The notes under the pieces are model-generated. The model was not told where the DNA came from and ran no database searches. It saw nothing but the letters and a program-made list of their open reading frames with translations. From Halichondria panicea (taxonomy: Eukaryota > Porifera > Demospongiae > Suberitida > Halichondriidae), in NCBI RefSeq assembly GCF_963675165.1, contig NC_087381.1, positions 3,472,001 through 3,536,000 of the forward strand: DNA of 64,000 nt, read 5' to 3'. Position numbers and translations under genes: made by a program. Below, piece by piece: positions 1 through 64,000 of the stretch (the stretch's first letter is position 1; each line of letters starts with the position of its first letter).

Positions 1-109
1 TATCGCTGTAACGAAGGATTTGGGCTGACAGTTGGAGACACAACAAGGATTTGTGTCAACTCAGCAACTGTCAGTGAACAGTGGAGTGGGATAGAACCTG
101 AATGTTCTG
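1..109 (+). CDS. CCP module 1 exon (partial)
   Basis: The C-terminal half of a CCP is open from base 1: YRCNEGFGL, RIC, EQWSG and a final Cys. The donor is GTAATG. The first cysteine lies upstream of the window. Confidence 0.8.
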
Positions 110-3100
110 GTAATGTTTTTTGATACTGGAGTATCACCGTATAGTATTCATACAATAATTCATTATTATTCTGGTTATACCCTTTATAATTGCCTAGAAA
201 ACAAAAAAGACAGTATACCACTCCCTTCTACATTATAGTTATTGTCCCTAGTATAGTGATCCTGGACAATAAGTGTTACACATTGGATTTGCTACCTAAG
301 CTGTACCTCACCTTGGATACAACTATATATAGCTATACCAGTCTCGAGAAATTAATGACAAGCTTGTACGCAGGTTTATAGCTCTACGTACTGACTTCTC
401 CATGCATGTCCAAGCAGTGAGCCCTGTCCTTTTTCCTGGTGTTTAGCGAGCCCCCCATCTGTTCTTTCCTTGCCAACCATGCAGTATCTCTGCCAGTGTC
501 TCTTTTGCAAGTAGTTTTGCTAGTAAGTAGTGCGCCCTCATTAGGGCAAGCTAGATAGTAGTTTATCTAGGGCTGTAGTTTATGGTAGTTAAAAAAATCC
601 CACCCATATGCTATGATACATGCAGACCTCAAGTGGTCATACTAAGAATACATGTTGTTTAACTCTATAATAATGAGCGTTATCTTGCAATTAAATTCCC
701 TCCAGCTGTGTTTTGCACTCAACTTCTTAATGTTGCCAATGGAGCTATCACATACAGTACCGGTCTTGCCATCTCATTTGAGTATGGTTCTACTGCTACC
801 ATCACGTGCAATGAAGGTTTTTTCCTGGAAGGAAATAGTGAGAGGGTGTGTCAGGGAAATGGGATAGGCATGGTGGGCAATTGGAGTGGATCACAGGCAG
901 CATGCTCAGGTACATATGCAAGAATTCAGTAACATTTTCTCCACCAACTTTATACCATCTGTTCATTCTTCATACCACCATGAAGAGTTCTTGTAACAAT
1001 GTAATGATACTGTACACAACTGATATACATGGCATGTACAAGACGGTAGTGCACATGCATGATGGATATGGATTATTTGTTGGCTGTTACCTATACGCAC
1101 TTATATGAATTATCATTTTCCTCGCAGCCATCATGTGTCCCTCCCTGCTAACCCCTGCTAACGGTGGTATCAGCTACACTAGCGGTAGCTTAGGATATCT
1201 TACCATGGCCACATATATGTGTGACATTGGTTACCGTCTAGTGGGAGACCGATCAAGGACTTGTGTCGCCCATACTTCAGGTGGTGGAGAGTGGACTGGA
1301 CCTGAACCAACTTGCACAGGTAAGAGTTTAATTAGGGTTTGGTTTTGCTGGCTTCTTATTGCAATTGCTCTGCTATTGATGAGTAACAAAATACGGCCTG
1401 GTACCTATTGCATGGTGATAATGCGCATGCGTTAGTTTATTCTCCAGAATCTGGGGAATCCCCTTTTTTCTTTCTCTCATTTACTATGTACATCAGCTTA
1501 GCTCTCTACTGCGTTGTTCCAGAAGGCTTTCACACTAGTCTGAATCCAGAAGAGGCTCTCATCTATACCTCTATGACGGTTGTATGGTCAGGATGTCTTA
1601 TCTTGGATCTGTACAGGCTATGGGAAGTGTATGGTGCCTCAAGCTGCTATGCGAAGACAACCCTGATATAGGACGATCCTAGACGTAGATGCATGAGAGC
1701 CTCTTCTATCTTAAAACTAGTGTTCAAGCCTTCTAGACCAACGCAATAGACGGCATAAGCCACAGCTTCACGGAACTCAGTCATGGAGATAAAGTATTAC
1801 GGAACATATTCTTAGTAGACGGACTAATTTCCGGTATAATTTACTAAAGTTTTACGTTCGTAGTACGATTACCCATATTTTGGGTAATTTGAAGCGCATG
1901 CGCACTATCACCCATGCAATAGGTACCAGGCCGTATTTAATCGGCCTTGAATCGAGGCTAGTGGGGAACCGGCATGATGAATTTAATTCTCAGTACTGAG
2001 ATATATAGTACTTTTCGGCTATCTAGGATGGATGTTTGTAAATTTAGTACTTCAGTGTACAGTAATACATTCTCCATGCAGATCTCCTGTGCTCTGGTCT
2101 GTCCATTCCTGCAAATGGTTTCATCATGTATACTACTGACACCACCGCTCCATTCTCATACGGAACGTCTGCCTCTTATAGTTGTGACCCTGGATTTGCT
2201 GTAGTAGGTAACATGGTGAGGACTTGTGAGGGAGATGACAGCCTCTCAGCTGGATTGTGGAGTGGTAGCAATGTCACTTGTGTGGGTAAGAACACGAGTC
2301 ATTATTTTAATCTTGTTGAGTAAATTTGCTCTGAGCACAAAAACACTCAATTTATCACCTCCACAAACTTTATGATGGCATGCAACCATGAACTCAATCC
2401 AAATCCTCAAGTAGTAAGACAGTTATAACAGTTACTGCTTATATTTCTTATTTCCCTACTCATGCTTGGTGCTAAGATTTGTTTTTCGCTAGCAGAAATT
2501 CAAATGTATTTCGTTTTTATACAGCAATCACCTGTTCTACGCTAAACTTCATAGCTAATGGTGTTATATCGTACAACCAAAGAGGGATCCCACACCCCTT
2601 TGGTACCAGTGCAGTCTACTCGTGCAATGAGGGGTTTTACCTTCAGGGACACTCTAGTAGAGAGTGTGGGGGTTCCAGTGTGTCAGGAATTTGGAGTGGA
2701 TCTGCTCCTGTGTGCATAGGTATGGTTTTCCTTGTTGTATTAAGATTAATAATTATGTCACTGTTACTCAAAATTTCTTCAACTCTAACCTGATGGAAAT
2801 CTAGGAAATCTAAACTGCATGCATGTGATGCAATGGTCAATATTTTCGCAGTTACACAATTTATTATACCGCAATCATAGTCATTGCTAACATTTTTATT
2901 TTGTAGCTTCAACCTGCTCCAGTTTGACTGCTCCTCCCAATAGTGAAATTGCTTATGCCCCTGACACCACTGCCCCATTTGACTTTGAGACTGCTGCCAC
3001 CTACCGGTGTAGTAATGGGTTTGGTCTGAGTGGTGGAGATAGAGTCAGGACATGTTTGAGTGGTACTCTGGAGGGCGGAGTCTGGTCAGGAGTCAGCGCG

Positions 3101-6100
3101 ACTTGTGATAGTGAGAAGACACAAACCATAAATCCTTCGAATTATAGTGCACTAATCCATGTTGGCCTACTAATAGTAGTACTATATATACGTGCATCAG
3201 TTTTTTATTGGGATGGAAATGGGTTGTGTTATTTGCTAGGTTCATCTCAACTAGTATATAGACGAAATGTATGTGTAAGCATTTTGAAGTCAGCAGTTAT
3301 TATGTATAATTATTATGTAAGTGCTCTATGAAGTATCAAAGTTAGTTTCCATGCATAGGTAATTGTATCTTGTTTCTTGAATCAATGAAATTTTAAAATT
3401 TTGTTTTGCGTGTCTGTTTCCATACTATCTAATTCCTACTTTACAGTGATCATTTGTCCTGCTCTGGCTGACGTGAGCAACAGTGAACTGTCGTATGCTA
3501 TTCCTGACTCCTCTGGTGAGGTAGTGTATAGCACAGTGGCCTCATTCGTGTGTCTGGATGGCTATTACTTGGTTGGAAGTCAAACTAGAACATGCACTGG
3601 GAATGGGTTAACCATAACTGGAACGTGGACTGGAAGCAATCCAACTTGTGAAGGTTAGTATAATAATTATATAGCTCCTATACTAATTTGAAGTCTTGTA
3701 ATACGTAGTAATTTTGTTGAATAACTGTCGCATCTTGTCAGGTATGTTCGTATATTTTGTTGTTTGGATTCTGAATGACAAGACATATGAATGTGATATA
3801 GGTATAAAATTATGGGTTAAGTTTCCTTTTGGTCCAATTACAATGTCATTCATAAAATTTTGTGTATAATTATACTAAGTCTCTGTTACACTATGCTGTT
3901 GTAAGATTTCCTGCTTTTTTCATATAGCAATTAAATGTTCCAGTTTAACTGCTCCCACTAATGGAGTCATCACCTACTCAACTGACACTACTGCTCCATT
4001 TGATTTTGGTACCACAGCCACTTATGTGTGTGACCTTGAATTTGGGCTGTCCAGTGAAAACCGAGAAAGAAACTGTGGTGGATCTAATCGACTGGGAGAG
4101 TGGAGTGGAACTTCACCAACTTGTGAAAGTAAGCTACCGTATAGCTAGTGCGAAATTTTCGAGGGGCTTAATCTTCGCGGATTTCGTGGGTAGCAATCCT
4201 ACACGAAAATTAAGTCCACGAATGAAAAGTGTTTTTTAATTAGAATTACCTGCTATAACGTGCAAAGATTTAAAGGCATGGCTTCCGGTAAGCAGTCATT
4301 CCGCGAACATTGTGCAACGAAAATGCTTTTAGAGCTAGGCCAATCTACGAAATATAAGTGCCTTGAAAATTTCGCACTATACGGTATTTAGATCCCACTT
4401 GTGTGTGTTTAGCAGGGAATTATGAGCCATAATCTCATAGTTTCCCAGGGAATTATAAGCTTGAGGGTATAATTAAAGTACAAGTATAATTTTTGAATGT
4501 ACAGAAATGATAATAAAGCTGTAGCTGCATGATAATTAGCTATGGCTGTTCAGTTTTTTCACTACCAGTTTCTATAGCGTTTGCTGGGTTGATGGTAGAG
4601 TTCACCAGTATCTTTTCTTGTCTCTACGAGGAACACTAAGAGCCAATGATTTTAACAGTTCTGGGTCCATTGTCACAAGCATGATGAAAGCATGTCTTCA
4701 ACTTGTAGCATTTGTCAACTTTGTCATCCTGTTTCTATCCTGCAGCCATGTTTCAAATTGCAGTAGACTCCTGTGTCTTTTTGGGAACGATAGTGCACTA
4801 TAGCATTGCTGCAAGCTGTTCCTTGCTAGCTAGCCGTACATATCAAAACAGTTTACTGAGAAGCTTGAGCTGGGGTGGTGCTTGAGTGCAGAGAAAGAGG
4901 AGGCTGGGCTCATTTGTTGTAGAGCGCTTCCTACACAAGGTGGAGTCACTAGTTTGTCCATTCCAATGTTGAAGCAAGGCCAATGCAAAGGTTTTTTTTA
5001 GCAGAAATCATCTAGACTAGCTTGTCAGAACAGGACATTTTCAAAAATAAAACTGTTGCTAAGGCTTGCTGCTTTTATAGATACACTTCTTGCCTGAGGC
5101 AACCAATGAAAAGTGGGATCTAAATCAGTTAGCACATGTGCATTCGGTATCTATGGTTGTAGTGTCCCTCATCCCTCGGGCAAAGCCCTCGTGATATGGG
5201 ACACTATAACACATAGATACCTCATGCCCATGTACTATCTATAACTTAAAACTATAACTATAATATTTATGCAGGTATTATTATAGTTGCTTACCCATGC
5301 CAGCCAATCCTAGTTATACTACAAGTTTTCCGGACTAGTTTGTCACTTTGCTAAAAATGTACTGCGTGGTTAAGTATTGTCAATAGAGAGTTTTGAGCAA
5401 ATGCAGTAAGTAACTTTTTTCATCACAATTCCATGGATCAGGTTTAATTTGTGAAGTTCATGACTGCCTTATAGTAGTATTGTCTCATCAACGAATACAT
5501 GCATTCCTGTTCACTTCGTAGCAATCCAGTGCACCGATCTTCCCCTTGTTCCCAATGGAATTATCGACTATGGACCCGACAACACTGTGGCTCAATACTC
5601 TTGTGATACTGGGTACTACTTGCAAGGCAATGATGCACGATCATGCGGTGGCAATGGACTGAGTACAGTAGGAGTATGGAGTGGTAGGGATCCCAGCTGC
5701 CTAGGTAAGTAATAAATTGCTATAATTAACTATGGAACAATACTATATAATAGTCTGTGATTACGACTTTTCATACACACCAAGCTTAAATAGCTAAGCT
5801 CTAGTGACAAAGTGTATAATATGTACAGTCCTCGAGTAGAATTGGTAAGTATCTCTGACTGTCACGCAAAAGACCATGCATTTAATTCCCAGTCATGAGG
5901 AAGTTTCCTTTTGCAGCTGATGTTGAGTTAGACATGTACTGATATATCCTCCTATCAGATCGATGTCGTACTGGCTGTCTAAACATTACTTTTTACAGCT
6001 GTTACTTGCCCAACGTTACCCATTCCCATTAACGGGCTCATCAGTTTCTCTTTGGACACAAGTCCTCCCTACGATTTCCAAACTGATGCGAATTACCATT

Positions 6101-7641
6101 GCCGCACTGGATATGCACTGTCCGGTGGAGACAGAGTTAGATCCTGTGTTGGTTCTAGTACAGGGCCTGGAGAATGGAGTGGAGTTGCTTCAATTTGTGG
6201 TGGTAAAATGAGCTATGTAATCATGTTGGGGGTATACTAGTGTGGTCATGTCAAGCACGTATCTCTACCTGTCCTTAATTTGAAAGACCTGGATTAAAGT
6301 CTGTTTAACACAGGCTCAGCTGTTTATTGATAACTGCATGGTGTAAAATCACATATGATTCTCTTTGTCTTGCTATCTAGCTAGTATATACCTCCCTCTG
6401 GTTTGACTACATGACAGGATGCCCTTTGGCTTAAAATACACCTTATTTTTACCATAGGGTAGAAAGGCGATTTTATAATAATTTGTACAGTGGTGGGATT
6501 TCCTTTACCTACAGTATACATTGCTACAGCGTTAACGTGCTCTGGTCTCTCTGTCCCTCAAAATGGAAGAATATTTTTCACTCCCGACACCACCTCTCCT
6601 TACGACTACAATAGTGTGGCAACCTACGCCTGTAACCCTGGGTTTGGGCTCACTGGAGGAGACCCGACCAGGACTTGTGGGGGAGATGACTCCAGCACCA
6701 GTGGGGTGTGGAGTGGAACTGCTCCTGTCTGCAATCGTAAGTAACTTAGTTGCATAGCTAAATGTAGCTTGAACAACCATAAAACACCCATTCAAATAAT
6801 TTTAATGCTGTATATATACTAGCTTGCGGACCGGACTGCTAGTCCTAATCTTGTAGCCACTCTGTACTTGTTTCAAATCTGCCAGATGTTCATAATTTAT
6901 GGTGTTATTTAAATTTGTTTGTTCTTTTCATCAGCCATCACTTGCATACCTCTAAACTCAATCGATAATGGAATGATCAGTTACAGTGGTCCAGACATCA
7001 CTGCTCCGTTTGACTTGGGAACAGCTGCTGTATACACATGCAACACTGGGTTCTTTCTTGAGGGTAACATGATGAGATCGTGTGGTGGGAGTGAGGCCAG
7101 TATTGTTGGAGCCTGGGATGGAACCAATCCACGCTGTTCAGGTAGCGAACTGAAGGCCCATTCCATGTACTATACAACATTTTGTAAGATCTGTTGTAGG
7201 TGCCTTTGGAATGTTACTATCGTCTTCATAGCCCAGTTGGAAAGGCTGTTGCAGTCTCCTCGTGCATGACAATCTCTCTTATTGTACATTTGTCAATCGA
7301 TTCTTCTTTTCATGCAGCCATCACTTGTTCAATATTGACTGATCCTTCTAATGGAGTCATCACCTACACCACTGACACCACTGCTCCGTTTGACTACCAA
7401 ACCACTGCCACCTACTCCTGTGACGCTGGCTTTAGACTGTCAATTGGTTACACTGCTAGAAGTTGTGTTGGGTCAACTAATGGTCCTGGAATATGGAGTG
7501 GAACTGCTCCAACTTGTGAAGGTATTCACTATTTACATACACTAGCTGACATTGTGGTTGCACAGTTTTATGTTTGCCTTGCATGGGTATGTGGTAATAA
7601 TTATTATGCCTCGGTGCGCATGCGCAAGCGAGGTATACGGT

Positions 7642-7676
<35 letters not shown>

Positions 7677-10600
7677 CTGTGTAGACTGCTACAGCTGCTC
7701 AAAGATGAATCAAGTGCAAGTAAGAGTTTCTATAGGCTTCTAGTCATGTTTACTTGGATTTTAATTCGTGGATTTGCAAAATAATGCTTCGTTCTCGAGT
7801 TGTGCCTAGTTTTGCTTACCTGGAATGCCATTGCAGCCTTTTCAGAAGAGCACGTAGCCAAACTTGTTTACCGAGTGTTACTACTCTACCTAGTAGTTAG
7901 CTCTGCACTAGAACGCTAGCTATTGGTAGCTGCAAGAGTGAGGAAGAGAGCTGCAAGGCTCTGCTGATGGCAGCCATTAATTTTACACTTGAACTTTTGG
8001 CATCGATCGTTTTTAACAACAATCATGATCGATCATTACCCACTCTTTGAGTTTGCATGCAGCAAAATAATTATTGCAAAAAATTGCTCAAAGCATTATG
8101 TTATGTAGCTTTGGCATCTCCACCGAGGCATCAGCACCTGCGGTGCTTTCATTACCTCAGAAAAGCCTACCAACGAAATATAAGTATACTAGATCTACAT
8201 CATGAATTATTATTGAGTAAAAGAAGTAAATCCATTTTTTTGTAATTTTAGTTTTGATGTGCTCTCCCCTGCCTGAGCCGACCAATGGTGCCATTCGTTA
8301 CGTCACATCAGAATCTGACTCCCCTCCCTATGAGCTGGGCACTATAGCTGAATACACATGTGACATTGGCTATGGGTTCCCAGTCAGTGGAGTAGTACCA
8401 GTGTCGGCCATCTGTCAGAGTGATGCTCAGAGTCTCAATGGAGAGTGGATCGGTGCTCAGTTAACTTGCTCACGTGAGTGTTCTTATGGCTATGAAGTTT
8501 ATTTATGCATTGGAGAGTACTTAGAGAACTCCTACTGATGAATGGCACTGAATAATTGTTATTTCTGCAGCAATTCAGTGTAACGAGACTGACCTGCTTA
8601 TCAGTAATGCAACTACAACCATATCTCCAGACAGCACTCCCCCATATGGCTACAATAGTGTAGCAATGTTCACCTGCAATGAAGGCTATTTTCTGTTTGG
8701 TGATATGAGTAGAACCTGCTTGGGAGATGGAGTTACAGATGGTGGTTTATGGAGTGGAAGAATGCCACTCTGTGAACGTAGGTCTTCCAACATTATAATA
8801 ACTGCATACTTCAGCGTGATTTAGTTTATATATGAGTTTACGCATATATTTTTGCATCGTTTATTTTTTCAGTTGTGACGTGTCAGAGTTTGTCAAGTCC
8901 GAGCAATGGCCAGATTGACTACCAAGGTGACACTGCAGTTCCGTTTGACTACCAAACCACTGTCACATACTCTTGTAATAATGGCTATGGACTGTTTGGT
9001 GGAGATAGAGTGAGAACATGTGTCAGCTCAAGTGCAGGTCCTGGAGAATGGAATGGAATTGCTCCAACTTGTGAAGGTTAGAATAATTATTACTAAGGTA
9101 TATCACATGCAATTCCGTCACAATAATTATTGATGATATTTTGCTATACAGTGTAACTTCTAGTAAATCTACTAGTCTATGCATGATATTCCTTATACTA
9201 AAATATTGTTGGTATATAGGTGTTGTTTGCACTGCACTAACTGCTCCGGATAATTTTGGAAGAGTTTCCTACTCTCCGGACACGAGTGAACCATATAATG
9301 TTAGGACCGTGGCCACTTACTCTTGCAATACCAACTTTGGGTATGGGCTCACTGGATCTAGTACTAGAACTTGTGTGGATGGAGATAGACTGACCATTGC
9401 GGGAGTGTGGAATGGAGTCTCTCCAAGCTGCGACTGTAAGTGTGTAAACAGCTCTTAATTGTACCACACTAACTTTCGTGGTATTACCACTAGGCCACCT
9501 TTTTCCCCTAATTTAAACCTTGCTAACTTATAGCTGATGTTTCTCTACTTTAGATATTGTATGCCCTGATCTCCCTGAACTAACCAACGGAGTAATTACA
9601 TTCCAGTATCCTGCTCTAGCGACCTCCCTAGTTTTCGAAACACAAGCATTCCACTCTTGTAACAATGGTTACTATCTCCAAGGATCTGCTATCAGAAACT
9701 GCACCAGTGACGGGGCAACTAGTGTTGGGGTCTGGGATAGAAACGAGCCAAGCTGTCTAGGTATGTATACCTATCACATTTCAAGTTGCGTATGTAAATA
9801 GCAAAAATCATCTATTTCAGATATCACTTGTACAAGCTTGACTGTACCAACTAACGGGTTCATAACATACGTATCTGACACAACATCTCCTTTTGACTAT
9901 CAAACCACTGCCACCTACGGTTGTGATGCTGGCTTTGAACTGTCTGGTGGAGACAGAGTGAGAAATTGTATTGGCTCCAGTTTAGGTCCTGGAGAATGGA
10001 GAGGAATTGCTTCCATTTGTGAAGGTTTGTATTATAACAATTATTGGCTTCTCAGATTATATTCTGTTTTTAGGTGTCATGTGCACCTCTTTGCCTGATC
10101 CTGATAATGGCGAGATCCAATATTCTCCCGATACTACTGCTCCTTTTGATTATGAGACTATAGCAACTTACAGCTGCAATGATGGGTTTGGATCAGTGGG
10201 AGTAACTGAGAGACTCTGTGGAGGAGATGACCCTAATGCCGGGGAATGGTCTGGTAATGGAGCCACCTGTGACGGTAAGAAAAACAGTGCAAACACTGTG
10301 GCTCAATATCTCACAAGAATCTGCATTTGTGTGACATTTATGATCGGAGTCAGACGGTATGCATTTTTTCTGTCCCTGTGCATCTAGATAACTGTTTACA
10401 TTACTTTTCACCATTATGCAGATGTGACCTGCTCGTCACTGAGTGCAATCAACAATGGACTAATAGTGTACAGCAGTGCAGGGAGTCCATACGCGTATGG
10501 AACAACAGCCACTTACTTGTGCAATGAAGGGTTATTCTTGGAGGGCAATGCAATGAGAACTTGTGGGGGAGATGTTACAATCGGATCTTGGGATGGCACA

Positions 10601-13600
10601 AATCCAGTTTGTTCAGGTGAGGTTTGGAATGTGCAAACTTCGCGTGACTGGGTACAATACATTCGTTCGTGAGCCAGAACCACTTGTGTTTGTGAACTAA
10701 AATTTTACTTTTCACCCTATATACAGGCATCTTGTGTCCAACTCTACCCCCACTGGCAAACGGCACAATAGAATACAGTGAATCAGCGACTTCACTGGGA
10801 TTCATGGCCACTGCCACCTACAACTGTAACACAGGTTATGCACTGTCTGGTGGAGACAGTGTGAGTACTTGTGGTGCCTCAAGCTCAGGTGCTGGGGAAT
10901 GGACTGGAATCCCTCCAACCTGTGAACGTAAGTAGGCCAGTTTAAACTATACATACACCTTGATTTCTTACGTAGTACGGGAAGCTTTAAAACAGAGCTG
11001 TTTTATAATAAGTAGTTTCAAGTTTGGCGTACATTACCAAAATGGGTCCATAATGGCTTTAGTGCACCATTTTTTTCTGGTAACTGTACTTATAAGTATA
11101 GTCCGTGTGAAATTTGGCATGCATTTGGTCGCGTATAATTTTGCTCGATCAACTGATACCTATTCTAATACACTATTGCAGTGATTATGTGCTCAGCATT
11201 ACCATCCGTTACTAATGGAGAGATTTTCTACTCCACTGACGTTATTGCACCTCACGACTATGGCACTGATGCTACAACTGTGTGTAACCCTGGTTATGGG
11301 TTAAGGGTAGGAGGAACGAGGTCCTGCTTTGGAGACGGGTCCAGTACCACTGGATACTGGCTTGGAACGCCTTCATTATGTGATCGTACGTTTGACATCT
11401 ACCATTATTGAACATCACTCCTTTAAGAATCTGTACGCATGCACACATTCTGCGTTCATTAACATACAACAAGCTTTGTGCCACCCTTTTGTATACATAT
11501 ACAGCTATCAAATGTTCTCAACTGGATCCAATATCAAATGGGATGATCTCGTATAATCCAGACAGTGTTGTTGGTTCCTATGACCTGGCTACGATTGCTA
11601 CACACTCCTGCAATGAAGGGTTCTATCTATCTGGAGCCATTACTAGAGAGTGTACAGGAGACATTTCCTCTTCATTTGGAAGCTGGAATGGGAGGAGTGC
11701 ACCAACTTGCGTCGGTAATCTACGATTATAGTGTTATGCTAAATAGAAAATTAACAGAATACCAGTCATAAAAGTTGGTGTAATTCCCATCACAGCTATT
11801 GAATGCCCCAGACTGACAGCTCCAACTAACGGATTTGTTGACTACACTCCAACCTCTGACACTTTCCCATTCGACTACCTCGCCACGGGTACATTCCAAT
11901 GCAGATTTGGATACCGACTGGCTGGTGGGGATACTGTCAGGACTTGTGTCGGTTCCAGTTTTGGACCTGGAGAATGGACTGGAACAGATCCTATCTGTGA
12001 AGGTTGGTATATCTGATAACATAGTTAGCTGATATCATTGTCTTTTTTACAGCGCTAATGTGTCCGCAATTGTCCAACCTTACCAACGGCCTGGTGAGTT
12101 TCTCCACATTAGAGATGGACTTCCCTCCGTTTGAGCTGGGTACAACAGCCACCTACATGTGTAACTCTGGTTATGGCCTAACTCCCAGTGGGGTGGACCC
12201 CATTAGGCTGTGTGAGAGCGATGATGACAGTCTCAATGGAGTGTGGACTGGACAGGAACTCTTCTGTTCAGGTGCTAACTACAATATGAGAATTAAATTT
12301 GTTTTGGCATGTGATTTCAATACAGTACTTTCAACGTATAGGTCAAACCATAATTACGGATTTACTCTGTATTCAAAAACTGTATGCTATTTCCATGCAT
12401 ATTTCAGCTGTCCTGTGTGATGCACTGAGTCCACCAGGCAATGCAATCTTGATCTATGGACCTGACACTGCTGAACCGTATGATTTCGGCACTGTTGCTA
12501 CACATCAGTGCATTGATGGGTTTGATCTGGTGGGAGATGGAATGAGAACATGTGTCAGTGATAGATCTGGCACCATTACTGGCATATGGAACAACTCTGC
12601 ACCTGTATGCTCTCGTAAGTTTGCTAAGGCTTAGTTTTACCTCAGGTAGGTTCGGCACGTCTACAACTATTACCTTAAATTCAAACTGATCATGTCCACA
12701 TGGACTTTCTACAATGTTACTTATGCATTACTGTCAGTACAATACATGCACGTGAGCTACGAATAGACAGTTTACAAAGTTTACTATTCCCTATCGCAGC
12801 TATCGTCTGCACTGCTCTGTCTGTTCCTGATAATGGACTTATTTCATACTCTCCTGACACCACCCCTCCCTTTGATTACCTCACCACTGCCACCTATGAC
12901 TGCAATACTGGGTTTGCACTCTCTGGTAGCATTCCTCGTACCCTGGCTGTCTGTGAAGATTTGAATGGCGGAGAGTGGGTTGGAGGCAGAAATACCTGTG
13001 AACGTGAGTTGTGTTTTGGTGGTACACTGTACGAGTGGAGTAAATGTCATGTCTAGAACCCTTGCTATATAGAATGAAATTTACCTTAGACATGCATCCA
13101 TAGTACATCATGCTTGGTGATTTCAGTCGATAGACATGAAAAACATGCCATAAATTCTTCAAATCATCAAATTAATGTTTTCGTTTGTGCAGCTATCATG
13201 TGCAGTGGTCTTCCAACTCCTATTAATGGAGTACTCATCTACAACACCGACACCACCCTACCGTATGATTTTGGGACTGTGGCCACTTATCAGTGCAACT
13301 TGGGCTATGGTCTGATTGTTGCTACTAATACCAGAGCTTGTAATGGTGACAGCTCGTCAACTGTTGGAGTCTGGGATGGAGTGGATCCTGGCTGCGACCG
13401 TAAGATGAGCAGCAATTTATTACGGAGTGTACATGTGTATATACATGTGCTTATTATAACCCTAACTCTAACCCTAACGCTACACACTGTGGTTCTCATC
13501 ATAGAAAATGAAAAAATCTTTTACTGTACGGAATTTATATGGTCAATTATTATTTCAGGCATCACGTGCTCCGTTCTACCTTTAATCAGCAATGGAGGGA

Positions 13601-16600
13601 TTTCTTACAGTACCGAGACCACTGCTCCATATGACTTCACCACGACTGCCACTTACTCCTGCAATGACGGCTTCTTCCTTCAAGGCTCTGACCGTAGGGA
13701 GTGCACAGGAGATTCAGCTGATACTGTTGGCGAATGGAGTGGCAGTGCACCAGTTTGCTCTGGTATGATAACACGAATGACGTCACACATGTACATGTAC
13801 ATGTTAACTTAATTTCACAATAATCTGTACATAATAAATAATTTATAACTGCCTTTGCATATTTCAATTAAGTCACTGAATTTTTTCTACATGCAATAAT
13901 CAACCTAACTTTTTTCTTGTTTTCAGCCATAACATGCTCAAGCCTAACTCCACCCATTAATGGAATGATCACTTATGCGTCTGATACTACTGCTCCATTT
14001 GACTACCAAACCACTGCCACCTACTCCTGTGATAGTGGATTGGGATTGACTAGTGGAGACGTTGTGAGGAGTTGTGTTTTTTCCCGAACTAGCTCAATAG
14101 GTGGAGACTGGAGTGGAACTGCTCCAACCTGTGAAGGTATGATTGTGCATGCTACAGTGAAACCTCTATGCATTTTACGAAAGGATTGTCCTTACTATAA
14201 ATATGGACGTCATTATGGGATATGGGCTACTGTCCCTGTACTTTTTTAATGGCATCCTTTAAACTAAGAGGTTCCAATATCTAAAGATGCTGACCGTTAC
14301 ACCACCAACACTTGCTCACATGTCTTCATGCTGTTTCTATCACAGCTCAGCGATTTCTCAAAAGTTTGGCGATTATTATATTTGGTCAATGAGCCATTTG
14401 AACCGACATGGCATTTTTAATTTGGTGTCTCAGGTGTGACTACTTACTACAGTATTGACGTTGTGTCCACCGTACTTTGACGGTTTTAAATTTGACTATC
14501 CTCAGTCAAATCCGCCAAATTATAACAACACTAAATGTTCCAGTTATACAGAGGGGCGTCTAAGGGGGTGGGGTGTTTTTGAGTTCTCTAAATAGATTTT
14601 TCACTCAACGTCTCAATTATTTACTATATAGCAATAATGTGCACGTGTTGCTAAACTTTGATCTTCTTAGCACCCTATACCTACAATCATCTGGTGACTG
14701 CATATAGAAAAGTATAGCAATGTGGGTTATTGTTTGTATGGTAACAATGCATACCCGTATACGACTAACGCTTGCTCATATGTACATATTGGTCTAGCTC
14801 TCATACATCAGCATTGCCATAATGTTGTATACACATTATGTTGCTAATAATAACATGTCCTTGTTTCAATGTCATTGGCTCATTTCTGCAGCTATCACAT
14901 GTTCGCCGCTTACCTCTATTGTAAATGGACGCATCAACTACTTCACGGACACAACTCCTCCACTTGATTTCAATACTGTGGCTTCTCATTTGTGCGATAC
15001 TGGGTATGGGATAGAAGGAGATGTAGACCGGATTTGTAGTGGTGATGGCTCCAGTCCTGTAGGAGTGTGGTCCAGCACTGCTACGACTTGTGGTGGTACG
15101 TACTTCAAGCTTTCTTCTATGTTCCAAACTGTATACTCAACCCATTATACCTAGAAGCACTGGAGATACATACATTAAGTTACAAAATTCATAAAGAGTT
15201 TCTATTGTAAACAGTTTGCCTTTAATACTATTTGCTCACACTATAGTACTTTTCTTTGCTTGTAGTTGTCATGTGTCCCACACTTGATACTCTCGACAAT
15301 GGTGTCATCACTATCATCCCTCCTCCCGGTACCACTACCAGTGACTATGGCTCGTTGGCCAATCATGCTTGTATCACTGGCTACTATCTCAGTGGGAATC
15401 AGCAAAGGAATTGCATTGGAGGAGGATCCAATGGTGTGGTGGGAATCTGGGATGGAGCCCCGCCCTCCTGCGAACGTTAGTTTATTTCAGTAATACGTAT
15501 AATCAGGATGCAACACAGCTGAAAGAAACATTATATTTCTTTTCTCATGTAGTGATAGAGTGCTCCCAGCTAAATGCTCCAGACAATGGATTCACAACAT
15601 TCTCTCTGGGTACTGCTGCACCATATAGCTTCACCACTACTGTCACCTACGGCTGTGTTAGTGGTTTTGGACTGTCTGGTGGAAACAGAATGCGAACATG
15701 TGTCAGCTCAAATGCAGGTCCTGGAGAATGGAGTGGAACTGCTCCAACTTGTGAAGGTATAATAATATTGTTGAATTGAGCTTGAGCTGCCATGTCTATA
15801 GCTGTTGCTTTGTTTCAAGACTTTTGTCTGTTCATACGCTACATTGATCCTTATACTACAGTTCTAATTTGCACTTCTCTGCCTACTCCTGATAATGGAA
15901 GAATCATCTACTCTATTGACTCTACTTCACTGTATGAGTTTGGCACTGTGGCCACCTATGTTTGTGACTCTGGATTTGGGCTGAGTGGGGGTGTGATCAG
16001 TAGTACGTGTGGTGGAGATGACTCAGATCCAGTAGGAACTTGGAGTGGAACTGCTCCATCTTGCCTTTGTGAGTTATAAATAGCCAGTCAAATTCATATG
16101 CAAGTCGTATTACACACATACTGTGTAAACTAATGCATAATTATGTGTACTTCTAGATAAACATCTAGCCAGTGTTTTTATATGCAGGTTAAGCTGTATT
16201 TTATGTGAAATAAGTATATAGCTGATGCCATCCAATTTTACTCCCCACAGCTATCACCTGTACGTCACTGAGTTCCATCAGCAATGGAGTTCTTGTGTAC
16301 GGTCCTGATAGCACTAATCCATTCAACTTTGGAACTATTGCCTCGTACACCTGTGATGATGGATTCTACTTAACTAGTGGTAGTGACGTCAGAACTTGTG
16401 GTGGTGATGGTCTAAACACAATTGGATCCTGGAATGGAGCTGCTCCTGTTTGCCTAGGTTAGCACATAGGACCCTGCATCAAGGGGGGCAGGTCTCACTG
16501 TATGTGTGGGGTTTACTTTAATTCTATACTTTCTTCACAGCTATTACTTGCACCAGTCTAAGTGCTCCTTCCAATGGTGACATTGTGTTTGCTACTGACA

Positions 16601-19600
16601 CAACTGAACCATTCAACTACCAAACCACAGCTGCGTATAGTTGCAACACAGGATATAAACTTTTATTAACAGTTGGAGACAGAGTGAGAATTTGTGTAGG
16701 CTCAAATGCAGGTCCTGGAGAATGGATTGGAGCAGCTCCGACTTGTGAAGGTATCTTACTACATAACAAGCAAGAATTGTAGAGCACACTATAGCGATTG
16801 GGTACTGTAAGCTAACAATTTTCTGATTTTCCCTGTTATGTATGGATGGGGATGGTATAATTATATAATTATATGTTTTGCCCATATAGTTATCACATGC
16901 TCTGGTCTGGCTCCTCCTACTAATGGCGTAATCAGTTTCACCAACCCCATCGCCCCACATGTTTTCGGCACAGTTGCCAACTACACTTGCAATGTCGGAT
17001 ATGGATTAGTCGGGAATGTGGAGAGGAGTTGTGGCGGACTCATTGGAGAGTGGGACGGAAGCAATCCTACATGTGTTGGTGAGAATTTATGTATATCTGG
17101 TCTCCAAAGTATATAACCATCAGATCTGGAGTATACTCATCTAAAAAAGATTTGACGTTATACTTTATTGCTACTTCACCTTTCAGTTTGTAGCAATGTC
17201 ATACGTACATATACACGTCGTCATGTGTAATTGTGTGATTGATTCGCTTTGCTTCTCCATTGCAGCCATCACCTGCACATCTCTGAGCCCCATCAGCAAT
17301 GGGATGATCAGCTATAGTCGTGGCATCACTAACCCTTTTGACTTTGGTACTATTGCTACTTTTGTGTGTGACGATGGATTCTTCCTGGATGGATCAATGA
17401 CCAGTACTTGTGGTGGAACTGCATCTGTTGGCTTATGGGATGAGTCTAGTCCAATCTGCTCAGGTACGATGAAAACAGTACCAACAGTACATGACGTTTG
17501 TTAGTTTTGTAGTACAAATGTACTAACAGTTTATTATTATTATGCCTGTCTCAAATTTAGTTGTCTAAAGTTATCACTTTTTACAGCTATTTTGTGTCCA
17601 AGTTTGTTGAACCTTATCAATGGATTCATCGAATTTTCTGAGAGTACAGCAGATTTGTTTAATTACCAAACTGCTGCCACTTATGTGTGTGACACTGGTT
17701 TTGGATTGTCTGGTGGAGACAGAGTGAGGACATGTATTGGCTCGCTCGGTGGGCCTGGAGAATGGAGTGGAACTGCCCCAATTTGTGAAGGTTAGACATG
17801 CGTAGTAGTTCTCCAGGTACTAATTTTGGTGAAAATGTTATTTCCTCAATAATATACCGCGTGGTCTGTATATAGCATTCTTGCGTGCCGTGTTATAACT
17901 GATTTCAAGTGGGATCTTTGAATAAGCATGTCTATACATTTGTGTAGGTGTTGTTTGTACTGCACTATCTGTTCCGGATAATTTTGGACGAGTTTCTTAC
18001 TCTCCGGACACGAGTAAACCATATGATGTTGGGACTGTGGCCACTTACTCTTGCAATACCAACTTTGGGTATGGGCTCACTGGATCAAGTACTAGAACTT
18101 GTGTGGATGGAGATGGGTTAACAAATGTTGGAATGTGGAATGAAGACGCTCCAACTTGTGACTGTAAGTTGTAAAATGAACAGCATGTACACTAACACAT
18201 TTTTGTACAGATATTTTATGCCCTAATCTCCTTGGACTTGCAAATGGAGCAATCACATTCCAGTATCCTGCTTTGGCCACCACCCCCATTTTTGGAACAC
18301 AAATCTTTCACTCTTGTAATGATGGTTATTACCTTCAAGGATCTGCTATCAGAAACTGCATCGGTGACGGGGCAACTAGTGTTGGGGTCTGGGATAGAAA
18401 CGAGCCAAGTTGTATAGGTACGTATATGCAATCAGAGCACGAGAAATGCAGTCGTCTAACAGTATATAGTTATGATCTAGGTGATGGCAGCAAGAAAAAA
18501 ATGTCATTGAAATCTTTACTGCAGAGGTTATTTGTCCCAGTTTGGCAATCCCAACCGATGGATTCATTACCTACACTCCTGACACCACTTCTCCATTTAG
18601 CTCTCAAACTGCTGCCACCTACGGCTGTGATACTGGTTATGGATTGTCCGGTGGAGACAGAATGAGAACTTGTTTCGGCTCTAGCTCAGGTCCTGGAGAA
18701 TGGAATGGAACAGCTCCAATTTGTGAAGGTAAACCAATACCTTTCTCACTTCATTCACTACTCCTTGTATCCTTAGCAACTACATGTGCTGACCTTGTGG
18801 ACATTGACAATGGCTATGTGGCCTACGCTTCTGGAGCAGCCACTTCGCGACCATTTGGAGATGTGGCGTCTTACATTTGTGATACTGGCTACTCACCTAG
18901 TCACACCATATCAAGGGTGTGTGGTGGTGATGGACTGAGTCCTGCTGGGGTGTGGAGCGGAACTGTGGCCACGTGCACTAGTGAGTTTCCTAAAAAACAC
19001 AAGGATGCAGAGGTCAAGTTTCATGTCCACTAATTAGCGCTGTTTACATAACCATTGGCTGAGATAGCCAGAGTATCGTCGGTTATCTTGTCTTCACTCT
19101 CTCAGTTATTCAGTGCCCTGTGCTGGACTCCATTAGCAACGGAGATGTCACTATCACCCCAGCAGCTGGTTCTTCCAGCTCATTGGACTATGGAGCAGTT
19201 GCAAGGCACTCCTGTATGAATGGGTATTATTTGGATGGTAATGTAATTAGAACATGTACTGGAGATGGAACTACAATGCTTGGATTATGGGACGGATCGG
19301 AACCTAGATGTCGAGGTGAAGAATATAGTCATAAAGTAAAACCTGTAATTAAGTGTTTATATTTGCTCATAAACCTTTTGCAGCAATCGAGTGTCCTGTC
19401 CTGGCTTCCCCAGCCAATGGTTTCATATCATTTGATCTCGATATAACCGCTCCATATAGTTTCCTTACTACGGTCACTTATGGCTGCAATACTGGCTTTG
19501 GGCTTACTGGTGGGGACAGAACCAGACAGTGTAGTAGCTCCTCTGCAGGTCCTGGAGTGTGGATTGGAACCGCTCCTATCTGTCAAGGTATCTCTATACA

Positions 19601-21674
19601 CTTTCAATTCACCTGAAGTCTATATTATGCATGACATACTTCAGTCCTAATATTTTTTGCCTCTGTTGAATGATGCATGTTCGTGATTTTTATGATTTCA
19701 TATCTACCTTCTACAGCTATCAATTGTGTCTCACTACCATCACTAAGAAATGGGATGATTGTTTACAGTCCTGACCTTAGTGAACCATTTAGTTACGGAA
19801 CATTGGCCACATTCTCTTGTAATGATGGCTTCCAGCTGGATGGCAGCAATCTCAGAACTTGTGCAGGAGATGATTCTGTGACTATAGGATCATGGGGTGA
19901 CCCTTCTCCTGCTTGTGTTCGTGAGTGGCTTTTGCATGATGGTTATGGATGGGCCCTTAGTGCATCAGCATTAGTCCAGCCTTTTTTTTATTGTTAACTT
20001 CATAAAAATTAACTAACGGTAAAGGTTCAAGCATTTCAGTTATTAATAGATCGATATAGATGTATAGTCAATAGTAAACTTACGGAGTCTTTCATCTCTC
20101 AACCTTTAGCCGTCTTCTGCTCACTGCTGCCTGATCTTGCTAATGGAGCCATCACCTATGGATCAGACACTACTGCTCCGTTTGATTACCTCACCACGGC
20201 TACTTACAGCTGTGACTCAGGGTATGGACTAGGTGTGGCTCCGATGGGTTTCATGAGGACATGTGGCACAATAGGAGAATGGACTGGGTCTGATGTGACC
20301 TGCGACTGTAAGTTGATCTGTCATGTCTACATGAACTACACATCAGCAAAAGCCAAACACATTCAGTAATTCTATGTTGTAATCCTGATTTTAAACGTAA
20401 AGAACTTTGATTCATTTTTCACTCAGTTGTCATGTGTTCTGATCTCCCTGCTCTTGACAATGGACGTATTGTCTACTCGACTGGCGTCACCTCACCATAT
20501 GACTTCAGCACTGTGGCCACCTATGTCTGTGACACTGGGTTTGGGCTAACTGGAGCTAGCACTAGAACTTGTGAGGATGGAAATGGACTGACAAATGCTG
20601 GAGTCTGGAATGGAGTTGCTCCATTTTGTGAATGTAAGTATTAACGAACATGTCTCGGTTGAATACACTATAAGCTTTTGCATTCTCCCCCTATAATTGT
20701 ATTGAGCATTTAAACTTACAAACGTAAACAGTATACAATCTTTTCCCTATAGATATCACCTGTTCTGCTTTGGCCTTGGTTAACAATGGAGTGATAACAT
20801 ACGACCAAGCTGGTTCTGTTGCGTTCTCATTTGGAACATCTGCCACCCACACTTGCTCTGAAGGTGTCTTCTTGGAAGGAAATGCAGTGAGAATATGTTC
20901 TGGTGATGGACTAAGTGTGACTGGATTGTGGGATGGCATCGCTCCTATTTGCTTAGGTACAAAACGTATAATTGTCTATGTCCTTGAAATTGAGTCTGGG
21001 CGGGCTGAGTAAAATTGAAGGTCTTTCATTATTATTCATTGTTAGCTGAATTTGAAGATTTGCTGGACTTTATGTATTAATGATTGTTTGTCTTTGCATA
21101 TATCATGGTAGTTCTTAGCCAAGTCAGTTCATATCCTTCTTTGCAGACCACAGGTGTTTTGCTGTTCTTCCCAACCCAATGAATGGATTCATAACATTTA
21201 CTGAGGATACCACTTCCCTTGGGTTCATGGCCACAGCCACCTATGGTTGTGACATGGGGTTCGGACTATTAGGTGGAGACAGAGTGAGAACTTGTGGCAG
21301 TTCGAGCTCTAGTCCTGGAGAATGGAGTGGAACTTCCCCAGTTTGTGAAGGTACGTACATTTCACTGCAGAGTAATACATATATATACCATGTTGTCCTT
21401 TCCCACAATTATAGCTGTTGTGTGTTCTGATATCCCTGCTCCTGACAATGGACGTATTACCTACTCCACTGACACCACCTCACCTTACGACTTTGGTACT
21501 GTGGCTACGTATGTGTGTAACACTAGGTTTGGACTAGTTGGAGTTGGTAGCAGGTCGTGTGGTGGTGATGATACCAGTCTTGTTGGAAGTTGGAGTGAGA
21601 CTGGTTCAACCTGCGAAGGTTAGTGTACAGTGAAAGCTGTTGCAGTCTCTTCAGAATCTTTTATAGTGTGTGCC

Positions 21675-21736
<62 letters not shown>

Positions 21737-24700
21737 CCCCCTATGTGTGCGTGTGTGTGTGTGTGTGTAGCATATTCTGTTTGTACAAAGCACTTGATTA
21801 GTTGTGCTTACAAAGATGGCTATATAAATTCAAATAAATTTTCGTGTTCTTTTTTGATATTGTACGTAGGCATGATAAGAATTACTTACACACACTGACA
21901 GCCATCACTTGTCCATCTTTGAGCCCCCCGGGGAGTGCTCAGATGATCAGGTACAGTCCTGACACAACTGCTCCATTTTCTCATGGAACCACTGCGTCAT
22001 TCTTCTGCGCTGATGGATCCTATTTGGATGGAGTACAAACTAGATTATGCAGTGGAGATGGGACTAGTACTAGTGGATTGTGGAGTGGAATGATGCCAAC
22101 TTGCCGAGGTACATAATTATGTGAACTTGCAGTATATTATAACTGTTGTATCATAATTATAAATCAACCACTAAGTACGTATAATCTACATTTCAATTTT
22201 GCATACAAACATACAAAGTATCACACAGTTAAGTTTACCTTCGTTATTAATTGTCTTGCAGATATTACTTGTTCGAGCTTACTTGTTCTAGCCAATGGAA
22301 TCATCACTTACACAACTGACACCACTGCTCCGTTTGATGATCAAACAACTGCTACCTACAGTTGTAACTTTGGGTTTAGACTGTCTACAGTTGGTAACAA
22401 TGTTAGAACTTGTGTTGGAACAAATGCTGGTCCTGGAGAATGGACTGGAGCTGCTCCGTTTTGTGAACGTAAGTAAAGTAATTCATTAAAATTAATGGCT
22501 AATCATCTTGATACAGCTCTCACATGTTCTTCATTAACGACACCCGACAATGGAGTGATCATGTACAGTACAATCAGTGCAACAACGTTTGAGTTGAGCA
22601 CCACTGCCTCTTACTCCTGCAACACTGGGTATGGACTTAGTGGGTCACAAGTCACCAGAACTTGTGAAGCTGATGCTATCAGTCTATCTGCTTCGTGGAG
22701 TGGAGAAGCACTATCCTGCTCAGGTGATTACTATAGCTCCATTTACACGAAGCCTTTAATCCGGGTTGGAATCTCACAGTGTTCATGTAAATGGGCCTGA
22801 GATGGGTTAGCTTTGGTCAGAAGTGGGTGTAGTTGTGAGTAAACACAAAGTGATAATTTTGAGGTGCATGTACATGTTTGAGTGTTCGTAGATTACGTAA
22901 GCCTGTAGCTTTTCTATCAGCCCACTGTTTGCGCAAATGCATCGTTTTTACTATGCATGCTACTACTCAGAATAATCTGGCCCGGATTTGACCAGGATTA
23001 GTCCTCGTGTAAACGGCGCTTATGAAGTAACGTTTAAATTCTCGAGTGTACTTTTTTAGCCATAAGGACTTTTTTCAATCTGGGTGGCATTGCAAAAATT
23101 GATACAAACTGTTGTTTCTTACAGCCATTACCTGTTCGACACTAAATTCAATTAGTAATGGAGGAATCGTGTACGTCAGTGACACCACTGATCCATTTGA
23201 CTTCAACACTGATGCCATTTATTCCTGTGAAATCGGCTACTACCTTGTGGGCAATGGTGTGAGGATGTGTGGTGGAGATGGTTTCGGTCTTCAAGGAGCA
23301 TGGAGTGGAAGTGCTCCATCTTGTGAACGTAAGAGATCATAGGAAGTTTATAAATACTCCCTGATACTTATTGCAAGCCAACTACTAAAAACAATGATTT
23401 CGTACATTTCTACAGCTATCACTTGTACCAGCTTGATTGCTCCGGACAATGGATTCATCACGTATGCACCTGACACCAGTGAACCATTTGAGTTTCGAAC
23501 CACAGCCAGGTATGGTTGTAACAATGGCTTTGGACTGTCTCGTGGAGATACTGTGATAACTTGTGGAGCTGCCAATCAGGGAGGGGAGCAGTGGAGTGGA
23601 ACTACTCCAACTTGTGAACGTAAGTTGTTTTGTATGTGTTGCCAAATGGTAATTGTATATAGATCACAAATTTGGGTGAGCAGTAGATTATGAAAGCTTG
23701 CAGCAACTTCTATACCTAATGCATTTGTGTTGAAGTATTTCACCATTAATTTTTCTACTCAGCTGTCATGTGTTGTGATCTCCCTACTCCTGACAATGGA
23801 CGTATTGTCTACTCCACTGACGTCACCTCACCTTACGACTTTAGCACTGTGGCCACCTATGTATGTGACACTGGGTTTGGACTGAGAGGAGGTGACAACA
23901 CAAGGTCTTGTGGGGGTGGTGGACCTACCACAAGTGGGTCATGGACTGGGAGAGCTCCCACTTGTGAAGGTGACACCTGTTACGTATACTGTCATTATGC
24001 AAAGTTTAGATGATATAGGGGTGTGATATATACATGCAGTAGACATAAAATTATATTATGTCTTGACCCCTTTTCTATACTGTGCATTGATCGTTGACAT
24101 AATTATAATGTAGAGAGCATGAAAATAATTATAACATCTTATGCTGCTTTTCTATATTGCAGTGATTTCCTGTACCAGCTTGAACCCTATAAGCAATGGG
24201 ATGATAGCTTACAGCCCTGACTACCTTGATTTTGGTACAACAGCCACTTACACATGTCTTGAGGGCTATTTCCTCGAGGGAACCTCGACTAGGACTTGCA
24301 TCGGAGATGGCTCTGGCATTAGCGGCAATTGGAATGGTGTGGCTCCTGTCTGCTCAGGTGAGTCGTCCGCTATTGTCATTCACCGTATGCAAGATATATT
24401 ATTTGAGGAATACAAGTTTGAGCACTTATCACAATCCCATTCTCCATTGTTCTTTCCCTTGAGACAAATTGATTATTATCTGCTAAATAAGTTCTTTTCA
24501 GCATAACACATAATTATATCCTCCTAGAAATTGTTTGCACCAACCTACCCTCACTGACTAATGGAGTCGTAACTTTTGCCACTGACATCACTTCTCCATT
24601 CGAGTATCAAACCACTGCTACCTATAGCTGTGATACTGGTTATGGACTATTCGGTGGAGACAGAATGAGAACTTGTGTCGGCTCCAGTTCAGGTCCTGGA

Positions 24701-27700
24701 GAATGGAGTGGAACAGTTCCAACTTGTGAAGGTACTAACCTTCACAATTCATGTACCAAGTGTATCAAATGTACTGATTACTTCCTATAGCCATCACTTG
24801 TATGGATCTTTCTGCTCCTACTAATGGGCGCATTGACTACTCTCCTGAAATCACTTCACCCTATGGATTTGGAACGACTGCCATGTATGTCTGTGACAGT
24901 GGATTTGGAGTGAGTGTTCTGGAACCAAAAATTTGCAGTGGTGATGATTCTAGTGCCATTGGAGTTTGGAGTGGAACCACACCAACTTGCACTGGTATGT
25001 TTCAATAATCCTTTTTGTTGCAGTGTGATAATAGTAATAATATTATAGGCTCAGTTTACGATACATTTTTATGTTCATTTGCAACGCACTTATATAACCC
25101 ACTCAAATGCTGACATGCACTATGTCGTTTTTACTTGTATTTTAAGTGAGCAACGACATATCTTTCACAATTAAGTTGTTTTGTTTTTATCCCTACAGTA
25201 ATAATTTGTGAATTCCTGAGGCCTATCAACAATGGGTCGCTATCCTACAGTACACCTGCTCCCTACGAGTTTAACACAATGGTAATTTACTCATGCGATG
25301 AGGGATTCTTTCTGGAGGGAGATATGACAAGAATGTGCATGGGAGATGGGCGGAGTGTGACTGGATCATGGAGTGAAGGAACACCAGTATGCTCTGGTAA
25401 ATATACGTGATAGGATTTCTGATTGTTATATACGTAAATTTACCTATCTGGAGATAGCATTGCCTTTGTTACGCTCTTGCCTATAGCTATAGACATAGAC
25501 TCTTCTCTACATGTGCACATGTATAAATAGCAAAATTCTTTAGCTGCTTACCATTCACCACAGGAGATAGCTGTCCAATGCTACAATCACCCACCAATGG
25601 ATTCATTACATTCACTGAGAGCTCAGCCAGTGCCTCTACACAATTCAAGACTACTGCCACATACGGTTGTGAGCCCGGGTTTGGAGTGGCTAGTGGTGAC
25701 GTTTCTAGGACCTGCCAAGATCGAGAGTCGGCTACACCTGGAATTAGAGAATGGAGCGGTACAGATGTAACATGTGAAGGTAGGCCAGTTTGTAGTAACC
25801 ATATTTTTTTTGTATGCATTCTGTATCACGTATGCACGTCACAGACTACTCTATTCCAAGCGTGTCATATAATCCCCACAATATCAAATTAGGTGCTTAC
25901 TTACAGATTATTGCCCTGCCATTTACAATCCTTATACCCCACACTCTTAAAATTGAAAAATTTATTTCACAGCGATTGTATGCTCCGATCTTCTTGCTCC
26001 TGACAATGGACGTGTTTCCTACTCTACCGGCACAACTGTACCATATGACTTTGGGACCGCAGCTACTTACACATGCAACTCTGGGTTTGGGCTAGTCGGA
26101 GGAACAGCTCGATCCTGCAATGGTAACAGTTCAACAGTTGACGGTGCCTGGACAGGAACTGTACCAACTTGTGAAGGTACGATACACATGTGTCCCTTTT
26201 AGCAGCTGAATAGCGTTTTTATATCAAGATTTAATTGTGGTACAGTATAGTTCGTGTGGGCTTTTAATACTGTTTTCCCACTCTATAGCTATTCTGTGTA
26301 CATCACTCGCACCAGACATAAATGGAGTCATCATATTCGCTCCTGATAACACCGAACCATTCGACTTTCAAACTACTGCCACCTACGGCTGCAATGAAGG
26401 TTTCTTCTTATTGGGAAATGCCAATTATGACACACGATGGTGTGATGGAGATGGTTTAAGTACTAGCGGAGTGTGGAACAGTACAGCACCCTCTTGCTCA
26501 GGTGAGAGATCCTTCATACCGTATATATACGTAGGGGAATTTTGATGAGTAGTCCATTTTGAAGGAATTTGGCATCTGAAAGATCTTTGCTCGTTCGTGG
26601 ATTTAAAATTGCCTATTATATTATATGGTACACATTCTTGTCAAAGATTACAATAGGCCTCTCCAATTCATTTACTAGTTTAGCATCACTGCACGCACTT
26701 TATTTCCAACCGACTCTATTTTTAGCATTTTGGAGAGGCCTTATATAGCAACAGAGATCATTATAATTATATTATGCCTCGGTTGCACATGTGCAGCAAG
26801 GTATACAGTAATGTGTGTAGAGTGCTACAGCTGCTCAATGACATTGAAGTGCAACAGGAGTTTCTATAGGCTTATAGTCACGTTTTCTTGGATTGCATGC
26901 AGTCAGTGGATTGGCTCATTCTCGAGTTATGGCTAGGTTTTCTGCTATTGCAGACTCTTAAAACTCGTTTGCAGCAACATTTGTTAATATAACTTAGCTA
27001 CTACTTAGTAGCTAGTTCTGTACTAAAATGCTAGTTATATTAGTAGCTGCAAGAGTGCGAAGAGAACTGCAGCCGCACTGTTTCTTCATGAGGACTTTGA
27101 ACTTTCGGCATATCGTTTTTTAGCAATACAATCATGGTCGATAATTTCTCACTCTTTTTACCATTCTCTTACAAATCAGTGTATTAGTAATAATAGTCTG
27201 CTAGTTAGTTGTACTGCATGTATGCTATACATGTAGCTTCCCTACACCAAGGCATCAGCATGCACCCGCGGTGCTTTCAGTAATTTTGTTACACAGGCGT
27301 GGAATGCAGAAGCTTGACTGTACCAACTAATGGAGTCATCACCTACACTGCTGATACCACTTCTCCGTTCGACTACCAAACCACTGCTTCCTACTCTTGT
27401 GACGCTGGCTTTGGACTATCTGGTGGAGATAGAGTGAGAACTTGTGTCAGGTCTAGTTTGGGTCCTGGAGAATGGAGTGGAATTGCTCCAACTTGTGAAG
27501 GTTGGCACACCAAATATATATACTTCACAGCAATTTATTTCACTCATTTACATACAGCCCTTATGTGTTCTTATCTCCCTGCTCCTGACAACGGAGGTAT
27601 TGTCTACTCTACTGGCATAACGACATTATATGACTTTGGGACCACTGCTACTTATATGTGCGATACTGGATTCGGTATTAGCGGAGATAACGTGCTGAGG

Positions 27701-30700
27701 ACTTGCAGAGGTAGTGGTTTGTCTCCCAATGGTACATGGACTGGGACAGCTCCACGCTGTGATGGTAAGGCTCCATTATTTTCAATGGATGTTTGGAATT
27801 CTTTTCCTTATGGACAAAATTGGGACACAGTCGTGCACTCCTAACAAACAATTGCAAGTGTTTGGGAGCTGGTTAAATTTTAGAAGAAAATGGCTGTAAA
27901 TGTCTATCCTCAAGCAGTACACCAGGCAGCTATATAATATCATGTCTATTGAAGTTAAACATGCTATAAAGTGCACACATATACTGTACAGCTGCATGTG
28001 ATGATAATTGCACGTGTTTATCTTCTGCAATACACATTTTTGGTCTCTCTAACAATCCTGTAGCTGTGACCTGCCCTCCACTGAACTCCATCAGATATGG
28101 CAGCATTGCGTACAGCCCAGACTCTGCTCAGCGCTTCACCTTTGACACTGTTGCTGCTCATTCATGTAATGAGGGCTACTATCTGGTTGGGAGAAGTATA
28201 AGAACTTGTGTGGGAGATGGTTCTACTATTCTTGGGCAATGGAGTGGCGTGCCCCCGATGTGCACAGGTAATGATGTGTTCTAAGAACCACCTCTATACT
28301 TATAATTATGTGTTTTCCAATTATGACAATGTCCATTATGTTTGAGAATTAAAGTGTATATCCCCTCCCCCCCGATATATTGATTCCGTTCACTCTCTGT
28401 AGAAATTGTCTGCTCTGAGCTGCCAAGACCTTCAAGTGGAATTATTTTGTATGCTACCGACACTACTGAGTCGTTCGACTACCGAACTGCAGCGACTTAT
28501 GTTTGTAACAGTGGCTATGGATTATCTGGTGGAGATAGAGTGAGAATGTGTGTTGGGTCTAGTCAAGGTCCTGGTGAATGGAGAGGAACTGCTCCATCTT
28601 GTCATGGTCAGTATCTGTGTACTAATACGTAGATATATACCGTAAATAAGAGTCCATTGTCAAATTAGCTATCATAAATAATTATGCCTATTTTTACATC
28701 ACTGTAACTTCAGCTTAGTTAGCGCATGTCGCAATTGACCTTAATAATTATGTTCAATGCTCAATTATACACAGCTATCATGTGCTCTGCGCTAACGGTT
28801 CCAAGCAATGGAGCAATTCACTTCACCACTGACATGGTTGCTCCATACGAGTTTGAGACTGAGGCCACTTACTCTTGTGATTTGGGGTACGATGTGGTGC
28901 AGGGAAATGAGACCAGAACATGTGATGGTGACGGCTCCACTGCTGTGGGAAGGTGGAGTGGACAGACACCATCATGCGAAAGTAAGTGCATATTAGGTGA
29001 CAGCTGTCTGCTAAAAAAGTTATATCAACGAGTTTTAATGAACACGTTTAATACTAATAATGGTCTATTGACAGCATTGTCAGGTTTATTTTTTATCTCT
29101 ACTGATGCAGTGTATATAGATAGGTTCCAGCCAGGTATTGTAATAAGCTTAACTTCGCAAGAACTTTCTGTGCACATAAAATCACACTGTTAGAGGTAGA
29201 GGCTATATAATTATACTTGATTGTGTGTTTTCCCCCATTGCCCTTGGAAAGTATGTATTGTATGTATTATTCTGCAGCTGTGATGTGTGCTAGCCTACCT
29301 CCTCCTACTAATGGACAGATATTGTACTTCAATGACTCCACCGCACCCTATGACCACGGCACTGTGGCCAACTACATCTGCAACACTGGGTTTGGTATTG
29401 CAGGCGGTGATGTGAATAGAGTGTGTAGTGATGACGACAAGAATACCATAGGAGAGTGGACCAGAACTACACCCACCTGTGAATGTAAGCAGAACTTATA
29501 AAGTGACATGATACTAAATAGGCTGAAATTGGTATAAAACATGTACTACTTGCAGCTATCACATGCGATGATCTCCCTGCCCCTGACAACGGACAAATAT
29601 CCTTCTCCATCTATAGTACATCACGACATGACTTTGGCACTGTGGCCACTTATAGTTGTGAGCCTGGGTTTGGGCTCAGTGGAGGAGATATGAGCAGAAC
29701 ATGTGGTGGAGTGGGGTCAGTCACACAGGGAACATGGAACGGAGCAGCAATTACCTGTGAACGTAGGTTAATAATTCACTTTCTAGTACGGTACCGCAGC
29801 ATATCCTAATACTAGCCTCGATCCCAGGCCGAGTTTTCGCTTTTATAACGGTTAGGCGAACAACTGGGCCTGGTACTAGTTGTCTGCGCATGCGTCAAAT
29901 TTTCATTGTATATTTGTGGTCGGCAAAAATATTTAATAAATCAATAATGGAAATTTGTAGACAGAAAATGCACAGAGTGAGTACACAAAAGATGCACATA
30001 GGGAGCTGCTTCACAAAGGCCTGGGGAGTTGCCAGTTGTGCTTGCAGCACAATTACAGTGACCCAGGGCAACTCAGGATGATTGAATGCCTTCAAATTAC
30101 GTTTCAAAAAGATTTAGCAGGCTGCTGGACTTCTCTGATTCTAGGCCCCAACTCGTAACTCAGTTAAATTTTGCTTGAGAAAACGTAGATTCTCTTGATG
30201 TCTCTGAGCTACCCAGCAACACTCGAATGAGCAGGTCATACTCCAGTCCTGTGAGTATAGGACAATATTAAAAGAAACCAAAGACGGTTAAACCCTTACC
30301 TCAAACTGTCCAGTCTCGTCCGTTAGTATAGCCAAGAGGAGCACTGTTGGGATAGCTGGATATTAGCCATTGCTCCTGTACAGAGAAGTAGACATTTTAA
30401 ATACGTGTATATCTATATTAAATTTCTCGTATTAAACAGGTTAGTGTCATTGTCGACGAGCTGATAATGGCAGCACCAAGTTTTCTAGCTCACACTCTTC
30501 ACTTGATCCACCATATTAGTGATGAAACTGTAGTCTACCTACATACTGGTAGATCTTGCCAAACATGAACAAGACTTGATAGCATAGCCATAGGGCCCAC
30601 ACAAAAAGATCTGACCTTAACAAGCTTGACAAAGCTTTATACCTCTTCCCTTGTTGTTCAGTCTTCAGAATAAGCTTCAGAGAAGAGAGAAGCTTCAGCT

Positions 30701-33700
30701 AAGAGCCATTCCAAATAATGATAAAACGGGAACTGACTTCTAGTACACGAATATAAATGTCACGAAAGTGATCGAGAATATCCATTCGTCAGAATCTGAC
30801 GAACGACTGACGCATGCGCAGACAACTAGTACCAGGCCCAGTTGTTCGCCTAACCGTTATAAAAGCGAAAACTCGGCCTGGGATCGAGGCTAATCCTAAT
30901 ACATGCTTTGGATGGGCACATGCAGTACATGCAGTATACGTAGATTCCTACTCAGGTACCGTATAGCGCGAAATTTTCGAGGCACTTATATTTCGTGGAT
31001 TGGCCTCTAAAAACCATTTCGTTGCACAATGTTCGCGGAATGACTGCTTACCGGAAGCCACGCCTTTAAATATTTGCACGATAGCAGGTAATTCTAATTA
31101 AAGAACAATTTTCGTGGACTTAATTTTCGTATAGAATTCTAACCCACAAAATCCGCGAAAATTAAGCCCCTCGAACATTTCGCGCTATACGGTATATTAA
31201 GGACTGGGACCTTCAATTATTGCTGAATCAGCTAAAACGCAGCCACGCCCACGATTTTTAATATGTTTTGTGTGTAAAAATTTTGTGCAGCTACTTATCT
31301 TTTTTAGTTCTAAAAACGGTGTTCTAAACCTTCCTTTTAGCTCTTAATTCTTAGTGTAGTAGGTAGTTCAAAGGCTTAAGCAGACATATCCGCTGGGAGA
31401 GAGCATCATGTTCTATTTAGAGTAAGTTATTAGCCTATAAAATTAAAATGTCACTTATTGTCAGCTGTAAGACTAAGTTTTGTGCAAAATCTCACCTTTG
31501 GCCAAAGAAGTAGCTCTCTCCCAGCAGATATGTCTGCTTAAGCCTTTGAACTACCTACTACACTAAGAATTAAGAGCTAAAAGGAAGGTTTAGAACACCG
31601 TTTTTAGAACTAAAAAAGATCAGTAGCTGCACAAAATTTTTACACACAAAACATATTAAAAATCGTGGGCGTGGCTGCGTTTTAGCTGATTCAGCAATAA
31701 TTGAAGGTCCCAGTCCTTAATATACCTGAGTATAGACACATTAATCCAAGATGATCTTGCAGTACATTATAAATTATGCAGCTGATCTGTATTTACATAA
31801 ATGAAATGATGGAGTTTGTTTAATGCTTGTTTTCTCTCTCATTCATATAGCTATTATTTGTTCATCACTGCCAATAATCAACAATGGAGTAATCAGATAC
31901 AGTCCTGATACTACTGGTGCATTTAACTATGCTACAGTTGCTACTTATATCTGCAATGAAGGATTCTTCCTAGACGGAGTGGAGAACAGGACTTGTTATG
32001 GAGATGTCTCCAGTACAGCTGGTAGATGGACTGACACTGCCCCTGTTTGCTCAGGTGAGCAACAACTACTATAAGAGTTATCGTATGATTGTAGAACGAG
32101 AAGACTGCGATATTGGGCCAATAGCAATGCTGCGATTTTGTACAAATAATGTTTAGGTGTATAATTATATGCTATACATAATACGTTTTCTCTGCTGATT
32201 CTGTTACAGAATGGTGAAAATTATGTAAGTATCTTGCACTTTATTTAATTCAGGTATTTTGTGTCCCACCCTACAAAGTCCCGATAATGGATTCATCACG
32301 TTTACTGAGGGGTCCACTAGCTTAGTCCAGCTCATAACTAATGCCACCTATGGATGTAATGCTGGCTTTGGACTGTCTGGTGGAGACAGGGTGAGGACTT
32401 GTGTTGGCTCCAATTCAGGTCCTGGGTTGTGGAGTGGAACTGATCTAACTTGTGAAGGTTAGTACGTCCTGTCGATCTGCATTGAGTGCATTGCGATTGG
32501 TGATTGATATTCAAGGAAACGTTTATCAATGTACAGTACATATAGTTGAACAGGCTTTCTGATTAAACTGCATGTGCATGTTTTCTGTCCATTAATGCAG
32601 CTCTTATGTGCTCGAATCTCAATGTTCCTGACAATGAGGTAATCATTTACTCTACTGACACCACCTCACCATACGACTTCGGTACTGTGGCTACGTATGT
32701 TTGTGATACTGGATTTGGACTGATTGGGGAAGAGGCTACTCAAACATGTGATGGTGATGACTCCAGTCCCAATGGAGTGTGGAGTGGGCGATCTCCAATG
32801 TGTGATGGTCAGTCAATTATGTGGAAATCTACGTAGGAGAACATGTGTCTACAAATTCTTATAATTATAACCCAAGAGTTCTTGCATGGTTGTAGTTTTA
32901 GCATAACAGCACACTCTCTATACCAACCTCTCTACAGTTGTGACTTGCCCCATTCTGGATGAGATGGATGATGGAGTCATCGTCTACAGTAGTGTTGCCA
33001 CATCCACTCTAATGTTTGGCACAATTGCCACCCATTCCTGCAATAATGGGTTCTATCTCTATGGGAACGATACTCGTATGTGTAGTGAGAACGGAACCAG
33101 TATATTTGGCGTATGGGACACAGCTGCTCCTATATGTATAGGTAATTTTAGATAAAAATTCCGACAGTCGGTTTTGTATCACAAAATGGCGTTAGCCAAT
33201 AGAGGGGAGAGGAGTGTATGTATAACCGCTGATCGGATAATTTGGGCCCAATTAAGTTCCAAGAGGGTATAGCCTTGCTAACGAAAGGGGAGTTTGTATT
33301 CGCTAACCAACAAAGGGCATTTCCCCAACATATAATTAAAATACCTAATCAGAAGGCGCCCAATATACCAGTATACCTGCAATTAGTGTACCGCACTTTC
33401 TATACCAAAGCAAGTGTTTTCTCATTAACCACGTTTTATCAAAACACCCATTTACATACATACATGACTTAATTATCTTCTTGCTGTAGAAATTGTATGT
33501 CTTGATTTGACTGTACCAACCAATGGAATCATCACCTACACCACTGACACTATGGCTCCATTTGATTACCAAACAACTGCCACCTACACCTGTGATGTTG
33601 GTTTTGGACTGTTGGGGGGTGATCTACTCAGAATTTGTGTTGGTTCTAGCTCAGGTCCTGGAGAATGGAGCGGAACTGCTCCAACTTGTGAAGGTATAAG

Positions 33701-36700
33701 ATACGGTAACGTTTTCTTGTTCTCTTCTTTTAAATGTCGATGGATCATCATTAATGTAATTGACCATACAATATACTATCCACCATCTACAGCTCTTACA
33801 TGTCGTGGTATCTCTACTCCCGACAATGGAAGAATTGTGTACTCAACTGCCGTGAGCCTATTCTATGATTATAAAACTTCTGCTACCTACTTCTGTGATG
33901 TCGGATTTGGCATTAGTGAAGGGTCTATAATCAGAACTTGTGGTGGTGATGGTTCAACTCCCAATGGAATATGGACCGGGGCTGACGCAATGTGTGGAGG
34001 TATTAAAATACAATCATGTACATGCAACTACAATTACTGAAAGTTCGGGCTATGTGGGGAGTGATAGATGTATACGTACACACTATGTTGCATGTTCGAG
34101 TAAAATGAATATTATGCCTTTTCTAAGCATATACTCCACAGAAATCTTCTGTCTAATGCTGCCTCCGCTCGTGAGTGGACAGATTGAATACAGTCCAGAC
34201 ATGAATGAGCCGCTTGAGTTCAACTCTAGAGCTTCTCATGTTTGTGAAGAAGGCTACTTTCTGGAGGGTAACCAAGTTAGAAGCTGCTTTGGGGATGGAT
34301 TGAGCACCGTTGGGAACTGGGACGGCGAGACACCGATATGCATAGGTACAATAATGTGGAGTACTAATGCTGATAATGATGGCACATCATGATACCAGCC
34401 ACCTTCTATAGTGTAGACCACAGAATCTCTACCCAAGCTACCTTTTTATTACTGTTGATCTGCTAGTGATCAATGATAGCCATGTTATGACGAGAATCAT
34501 CTGTGAAGGTAATGTCGTATGCTGATTGAAAGTGGAGTAGTTCATTTCGACAAGTCACTATTGTATTTAATACCAATCACATCGTTTATTGAATGCTGTA
34601 TATGGATCAGATCAGGATGTAAAAGTCTAGAGTGAAATCGTATACAAACTTGTATGTGTGGCATGTATATAGCTATTGAATTTACAAGTGATGTACTATT
34701 ATACTGCACTAGCTGGAATTCGTGCAATTAACACCTGGGACCAGAAATTTGCATGCAGTAAGCATTTTTATACCATAATTTGCAGCTATCACATGCCCCA
34801 TAATCACGGCCCTGACCAATGGAGCAACAGTCTACGATCCAAACACCATAGAGCCATTTGCATATGGCACCACAGCCATCCACAGCTGTCAAAGAGGTTT
34901 CTTCCTGAGAGGTAACATGACTAGGATCTGCAGTGATGGTGGCTCATCACCAGCTGGAGTGTGGGATGGAACTCAAGCCTCTTGTGAAGGTATGTATGGG
35001 CCTCAACTGTTTCGCAATTGTAATGGCATGAACATAATAGGGTGCCGCTACAGTATAAGACGTTGTTACAATTTTTTCAAGGCCGTACTCCTCAAATCCT
35101 TTTATAATTATTCTCTTCAATCATAAAGTCATGCCATGCATGCATGGTTAGCAAAATTAAATAGTGTTACAGGTGTACATGTACATGCATGTGACACCTT
35201 CTATCCTCTCCATGCAGTAATTGAATGTGATGAAGAATTGTCTGCTCCTTTGGACGCCTTCATCACCTTCTCCTCAGTCTTCACACTCCCTCCATTCAGT
35301 TATCAGGCCAATGCCACCTACAGCTGTGAAGTGGGATTCAGATTGTCTAGTGGAAACAGAGTGAGGACATGTATTGGCTCAACAGAAGGGCCTGGAGAAT
35401 GGAGTGGAACTGCTCCAACTTGTGAAGGTATCGTTTGCATGTGATAAGCTATGAAACACCATGTGCTGCTTGGACAGCAATCAATAAGCAGCCCTAACAT
35501 TTTACCAATCTTGTGGGTTTGCACTTGCACCATTCATTCCATAGAGGCTCATACAAGATTATCTGAGGCATGAGAGGGGGCCTGGGGGCGTATTTTCACA
35601 AACCGCAACATAATTATAAGTTTACTCGGATATATACTGTGTGTTCTTCCAAAATACACCAACACGTCGTGCTTTGGATACTACATAATTATGTATAATA
35701 CTATGGATTCATTGCATTTCCTATAGCAGTCTTAATTGCACTAACGAATACATTATGCTTTCCTTGCAGCAATTCAATGTGCTGCTCTTAGGGAAGTCAC
35801 GAAAGGAGATATAGAGTACAGTGCTAACACAACCTCGTCCTTTGCCTATGGCACTGTTGCTACCTACTCTTGCCGTGAGGGATTTTCTCGAGAAGGTGTT
35901 AGGAGGAGAGTGTGTCGTGAAAGTGAAGACAGTGAGAATGGACAGTGGGAAGGCACAGACCCTGTCTGCTCTCGTGAGTGATATACCCCTTCACATAAAA
36001 TGCCTATATAGGCCTGGTATAGAAAAGCTCTTGTATTTTAACATTTGCTCAGTTGAGCGATCTTCACTTAATATAGCTTGCCTATGAGGTCGTTATTTTA
36101 ATAAGCTCCATAAGCCGAGTTACTATAATTATATAAAATTAATAGCATTAAATTATACTATTATTTATTATAATTATAGTAACTCAGCTTTTATGTATTA
36201 CTCACATGCAGCTATCTACTGCACTTCCCTAAGTCGGATTGAGAATGTCTTAACGCTGTACAGTCCAGACAAAACAGAGCCGTATGACTACGGAACAGTG
36301 GCCACTCATTACTGTAACGATGGGTTCTACTTAATGGGAGAAGGGACGCAGTATTGCAGTGACAACTCGACTGGTGTGATAGGTGACTGGAATGGCTCTT
36401 ATCCTGTGTGTGCAGGTACACATAATATTTGTAATCAATAACTCTGCATGGTATATGCATGCATATCATGTTTTATGAAAAGTATGTCATTGAGTTACCA
36501 TTAGCCGTGCAATCATTGTCTTCATTGACCTCCTCAGGTATAATCTGCTCGAGTCTGTCTGCTCCAAACAACGGTTCGGTCACTTTCATCTCCAACGCCA
36601 CTTCTTCTTCATTCAGTTACCTCACTAACGCCATCTACAGCTGTGCAGCTGGACTAGGACTGACAGGAGGGGATCCAGTTAGAGTTTGTGGAGGGAATGT

Positions 36701-38934
36701 CAGCACTGGGTGGGCTGGAGCTGCCCCTGCTTGTGAAGGTGAGTCTTAGTTACTATGTGCTTTGTTCCTGCATTAATAATTTTCCTCATATTAAATGGCT
36801 TTAAGCACTGCACTGAGTATAGTCTTACGAATCAACCGCACCTCAGAGAGAAGCACTCTGTACGTTACGTCATAATGTATTAGGACACTGTACAGGATTT
36901 TTTAACCACTTCCGCAATTGATCTCTAGCTGCTTAACCACATCACTGCTTGCTACAACTGCACGTACACGTTCATTCTTTACTGCCTCCTATTCAAGTCA
37001 CATGAGCAATCTCATTGGTCATGTTGAAATTCCACTGTGGCCCATGAACTCCCGTAAAGAATGCTTAGACGGTCACCAGGGCTGATTTTCATGCACTGGA
37101 GCATGCATGCAGCAGCCACTTCTCTAACAATCATGCTCAACCATTTCCCACTATTTTGTAGTTCTCTCCATGTAAATGTTAAAAAAGCAGAGCTAGTAAA
37201 ACTGTGGCGCCTCCACCGAGGCATCTCAGCACCAGCATTTTATATACACGCACGATAAGCTTTACCGTGTGCTTTTCGGCTATAATTATGCCCTCGACCC
37301 ATGATAATAACCATAAGGAGCATGATAGAACAATTTTAGCTACATAATAATTATAGGAAAGTTTAAGACAGAACACCATCATAATGACAGCCTTGCTAAT
37401 TAATTATTTTATTGTACATGTTCTGTTTGGCTTAACAATTAACAATAATTTGCACTAATCCATGCAGCCATAATGTGTCATAATCTGACGGCTCCTATGT
37501 TTGGATTCGTCAACTTCTCTACTGATCAAACAGCTCCACATGAACTAGGCACCAATGCTACCTACACCTGTATAGGGGGCTATCGGTTGAATGTTCCCGA
37601 TGACTTCGATGACTCCTTTTATATCAGAATTTGCGAGGGAAACTACTCTAGCTCGATGGGCAGATGGAGTGGATTTGTACCAACCTGTATAAGTGAGTTT
37701 TATAGATTGTAGTACAAAGCTTGCCAATCTATATATATATATATATATATACCATGTAATAATGTAATAGAATCTGATTCACTTGTGCCTTTAGTACATG
37801 TATAATAATTATTTTCATTTGCAGACATTTTCCCTGACATTGTCTACCATGCTCGTGACTGGTTGGTTCTAGTCTACACTGTCCTTGGGCTTGTTCTGCT
37901 CCTGTTGATCTGTTCCATCATCATCATTGCAAGCTAGTGAGTTTCAACAACATAATATTATAGGTTTGATAAACTATACACCGGTATACTGCATTTTGAT
38001 TTTCTTACTAAATAAAATACAGGCTCTTCTGGGAAAAGGGCCCAATTGGAGCAGATATTGGTATTGAGCAATAGCCACTACAGTGTATAATGTCGTAACA
38101 TTTTTTCTTGGTATACATAGAGTTATCTACAGTCCTTTTATTGCCTCTCTGCAAAATCTGATGCTCTGAATCCAACTCGAAATGCTTTGTCTAAGCAGCC
38201 ACCATTACCTTACTTTTCCCAATTTAGCAATCTTTGAGTGGGCGTCTTCTCATGCTGCTGTTTTACAGCTTCGAGTTTCCAACGCGCATAACTCAGGCAT
38301 GGAACATTTAAAGTATGTGCACACTAAGCCTATAATTGCGTAAGCAATTCTTTGCTCTATCATCTGGCCGGTATATAGATCACAAAAATTATAGCTTGCG
38401 CCAATTGGGCCCTGTCACCGTAGTATAAAAATAGATACACAACTCCTAATTATGACAAAATTATATACGGAATTACCTAAATTACAATCCTGCAGCACTG
38501 TGGGGAGGAAACACCATCAGAAGAGTGTATCAATAACACAACCGTATGCTGAAGATATTTTGTATGACAACCCGTTATACGCTAGTGCACCATTGCACCA
38601 TCTTGAGCCAGAGTCCAGCATAGAAAAACCACCACTGGATGATGATGAGAATCTTCCGTACGACAATCCAACATACATGAGTACACATTTTGAACCCAAG
38701 AAACCACCACTGGACGACAATGAGAATCTTCCATACAACAACCCAACATACATGAGTACACCGTTACACCATTTTGAGCCTGAGAGGCCACCACTAGATT
38801 ATAATGAAGATGTTTACTCAACGCCAAAGAAAGAAACGATAGACTGCTCGCTGCCGGATGATAGAGACCCACATTATGAAACTATTCAGCCTGCAGCTGG
38901 TGACGATGAAAGCCATTATGAAACTATGCTATAG
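1..38934 (+). CDS. Gene model: giant transmembrane multi-CCP (sushi) receptor, 5' end outside window
   Basis: The model joins 85 CCP exons, a transmembrane exon and a tail exon. CCP modules are about 60-residue beta folds with two disulfides, used for ligand binding in complement regulators, selectins and invertebrate receptors. Every internal CCP exon is a multiple of 3 nt, starts two bases before a codon and ends one base into one (phase 1-1), so modules can be added or lost without a frameshift. Three module types recur. Type A has DYQTTATY and SGGDRVRTC, then GPGEWSG and usually CEG. Type B has YDFGTVATYVCDTGFGL and GVWSG. Type C has NG-ISY, CNEGFFLEGN and a G-WDG-P-CSG end. Order is mostly A-B-C. 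No signal peptide is visible because the gene starts upstream. A split into two genes cannot be excluded, but no terminal exon or start is seen inside. Orientation is type I: ectodomain, one membrane pass, cytoplasmic tail with NPxY motifs. Confidence 0.85.
110..705. other. Intron after CCP module 1
   Basis: AT-rich. I see no coding similarity, clear inverted repeat or RNA gene here. Confidence 0.6.
706..909 (+). CDS. CCP module 2 exon (type C)
   Basis: Four cysteines with CNEGFFLEGN in the middle. Acceptor TCCAG, donor GTACAT. Confidence 0.87.
1128..1319 (+). CDS. CCP module 3 exon (type A, short)
   Basis: The body is shortened: the usual PFDYQTTATY is replaced by GYLTMATYMC. The module still ends GGGEWTG and Cys. 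Donor GTAAGA. Confidence 0.87.
1390..1960. mobile_element. Inverted-repeat element, family 1 (MULE-like), in intron
   Basis: The left arm starts ATACGGCCTGGTACCTATTG and is mirrored at 1,894-1,937. The right end continues to ATCGAGGCTA, the family 1 terminus. Inner segments around 1,520-1,575 and 1,685-1,755 are also inverted copies of each other, so most of the element can fold back. The left terminus appears truncated. Confidence 0.7.
2082..2285 (+). CDS. CCP module 4 exon (type B)
   Basis: DTTAPFSYGTSASYSC is followed by GLWSG. The exon starts LLCSG, after acceptor ATGCAG. Confidence 0.87.
2525..2719 (+). CDS. CCP module 5 exon (type C)
   Basis: CNEGFYLQGH is the type C signature. The first loop is unusual (QRGIPHPFG), without the common DTTAP. 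Confidence 0.87.
2907..3110 (+). CDS. CCP module 6 exon (type A)
   Basis: FGLSGGDRVRTC is followed by GGVWSG rather than GPGEW. Donor A|GTGAGA. Confidence 0.87.
3447..3653 (+). CDS. CCP module 7 exon (type C-like)
   Basis: This divergent module has CLDGYYLVGS. It follows a type A module directly, so the A-B-C cycle is not yet regular here. Confidence 0.86.
3928..4128 (+). CDS. CCP module 8 exon (A/B hybrid)
   Basis: The first half resembles type B (DTTAPFDFGTTATYVC). The end LGEWSG with CES resembles type A. It may be a recombinant module. Confidence 0.86.
4135..4386. mobile_element. MITE, family 4 (TACCGTATAG ends)
   Basis: Ends are TACCGTATAGC and CTATACGGTA with GCGAAATTTTCGAGG and its complement just inside. 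The same element lies in opposite orientation at 30,957-31,194. TA at both ends fits a Tc1/mariner-type target site, but this is inference. Confidence 0.75.
4387..5124. mobile_element. Small inverted-repeat element abutting a MITE
   Basis: TTTAGATCCCACTT at the left and AAGTGGGATCTAAA at the right are perfect 14-bp complements. The interior shows no convincing protein. Confidence 0.5.
5134..5233. repeat. Hairpin MITE of about 100 bp
   Basis: Arms 5,134-5,181 and 5,185-5,233 are imperfect complements around a 3-base loop, with GTAGTGTCCC facing GGGACACTAT. It folds as one long hairpin in the same intron. Confidence 0.65.
5522..5704 (+). CDS. CCP module 9 exon (type C, shortest)
   Basis: At 183 nt this is the shortest module, lacking the loop between DN and the second Cys. 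CDTGYYLQGN and GVWSG are present. Confidence 0.85.
5999..6202 (+). CDS. CCP module 10 exon (type A)
   Basis: LSGGDRVRSC and GPGEWSG are present. From here the A-B-C order is unbroken up to module 46. Confidence 0.87.
6530..6736 (+). CDS. CCP module 11 exon (type B)
   Basis: SPYDYNSVATYACNPGFGL is followed by GVWSG. Donor C|GTAAGT. Confidence 0.87.
6935..7141 (+). CDS. CCP module 12 exon (type C)
   Basis: CNTGFFLEGN and GAWDG are present, with a CSG end. Confidence 0.87.
7318..7521 (+). CDS. CCP module 13 exon (type A)
   Basis: PFDYQTTATYSC and GPGIWSG are present. SIGYTARSC replaces the usual SGGDRVRTC. Confidence 0.87.
7607..8151 (+). mobile_element. Family 2 non-autonomous element in intron
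   Basis: It starts TGCCTCGGTGCGCATGCGC with a short palindrome to GCGAGGTA and ends with ACCGAGGCA, then a terminal hairpin AGCACCTGCGGTGCT. Related copies are at 26,775, 44,841 and 57,991. No protein is encoded. It includes a GT microsatellite. Confidence 0.65.
7643..7676 (+). repeat. GT microsatellite
   Basis: A GT dinucleotide run with minor interruptions sits inside the 5' part of the family 2 element. Confidence 0.85.
8252..8473 (+). CDS. CCP module 14 exon (type B, long variant)
   Basis: This 222-nt exon has SPPYELGTIAEYTC and an inserted loop (FPVSGVVPVSAIC). It shares the layout of module 26, twelve modules later. Confidence 0.86.
8571..8777 (+). CDS. CCP module 15 exon (type C)
   Basis: CNEGYFLFGD and GLWSG are present. 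Two N-glycosylation sequons (NET, NAT) lie near the start. Confidence 0.86.
8873..9076 (+). CDS. CCP module 16 exon (type A)
   Basis: PFDYQTTVTYSC, GGDRVRTC and GPGEWNG are present. Confidence 0.87.
9220..9435 (+). CDS. CCP module 17 exon (type B, NFGYGL variant)
   Basis: A 216-nt exon with the unusual DNFGRVSYSPDTS and CNTNFGYGLTGSSTRTC. It is nearly the same as module 41. Confidence 0.87.
9554..9760 (+). CDS. CCP module 18 exon (type C, FQYPAL variant)
   Basis: TFQYPALAT and GYYLQGSAIRNC are shared almost only with module 42. Confidence 0.87.
9821..10024 (+). CDS. CCP module 19 exon (type A)
   Basis: SPFDYQTTATYGC, LSGGDRVRNC and GPGEWRG are present. Confidence 0.87.
10074..10274 (+). 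CDS. CCP module 20 exon (type B)
   Basis: APFDYETIATYSCNDGFG and AGEWSG are present. The intron before it is only 49 bp. Confidence 0.87.
10422..10616 (+). CDS. CCP module 21 exon (type C)
   Basis: CNEGLFLEGNAMRTC and GSWDG are present. The first loop is short (SSAGSPYAYG). Confidence 0.87.
10727..10927 (+). CDS. CCP module 22 exon (type A)
   Basis: LGFMATATYNC, LSGGDSVSTC and GAGEWTG are present. The LGFMATATY form returns in module 51. Confidence 0.87.
11182..11385 (+). CDS. CCP module 23 exon (type B)
   Basis: HDYGTDATTVCNPGYGL is present, and the end is CDR. Confidence 0.86.
11505..11714 (+). CDS. CCP module 24 exon (type C)
   Basis: NGMISYNPD, CNEGFYLSG and GSWNG are present. Confidence 0.86.
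11796..12002 (+). CDS. CCP module 25 exon (type A)
   Basis: FPFDYLATGTFQC, LAGGDTVRTC and GPGEWTG are present. Confidence 0.87.
12053..12271 (+). CDS. CCP module 26 exon (type B, long variant)
   Basis: A 219-nt exon with FPPFELGTTATYMC and the TPSGVDPIRLC loop. It is the counterpart of module 14. The preceding intron is 50 bp. Confidence 0.87.
12408..12614 (+). CDS. CCP module 27 exon (B/C mixed, C slot)
   Basis: AEPYDFGTVATHQC looks like type B, while CIDGFDLVGDGMRTC and GIWN look like type C. Position in the cycle is C. Confidence 0.86.
12800..13003 (+). CDS. CCP module 28 exon (type A, odd third loop)
   Basis: PFDYLTTATYDC is typical, but the GGDRVRTC segment is replaced by SIPRTLAVC. 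It ends GGEWVGG. Confidence 0.86.
13193..13399 (+). CDS. CCP module 29 exon (type B)
   Basis: LPYDFGTVATYQCNLGYGL and GVWDG are present. Confidence 0.87.
13457..13478 (+). repeat. Short interstitial telomere-type repeat
   Basis: TAACCCTAACTCTAACCCTA reads as about four TAACCC units, one with a substitution, in the intron between CCP modules 29 and 30. Confidence 0.6.
13559..13762 (+). CDS. CCP module 30 exon (type C)
   Basis: CNDGFFLQGSDRREC and GEWSG are present. The exon starts with a GC dinucleotide after TTTCAG. Confidence 0.87.
13927..14136 (+). CDS. CCP module 31 exon (type A)
   Basis: PFDYQTTATYSC, LTSGDVVRSC and GGDWSG are present. Confidence 0.87.
14137..14891. other. Intron after CCP module 31
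   Basis: A 755-bp intron. I see no exon, inverted-repeat element or RNA gene in it. Confidence 0.5.
14892..15095 (+). CDS. CCP module 32 exon (type B)
   Basis: PLDFNTVASHLCDTGYGI and GVWS are present. It follows a 755-bp intron. Confidence 0.86.
15266..15475 (+). CDS. CCP module 33 exon (type C)
   Basis: TTTSDYGSLANHAC, GYYLSGNQQRNC and GIWDG are present. The SDYG form matches module 45. Confidence 0.87.
15553..15756 (+). CDS. CCP module 34 exon (type A)
   Basis: PYSFTTTVTYGC, LSGGNRMRTC and GPGEWSG are present. Confidence 0.87.
15862..16068 (+). CDS. CCP module 35 exon (type B)
   Basis: LYEFGTVATYVCDSGFGL and GTWSG are present. The last codons encode CLC. Confidence 0.87.
16251..16457 (+). 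CDS. CCP module 36 exon (type C)
   Basis: NPFNFGTIASYTCDDGFYL and GSWNG are present. Confidence 0.87.
16541..16750 (+). CDS. CCP module 37 exon (type A)
   Basis: PFNYQTTAAYSC is present, then a two-residue insertion in LLLTVGDRVRIC, then GPGEWIG. Confidence 0.87.
16890..17078 (+). CDS. CCP module 38 exon (type B, short)
   Basis: A 189-nt exon with APHVFGTVANYTCNVGYGL. The fourth loop is cut to GGLIGEWDG. Confidence 0.86.
17266..17463 (+). CDS. CCP module 39 exon (type C)
   Basis: PFDFGTIATFVCDDGFFLDG and GLWDE are present, with a shortened GGTASV loop. Confidence 0.87.
17587..17790 (+). CDS. CCP module 40 exon (type A)
   Basis: LFNYQTAATYVC, LSGGDRVRTC and GPGEWSG are present. Confidence 0.87.
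17948..18163 (+). CDS. CCP module 41 exon (type B, NFGYGL variant)
   Basis: A close copy of module 17: DNFGRVSYSPDTS and CNTNFGYGLTGSSTRTC are both retained. Confidence 0.87.
18211..18417 (+). CDS. CCP module 42 exon (type C, FQYPAL variant)
   Basis: A close copy of module 18, including GVWDRNEPSC. The intron before it is only 47 bp, against 118 bp in the module 17-18 pair. Confidence 0.87.
   Translation: MFYALISLDLQMEQSHSSILLWPPPPFLEHKSFTLVMMVITFKDLLSETASVTGQLVLGSGIETSQVV
18525..18728 (+). CDS. CCP module 43 exon (type A)
   Basis: LSGGDRMRTC and GPGEWNG are present. The acceptor is CTGCAG, followed by AG, and phase 1 selects the first AG. Confidence 0.86.
18777..18980 (+). CDS. CCP module 44 exon (type B, divergent)
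   Basis: TSRPFGDVASYICDTGYS is followed by a hydrophilic loop and GVWSG. The upstream intron is 48 bp. Confidence 0.86.
19106..19315 (+). CDS. CCP module 45 exon (type C)
   Basis: SSSLDYGAVARHSC, GYYLDGNVIRTC and GLWDG are present. It resembles module 33. Confidence 0.87.
19384..19587 (+). CDS. CCP module 46 exon (type A)
   Basis: PYSFLTTVTYGC, LTGGDRTRQC and GPGVWIG are present. It ends the first regular A-B-C run. Confidence 0.87.
19717..19920 (+). CDS. CCP module 47 exon (type C)
   Basis: NGMIVYSPD, CNDGFQLDGSNLRTC and GSWGD are present. The B slot between modules 46 and 47 is missing. Confidence 0.86.
20110..20307 (+). CDS. CCP module 48 exon (type A, altered loop)
   Basis: PFDYLTTATYSC is present, then GVAPMGFMRTC and a short GEWTG. 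It opens the second regular run (modules 48-70). Confidence 0.86.
20427..20633 (+). CDS. CCP module 49 exon (type B)
   Basis: SPYDFSTVATYVCDTGFGL and GVWNG are present. Confidence 0.87.
20753..20956 (+). CDS. CCP module 50 exon (type C)
   Basis: CSEGVFLEGNAVRIC and GLWDG are present. Confidence 0.87.
21147..21350 (+). CDS. CCP module 51 exon (type A)
   Basis: The exon starts with HRCFA, unlike the usual ITC-S start. LGFMATATYGC, LGGDRVRTC and PGEWSG are present. Confidence 0.86.
21415..21618 (+). CDS. CCP module 52 exon (type B)
   Basis: SPYDFGTVATYVCNTRFGL and GSWSE are present. Confidence 0.87.
21678..21770 (+). repeat. TG microsatellite
   Basis: A long TG run, interrupted by ATGCCCCCTA, in the intron between CCP modules 52 and 53. 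Likely length-polymorphic. Confidence 0.9.
21902..22108 (+). CDS. CCP module 53 exon (type C)
   Basis: PFSHGTTASFFCADGSYLDG and GLWSG are present. It follows an intron carrying a long TG microsatellite. Confidence 0.86.
22262..22468 (+). CDS. CCP module 54 exon (type A)
   Basis: PFDDQTTATYSC, LSTVGNNVRTC and GPGEWTG are present. Confidence 0.87.
22517..22723 (+). CDS. CCP module 55 exon (type B)
   Basis: FELSTTASYSCNTGYGLSG is present and the module ends in a Cys. It follows a 48-bp intron. Confidence 0.86.
22724..23124. other. Intron after CCP module 55
   Basis: A 401-bp intron with no recognised content. Confidence 0.5.
23125..23328 (+). CDS. CCP module 56 exon (type C)
   Basis: PFDFNTDAIYSC, GYYLVGNGVRMC and GAWSG are present. 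Confidence 0.87.
23416..23619 (+). CDS. CCP module 57 exon (type A)
   Basis: PFEFRTTARYGC, LSRGDTVITC and GEQWSG are present. Confidence 0.87.
23763..23969 (+). CDS. CCP module 58 exon (type B)
   Basis: SPYDFSTVATYVCDTGFGL and GSWTG are present. It is close to module 49. Confidence 0.87.
24163..24357 (+). CDS. CCP module 59 exon (type C)
   Basis: LDFGTTATYTCLEGYFLEG and GNWNG are present. Confidence 0.87.
24528..24731 (+). CDS. CCP module 60 exon (type A)
   Basis: PFEYQTTATYSC, FGGDRMRTC and GPGEWSG are present. Confidence 0.87.
24791..24994 (+). CDS. CCP module 61 exon (type B)
   Basis: SPYGFGTTAMYVCDSGFGV and GVWSG are present. The upstream intron is 59 bp. Confidence 0.87.
25199..25396 (+). 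CDS. CCP module 62 exon (type C)
   Basis: YEFNTMVIYSCDEGFFLEGD and GSWSE are present. Confidence 0.86.
25564..25779 (+). CDS. CCP module 63 exon (type A, long)
   Basis: A 216-nt exon with QFKTTATYGC and an enlarged fourth loop ending REWSG. Confidence 0.86.
25973..26176 (+). CDS. CCP module 64 exon (type B)
   Basis: VPYDFGTAATYTCNSGFGL and GAWTG are present. Confidence 0.87.
26289..26501 (+). CDS. CCP module 65 exon (type C, extra loop)
   Basis: CNEGFFLLGN is followed by an extra NYDT segment before RWC, then GVWN. Confidence 0.86.
26775..27279 (+). mobile_element. Family 2 non-autonomous element in intron
   Basis: Starts TGCCTCGGTTGCACATGTGC and ends ACCCGCGGTGCTTTCA. Shared internal words with the 7,607 copy include GCTACAGCTGCTCAA and TAGTAGCTGCAAGAGTG. 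It ends 17 bp before the acceptor of module 66. Confidence 0.65.
27297..27500 (+). CDS. CCP module 66 exon (type A)
   Basis: PFDYQTTASYSC, LSGGDRVRTC and GPGEWSG are present. The acceptor lies 18 bp beyond the end of a transposon insertion. Confidence 0.87.
27558..27764 (+). CDS. CCP module 67 exon (type B)
   Basis: LYDFGTTATYMCDTGFGI and GTWTG are present. The upstream intron is 57 bp. Confidence 0.87.
28064..28267 (+). CDS. CCP module 68 exon (type C)
   Basis: FTFDTVAAHSCNEGYYLVG and GQWSG are present. Confidence 0.87.
28403..28606 (+). CDS. CCP module 69 exon (type A)
   Basis: SFDYRTAATYVC, LSGGDRVRMC and GPGEWRG are present. Donor G|GTCAGT. Confidence 0.87.
28775..28981 (+). CDS. CCP module 70 exon (type B)
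   Basis: PYEFETEATYSCDLGYDV and GRWSG are present. It ends the second regular run. Confidence 0.86.
29278..29484 (+). CDS. CCP module 71 exon (type B)
   Basis: APYDHGTVANYICNTGFGI and GEWTR are present. It is the second of three B modules in a row. Confidence 0.86.
29556..29762 (+). CDS. CCP module 72 exon (type B)
   Basis: RHDFGTVATYSCEPGFGLSG and GTWNG are present. It is the third B module in a row. The 2.1-kb transposon-filled intron follows. Confidence 0.87.
29813..30892. mobile_element. Family 1 (MULE-like) element with 10-bp target duplication
   Basis: Long terminal inverted repeats of about 85 bp start TAGCCTCGATCCCAGGCCGA and end with the exact complement. The flanks carry the direct repeat ATCCTAATAC (29,803-29,812 and 30,893-30,902). 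Long TIRs with a 9-10-bp duplication fit Mutator-like elements. The 0.9-kb interior shows no recognisable transposase. Confidence 0.85.
30957..31194. mobile_element. MITE, family 4
   Basis: TACCGTATAGCGCGAAATTT at the left is mirrored by GCGCTATACGGTA at the right. The body is the reverse complement of the 4,135-4,386 copy. Confidence 0.8.
31193..31724. mobile_element. Fold-back element with arms over 200 bp
   Basis: Arms of about 215 bp (31,193-31,410 and 31,508-31,724) are nearly perfect complements around a loop of about 100 bp. The ends are TATTAAGGACTGGG and its complement. It abuts the family 4 MITE, and the outer TACC and TACCTGAG sequences suggest nested insertion. Confidence 0.85.
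31851..32054 (+). CDS. CCP module 73 exon (type C)
   Basis: FNYATVATYICNEGFFLDG and GRWTD are present. Confidence 0.87.
32254..32457 (+). CDS. CCP module 74 exon (type A)
   Basis: LVQLITNATYGC, LSGGDRVRTC and GPGLWSG are present. Confidence 0.87.
32601..32807 (+). CDS. CCP module 75 exon (type B)
   Basis: SPYDFGTVATYVCDTGFGL and GVWSG are present. Donor G|GTCAGT. Confidence 0.87.
32938..33141 (+). CDS. CCP module 76 exon (type C)
   Basis: LMFGTIATHSCNNGFYLYGN and GVWD are present. Confidence 0.87.
33490..33693 (+). CDS. CCP module 77 exon (type A)
   Basis: PFDYQTTATYTC, LGGDLLRIC and GPGEWSG are present. Confidence 0.87.
33793..33999 (+). CDS. CCP module 78 exon (type B)
   Basis: FYDYKTSATYFCDVGFGI and GIWTG are present. 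Confidence 0.87.
34142..34345 (+). CDS. CCP module 79 exon (type C)
   Basis: LEFNSRASHVCEEGYFLEGN and GNWDG are present. Confidence 0.86.
34346..34785. other. Intron after CCP module 79
   Basis: A 440-bp intron with nothing recognised. Confidence 0.5.
34786..34989 (+). CDS. CCP module 80 exon (type C)
   Basis: FAYGTTAIHSCQRGFFLRGN and GVWDG are present. Two C modules in a row mark the irregular membrane-proximal end. Confidence 0.86.
35218..35427 (+). CDS. CCP module 81 exon (type A)
   Basis: FSYQANATYSC, LSSGNRVRTC and GPGEWSG are present. The module starts with an acidic CDEE. Confidence 0.86.
35770..35973 (+). CDS. CCP module 82 exon (type C, basic variant)
   Basis: FAYGTVATYSCREGFSREG is followed by a run of Arg residues before the third Cys, then GQWEG. 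Confidence 0.86.
36212..36415 (+). CDS. CCP module 83 exon (type C)
   Basis: PYDYGTVATHYCNDGFYLMG and GDWNG are present. Confidence 0.86.
36538..36738 (+). CDS. CCP module 84 exon (type A)
   Basis: FSYLTNAIYSC, LTGGDPVRVC and TGWAGAAPAC are present. Confidence 0.86.
36994..37240. mobile_element. Interspersed repeat fragment, including a family 2 end
   Basis: AATCTCATTGGTCATGTTG and AAGAATGCTTAGACGGTCAC have counterparts near 52,240-52,460 (the first inverted). The end CTCCACCGAGGCATC matches the family 2 3' region. Confidence 0.5.
37468..37692 (+). CDS. CCP module 85 exon (membrane-proximal, unusual)
   Basis: At 225 nt this is the longest module. HELGTNATYTC is followed by a long acidic loop (VPDDFDDSFYIRIC) and GRWSG. 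It does not fit types A-C. Donor A|GTGAGT. Confidence 0.86.
37731..37751. repeat. AT microsatellite
   Basis: Uninterrupted AT dinucleotides, just upstream of the transmembrane exon. Confidence 0.9.
37825..37936 (+). CDS. Transmembrane exon of the CCP receptor
   Basis: The exon enters in phase 1 after module 85 and reads a short juxtamembrane segment (IFPDIVYHARDW). A hydrophobic stretch of about 25 residues follows (LVLVYTVLGLVLLLLICS then IIIIAS), a single membrane helix. It ends two bases into a codon (TA) at a strong donor, GTGAGT. Joined to the tail exon the split codon becomes TAC (Tyr). If the intron is retained, the next codons are TAG and TGA. Confidence 0.85.
37937..38495. other. 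Intron between transmembrane and tail exons
   Basis: A possible alternative exon at 38,023-38,071 has acceptor AAATACAG and reads LFWEKGPIGADIGIEQ then TAG in one frame. Joined to the transmembrane exon it would first create TAG. No other content is recognised. Confidence 0.4.
38496..38934 (+). CDS. Cytoplasmic tail exon with NPxY motifs, stop codon
   Basis: The acceptor CCTGCAG fits phase 2 exactly with the transmembrane exon. The tail starts basic (GRKHHQK), as expected inside the membrane. It then carries NPLY and two NPTY motifs, the last two within a tandemly repeated segment (PPLDD-ENLPY-NPTYMST), plus DVYSTP, HYETI and HYETM. NPxY motifs bind PTB-domain adaptors and serve in endocytosis or signalling; YxxI/M motifs can recruit SH2 or AP-2 proteins. 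The stop is TAG at 38,932-38,934. An upstream Met at 38,452 gives an open frame, but the splice-phase match argues the exon begins at 38,496. Confidence 0.8.
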
Positions 38935-39845
38935 TATTATAATTTATTATGTGAGTCTATACAGTGCATGTGTAATATGTTTTGTACGCTTATAGCAGCT
39001 TCATCATGACATGTGCATGATGGAAAGTTCATTAACGTAACTTAATTTTGCCTACGTATACATGTATTGAATTTATTATAAGGACCTAAAATTTCGATAT
39101 CTAGCTGCATGCTACTTCGCGCGAGTCACATGCAGATTTGTGCAACAAGTTCTTGCCCATGCACTGACCTCAATTTTGGTCCAATTGGTGGATCTATATA
39201 TATTAAGGATTGTATACTATACACTGTTAATAAATCCAAGACACCGAGTGTAGTGTTAGCATCCAGAATATATCTTCCTTGAAGAAAACAAACCGTTGTT
39301 TTTCTTCCATTGTATGCAATGTGGCAAAGCTTATCAAAATGTAGCTGAATTGATAAAGGTATAACTCGCCGCTCCAATCACTTCTGGATTGTCAATTAAA
39401 ACTTTAGTGCATAGTTCAGTTGTTGTGTTAGGAAATATGCTATTGCTTTCTCTAGATATTTGTGGATGAGAGTTATTAAAAATTCACGCAATTCTGCTGG
39501 AGCCATCTTTTATCATTAGATCAATCGGAAGAGAAACCTTTCAACTGACCAATTTTCGAACTACAAGTATAAACAGGTAGATCACACACAGCCCAGGGTC
39601 TAGTGGTAACAAGCATGGCATGCTATAGCTGGCATGAAAATTAATACACGATGATAGCTATAACCATGCATATATAGTCACTTCTAGCACTAGATCTACT
39701 GTACTGTATTTGATGTGGATGTGTATTAAAACTCAATGTGTAGTGTAATTAATACAGATAACTCGTTGCACAGCTGCATGAGACTGGATAAAAAACAAAT
39801 GTGATCTAAAAGTCACTATAACACAAAACCCAGTCATATAAAATA
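38935..39845. other. 3' intergenic space between convergent genes
   Basis: Holds the untranslated 3' ends of the CCP receptor (+) and the lipid phosphatase (-). No further gene is supported. Confidence 0.5.
39229..39234 (+). promoter_or_regulatory. Candidate polyadenylation signal for the CCP receptor gene
   Basis: An AATAAA hexamer lies about 300 bp after the stop codon. No nearer canonical hexamer was noticed. Weak evidence in AT-rich DNA. Confidence 0.3.
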
Positions 39846-39971
39846 TTATACATTATTTTGTGGTATTTCTTTGTCAACTTTCTGAGACTCCTCCATGACT
39901 TGGTACTGTTCTGAACTAACTGTTCCTGTACCAGACTTGAGCTCCCCAAAGTAGCGAAGATTAAAGTACAC
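39846..39971 (-). CDS. Lipid phosphate phosphatase exon e (C-terminal tail)
   Basis: After acceptor AATGCAG the frame reads VYFNLRYFGELKSG, completing helix 6 and entering a hydrophilic tail that ends with PQNNV and TAA. Phase 0 matches exon d across a 2.6-kb intron. Families usually have such a tail after helix 6. The assignment rests on phase and composition, not on a strong motif. Confidence 0.6.
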   Translation of the reverse strand: MYFNLRYFGELKSGTGTVSSEQYQVMEESQKVDKEIPQNNV

Positions 39972-42900
39972 CTGCATTGAGGGTAACAGGCTAAAAATGA
40001 CTCTATGGCATAATTATACTGTAATTTAATCGAGGGTGTTTGTTTCTTATTGAGTTTCTGGGACGGAGTTTACGGTAGACTGGCTTTTGGTCACGACATA
40101 ATTAGCCGCTAAACACCTGGCGTTTAATCGATACAGGCGCCACTTAATGATATCCAGCAGAAAGTATGGCACAGTGAAAATGTAAACTATATGATGTACA
40201 TGTAGACATACATGTAGCTGCTTGTAATAGTATAAAAATCCCACAAGCACTAGAATATGCTTCGTGGCATGTTAGGAGCTTATAATAAGGTTACGATAAA
40301 CCGCTTACTCATTAAGCATGAGCAACCAATGAGCTGAAACACATACTTTAGTCAAATGATGGCTCGAATAGACACTTATAGCTTAGGTATAACAGTCTGT
40401 ATAGCTTCACCATTGGCACACGAAGATATATTTTAAAAAAAGAAGGCTACAGAAAGCTCACAGGAGGTTGGCTCTGAACACAATTTCATTTAGAAATCGT
40501 GCTGCCCTCCAGTATAGTAAAAAGCATTATACATAAAGCAAAATATAGAAGTATTTTTGTATTTGACTATCTACTATATATAGTTTGTGCCGTTTCAAGA
40601 CTATACTAATAGTTTGTGCTGTTCCAACGGAAGATCTTCCATTGTTATTCTGCATGTATGACGAGTTATATCTATATAACTTGTCATACATGCAGAATAA
40701 CAACTTATCATATAATTATGTGCTTTTATAGTTGAAGTCAGCACAAAAATCATTATAAGAATATTCATGAGCAAACGGTTTGGCAGATAGAGAAATATAA
40801 GTTTGGTATGATATTGTGCATTTGCTGTCAATACAAGGAGGATCTGCAAAGAGGTTAAAGTTCACAATGTGGCTGCTGCTTCTGGCAGTGTATACAGCTT
40901 TGCAGCTCTTTTATCACTTTGTAGCAAACAAATATAGCTATAGCACTTTAGTGCAAGGCTATTAAATAACTCATAAGTTGAAAAGAAGCTTTTTGTACTT
41001 TTCTACGAAAGATTCTGAAGAGACTGACAGGGTTTCATCTAGTGGGGGGAGGGGCAGGGGTGAACCTTCCCACCCAAAAATGTTGTAGAATAATGACATC
41101 ATCATAATCATTAGTACTACATGTCATCACATAGGTATGATACGTTGATGTAATCAACAAAAGTGAGCGTATCCAAACATTTTGCAACGCGCTTACGCGC
41201 GCCCAAATCTCCCCCCCCCCCATTTTCGTGATTTAAACATCAAAAAAACAGACTCAGCATAATTACAGTGCATCCAGTAGAGAGTAGAATTGTGAGCAGT
41301 TGCACTTAAATGTATCTAAGAAATTATGCTGATGCCATTGTGTAACGTGAATGAATAAGCTACGACATACTAAAAAAATTGTTATTGTGGGAAACCGTTT
41401 AGATGCAAGCGGGGGTGATCGTAAAAAAATGTGTATACCAACAATTATTATCTCCGGAACTAAAGTCTTTCTGGACAGATTTTTCTGATCACAATTTATT
41501 CAGTGTAATTTTTGGACCTTAGCCGTTACATCTTCTTCAAATCTATCCCTAACCGAAACGACACTGCAATTTTGAGCACTGCGGAGGATGTGTAGATATG
41601 TAAGCAACATCGATCCTTTTATAAGATCCAAACTATCTATAGATGTTGTGACAAAGTCCCAAACCTTAGCCGGAAACCATTGGTACATAATTATAATTAT
41701 AGTCTGTCAAGTAATATCAAGGGTGTATAAAAAGAGAGGGGCATGCAACTGACTATCAATCCTATACGTGCGACCAAAAACTAAAGCCACAAACCGGATA
41801 TACTATGTACTGTACACAGAAATCTAGATACTACTGTACTCTCCACCGCCCATTCAGTTTTTGCTCGCAAGCTGCCCTCTTTCTTTTTATATGCCCTGGT
41901 ATATTTTAGTGAAAGGTCTAGGCCAGGATCCGATGGATACCTGATAGTGCTACCTCTTGTTCCTGTGGTGAGGTTACAAGACTGGTTGTCCTAATTAAAG
42001 AGGGAAAACGGTACAGAAAACTAAATCAGAATTTCAACATCTAAAGCAGACTAGCTGATGTGTAAGTTCACATCAGATACGAATAATACTAGTGATGAGC
42101 CTGTAACTCATACTTGTTAGCTGATAGGGAAACTTTTTTAGATGCATAATAAATTATTTATTGGAAACTACATAATTATTGTTCTTTGCTTTGCTGATTG
42201 ATTTGAGAAAAATTATGTGTCCTACAAATTAACTAATGGCCAACCAAAGTGTTGCTTGCTCTGATGCCAAATTTACAAATGGTTATTTGTGCGCTGAACA
42301 GCCTTTACTGTAAGTAAAACTAGCCATACTCATGCAACCCACATATCAAAATCCAAGAGAACGCGGCTAGAAGTCTACAGAGCTGTTAGTTTTCGTTGCA
42401 TTGCAACTGCTGAGCAGTTACAGCTGGAATAGACACAAACACAAACAGTCAGCTTTACGTATTCGTCGTATGGTTACGCCTCGAGGCATAATAATCTTCA
42501 TAGTGGTGATGTAATGGTAGTTGACTCACCACAACGAAGGCAACGGCTCCCCCAATGATCCAGCCACTTAGCACGTCAGTAGGGTGGTGCTTGTTGTCAG
42601 AGATACGAGAGAGCCCAACCAGCAGTGCTAGCATAAACGAGAACAGCATCAACATGAGCTTGAAGGCAGAACGCTGATAAGTCGACCGAACACAGGACAG
42701 GTACAGCTGTACAAGGAGATACAACCCGTCAATATATACAATGTATATAGCTACAAAAAGTCAGATTTGTAAAAGCTCATATAGACTTGCAAGCTAGAGA
42801 AAAGGTATGGGATGGTCAGGTGCTTAAGATAAAGATATAGTGCAGAATGAACAGATGTGTTCAAATATTACAGTATAACAGGAAAGTATAGGTTAAACGT

Positions 42901-44382
42901 AGGTGTATACTGCTTCATTGCCCCAAAAAAGTGCCGAGGTGTAGATGCTTAAAGTGTTACTCCGAACTCACAGCGAGGAAGATGAAGGCATAAGCACTCA
43001 TTGAGGAGTGTCCAGAAGGCCAGGAGACTCTGTGAAATGAGAATGAGAACAAGTCAACAATTGCTAATTACTACATTTTTTGGCCCATTTCATTTTGTAA
43101 CCACAACGGGTAATCATTATGTGATTTAAGCACACCAACCACAAGTTCACTACTGTATAGCGGGTATTTTTGTGGGGTAAAAAATTCGTTATTTTCGTGG
43201 GCAAGCTGACCTCCACGAAATGTTAACGTAGGCGTGGCTTACTGGAACGTATGAATGCAGTGCGGGCAATGAAATTTTTACTTACAAAAATCACCGTTTT
43301 CGAGTTAAACAAATTGTTTACCCCACGAAAATTACCTGCTATACGATAATCGTTACACGCACTTTCAAATCTATTCTATGCACCTTGACGCAGCAACAGT
43401 GGAGTTGTCTCCACGACAGACATAGTCCTGCACATAGCGCGGGTTTCCGTATGGATCTGTACAGTTGAACAGGGAGAAGTCGGGGTCACACACGTCCATG
43501 AAGTTGGGCCTCAGTCTACCAACCACTATCTTGCTAGCATCGGTGATGATCAACGTAATGAGATAGCCTGTGAAACATAAGTTGTTGTCTTGGGATGTGC
43601 ACATAAGTATTAAACTAAACCACACACGTAATAACATTTGCAAAAAGTGAAAGTTGCTGGAGTAAACACCAAAATACATACATGGAAAAAATGAGCATAT
43701 AGGAGAACTGCATGTCAATCGGTCACAACGTTATTCAAATTCATGCACGTGCATTTCATAAATGTCTACACATGCCTATTAACAATGCAAAATGGTATTC
43801 ATAAAATGCAGTAAGCACTGGCTGCATAGAATTATGACAATGCTGGTGTCTGGGCCAATCCTAGCAACTTTTAATTGCAACTATTACCACCTAAAAGTCC
43901 GCTAACAGTAATCAGAGTGAAAGACAACAACAGTTGAATGTCGAGCACTGAAATGGATATATGTACTGCGAGGAAAACGTAATACATGATTACAACGTGT
44001 AAATAACTACTACCGAGTACTTGCTACTAATAGCATGTGAGACGGATGGGGGAAGAGAGTATCAGGGCGTGGTTTCAATTTGTTTCAGATCCAACACTAA
44101 AGGTGTATATACGTAGGGGTACTTACTCTAAATTGTTACGCTTCCCTTTGTGTTTGACTACAAGCTTTAATTAATCGACAGGTACTGACAATAATAAAAT
44201 CACCAGCTAGTAGTTTGTGTTTAGTTTGACCTACCGACAAGGTACCATCGGAACTCGTAGCAAATCCTGACGATCCAGTACGGAATGAGGCAGGACTGGG
44301 ACTCTGCCCCACATGGATGAAACTTTTTTCCTGGTTTGGACTTATGTGAGACAAAACGCTCCCATAGATTACCTCCAATTAA
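39846..44382 (-). CDS. Gene model: lipid phosphate phosphatase (PAP2 family), N-terminal exons not found
   Basis: Five minus-strand exons join in frame to 230 codons plus stop. They cover all three signatures of integral-membrane lipid phosphate phosphatases (PLPP/LPP, EC 3.1.3.4), which dephosphorylate phosphatidate, lysophosphatidate, sphingosine-1-phosphate and similar lipids. Signature C1 is KIVVGRLRP, C2 is PSGHS and C3 is SRISDNKHHPTDVL. The key residues are all kept (Arg-Pro of C1, His of C2, and the His and Asp of C3), so this is likely a true enzyme rather than the inactive PLPPR branch. Typical family members have six membrane helices and about 280-310 residues, so roughly 60-80 residues with helices 1-2 are missing upstream. 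The gene converges on the CCP receptor gene. Confidence 0.8.
39972..42529. other. Long intron of the lipid phosphatase gene
   Basis: Contains a short perfect hairpin at 40,644-40,701, a C homopolymer at 41,210-41,221, and otherwise AT-rich sequence without recognised genes. Confidence 0.5.
40644..40701. other. 58-bp near-perfect hairpin
   Basis: GTTATTCTGCATGTATGAC pairs with GTCATACATGCAGAATAAC around a short AT-rich loop. It could be a pre-miRNA-like hairpin or a tiny MITE remnant. The sequence cannot tell which. Confidence 0.6.
42530..42706 (-). CDS. Lipid phosphate phosphatase exon d (C3 motif)
   Basis: The exon starts LYLSCVRS and carries helix 5, then GLSRISDNKHHPTDVL with the C3 nucleophile histidine, then IIGGAVAFVV. 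I end it at a consensus GTGAGT donor. Reading through instead adds VSQLPLHHHYED and 12 more residues before a stop at 42,455, a possible intron-retention form. Confidence 0.8.
42972..43029 (-). CDS. Lipid phosphate phosphatase exon c (C2 motif)
   Basis: A 58-bp exon reading VSWPSGHSSMSAYAFIFLA, with the C2 catalytic histidine. Acceptor TTTCACAG, donor GTGAGT. Phase fits both neighbours. Confidence 0.85.
43151..43348. mobile_element. MITE, family 4-like, in lipid phosphatase intron
   Basis: Ends TACTGTATAGCGGG and CTGCTATACGATA, with TTCGTGGGCAAG and CCCACGAAAATTACC inside. Diverged from the other copies. Confidence 0.6.
43384..43567 (-). CDS. Lipid phosphate phosphatase exon b (C1 motif)
   Basis: It reads GYLITLIITDASK and then VVGRLRPNFMDVCDPD, the C1 catalytic region with the conserved DVCDPD. 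A luminal loop follows with DYVCRGDNST, including an N-glycosylation sequon. It ends in phase 2 at AAG|GTGCAT. Confidence 0.85.
44235..44382 (-). CDS. Lipid phosphate phosphatase exon a (first recognised)
   Basis: The exon encodes LIGGNLWERF and later PYWIVRICYEFRWYLV, the stretch leading into membrane helix 3. It is phase 0 at the start, after acceptor CCTTGCAG, and ends one base into a codon at donor GTAGGT. Confidence 0.65.
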
Positions 44383-45154
44383 CTGCAAGGAATGGTTAGT
44401 CTCATTAACTAATATAAAATCGAAAGTTGTATTCCTAACATATTTGCCACCAAAAAACAACAAAATGCAGTATTTCTCAGAACTTACTATTAGCCCAGAC
44501 TTCCGTTGAAGCTCAAAAGATGAGCAATATACTCAGGTACATACACAACAAATTTCAGATCTTAACTCAAACAAATAAGCTACTTCTATTCCTAACATAT
44601 TTTCGGAAGTACACATTTTCAGACAGCCATTTTATACTGATGATGTCATGTGATGTAACAGGTGGTGGTCCAATGGAAGCGCCAATAGTCTACGTACCTG
44701 CACTCAAATAGATCATATCACTTTTATTTCAGAAGATATGCCACAAAATGTAAAAAATGTGTACCAAAAAAAAAAATCTACTCTCTTTGGTTGTTGCATG
44801 CACTGTAGAACGTATATTACTTGAAACTTTTGACATCGATCGTTTTTAACAACAATCATGGTCAATCATTACCCACTCTTTTAGTTTTACATGCAGCAAA
44901 ATAGTTATTGCATCAGGCTATTAGTAGCTTTATGTTATGTACGTATAGCTTTGGCATCTCCACCAAGGCATCAGCACCTGTGGTGCTTTCATTGTGCCCA
45001 GTGCCCAGTTTGCCTTCCCCGCAACTGCTGAAGAATTCGAGGGGTGTGTTGTGGTTAAATTTAACTTCCATTCCTGACATCGAGTAAACAAAGCCAATCC
45101 CTTTTTTTTTCAGATCCCTATCTGGCTACGCATGTGCAAGCAGCCGATTATTAT
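44383..45154. other. Region upstream of lipid phosphatase exon a
   Basis: Expected to hold the N-terminal phosphatase exons, but none is clear. A 44-bp candidate (44,488-44,531, minus) has a GTAAGT donor and correct phase but no family motif. Confidence 0.35.
44841..44992 (+). mobile_element. Family 2 element fragment (3' part)
   Basis: ATCGATCGTTTTTAACAACA and GGCATCTCCACCAAGGCATC match the last 150 bp of the 7,607 copy, ending in GTGGTGCTTTCATT. Confidence 0.65.
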
Positions 45155-45202
45155 ACCAGGCCCACTCTTCGATGAAGTGCGGCCTGCATGGGATCGAGGC
45201 TA
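45155..45202. mobile_element. Family 1 terminus (solo)
   Basis: ACCAGGCCCACTCTTCG and TGGGATCGAGGCTA match family 1 right ends. No left partner was identified. Confidence 0.5.
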
Positions 45203-45234
45203 GCACATACACTACAAATCAGCCTGCCTGGAAT

Positions 45235-45757
45235 GCAATCATAGATTGAAGAGAGAGGGATAGGAAACGGAGTGGTGCACGTGATGATTTTACATTGAAT
45301 CTGCAGTGGAGCCTCGAAAATTATCCGCGCTACGCCCTATGAACGAGGCTATTAAGCACACTTTTGCCGGGTAACTCCCAAAGCTGTGTTTCCTCGAGAC
45401 ATAATCTCTTTCAGCAACTTAAAACACGCCTAGTCCATGAGCCACGTGTAGTACTTGCTAATGACTGACCACACCCAGTAAAAAGAGACTTTCCAATAAA
45501 GTTATATGTTCCCAAGGCTGTTTTAGAGCTATTGGAACATGTAACGTGTAAGCGTGCTGGTTATGACTACTACAATAGGTATAGACCTTGAAATATAAGT
45601 GAGTTGCACGGACTAAGCACAGTTACTTGTAGTTTATTATGCACTGAGTGTAGAAATAGATATTGTTGTGATGGCCTCGATTAAACCGCACCGTAGCGCG
45701 GATGTTACTCGAGATACAAACCGTTTCCTATCCCTCTAACTCTTCAATCTATGATGC
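45235..45757. mobile_element. Inverted-repeat element, about 520 bp
   Basis: Arms GCAATCATAGATTGAAGAG at the left and CTCTTCAATCTATGATGC with CCGTTTCCTATCC at the right are complementary over about 36 bp. It lies directly left of the RecQ-carrying element. Confidence 0.65.
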
Positions 45758-45768
45758 AATAGACCTAC

Positions 45769-46561
45769 TAGCCTCGACCCCCGGCCGATCCGTCTCCAAT
45801 TGAACGCTAGGTCGCCTACTAGGCCTGGTATTGATTGTATTTGGGCGTGATCTAGGCGTGGTTTTTTAATACATTGACTCGTGGTACAACAAAAAATAAA
45901 TCCTCCAACAGTGGTCTTCAACAACAGCCTCTGGGGCAGTATACAGCAGGAAATACTTCCCAGAAGACACTTCTTTGGCAGTGGCAACCAAATCTTTGTC
46001 GATTCCTTTATTGCTACTGAGGATGGCAGCAGAAACACCTCTATTGTTTAGACTCCTGACCTGGTCAATCATGAGTCTCATGATGAGAGATACAAGGGGA
46101 GAGACAATTAACAAGAACAACACTTTTGTCAGCAGGAGGAGCCTTGGTCCTACCTAGCTTGTAGTCCATTAAAAAGGGTAGCAACTGATATAGCAGAGAG
46201 ACTTGCCATACCCCGTTGGGAACCAGATAAACACGTCCCTTCCCTCAAACAGGAGCTTGAGAGCCTGGGCCTGTTCTGCCATGAGAGTGAGGCCATCTTG
46301 CTTCAAACAAGACAACGAGTTGCATGCCATAGCTAGCTAGCTATAAATTGAGAACATGACACGGAGCTAAATTACTGTAACTTTTACCGGAGTAAAATGC
46401 CTCTATGTACACCTTTAGTATTACAGAAAAAAAGCAGGAAACAAAATGTAAAGAATCACTGCTTTTGTTTCCGGTTCCTGCCACGCCCAGATACAATCAA
46501 TACCAGGCCATATTTTTCAACTTCGTTCTATTAAAAAAAAATCGGCCTGGGACCGAGGCTA
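45769..46561. mobile_element. Family 1 (MULE-like) element carrying a RecQ fragment
   Basis: Ends TAGCCTCGACCCCCGGCCGA and TCGGCCTGGGACCGAGGCTA, with inner arms GGCCTGGTATTGATTGTAT and its complement. The interior is filled largely by the minus-strand RecQ-like pseudogene. The left flank TAGACCTAC has no match at this right end, but it does occur after the copies of the same right end at 48,368 and 49,213. Confidence 0.75.
45890..46297 (-). pseudogene. RecQ-like DNA helicase fragment, frameshifted
   Basis: The reverse strand reads LTLMAEQAQALKLLFEGRDV, then the Walker A region FPTGYGKSLCYQLLPFL. After one frameshift near 46,108 it reads IVSPLVSLI, MIDQVRSLNNRGVSAAIL and YFLLYTAPEAV, in the order found in RecQ ATPase domains (motifs 0, I, Ia). 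The DEAD/DEAH box and everything downstream is missing. A small in-frame insertion (MRL) also breaks motif Ia. It lies wholly inside an inverted-repeat element, which suggests capture by a transposon. It is not a functional helicase. Confidence 0.75.
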
Positions 46562-47522
46562 TAGCCCTTTCCTTGCCATTCGTGAAATCTGGAACAGGAG
46601 CGTCTTTAGGTCGATCAATTAGTGTGGATCCGGCCTCACCACGCCTCCATGTCATTCTATTAGTCTAGATCCGGCTAGCAATTCTAGCTGGGACTCCCAG
46701 TTCTAGCTCCTTTTGTTTAGCGTGTCAGAGACTGGGAGAAGATGATTGGCACTCCCTGGCTCCTTTGGATGTACAGCTGTCCAGATCCCTAGAACATACC
46801 CTCCATTCTGACGAGTTATCAGTGCATAGGGTGCTTACTAGATTCTTGCCAGCCAGTACAGTTCAAGCTACACACAGCACCGCTCAACTATTCTCTACCC
46901 CATTATCTAGCTAAATCTGGTCCAACTAGACAGCAGACACAGCTAGTTAATTCAGTAAAGCCAGGGGTAGCCCTACTTCTACGGTTGTTCAGTACCCACG
47001 GTAACAATTCCTCTGGGCTGGGCTAACTAATTGAGCCACGCCTCACAATTCTCAAGGCTAGGTACATGTCTCTGTCTAGCTGCTTCTTCAGCTTCTTGCT
47101 CAGTTTTGTGGCTTAGAGAAAGGCCAGCTACTCAGGGGGAAGAGTCCAGATGAAAGTCTGGCAGCCAGGTGACGTCCAAACGGTCAGTTATTCTTTCCAC
47201 CAACTTTTTAATCTAGTCTAGTCCTGCTTGCACTGCTACTACTGCTACTGCTACTCTTCCTACTACTACTGCTGCTACTCTTCCTAGCTAGTCAAAGGTT
47301 TCTTTTTTTTTTTTTTTTTTTTTTTTATAACTACATATGCACAAAGAGACATCAAAGCTTACATCAAAGGACACAGATTTTTAGCCTACTTGACTGATAA
47401 GGCCGTTACCTAGACTACAGTTTGTTTGTCAGGGAGGAGCTCACATACAACTTCATCTAATTCATCATAACGATTCCTTACCCATTGTTGTAATTTCTAC
47501 AACAGATTGCCAAGGAAAGAGA
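46562..47522. other. Intergenic spacer before the tandem array
   Basis: Contains a short CTG/CTA triplet-rich tract around 47,225-47,290 and a T homopolymer. No gene is recognised. Confidence 0.5.
47303..47326. repeat. Poly-T tract
   Basis: A run of about 24 T. It could be the tail of a minus-strand retroposed sequence, but no element body was identified. Confidence 0.7.
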
Positions 47523-49937
47523 TAGACCTACATGCTTCTATCCTCTGGCTGAAGATCAATTCATCACTATCAGGCCATCAGGTATATATAGACTTCGATC
47601 TGTTTCCATTATGCTTCTCTTCTATGTGGTTCATGCAGTGTCAACAATAATTGCGTAAATAATACTTTTTGAGCAAAAGCAAAACATGACGAGAGGCATT
47701 AGCACCGCGCAGCTTGCAGCACTCGTTTGTAATGTGCTCTGTACAATGTACTATAATAGTATCAATATCAATCACATGAATAATGTTAGCAGGATTGTCT
47801 CACACGAGATCAAATTTCACGATATCAACTCATTGTGAATTCGTTGAATTTTATAGTAAATTCTTAGGTATTGTTCCCACAACCAATGAAAAAGGTAGTA
47901 GCCTATAAAACGGACCAAATGAGTTATTGGGTAAGATAAGATGGTGGGGCATAAGTCCCAAAGTAGATTTCTTTCTCAAAATCTACTGCATTTACACACA
48001 GTGCAAGTGCATATAATCCCAGTGCATTATGCCATAATTATAATGCAGTGCAATATATGGTTGCTGTGGTAGTTGCAACATGCCATATACAGAGCACTGA
48101 ATTGCTTTGATCTGCCCAATCACCGGGCAACAAGTAATTTAATCGACCTGGAATCGAGGCTAAGATCCTGTATACGTGCAGATGAGTGGGATGTGTTAAG
48201 TGTTCACTTAGTATCTAAGCAACAGCTAATTCATACAATGCATATCTCATGTCATGTTTTGCTTTTGCTCAAAAAGTATTATTTACGCAATTATTGTTGA
48301 CACTGCATGAACCACATATTTTTCAACTTCGTTCTATTAAAAAAAAATCGGCCTGGGACCGAGGCTATAGACCTACATGCTTCTATCCTCTGGCTGAAGA
48401 TCAATTCATCACTATCAGGCCATCAGGTATATATAGACTTCGATCTGTTTCCATTATGCTTCTCTTCTATGTGGTTCATGCAGTGTCAACAATAATTGCG
48501 TAAATAATACTTTTTGAGCAAAAGCAAAACATGACGAGAGGCATTAGCACCGCGCAGCTTGCAGCACTCGTTTGTAATGTGCTCTGTACAATGTACTATA
48601 ATAGTATCAATATCAATCACATGAATAATGTTAGCAGGATTGTCTCACACGAGATCAAATTTCACGATATCAACTCATTGTGAATTCGTTGAATTTTATA
48701 GTAAATTCTTAGGTATTGTTCCCACAACCAATGAAAAAGGTAGTAGCCTATAAAACGGACCAAATGAGTTATTGGGTAAGATAAGATGGTGGGGCATAAG
48801 TCCCAAAGTAGATTTCTTTCTCAAAATCTACTGCATTTACACACAGTGCAAGTGCATATAATCCCAGTGCATTATGCCATAATTATAATGCAGTGCAATA
48901 TATGGTTGCTGTGGTAGTTGCAACATGCCATATACAGAGCACTGAATTGCTTTGATCTGCCCAATCACCGGGCAACAAGTAATTTAATCGACCTGGAATC
49001 GAGGCTAAGATCCTGTATACGTGCAGATGAGTGGGATGTGTTAAGTGTTCACTTAGTATCTAAGCAACAGCTAATTCATACAATGCATATCTCATGTCAT
49101 GTTTTGCTTTTGCTCAAAAAGTATTATTTACGCAATTATTGTTGACACTGCATGAACCACATATTTTTCAACTTCGTTCTATTAAAAAAAAATCGGCCTG
49201 GGACCGAGGCTATAGACCTACATGCTTCTATCCTCTGGCTGAAGATCAATTCATCACTATCAGGCCATCAGGTATATATAGACTTCGATCTGTTTCCATT
49301 ATGCTTCTCTTCTATGTGGTTCATGCAGTGTCAACAATAATTGCGTAAATAATACTTTTTGAGCAAAAGCAAAACATGACGAGAGGCATTAGCACCGCGC
49401 AGCTTGCAGCACTCGTTTGTAATGTGCTCTGTACAATGTACTATAATAGTATCAATATCAATCACATGAATAATGTTAGCAGGATTGTCTCACACGAGAT
49501 CAAATTTCACGATATCAACTCATTGTGAATTCGTTGAATTTTATAGTAAATTCTTAGGTATTGTTCCCACAACCAATGAAAAAGGTAGCAGCCTATAAAA
49601 CGGACCAAATGAGTTATTGGGTAAGATAAGATGGTGGGGCATAAGTCCCAAAGTAGATTTCTTTCTCAAAATCTACTGCATTTACACACAGTGCAAGTGC
49701 ATATAATCCCAGTGCATTATGCCATAATTATAATGCAGTGCAATATATGGTTGCTGTGGTAGTTGCAACATGCCATATACAGAGCACTGAATTGCTTTGA
49801 TCTGCCCAATCACCGGGCAACAAGTAATTTAATCGACCTGGAATCGAGGCTAAGATCCTGTATACGTGCAGATGAGTGGGATGTGTTAAGTGTTCACTTA
49901 GTATCTAAGCAACAGCTAATTCATACAATGCATATCT
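47523..49937. repeat. Tandem array of an 845-bp unit (about 2.9 copies)
   Basis: Units start at TAGACCTACATGCTTC (47,523, 48,368 and 49,213) and are almost identical; the third stops at 49,937. Each unit contains arms of about 70 bp in inverted orientation (47,622-47,697 against 48,243-48,318), an internal family 1 end (48,141-48,162) and a terminal family 1 end (48,315-48,367) identical to the right end of the RecQ-carrying element. Small open frames recur per unit but resemble nothing and are probably not genes. Confidence 0.9.
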
Positions 49938-51186
49938 TCAATTGTCCATGGGATTTAGAACATTCCTTGTTCTGTGCGTGCGCATCTTAAGAAATCAACA
50001 TTGGCTGCAATAAGAGGTGTCCTGCTATAGTACAGGTTCAAACATATACATGCATGCATGGTGGGGCCTATTAGTAAATGCAGCCAGCCAGATGTGGTTT
50101 GATCCGTTGCATGGATGCATGTATATATAATAACAAACACCTACAAATTATATAGCAAGCCATAATTATTATCAACCTGAATGCAATAGCGCTGTGCATG
50201 TTTGTATACCATGCATGCATAGATTGCCTCAACACAACAAGCTAGTATATAGATCTATAAATTAGGCAGATATTGATGTTGAAGCTTTAATGTCAAATTA
50301 ATAAAACTGAGCAAAAGCTAACTTAAGAAGTCTCCAGCTGTATAATTATATACTATTCAACGGTTATAATTTGCAATTTGAAGCCTATTATAAAGTATAA
50401 CTATATGTGGTTTGGTATAGTTACCTTAATAATTATGTAGTTGTATATATTTTAAACTTGTTTTGTACTCACGTGAGCAGTCTTTGCCTCGTGATTTGTG
50501 AATGCCTGCTTTAGTCCCTTGACTATTAAAGTGCGTTGAGCAGTGCATGCATAAGCACACATACATATATAGCACGATTTTTAAAGCTATATACACGACA
50601 TTTTAGTGTGCTCAGCACAATTCTTTTTTTTTTTTACAGTTTATATAATGTTATTATGTCTAGTGCCATGCAGTGCATGCAATTACACTTGTGCAAGAAT
50701 TTTTAATTAGTATAGTGATACAAGTTTCCAGAGACACCTGCATGCATGCATGCATGGCTATAGCTTGATTAGGCCACTCCAAATGAGACTGTAGTTTCCC
50801 GTCCAACTCACGCTTCCTGCTTTTGTTCCCTTATTATGGCCATTATTTCAATGAAATATTGAAATTACTTTTTTTTGTGTTCTTTGTTGCCTCTAAGCAC
50901 ATGGTTGGCTGAATTTTTGTGGCTGATGACTAATTTTTATATTCATAGTAATGAATAACATTTGGAGTGGCCTTACAAAGAATGTGGTACCCTCATATTG
51001 ATTCCTTGCTATAATTCTAAACTGTGAGATTTCAGAAGCATGCAGGAAGCTAAGGAGTGGATTCAACCTACAGCAATAAAAGGAGAGTGCAAGCTCATTT
51101 TTTTTATGAAACTTGAAATTGAATCCGCAATATTATAGTAATGTGCAGCTTCATAAAGTGATAACTCTAGCGACTAAATCAACACA
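49938..51186. other. Intergenic region upstream of the Ig-CCP gene
   Basis: Very AT-rich with several TGCATGCA runs. It probably includes the promoter and 5' UTR of the Ig-CCP gene, but no TATA box or initiator can be picked with confidence. Confidence 0.4.
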
Positions 51187-51241
51187 ATGCTCCAAACCCT
51201 TGCAGTTCTTCTTTTGTTTGTGGCATCAAGCAGTATTGCAG
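51187..51241 (+). CDS. Signal-peptide exon of the Ig-CCP gene
   Basis: ATG is followed by LQTLAVLLLFVASSSIA, a classic signal peptide with a hydrophobic core and small residues at the cleavage site. The exon ends in phase 1, matching the first Ig exon. The donor (G|GTTTTT) is weak, which lowers confidence in the exact end. Confidence 0.65.
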
Positions 51242-54200
51242 GTTTTTTTTATAGATATAAGTGCATGTCAATTGTATTTATCTTCTATAGCTATATATAC
51301 TGTAATTATAGACATGCTTATAGTTATAGATATATATATCCTTGATTCCAGGCCTATAATTATAGCTTTTGTATTGTGGCATTAACGTATAGAATTCAAG
51401 TTCAGTGCATATAATTATAATTATATATTTTTAGATACATGCATGCATGCATGCATGCAGTTGGTTTTGTGGTATTGATATTATATGAAATCTCTGACTT
51501 TTACAGCGCAGCAACTGAGTATCACCTCTCCAGTAGATCAGTTGGATATACTACCTGGAGAAGATGTGACTTTCAGTGTCAGTATCACTCTCACTTCTAA
51601 CGTTTTTTTCTCCTTATTTCTTTGGAATAAAGACAATGTTCCACTCTCGGACGAAAAGGATTCAACCTTAACCATTCAATCGGTAGACAAAAGTGATGCT
51701 GGGGAATACTTTGTAACCGTCGTGTGGATTTTTTCGGATGGAACATCCACTGTCATGCACTCTAACACTGCTCTTTTAACCATTTGTAAGTTGTATACTG
51801 GCCGGCCCTGATCGACCAGTGACCTAGCCTCGAGACCAGGCCGATTAAAATTGGCCTGGATTTGAGGCTACCAGTGACCATGCCTGCACACTGTAAAAAT
51901 GAAGTGTGCTGAGCATAACTTTTTTGAAAAGCGTGCTATAATAATTATATGCAACATTTTAGTGTGCTCATCGCACTTAATTTTTAATAGTGATTATAAC
52001 ACTACAATTATACTACACTACACTATACTACACTACACTATACACATATAATTATACAGATATAATATGCATTTCCTTATCAGTGAGTGTGGTGCAAGCT
52101 GCGCTGTGCAATACCTCTCTTGCCATGTTTTGTTTTGCTTTAATTTGCATAGAGTAAACAACCGATTATCGAACATGTGCTATCTTCGAACGCTTGTATT
52201 GCCATCAAAATCCGAACGATTAATACCTCTTTACGTGAACTCATAGGCCACGGTGGATTTCCAACGTGACCAATGAGATCGCTCACAAGCATCAGGTGAC
52301 TTGAATAGGAGAGCAAATAGTGAAACTTTACATGCCAGTTGAGCAGCAAGCTGGCTGAGCAGAGATAGCAGATGTGGTTGGTTTTGTTAGCTTGTACAGT
52401 GACGTATTACATTCCATTGTGAAATGACTTCACGTAAAGAGTGCTCAGACGGACACCAAAGGTGCGGCTGATTCATGAGACTATTGTTTAGCCTCGATTC
52501 CAGGCCGAGTTGTTTCTAGCTAGGCCGACAACTATATGGAACGCCGTTTGCGATAAAATTCAGGCAGAATGTGATAGGCGTGTGCATCCAATATAAAATC
52601 GATTTTTGAAAATCAATTTTTAATAATCGATTTTTTACAGTTGATTTCCGATTTACACATGAACGATCTTTGACAATCGATCTGATTTTAATATTATTTT
52701 TATACACTGTTTATTGTTTATTAATTTTGTATAATCCCATCTACTCGCTTTCATCATTGATACAGGAATAGAGGGATGGCAACAAAAGCGCCTCGAATAG
52801 CCATTCGTGTTTCCATGTGGTTTAATCAAGGCCGCCTACTTCAACGACCAAAGACACAAAAAAGAGACAAGATTGTCTTACTGTCAGTATAAATTATAAG
52901 ATTTCTGCTGCTTAATCAATTAAATGCTTTAGGCCATAATTATATGCTACTGTAATTGTAACACAATACACTAGGTATAGTTAGGCAGTTCTAGCTATAA
53001 TAATAGTAGCAGGAGGTACATAGTGTCGCATGAATCTCTAGCTATTTCACAACAATCGAAATCATGTTTTTGTCATCTCTAAACGATGCCTCAGAGCAAG
53101 TGGCATCAAATCAAAGTTTTGGGGACTTGGAAAGGGCCGTAAAAGGTGTTTTACCGCGTTGGGTGAAGGAAACACGAATGCTCCTCAAGCCTCTGTATTG
53201 ATGGTGCGCATGTGATCCGTTGCTAGTTTACAGTTGTAGGCGATCTTTGAAGGCGAAAAAAAACACTGTTTTTCTTATCTACGCTTTATAGATACGATCC
53301 TCCGATTCACGATCATTCCTGTTACTCTTTTTTCCGATAAAACCGTTACGGTGAAAGCGAGTAGATGGTAAACAATGAACAGTGTATGAGAATAGTTTGG
53401 GAGTGTTCATTACATAGGCCACGCAATGAAGTGTACTCCTTAATGATCGTACGCCACATAATTATATGCATTGACTGAATGGGGTTAATTCTCCTGAAGC
53501 ATTTAGTAATAGTGGTTCTCTAAGAATGGACGCTGGAAGTCCAAATTCGAATAGTGAAAAGAATCCTATTGGCAAAAGCCCATTGTGATCTTCTCTACAA
53601 ATTATGGATAGGGAACATTTGTTGGCGGTTCTTTGTTTAACCGCACGCGCTATGTGCCTCCTACCGTGCGCATTTAATGTGCCTACCGCGAGCGCTTAGA
53701 TTAAACATGTGCAATCAACAAAACTTTCGTGCGCGCTTAGAATTTAAGTGCACACGGTAATTGTGGCGGAGGCGGGTGACCAGAAGCATAACTTTCATTA
53801 AAAGTGGCCTAACACTCTTGAGTGAGAGCAAACCATGGCGAGAGGCACTAGTACAGCGCAGCTTGCACCAATCGTTAGTTCAGTTTAATCACTTGTGGCC
53901 TGAATTACAGCAGTAAGCAATAAGTAGTCAGTAATCGCACTATGACTGGTATATCGTTAATTATCATTGTGCAGTGGAAACCCCTGTAATCACCTTGCAA
54001 CCTGAAAGCAGGCAGTATGTTACAATGGAAACTGATGTCATGTTCAGTGTAATGGCTGTTGGGGGATCTCTGAGTTATCAGTGGCAGAAAAATGGCGTCA
54101 ACATTTCTGATACTTTTAACACATATTCTGGAACAAAATCAAACACTCTGACTGTTTCAAATGTGACTGACCTAGACAGAGGCTCTTATCGCGTTTCGGT

Positions 54201-57200
54201 TAGCAATCCAATCGGTGCTGTCACTTCGAATCAAGTTAACCTGACTATACGTGAGCTATTAATCAACTATGCATTCCATTTCTGATAATTATGTTCAGCT
54301 TGCAGTATAAATCTAGTCTAGATTTTTCTTTTTTTACAGTGACTGCCCCAATTGTAACTACGCAACCACTACACCAGATGAATGTACCTGAGGGGTTGGA
54401 TGTAACATTCAGTGTCTCAGTAACTGGGTTCATGCTCGTGTATCAGTGGCAGAAAGATGGAATAAACATTTCAGACACGGCTGAAACATACTCAGGCACA
54501 AATATGACCACACTGATGGTGCTGTCAGTAACAGAACCAGATGATACTGGCAATTATGTAGTCATTGTGTACAATAATGCTGGTAGTGCAGAATCTGATC
54601 ATGCAGTTCTGACAGTTTGTAAGTTGAAGAGTATTTTATTAATGTGTAAATTGAAACCAATATTCTCTTCAGTGGCTCCTCCTATTATTGATGTTCAGCC
54701 GATGGATGACTGTGTTCCAATTGGTGTCACTGCTGTGTTCTCTGTAGAAGCTGTTGGTGATCTCCAGTGGTTCAAAGTAACTGCTGATGGAGATGACATT
54801 GTACTCGAAGATGCAGATGAAATTATATCTGGAGCAACCACAGCAACACTGTCTGTACTTGAAGTGTCTAGTGCCGATATTTTCTATGTTGTGGTGAGCA
54901 ATGCTGCTGGTTCTGTCCAGTCTGATCAAGCCAACATCATCCTTCGTAAGTATAATATCTAAAGTGTAATGATGAGGGGATGTATTTTGTAACTATTTAC
55001 ATTGAGAGTCGGTCGGATTCATGTTGTTTTCATTTTTTCAAGTGAGTGTGCCAGTAGTTGATACAAAAGTATCAAACCTGACCAATGAAATCCCTGGATC
55101 TGATGTGATGTTTACAGTTGTAGCATCGGCCGAATGTGGTAATCTCTCCTACCAGTGGTTAATGGAAGCCAACGAGCTCACTGATGGCGCAAAGTACTCT
55201 GGGGTTACCACAGACACTCTGACTGTATTGAACATTGTACATCCTAATGATGAGGGGATGTATTTTGTACTTGTGACCAATGCTGCTGGAACCATATCTT
55301 CTGATGCAGCCTTGCTTGATATAGGTGAACAATTAAATTATGTAGCTTGCTTTTGCTGTCATTAATTCTCTTTATGAGAAGATATGAAGAAGAGTGTGTT
55401 AAAAAGAAGAAGTTGATCATTCTATTAGCAAGGATAAAAATTCACTCACTTTTTTCACCCCGTTTAAAATTATTTTGTTTATAGCATGTTATTGATACTT
55501 TCTTTCAGTTGAACCTCCTTCCATTACAACACAACCCTCTCATCAGCTTATGGTGCTACCAGGTTATGACGTTATATTCAGTGTGACTGCTAGTGGTGAC
55601 TCTCTGTCCTATCAGTGGAGAATGGGCGGTGTTGTCATCAGTGATGAATTTGGGGTCTACAATGGGACAGCGACAGACACTCTAACTTTGTTCAATGTAC
55701 AAGAACCAGAGGATGAGGGAGTGTACACTGTTGTAGTTTCAAATGATGCTGATTCGGTAACCTCCGATGAAGCTACACTCGAAATAGGTGGGTAAATGTA
55801 GTAATATTGAAGGTGAGATAGCTACATATATGCAATGGATATCTGGTGACACGCTTATAGATTTGTGTATGGTTTCAATGGCCTGTTCTTATTTTTAAAC
55901 TGTTGACTATAGTAAATTTTTTCCCTCCAGTCAACTGTGACGCACTGGTCCCCCCTATCAACAGTAGTATCACATACTCCAACAATTCCATTCTTGATTA
56001 CGGCGGCTTCTCCATTGGTGCTAATGCTACCTACAGCTGTACAACGGGACAGCTATTCATTGGGGACACTACTCGGATATGTCTACAAACTGGGGAATGG
56101 GGTGGAGAGGAACCCCAGTGCTTGGGTAAGTATATAGCAATGTTCACTGTGTTCACTACATCGTATACGTAACCTAAAACTATTGGCAATCTATTTCTTC
56201 CTACATTCATATACACAATAGACTATTGTTCTCCACTGACTATCGACAATGGAACAGTCATTTATTATCCTGCCAACAGAAGCAAGGATCAGAACCTTCC
56301 GTTAGGAGCCACTGCAAACTTTGCATGTGATCCCGGCTACTCTTTTATGGGAATTGAGCGAACTTGCATGGCCAGTGATGACGGATCGGGTATGGGCAAC
56401 TGGAGTGAACAGGATGCTGTGTGTCAGTGTAAGTTTGCACTTGATTTCCAGCTTTTTTAGTGCTGGAATGCGTATAAAGTGTCTCGGTCTCCATGCTGTA
56501 AATTTGCACAATCCGGTTTACGTTACATGCACTCCTTAGAATCCACTGTAAATCTGACAAAACATGCACAAAATGTTCAGCTTCACAGCTGCTTACTGCT
56601 TCACTAGACTTGTTCATGCATAGCAACCTGTCCTCCGTTGATTGCCCCTGCTGATGGTGACATCTCGTATGACCCGGCTGCTCTGCCAAATGGGGAGTAT
56701 AGTGTTGGTGTGGTAGCCACGTTCTCTTGTGACAATAACTTCGATCTGTTTGGACCTGCCACCAAAACGTGCTTGGATGACCACACCTGGGACAACAGCG
56801 ATCCCACCTGCGAAGGTAAATAGAGTCTTGAAATGGCAATGCAAAGTTCATTATAATTGCCATGACATGACATTATTGTCATACATCTTTTCCATGCAAC
56901 CATTTTGAGAAGTGTATACCGTATAGAGGGAAATTTTCGTGTGGTGCAAATTTTCGTGTTTTTTCGAGGGCAGAGAAGTAACACGAAAATTAAAACCGAG
57001 ATAAACTCCCACACACTGGTAGTTTCACATGCAAAGCTATTGGTAGGTGTGGTTTCCTAGTATTGAACCCCGCGAATATTAGAAGCTGAGGGCTCTGAAG
57101 CCAAATAGCGAAAATTTGCTCCCGCAAGAAAATTTTCCAATATACCAATTTCTGATTCTTGTAATGTATGATTGATTGATGACGCAGTTTACGTATATCA

Positions 57201-60200
57201 CATGCCCTCTTTAGAATCCGTTGTCTATCTCCATGCTGTAAATTTGATGAAACGTGCACAAAATGTTCTTTAGCTTCACAGCTCCTTACAGCTTCCCTTC
57301 ATTCATAGCAACCTGTCCTCCGTTGATTGCCCCTGCTGATGGTGGCATCTCATATGGCGTCCCGGCTGCTCTACCCAATGGGGAGTATGGTGTTGGCACG
57401 GTAGCCACGTTCTCTTGTGACAATAACTTTGATCTGTTCGGATCTGCCACCAGAACGTGTCTAGGGAACCACACCTGGGACAATAGCAACTCAATATGCC
57501 GAGGTAAGTAAATGGTATTGTGAAGATTGCCAATGACAAGGATGACATGACATAGTCATATACATCTACTTATAATTATTAGCAATTTCCCTTAATTTAT
57601 TGTAAGACTGCATGCATGTACAGTACATGGTTCACTGGTTAGAATCTATTGCCTGTCTTAATGCTGTAAATCTGACAAAACGTGCACATAATGTTCAGCT
57701 TCACAGCTGCTTACTAGACTTGTTCATGCATAGCAACCTGTCCCCCGTTGACTGCCCCTGCTGATGGTGGTATCTTGTATGACCAGGCTTCTCTGGCCAA
57801 TGGGGAGTATGGTGTTGGCGTGATAGCCACATTATCTTGTGACCATAACTTCGATCTGTCTGGATCTTCCACCAGAACGTGCCTGGGGAACCACACCTGG
57901 GACAATAGCGACTCAACATGCCAAGGTAAGTACAGTATTGGGTATTGTGATTGCATTTTGCCAATGTCATATATCCACCTATAATTATTATGCCTCGGTA
58001 CGGGTGCGCATGCGCAAGCGAGGTATATGGTAGTGTGTTTGTGCATATATCTGTCTGTGTGTGTAGACTGCTACAACCAGTGGCGGATCCAGAGGGGGTT
58101 CTTTGGATTCAATTGAACCCCCCTCTGAGAGACAGAAGTGAGTGGGAGGCTGAAGCCACTACTAGGCACTATAGCTATATAGCTAGTTTTTTCTTTCTTA
58201 CAACTTTTATATGCAGTTAATTATCACTTACTTTTAGTTATTTCAAGTCCTGTGAAGGCTTGTTTTATTTTTAATTAAGCCCAGCCAGTGTAGCTTTTCT
58301 GATCATGGATAGATTGATGACAGTATGACATACATAGTAGCAGGAGATAACAGAAATGGATGGAATCATCTTGCTCTTCAGCTTTAAAGTCTACAACTAG
58401 AGATCGTCTGCTGTTCTGCATGCTGATTGCTGATCTAAGCCACACCCACTTTGTGAGCTCGAGCTGGTCAGAAAGGGGGGCACGTGCCCCTTGTGGCCTG
58501 CACTGGATCCGCCCAGAGGAGGTCGGACATCACTTGAACTTTCACTAATTATGACCTTTTAATTTTCGTTTTTGCTGACTCAGCAGTAGAACATGACTGG
58601 ATCATAGATAGTAGAGGGGAGGGATTGGAAACACAGGGATTTCACGCGGCCCATGCGTGTCGCATCGGAAATTGACAGGAAGTTAATTTAATGGGAGGAG
58701 ATTGGGGGAAAAGCTGCTTATTATAGATGCTGATCAACTACTTAGCTACTGTAGTTGCTCTGGTTGCTGCTGTACATCCAATGACTGACACTTTTCTCTT
58801 TGCAAATACTTGAGTGGAGATTACACATTCTCAACAAACCTTGAAAATAACAAGGCATGCATTTACAAAGAAATTAAATCTAGGAATTCGATAATTATTT
58901 ATACTTTATGGTACTATAGTACTAGGCACTGTTCATTATAATAGACTGCCTCATAACATTATGACTTTCACACAATCACACAATTTTTATGTTTACATAA
59001 AAATGTTTACAAACACAAAACATAATTTTTATGAGCCTGACGCCCTTTTAGGCAATGGTGTATTCTCGTCATTGGTCACTGTTTAGCTCTTGCAAAAGAA
59101 TTTACTAATCATAATACATAACAGTGGGGTTATCATGTGTCCCTCCCCTCTGCCGTTGGCATACAAAAGGGTCTTGGCAGATTTTCTGATTTTCTGAGTA
59201 CCCCTGGGAAAAAAATGTATGGGTAAGTTTGAATTAGTATATTTCCAAAATGATAAACGTTAGCAAGGAAAATCTTTTCTTACTGCACATCGGGATCATT
59301 AAGCAACATGTAGAACTAAACAATAGTGATGTACAATTTATTGTTAACCAGTAGCTCCCCCGCAAAACAAGTTACTTTTGAATCCTTGTTTTCACACTTA
59401 AAAGCAAATATTGAACATTTAACAGCATAATGCTCAACTTGGCTATGCCTACTGCATATTTCAATGCTCCCTCTACACTCTGATCACTCTCAAGCAACCA
59501 TGACTACTTTCTAGCTCAAGATATCCCCCCACAAAGTTTCTTACTTACCAATTCTTAGCTAAATACATGTAAAACAGTGTAACATGGAGCTCTGATGATC
59601 AAATAAATTAGGTAAATGATGTAAACCATACATTTACTATGGATAATGTACATACAGACTAGCTCTGCCAGTGCTTACTGCAGTTTTCTTCACTTTCTTC
59701 TCTTTTGTCTTTGCATCTGGCTCGCAATCAATCGCAATCAATACTTGCGGAATGCAACGCATGGTGTCAGAATTCTCTAGGGCAATACATTGGTCACCTG
59801 AGATGTTTCCAATCCCTCCCCTCTACTATCTATGACTGGATCTAGGCGGATCTAGCTAGTATGGCTATTATGTGCTGATAGGGTTAGGTCCAGTAACCAA
59901 GACACCAAACACAACTAGCTGTCAACAGATTCAGCGACAGAAACCGTGCAGAAATATAGTCTCATGAGTCGCCCTCTATAACATAGACTCGTAATTATAG
60001 GCCGCCCAACTTTTAGAGGGAAGCTGAAATAGAGACTAGCAGAAGTAGACTGGAAACCACTCCCTTCGCTTCTGGGCTCTGGGGACTGGCAAGTTGCCGT
60101 GTTGAGAGTTGTCCTGTTGGAATGCAATTAGAACAAACCACAAAATGAGTAATGCGTGGGTGATATTGTTCAGCCTCGATAACAGGCTGCCAAGTGAATG

Positions 60201-63200
60201 TACTAGGTCGGTAACATTTTGTGCAGTAATAGTTAGCGTGTGGGCGGTGGCACATGAATATTTGTGACGTTTACATTCTTGTGGCAGCGTGACATTCCTC
60301 ACGCACTGGGACAACTCTCAACACGGCAGCTTGCCAGTCCCTTTCAGGCTCCGAGAGAAGGGGAGTGATTTCCAGTCTATAGCAGAAGTACAGTAGACGC
60401 TACTGCTGAGTCAGCAAAAACGAAAAGCGATTTGGCCTGGAATGTTATTAAAAGGTCATAATTAGTAAAAGTTCAAGTGATGTCCGACCTCCTCTGGGAT
60501 CCGCCACTGTGATTGCAGACTGTTAAAATTACTTTGCAGTGCTGACAGGTGGTAATATTCAATGATGTAATGCGAATGTTTTTAGTAGAGTCTTTGTCCC
60601 GCTCAACTGACTGTGCTACTGGAACCCCACTTCAAGAATCCTAGATTCGCCACTGACAGCTGCTCAAAGATCAATGAAGTTCAAGTCAGAGTTTCTAGTT
60701 ATGTTTTCTTGGTTCTCGAGTTATGCCTAGTTTTGCTTACTTTGGAAGGACAAAACAATGCTTGGTTCTCGAGTTACACTAGTTTTGCTTACTTGGAGTG
60801 CCATTGCAACCTTTTCAGAAGAGTGCGTAGCAAAACTTGTTCACTGAGTGTTGCTACTCTACTTAGTAGCTAGTTCTGCACAATTAAATACGCTAACAAG
60901 AGCAGATATTTGTTATGTTAGCAACACTTCCCAGAAACCGCACATGTTGTGATTGCGTAGTTCAGTGATACAAACCACAGACCACAGTTGACTTACATGT
61001 AACAGCACTCATGGGCATTAATTGAATAGTGACGACAGAGATGACCGCATTTCAAGGAAGTGTTGCTAACATAGTACTGACTACTGTCAAGTGATGACGC
61101 AGGAGCAGGCAATTGCTGTTACTAGCAGTTCAACACTCTTGACGCTAACTATAATTATGGTAGCTGCAAGAGTGAGAAGAGAGCTGCAAGGCTCTGCTGA
61201 TGCAGCCATTCATTTTAGACTTGGATCAATCCTTTGGTTTTGAGGCTTACAACTCACAGACATGAGATAGAGAATGGTGTACCAGAGGTGTGAGCACAGC
61301 CGTACAATTATAGCAATTAATGTTTTAATCCTCCTGATACGTACAGTACGCAGTTTACATATACTTAGACTACATTACGTCATCTGTAATTGATCTGATT
61401 GGCTAAAAACAGTAGATTACATGGAAGCATAATCTACAAGAAGGTACTTATTCTACAGGAAGTGGACGCATATTCTACAGGAAATGGGCACCTATTCTAC
61501 AGGAAGTGGACACATATTCTACAGGAAAATCCGAAATGGGCACATATTCTACAGGAAGTGACAAACATTTGCAGGAAGTTCTCAAAAGTTGGAATGAAAT
61601 TTTTAGTGAAAGTGACAAGAAGATGACAAAAACATTATAAAAAACACAGAAAGCAATAGTTTGTTCAGTCAATATCCATTCTTTCCATGTCCACTGTTAC
61701 TTTGCATTGCTTTTTTCAGTTGGGCATGGGCAGGGGGGCCAGGAAGCATCAAAAACACTTCAGCAATCGCTTGACACTTTCTATTGAATTTTTTAAGGTT
61801 CCATGCCGGTCCAGTCTGCTCTATACCCCTCCACTCCACCACAGAGTTTCATTCTTCTTCTTGCAGTGTTGCAGTCAGTCTTTTTACTTGTCTGTTCTCT
61901 TCAAGAAGCGTTTCACAAGCTCTACTAAGTTTTACTGTAGTTTTTCGTTGTTTTGAAGCCTTCTTCTTGTCTTTTTCTGTCAACTGGTGTCTCTCACAGC
62001 TCGTCCAGCTCGCACAAATTTCAATTTCTGTTGCTACGCACCAAACCTAGCTTTTTATAACCATGCCTCTCGAGCATGCGCAATGAAGTCCAAGTTAGAT
62101 AGACCACACCCACTCGTAGAATATGCGTCTTAGTAACCACCTTGGTTACGGTTAAATTCCCTCGGCTTTGCACCTCGGGCTAACCGCAACCGCGGAGGTT
62201 ACGTAGACGCATATTCTACTCTTAGGTGTAGTCTATCCTATACATCACATGCACTCTTTAGAATCCATTGTCTGTCTTTATGCTGTAAATTTGACGAAAC
62301 ATGCACAAAATGTTCAGCTTCACAACTGCTTATTGCTTTTCACTAAACTTGTTCATGCATAGCAACCTGTCCCTCGTTGACTGCCCCTACTAATGGTGGC
62401 ATCTCGTATGACCAGGCTTCTCTGGTCAATGGGGAGTATGGTGTTGGCGTGGTAGCCACGTTCTTTTGTGATAATAATTTTGATCTGTCTGGATCTGCCA
62501 CCAGAACGTGCTTGGGGAACCACACCTGGGACAATAGCAACTCAACATGCCAAGGTATATAAGTACAGTATTGAAGAGGAGTGATTTATTGCATTTTGTT
62601 GCATTGCCAATGTCAAGGTGACATGACATAGTTGTACATCCACCTAATCGAATAATTTATTGCATTTACATGCAGTACGTGGTTCATTGTCTATCTCCAT
62701 GCTGTAAATTTGATGAAAGATGCACAAAATGACCAGCTTCACAGCTGCTTACTGCTTTACTAAACTTGTTCATGCATAATTATAGCAACTTGTCCCCCGT
62801 TGACTGCCCCTGCTGATGGTGACATCTCATATGACGTCCCGGCTGCTCTGCCCAATGGGGAGTATGGTGTTGGCGTGGTAGCCACGTTCTTTTGTGACAA
62901 TAACTTCGATCTGTCTGGATCTGCCACCAGAATGTGCCTGGGGAACCACACCTGGGACAATAGCGACTCAAGATGCCAAGGTAAGTACAGTCTTGAAATG
63001 CTAATGTGAATATTATTGCCTAGGACAGTAAGTGCATGGTTCACTGGTTAATATTCATTGTCTTCCTTCATCCTGTAAATTGACAAAACGTGCACCAGCT
63101 TCACAGCTGCTTACTGCTTCACTAGACTTTTTTTCATGCATGCATAGCAACCTGTCCTCCGTTGACTGCCCCTGCTGATGGTGGCATCTCATACGACGTC

Positions 63201-64000
63201 CCGGTTGCTCTACCCAATGGGGAGTATGGTGTTGGCGTGGTAGCCACGTTCTTTTGTGACAATAACTTCGATCTGTCCGGATCTGCCACCAGAACGTGCC
63301 TGGGGAACCACACCTGGGACAATAGCGACTCAACATGCCAAGGTAAGTACAGTCTAATGTGAACATTATTTTTTGCATTGCCTATGACAGGGTGACATGA
63401 CATAGTCATACATCCACCTATACAATTATAGCAATTTCTGATCGCCCTGATGTGTCATTAATTTGTTTGACTGCATGCATGTACGTACAGTAAGTGGTAC
63501 TGGTTAAAATCCAGTCTGTCTTCATGCTGTAAATCTGAAAAAACGTTCACAAAATGTTCAGCTTCACAGCTGCTTACTGCTTCATTAACTTGTTCATGCA
63601 TAGCAACCTGTCCCCCATTGACTGCCCCTGCTGACGGTGACATCTCTTATGACGTCCCGGCTGCTCTACCCAATGGAGAGTATGGTGTTGGCGTGGTAGC
63701 CACGTTCTTTTGTGACAATAACTTCGATCTGTCCGGATCTGCCACCAGAACGTGTCTAGGGAACCACACCTGGGACAATAGCGACTCAACATGCCAAGGT
63801 AAGTACAGTCTTGAAATGCTAATGTTTATTTGCATTGCCTATGACAGGGTGATATGACATAGTCATACATCCACCTATACAATTATAGCAATTTCTGAAC
63901 GTCCTGATGTGTTATTAATTTGTATGACTGCATGGTTCACTGGTTAATATCCATTGTCTGCCTTCATCCTGTAAATTGACAAAATGTGCATCAGCTTCAC
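51187..64000 (+). CDS. Gene model: secreted or membrane Ig-CCP protein, 3' end outside window
   Basis: Exons in order are a signal peptide, six Ig-like modules and nine CCP modules, all joined in phase 1. The last seven CCP exons are near-identical tandem copies, and at the right edge the intron sequence that precedes each copy begins again. Ig-plus-CCP ectodomains occur in animal adhesion and immune proteins. The C-terminus (membrane helix, anchor or secreted) is beyond the window, so topology is unknown. The shared CCP content and adjacency to the giant CCP receptor suggest related surface-recognition roles. Confidence 0.75.
51438..51459. repeat. TGCA microsatellite
   Basis: About five TGCA units in the first intron of the Ig-CCP gene. 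Confidence 0.8.
51507..51785 (+). CDS. Ig-like module 1 exon
   Basis: The I-set-like pattern has GEDVTFSVS for strand B, FLWNKD for the core Trp and SDAGEYFVTV for strand F. No cysteine occurs at either disulfide position. Donor T|GTAAGT. Confidence 0.75.
51825..51870. mobile_element. Minimal 46-bp family 1 element with 9-bp target duplication
   Basis: TAGCCTCGAGACCAGGCCGA is followed almost at once by TTGGCCTGGATTTGAGGCTA. It consists of two termini and almost nothing else, flanked by CCAGTGACC on both sides (51,816-51,824 and 51,871-51,879). Confidence 0.85.
52090..53870. mobile_element. Family 3 inverted-repeat element in intron, with nested insert
   Basis: TGGTGCAAGCTGCGCTGT at the left is mirrored by ACAGCGCAGCTTGCACCA at the right, with about 42-bp arms. 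A related sequence (CGCGCAGCTTGCAGCACTCG) is inside every 845-bp tandem unit. A family 1 left end occurs at 52,489. Confidence 0.7.
52703..53386. mobile_element. Nested inverted-repeat element
   Basis: TACACTGTTTATTGTTTA and CCATCTACTCGCTTTC at the left are mirrored by GAAAGCGAGTAGATGG and AACAATGAACAGTGTA at the right. It sits within the family 3 element. Confidence 0.7.
53975..54250 (+). CDS. Ig-like module 2 exon
   Basis: YQWQKNGVNISD holds the core Trp and LDRGSYRVSVSN the strand F tyrosine. Val or Ser replaces both cysteines. Donor C|GTGAGC. Confidence 0.8.
54340..54618 (+). CDS. Ig-like module 3 exon
   Basis: YQWQKDGINISD and DDTGNYVVIVYN are close to module 2. No cysteines. Donor T|GTAAGT. 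Confidence 0.8.
54673..54945 (+). CDS. Ig-like module 4 exon
   Basis: LQWFKVTADGDD supplies the Trp and SSADIFYVVVSN strand F. One cysteine is present near the start (DDCVP), not at a canonical position. The preceding intron is 54 bp. Confidence 0.78.
55043..55324 (+). CDS. Ig-like module 5 exon
   Basis: LSYQWLMEANEL and DEGMYFVLVTN are present. A single cysteine (AECGN) lies in the B-C loop with no partner. Confidence 0.8.
55509..55787 (+). CDS. Ig-like module 6 exon
   Basis: LSYQWRMGGVVISD and DEGVYTVVVSN are present. No cysteines. Confidence 0.8.
55931..56125 (+). CDS. CCP module a exon (Ig-CCP gene)
   Basis: Four cysteines: NCDAL, TYSCTTG, RICLQ and QCLG, with GEWGG before the last. 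It differs in sequence from the array that follows. Confidence 0.85.
56222..56428 (+). CDS. CCP module b exon (Ig-CCP gene)
   Basis: DYCSPL, NFACDPGYSF, RTCMAS and AVCQC are present, with GNWSE. Donor T|GTAAGT. Confidence 0.84.
56624..56815 (+). CDS. CCP module c exon (array copy 1)
   Basis: TCPPLIAPADGDISYD, ATFSCDNNFDLFG and HTWDNSDPTC are present. It is the most divergent array copy (KTCLDD instead of RTCLGN). Confidence 0.86.
56915..57146. mobile_element. MITE, family 4-like, in CCP array intron
   Basis: GTATACCGTATAGAGGGAAA at the left and GAAAATTTTCCAATATACC at the right, with TTCGTGTT-type palindromic words inside. Confidence 0.6.
57309..57503 (+). CDS. CCP module d exon (array copy 2)
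   Basis: TCPPLIAPADGGISYG, NNFDLFGSATRTC and HTWDNSNSIC are present. Confidence 0.86.
57734..57925 (+). CDS. CCP module e exon (array copy 3)
   Basis: TCPPLTAPADGGILYD, DHNFDLSGSSTRTC and HTWDNSDSTC are present. The transposon-filled 4.4-kb intron follows. Confidence 0.86.
57991..58077 (+). mobile_element. Family 2 element, 5' part (split by insertion)
   Basis: TGCCTCGGTACGGGTGCGC to GTAGACTGCTACAAC matches the start of the 7,607 copy. The sequence resumes at 60,656. Confidence 0.7.
58601..59842. mobile_element. Nested inverted-repeat element
   Basis: GATCATAGATAGTAGAGGGG at the left is mirrored by CCCCTCTACTATCTATGAC at the right. The interior is AT-rich without recognised coding. Confidence 0.65.
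60048..60377. mobile_element. Nested inverted-repeat element, about 330 bp
   Basis: Arms of about 70 bp: GACTGGAAACCACTCCC with GCCGTGTTGAGAGTTGTCC at the left, and their imperfect complements at 60,308-60,377. Confidence 0.7.
60656..61235 (+). mobile_element. Family 2 element, 3' part, with a further insertion
   Basis: ACAGCTGCTCAAAGATCAAT resumes where 58,077 stops. A second interruption at about 60,890-61,140 has inverted words GTTAGCAACACTTCC and GGAAGTGTTGCTAAC. Confidence 0.6.
61441..61560. repeat. Short minisatellite
   Basis: TATTCTACAGGAA recurs about five times at 20-35-bp spacing with variable linkers. Confidence 0.75.
62097..62240. repeat. Hairpin MITE upstream of CCP array copy 4
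   Basis: Left arm GTAGAATATGCGTCTTAGTA and right arm ACGTAGACGCATATTCTAC are imperfect complements. Confidence 0.65.
62363..62554 (+). CDS. CCP module f exon (array copy 4)
   Basis: TCPSLTAPTNGGISYD, DNNFDLSGSATRTC and HTWDNSNSTC are present. Donor G|GTATAT. Confidence 0.86.
62786..62980 (+). CDS. CCP module g exon (array copy 5)
   Basis: TCPPLTAPADGDISYD, SGSATRMC and HTWDNSDSRC are present. Acceptor AATTATAG differs from the GCATAG of the other copies. Confidence 0.86.
63148..63342 (+). CDS. CCP module h exon (array copy 6)
   Basis: TCPPLTAPADGGISYDVP, SGSATRTC and HTWDNSDSTC are present. Nearly identical to copies 5 and 7. Confidence 0.86.
63604..63798 (+). CDS. CCP module i exon (array copy 7)
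   Basis: Differs from copy 6 at only a few residues. The following intron again starts with the sequence that follows copy 6, and the window ends in the next unit's pre-exon segment. Confidence 0.86.

Follow-up and report, generated by a model that had tools for sequence, protein, structure and literature searches.

A period-three register in a long CCP array of the sponge Halichondria panicea and its probable origin in multi-exon block duplication

When a gene carries a long row of copies of one small module, were the copies added singly or in blocks, and does their order reflect history or function? These questions are raised by a stretch of 64,000 nucleotides of Halichondria panicea (contig NC_087381.1; 'the window'), in which an earlier note had described 85 CCP (sushi) modules and, between 5999 and 28981, a repeated trio of module types, A, B and C. 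We counted the same 85 modules, on the + strand from 1 to 37688, module 1 being truncated by the window edge; splice contexts place the exon start of module 10 at 5999 and the exon end of module 70 at 28981. The three window modules tested against PF00084 (Pfam), of types A, B and C, all scored 33.9 to 35.3 bits (cut-off 20.7), and four cysteines and a tryptophan are invariant among 45 aligned modules. Among the best 50 of 138 Foldseek matches, a CCP module structure model (pLDDT 87.1) gave TM values of 0.66 to 0.82 to CCP structures, none of these with an E-value below 0.001. The array is divided as follows.

1..5704, + strand: the window's first nine modules (1-9), in the type order A C A B C A C A C (profile matches and typing); module 1 starts at -86
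5999..19587, + strand: core run 1, modules 10-46, twelve A-B-C trios plus A (lag test, z 13.8; leave-one-out typing)
19717..19920, + strand: module 47, type C (typing; collinear module in the twin gene)
20110..28981, + strand: core run 2, modules 48-70, seven A-B-C trios plus A-B (lag test, z 9.8; leave-one-out typing)
29278..37692, + strand: modules 71-85, types BBCABCABCCABCAB, cycle partly retained (typing; lag-3 signal not significant)

If trios are the repeated unit, identity between modules should peak at lags 3, 6 and 9, as the earlier note had predicted. This was observed in both core runs: at lags divisible by three, identity exceeded that at other lags by 0.080 in modules 10-46 and by 0.088 in modules 48-70, values that none of 2,000 permutations reached in either run. 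The array thus shows the similarity peak at a fixed module distance that marks a higher-order repeat. The lag-3 signal was not significant in modules 2-9 (852 of 2,000 permutations as high) or in modules 71-85 (491 of 2,000), and for a period of seven the core runs gave values that were negative or close to zero. Over modules 2-85, neighbours (lag 1) had the lowest identity of all lags from 1 to 27, which speaks against growth mainly by tandem duplication of single exons.

The types themselves were then considered. Type-diagnostic residues in the second-cysteine segment and the C-terminal loop lie where they had been described, and leave-one-out typing with profile HMMs assigned all 60 core-run modules to their expected type. 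With a simpler profile, 58 of 60 were correct, compared to at most 29 in 200 label shuffles, and for 53 of 60 the nearest neighbour by identity was of the same type. Labels of period 2, 5 or 7 did no better than their own shuffles in the leave-one-out test, and period 4 gave 21 of 60 correct (shuffle maximum 24); period 6, a multiple of three, gave 24 (shuffle maximum 17). All 58 transitions within the core runs obey the A-B-C cycle. The type labels and the break at module 47 were taken from the earlier note, so that one break point was picked after inspection of the data. The cycle is unbroken in both core runs, as claimed, but module 47 is of type C, and the break is therefore an absent B rather than an odd module; this absence is common to the twin gene. 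The cycle also extends beyond the core runs, to modules 72-79 (BCABCABC), and is present in modules 1-9 with B absent several times.

Three clades alternating along the gene had also been expected. In a tree of 84 modules, the 60 labelled modules require three type changes (the minimum possible being two); with the other 24 modules as a fourth group, A, B and C require 5, 8 and 12 changes (shuffled means 18.9, 18.1 and 17.4). Given these extra changes, and good support on just 11 of 81 inner branches, the three clades hold in outline and are not clean.

The period had been taken to imply copying of several exons at a time rather than of single exons. DNA comparison supports this, although joint copying of three exons could be traced in few triplets. 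Three intra-array blastn matches, chosen by eye, extend beyond a single exon (lags 24, 15 and 9); those at lags 15 and 9 are A-B pairs. The traced triplets, both framed B-C-A, are listed here.

9220..10024, + strand: modules 17-19 (B-C-A), first member of the clear triplet copy (identity and blastn to modules 41-43)
17948..18728, + strand: modules 41-43 (B-C-A), second member (identity and blastn to modules 17-19)
14892..15756, + strand: modules 32-34 (B-C-A), weaker triplet copy (tree pairs with modules 44-46)
18777..19587, + strand: modules 44-46 (B-C-A), partner of modules 32-34 (tree, blastn)

In the clear case, the three modules are 0.81, 0.80 and 0.70 identical to their counterparts, with flanking values of 0.56 (modules 16 and 40) and 0.38 (modules 20 and 44), and blastn matches of 88.8% and 72.6%, the second of which crosses an intron. 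The weaker case has tree pairs with support of 84/34, 99/79 and 100/87, and a DNA match at modules 34 and 46 alone. Array introns are mostly unalignable, and most triplets are too old for joint copying to be visible. Among all module pairs linked by blastn, 249 of 268 are of the same type (33% expected), and within the core runs the lag is divisible by three in 88 of 93. Fifteen rate-corrected matrix tests were performed. B-C gave 0.355 (5/5000), falling to 0.149 once the best pair was removed, C-A 0.154 (178/5000) and A-B 0.089 (602/5000); A against the B one trio further on (step 4) unexpectedly gave 0.185 (95/5000). Uncentred Mantel tests gave -0.17 for A-B, -0.22 for A-C and 0.38 for B-C (4/5000). 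In these sequence comparisons, direct proof of joint triplet copying inside the array is thin.

Seven CCP arrays of the genome were examined. The A-B-C cycle recurs in three arrays on two further contigs when their modules are typed by profiles from the window: cyclic transitions in these unlinked or distant arrays numbered 50 of 58, 15 of 20 and 16 of 18 (shuffled means 19.5, 6.9 and 6.3), the 15 of 20, in array C3b, being equalled by at least one of 2,000 shuffles. In arrays C3b and C6 the cycle is followed, yet identity does not peak at lag 3 (z 0.2 for C3b, -0.3 for C6). Module types cluster across loci, and register breaks occur in every typed array of A-B-C kind. The unlinked C6 array also has a transmembrane segment, with an NPxY-rich frame beyond; for C3a, no transmembrane segment above threshold was found within about 1.9 kb past the 3' end. 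Among these related arrays, two have a seven-module period. The two remaining arrays are young. Like the window array they consist of CCP modules, but theirs form near-identical multi-exon tandem units outside the A-B-C order: four modules at C15:3859-3869k (about 1,100 bp, 94.6% identity, introns included; 19 of 35 transitions cyclic) and three at C1:16320-16330k (about 945 bp, 89.6% identity, introns included; 8 of 30, as in shuffles). Tandem Repeats Finder, with a longest period of 500, found 15- and 17-base units only in these arrays; the young units were measured by blastn.

The CCP gene exceeds its earlier description: a signal peptide lies 6.4 kb upstream, the CCPs number 97 (one of them a half), and a transmembrane exon and a tail follow the array.

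37825..37936, + strand: transmembrane exon (hydrophobic segment; acceptor and donor in compatible phase)
38496..38934, + strand: tail exon to the stop (reading frame joined in phase; NPLY, NPTY, NPTY and a final YETI-x10-YETM)

The sole relative of the transmembrane exon lies in a twin gene, and all three genome matches of the tail exon fall in the CCP gene or this twin. NPxY-type receptor tails carry NPxY motifs in the cytoplasmic portion; three are present here, and the twin has NPVY. The ITAM consensus is YxxI/L-x(6-12)-YxxI/L. The final pair of the tail has a fitting spacing, yet is no ITAM, its second motif ending in M; the twin reads YETM-x10-YDTL-x10-YETM. In the assembly the twin lies head-to-head with the CCP gene; its 100 CCPs keep most of the module order, and it likewise possesses signal peptide, transmembrane segment and tail. 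Near the 3' end, three successive modules (C-A-B) distinguish the two genes; another difference, of four modules (A-B-A-B), breaks the register. Over 5444 codons, dN/dS between the twins is 0.35, with similar values for types A, B and C (0.34, 0.40 and 0.32). As predicted from sequence, the product is most likely a giant single-pass surface receptor with a tyrosine-rich tail.

Known systems offer partial parallels, described here from excerpts of the papers cited. CR1/CD35 is a type I membrane protein whose CCP array forms a super-repeat, with alleles of 23, 30, 37 and 44 CCPs (PMC10518620). The likeness drawn in the earlier note to the long homologous repeats of CR1 is a fair one: both have a CCP array with a super-repeat and a transmembrane segment, as in regulators of complement activation, in a membrane protein (predicted here), and two of the related sponge arrays even have a period of seven. 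The CCP gene differs in its period (three, compared to seven), its CCP number (97, compared to 30 in the common form of CR1) and the NPxY motifs of its tail. Regulators of complement activation are also marked by C3b/C4b binding or cofactor activity; the likeness drawn here is one of sequence. Addition of several domains per expansion, as in nebulin, was detected in domain-repeat proteins by autocorrelation of similarity against distance (PMC1553488, the excerpt of which does not mention sushi domains); nebulin is intracellular, unlike the predicted product here, with a unit of seven. Drosophila Dumpy is a giant extracellular array of EGF-DPY-EGF triads (PMC2930355), also three-module units, but mixing two module families where here all are CCPs. 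The A-band super-repeats of titin have position-specific sequence types with conserved positions along a giant array (PMC10665226), as the CCP array has recurring types, but in intracellular FnIII/Ig modules. Sushi-containing genes have been reported from sponges (PMC6208332). Among titles and abstract openings, mostly outside subscription journals and with bioRxiv excluded, no literature matched a three-CCP super-repeat, and sushi combined with higher-order repeat occurred in one paper, on B chromosomes.

How, then, did the register arise? Given the period, the types, the cyclic order at unlinked loci, the cross-exon matches and the young block arrays, we consider that duplication of multi-exon blocks, with register-keeping exchange between same-type modules, probably built this array of a probable receptor. 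An older A-B-C trio would have been the start, and the array would then have lengthened as multi-exon blocks were duplicated repeatedly, the symmetric phase 1-1 exons allowing this without disruption of the frame. Block duplication is a known evolutionary mode of domain-repeat proteins. Once the array was periodic, unequal exchange between same-type modules, the presumed agent, would gain or lose multiples of three and so retain the register. All exons would belong to one transcript, and the protein may be a surface receptor or adhesion molecule, signalling or internalised via its tail. Duplication of single modules followed by convergence on three types would account for one-module differences such as the absent B at module 47; it is extremely improbable in view of the minimal similarity at lag 1, the cycle obeyed without exception in the core runs, and the clustering of types across loci. 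Type-A exons might instead be a favoured point of exchange or conversion, copied units running from A to the next A and A modules staying similar. We find this rather unlikely. A-A links make up 203 of the 268 DNA-linked pairs, fourfold sites are 58% identical in the C-terminal half of A compared to 41% in its N-terminal half and 36 to 42% in the halves of B and C, and both traced triplets are B-C-A. However, this conservation at silent sites is uneven (98% identity in some A columns, near-saturation in others), identical runs average 12.4 compared to 11.5 with shuffled codon columns (longest 27, compared to up to 34), two DNA matches cover A-B pairs, and the data fit equally well with constraint on the exon sequence, for example by a splicing signal. 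Gene conversion at A modules is weakly supported by the sequences.

Alternatively, selection could maintain the register, three successive CCPs working as a unit in binding or packing, as the examples of titin and CR1 might suggest. In its favour are the persistence of the cycle at unlinked loci, surface loops that differ between types by position, and CR1 sites covering CCPs 1-3, 8-10 and 15-17, according to the excerpt of PMC10518620. The structural or ligand-binding trio proposed in the earlier note nevertheless found no support: 54 of the 58 junctions have a four-residue linker, regardless of junction type, intron length does not differ with junction type (Kruskal p 0.27), dN/dS is similar among the types, and registers are broken in every typed array of A-B-C kind. 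Moreover, same-type exchange alone retains the register, and a functional unit is not needed to explain the pattern. We regard such selection as distinctly unlikely. It is equally doubtful that the trio is a conserved functional super-repeat of a giant tyrosine-motif receptor family, in which it would act as a binding or self-association unit for recognition and arrays would be re-lengthened by whole trios.

Old and eroded period-three arrays, related arrays of period seven, and young arrays of near-identical three- and four-module units thus occur together in one genome of 131 Mb. Since the twin gene shares most of the module order, it provides a built-in control, and whether a module register reflects history or function becomes a testable question.

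On the plus strand, positions 1-37688 hold 85 CCP (sushi) modules, found with a profile built from the window; the window edge cuts the first of them. Phase-1 splice signals (the phase that the script sought) lie near the ends of the other 84 and at the donor of the first. An earlier note had read the interval 5999-28981, which is the span bounded by modules 10 and 70, as a higher-order repeat of three module types, A, B and C, interrupted at module 47. As it anticipated, pairwise protein identity peaks at lags (module distances along the array) of 3, 6, 9 and beyond. For modules 10-46 and 48-70, the core runs, lags divisible by three exceeded the rest in mean identity by 0.080 (z = 13.8) and 0.088 (z = 9.8), respectively, values reached by 0 of 2000 permutations in each run; modules 2-9 and 71-85 had no significant period in this test. 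Leave-one-out profile-HMM typing assigned the expected letter to all 60 modules, and a simpler leave-one-out profile was correct for 58 of 60, compared to at most 29 across 200 shuffles; since the labels and the break at module 47 were taken from the note, one break point is chosen post hoc. We conclude that the A-B-C pattern is real, and stronger than had been described.

Mean identity within types was 0.53 for A, 0.47 for B and 0.44 for C, compared to 0.39-0.43 between types. The most telling columns lie in the second-cysteine segment and the loop between cysteines 3 and 4, where the note had placed the distinction: the residue directly after GF/GY downstream of cysteine 2 is mostly G in A and B and F or Y in C, a GGDR stretch marks A, and between cysteines 3 and 4 the columns separate S from D and GPGE from other residues. 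The three alternating clades that were expected appeared in outline, the 60 labelled modules requiring 3 type changes (minimum 2), but the 24 others intermingle, and only 11 of the 81 inner branches of this 84-module tree are well supported.

A type-A module, modelled from an alignment of 45 window modules, gave a predicted structure with a pLDDT of 87.1. The best 50 of 138 Foldseek matches were CCP-containing structures (TM-score 0.66-0.82, probability 1.00), with a best E-value of 0.018 and none below 0.001. A profile search of PDB sequences gave 102 distinct matches at E up to 0.01, and CR1, CR2 and factor H head the best 60 of these. In core-run exons of type A (5999-28981), fourfold sites of the C-terminal half are 58% identical, compared to 36-42% in B and C; this raised silent-site conservation is confined to type A and uneven from column to column.

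Upstream sequence was examined over 30 kb, then 60 kb (negative coordinates lie upstream of the window start). It contains 12 further CCP modules preceded by a signal-peptide exon. The twelfth, at -450 to about -240, is a half module that resembles the module at -3373 over its first half and continues as unrelated sequence. The other exons that one transcript presumably joins to the array, and a separate twin gene, are as follows (C5 is the contig of the window):

Signal-peptide exon: ATG at -6368 (C5:3465632).
Transmembrane exon: 37825-37936, in compatible phase with the tail exon.
Tail exon: 38496-38934, with NPLY, NPTY and NPTY and the C-terminal end YETI-x10-YETM-L.
Apparent twin gene in the assembly, head-to-head on the minus strand: C5:3423263-3464914, coding for 100 CCP modules as well as a transmembrane segment and related tail.

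The twin starts at an ATG at -7086, 718 bp from the other start codon, and extends to about -48.7 kb. Genome searches matched the transmembrane exon twice and the tail three times (E up to 10), all in these two genes. A collinear alignment paired 85 modules, the pairing at the 5' end being uncertain; 12 modules of the window gene and 15 of the twin were unpaired. Towards the 3' end of the twin, these include one C-A-B run and one A-B-A-B run. Over 5444 codons, dN was 0.053 and dS 0.151 (ratio 0.35; by type, A 0.34, B 0.40, C 0.32). dS fell to 0.06-0.09 in gene modules 29-76 and reached 0.18-0.54 toward the ends, a pattern that later homogenisation of the middle could explain. In the 5' part of the window gene, DNA matches of 87% (-2198 to -1753 with -334 to 120) and 82% (-1501 to -890 with 2495 to 3120) suggest recent block duplications.

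Other features lie nearby. A minus-strand frame at 42458-42760 matches PAP2 phosphatase (E = 1.8e-13), and at 47471-49990 non-CCP sequence is tandemly repeated, with the same frames occurring three times at 845-base spacing. From 53935 to 63794 and beyond the window end, a further gene region has Ig-domain frames (Pfam I-set/Ig_3) and a series of near-identical CCP modules (CPPLTAPADGGISYD...) running past the window end.

Genome-wide, sushi candidates numbered 4112 at first look, of which 150 were scored. Single-module searches, in each of which 150 candidates out of more than 2,600 were scored, pointed to further arrays. Five of these were read, with types assigned by the window's HMMs:

C6:6425501-6435500: unlinked array in A-B-C order.
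C15:3859001-3869000: tandem four-module units of about 1,100 bp, 94.6% identical, introns included.
C1:16320001-16330000: tandem three-module units of about 945 bp, 89.6% identical, introns included.

The remaining two, C3a and C3b, are on contig C3. Transitions fitted the A-B-C cycle in 50 of 58 cases in C3a (2000 shuffles: mean 19.5, maximum 35), 15 of 20 in C3b (mean 6.9, maximum 15) and 16 of 18 in C6 (mean 6.3, maximum 13). C15 and C1 are young arrays, with 19 of 35 (shuffled mean 10.9, maximum 20) and 8 of 30 transitions (mean 6.7, maximum 10) on the cycle. Identity peaks at lag 7 in C3a (z = 5.6; lag 3, 2.6) and C6 (z = 7.3; lag 3, -0.3) and at lag 15 in C3b (lag 3, z = 0.2), so that the A-B-C order is more widespread than the lag-3 peak is. 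When the window gene, C3a, C3b and C6 were placed in one tree (194 of 196 modules; two of less than 55 residues left out), it needed 4 type changes against 92.5 when shuffled, a partly circular result, since types outside the core runs were set by sequence; no such circularity affects the module order along the gene. Past the last C6 module lie two candidate frames, one transmembrane-like and one NPxY-rich (NPAY, NPLY, NPVY).

Among DNA-linked module pairs, 249 of 268 were of the same type (33% expected); in the core runs, 88 of 93 had a lag divisible by three. Exchange would thus mostly join like modules and so keep the register. Three multi-exon blastn matches within the array, selected by eye (m18-19/m42-43, lag 24; m51-52/m66-67, lag 15; m51-52/m60-61, lag 9), speak for the copying of multi-exon blocks, for which the note had proposed three exons, over that of single exons. 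Direct proof that the modules of a trio were copied jointly is thin. One triplet, m17-19 with m41-43, is clear (identity 0.81, 0.80 and 0.70; flanking pairs 0.56 and 0.38). Modules m32-34 pair with m44-46 in the tree with mixed support (84/34, 99/79, 100/87) and a DNA match for m34/m46 only, and rate-corrected matrix tests of joint copying were weak once the best pair was set aside. As to the suggested three-module structural unit, 54 of 58 junctions have a four-residue linker, and introns are alike across junction types; because neither varies by junction, nothing indicates a mechanical trio. A known process is the likeliest cause of the pattern; a functional A-B-C trio is possible but less probable. 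Introns 13-14 and 65-66 (7678-8048; 26814-27157) match over 381 columns at 69%, and this may be a mobile element.

Duplication of several domains at once is reported as the common mode in domain-repeat proteins, the nebulin unit being seven (PMC1553488). CR1 is described as having repeats of seven CCPs and alleles of different length (PMC10518620), and EGF-DPY-EGF triads are reported to make up most of Dumpy (PMC2930355); titin super-repeats are the functional analogue (PMC10665226). Searches of the open literature found no three-CCP super-repeat, which is no proof of absence. The window array is a three-CCP version of the multi-domain repeat, in a longer array and with an order common to several loci.
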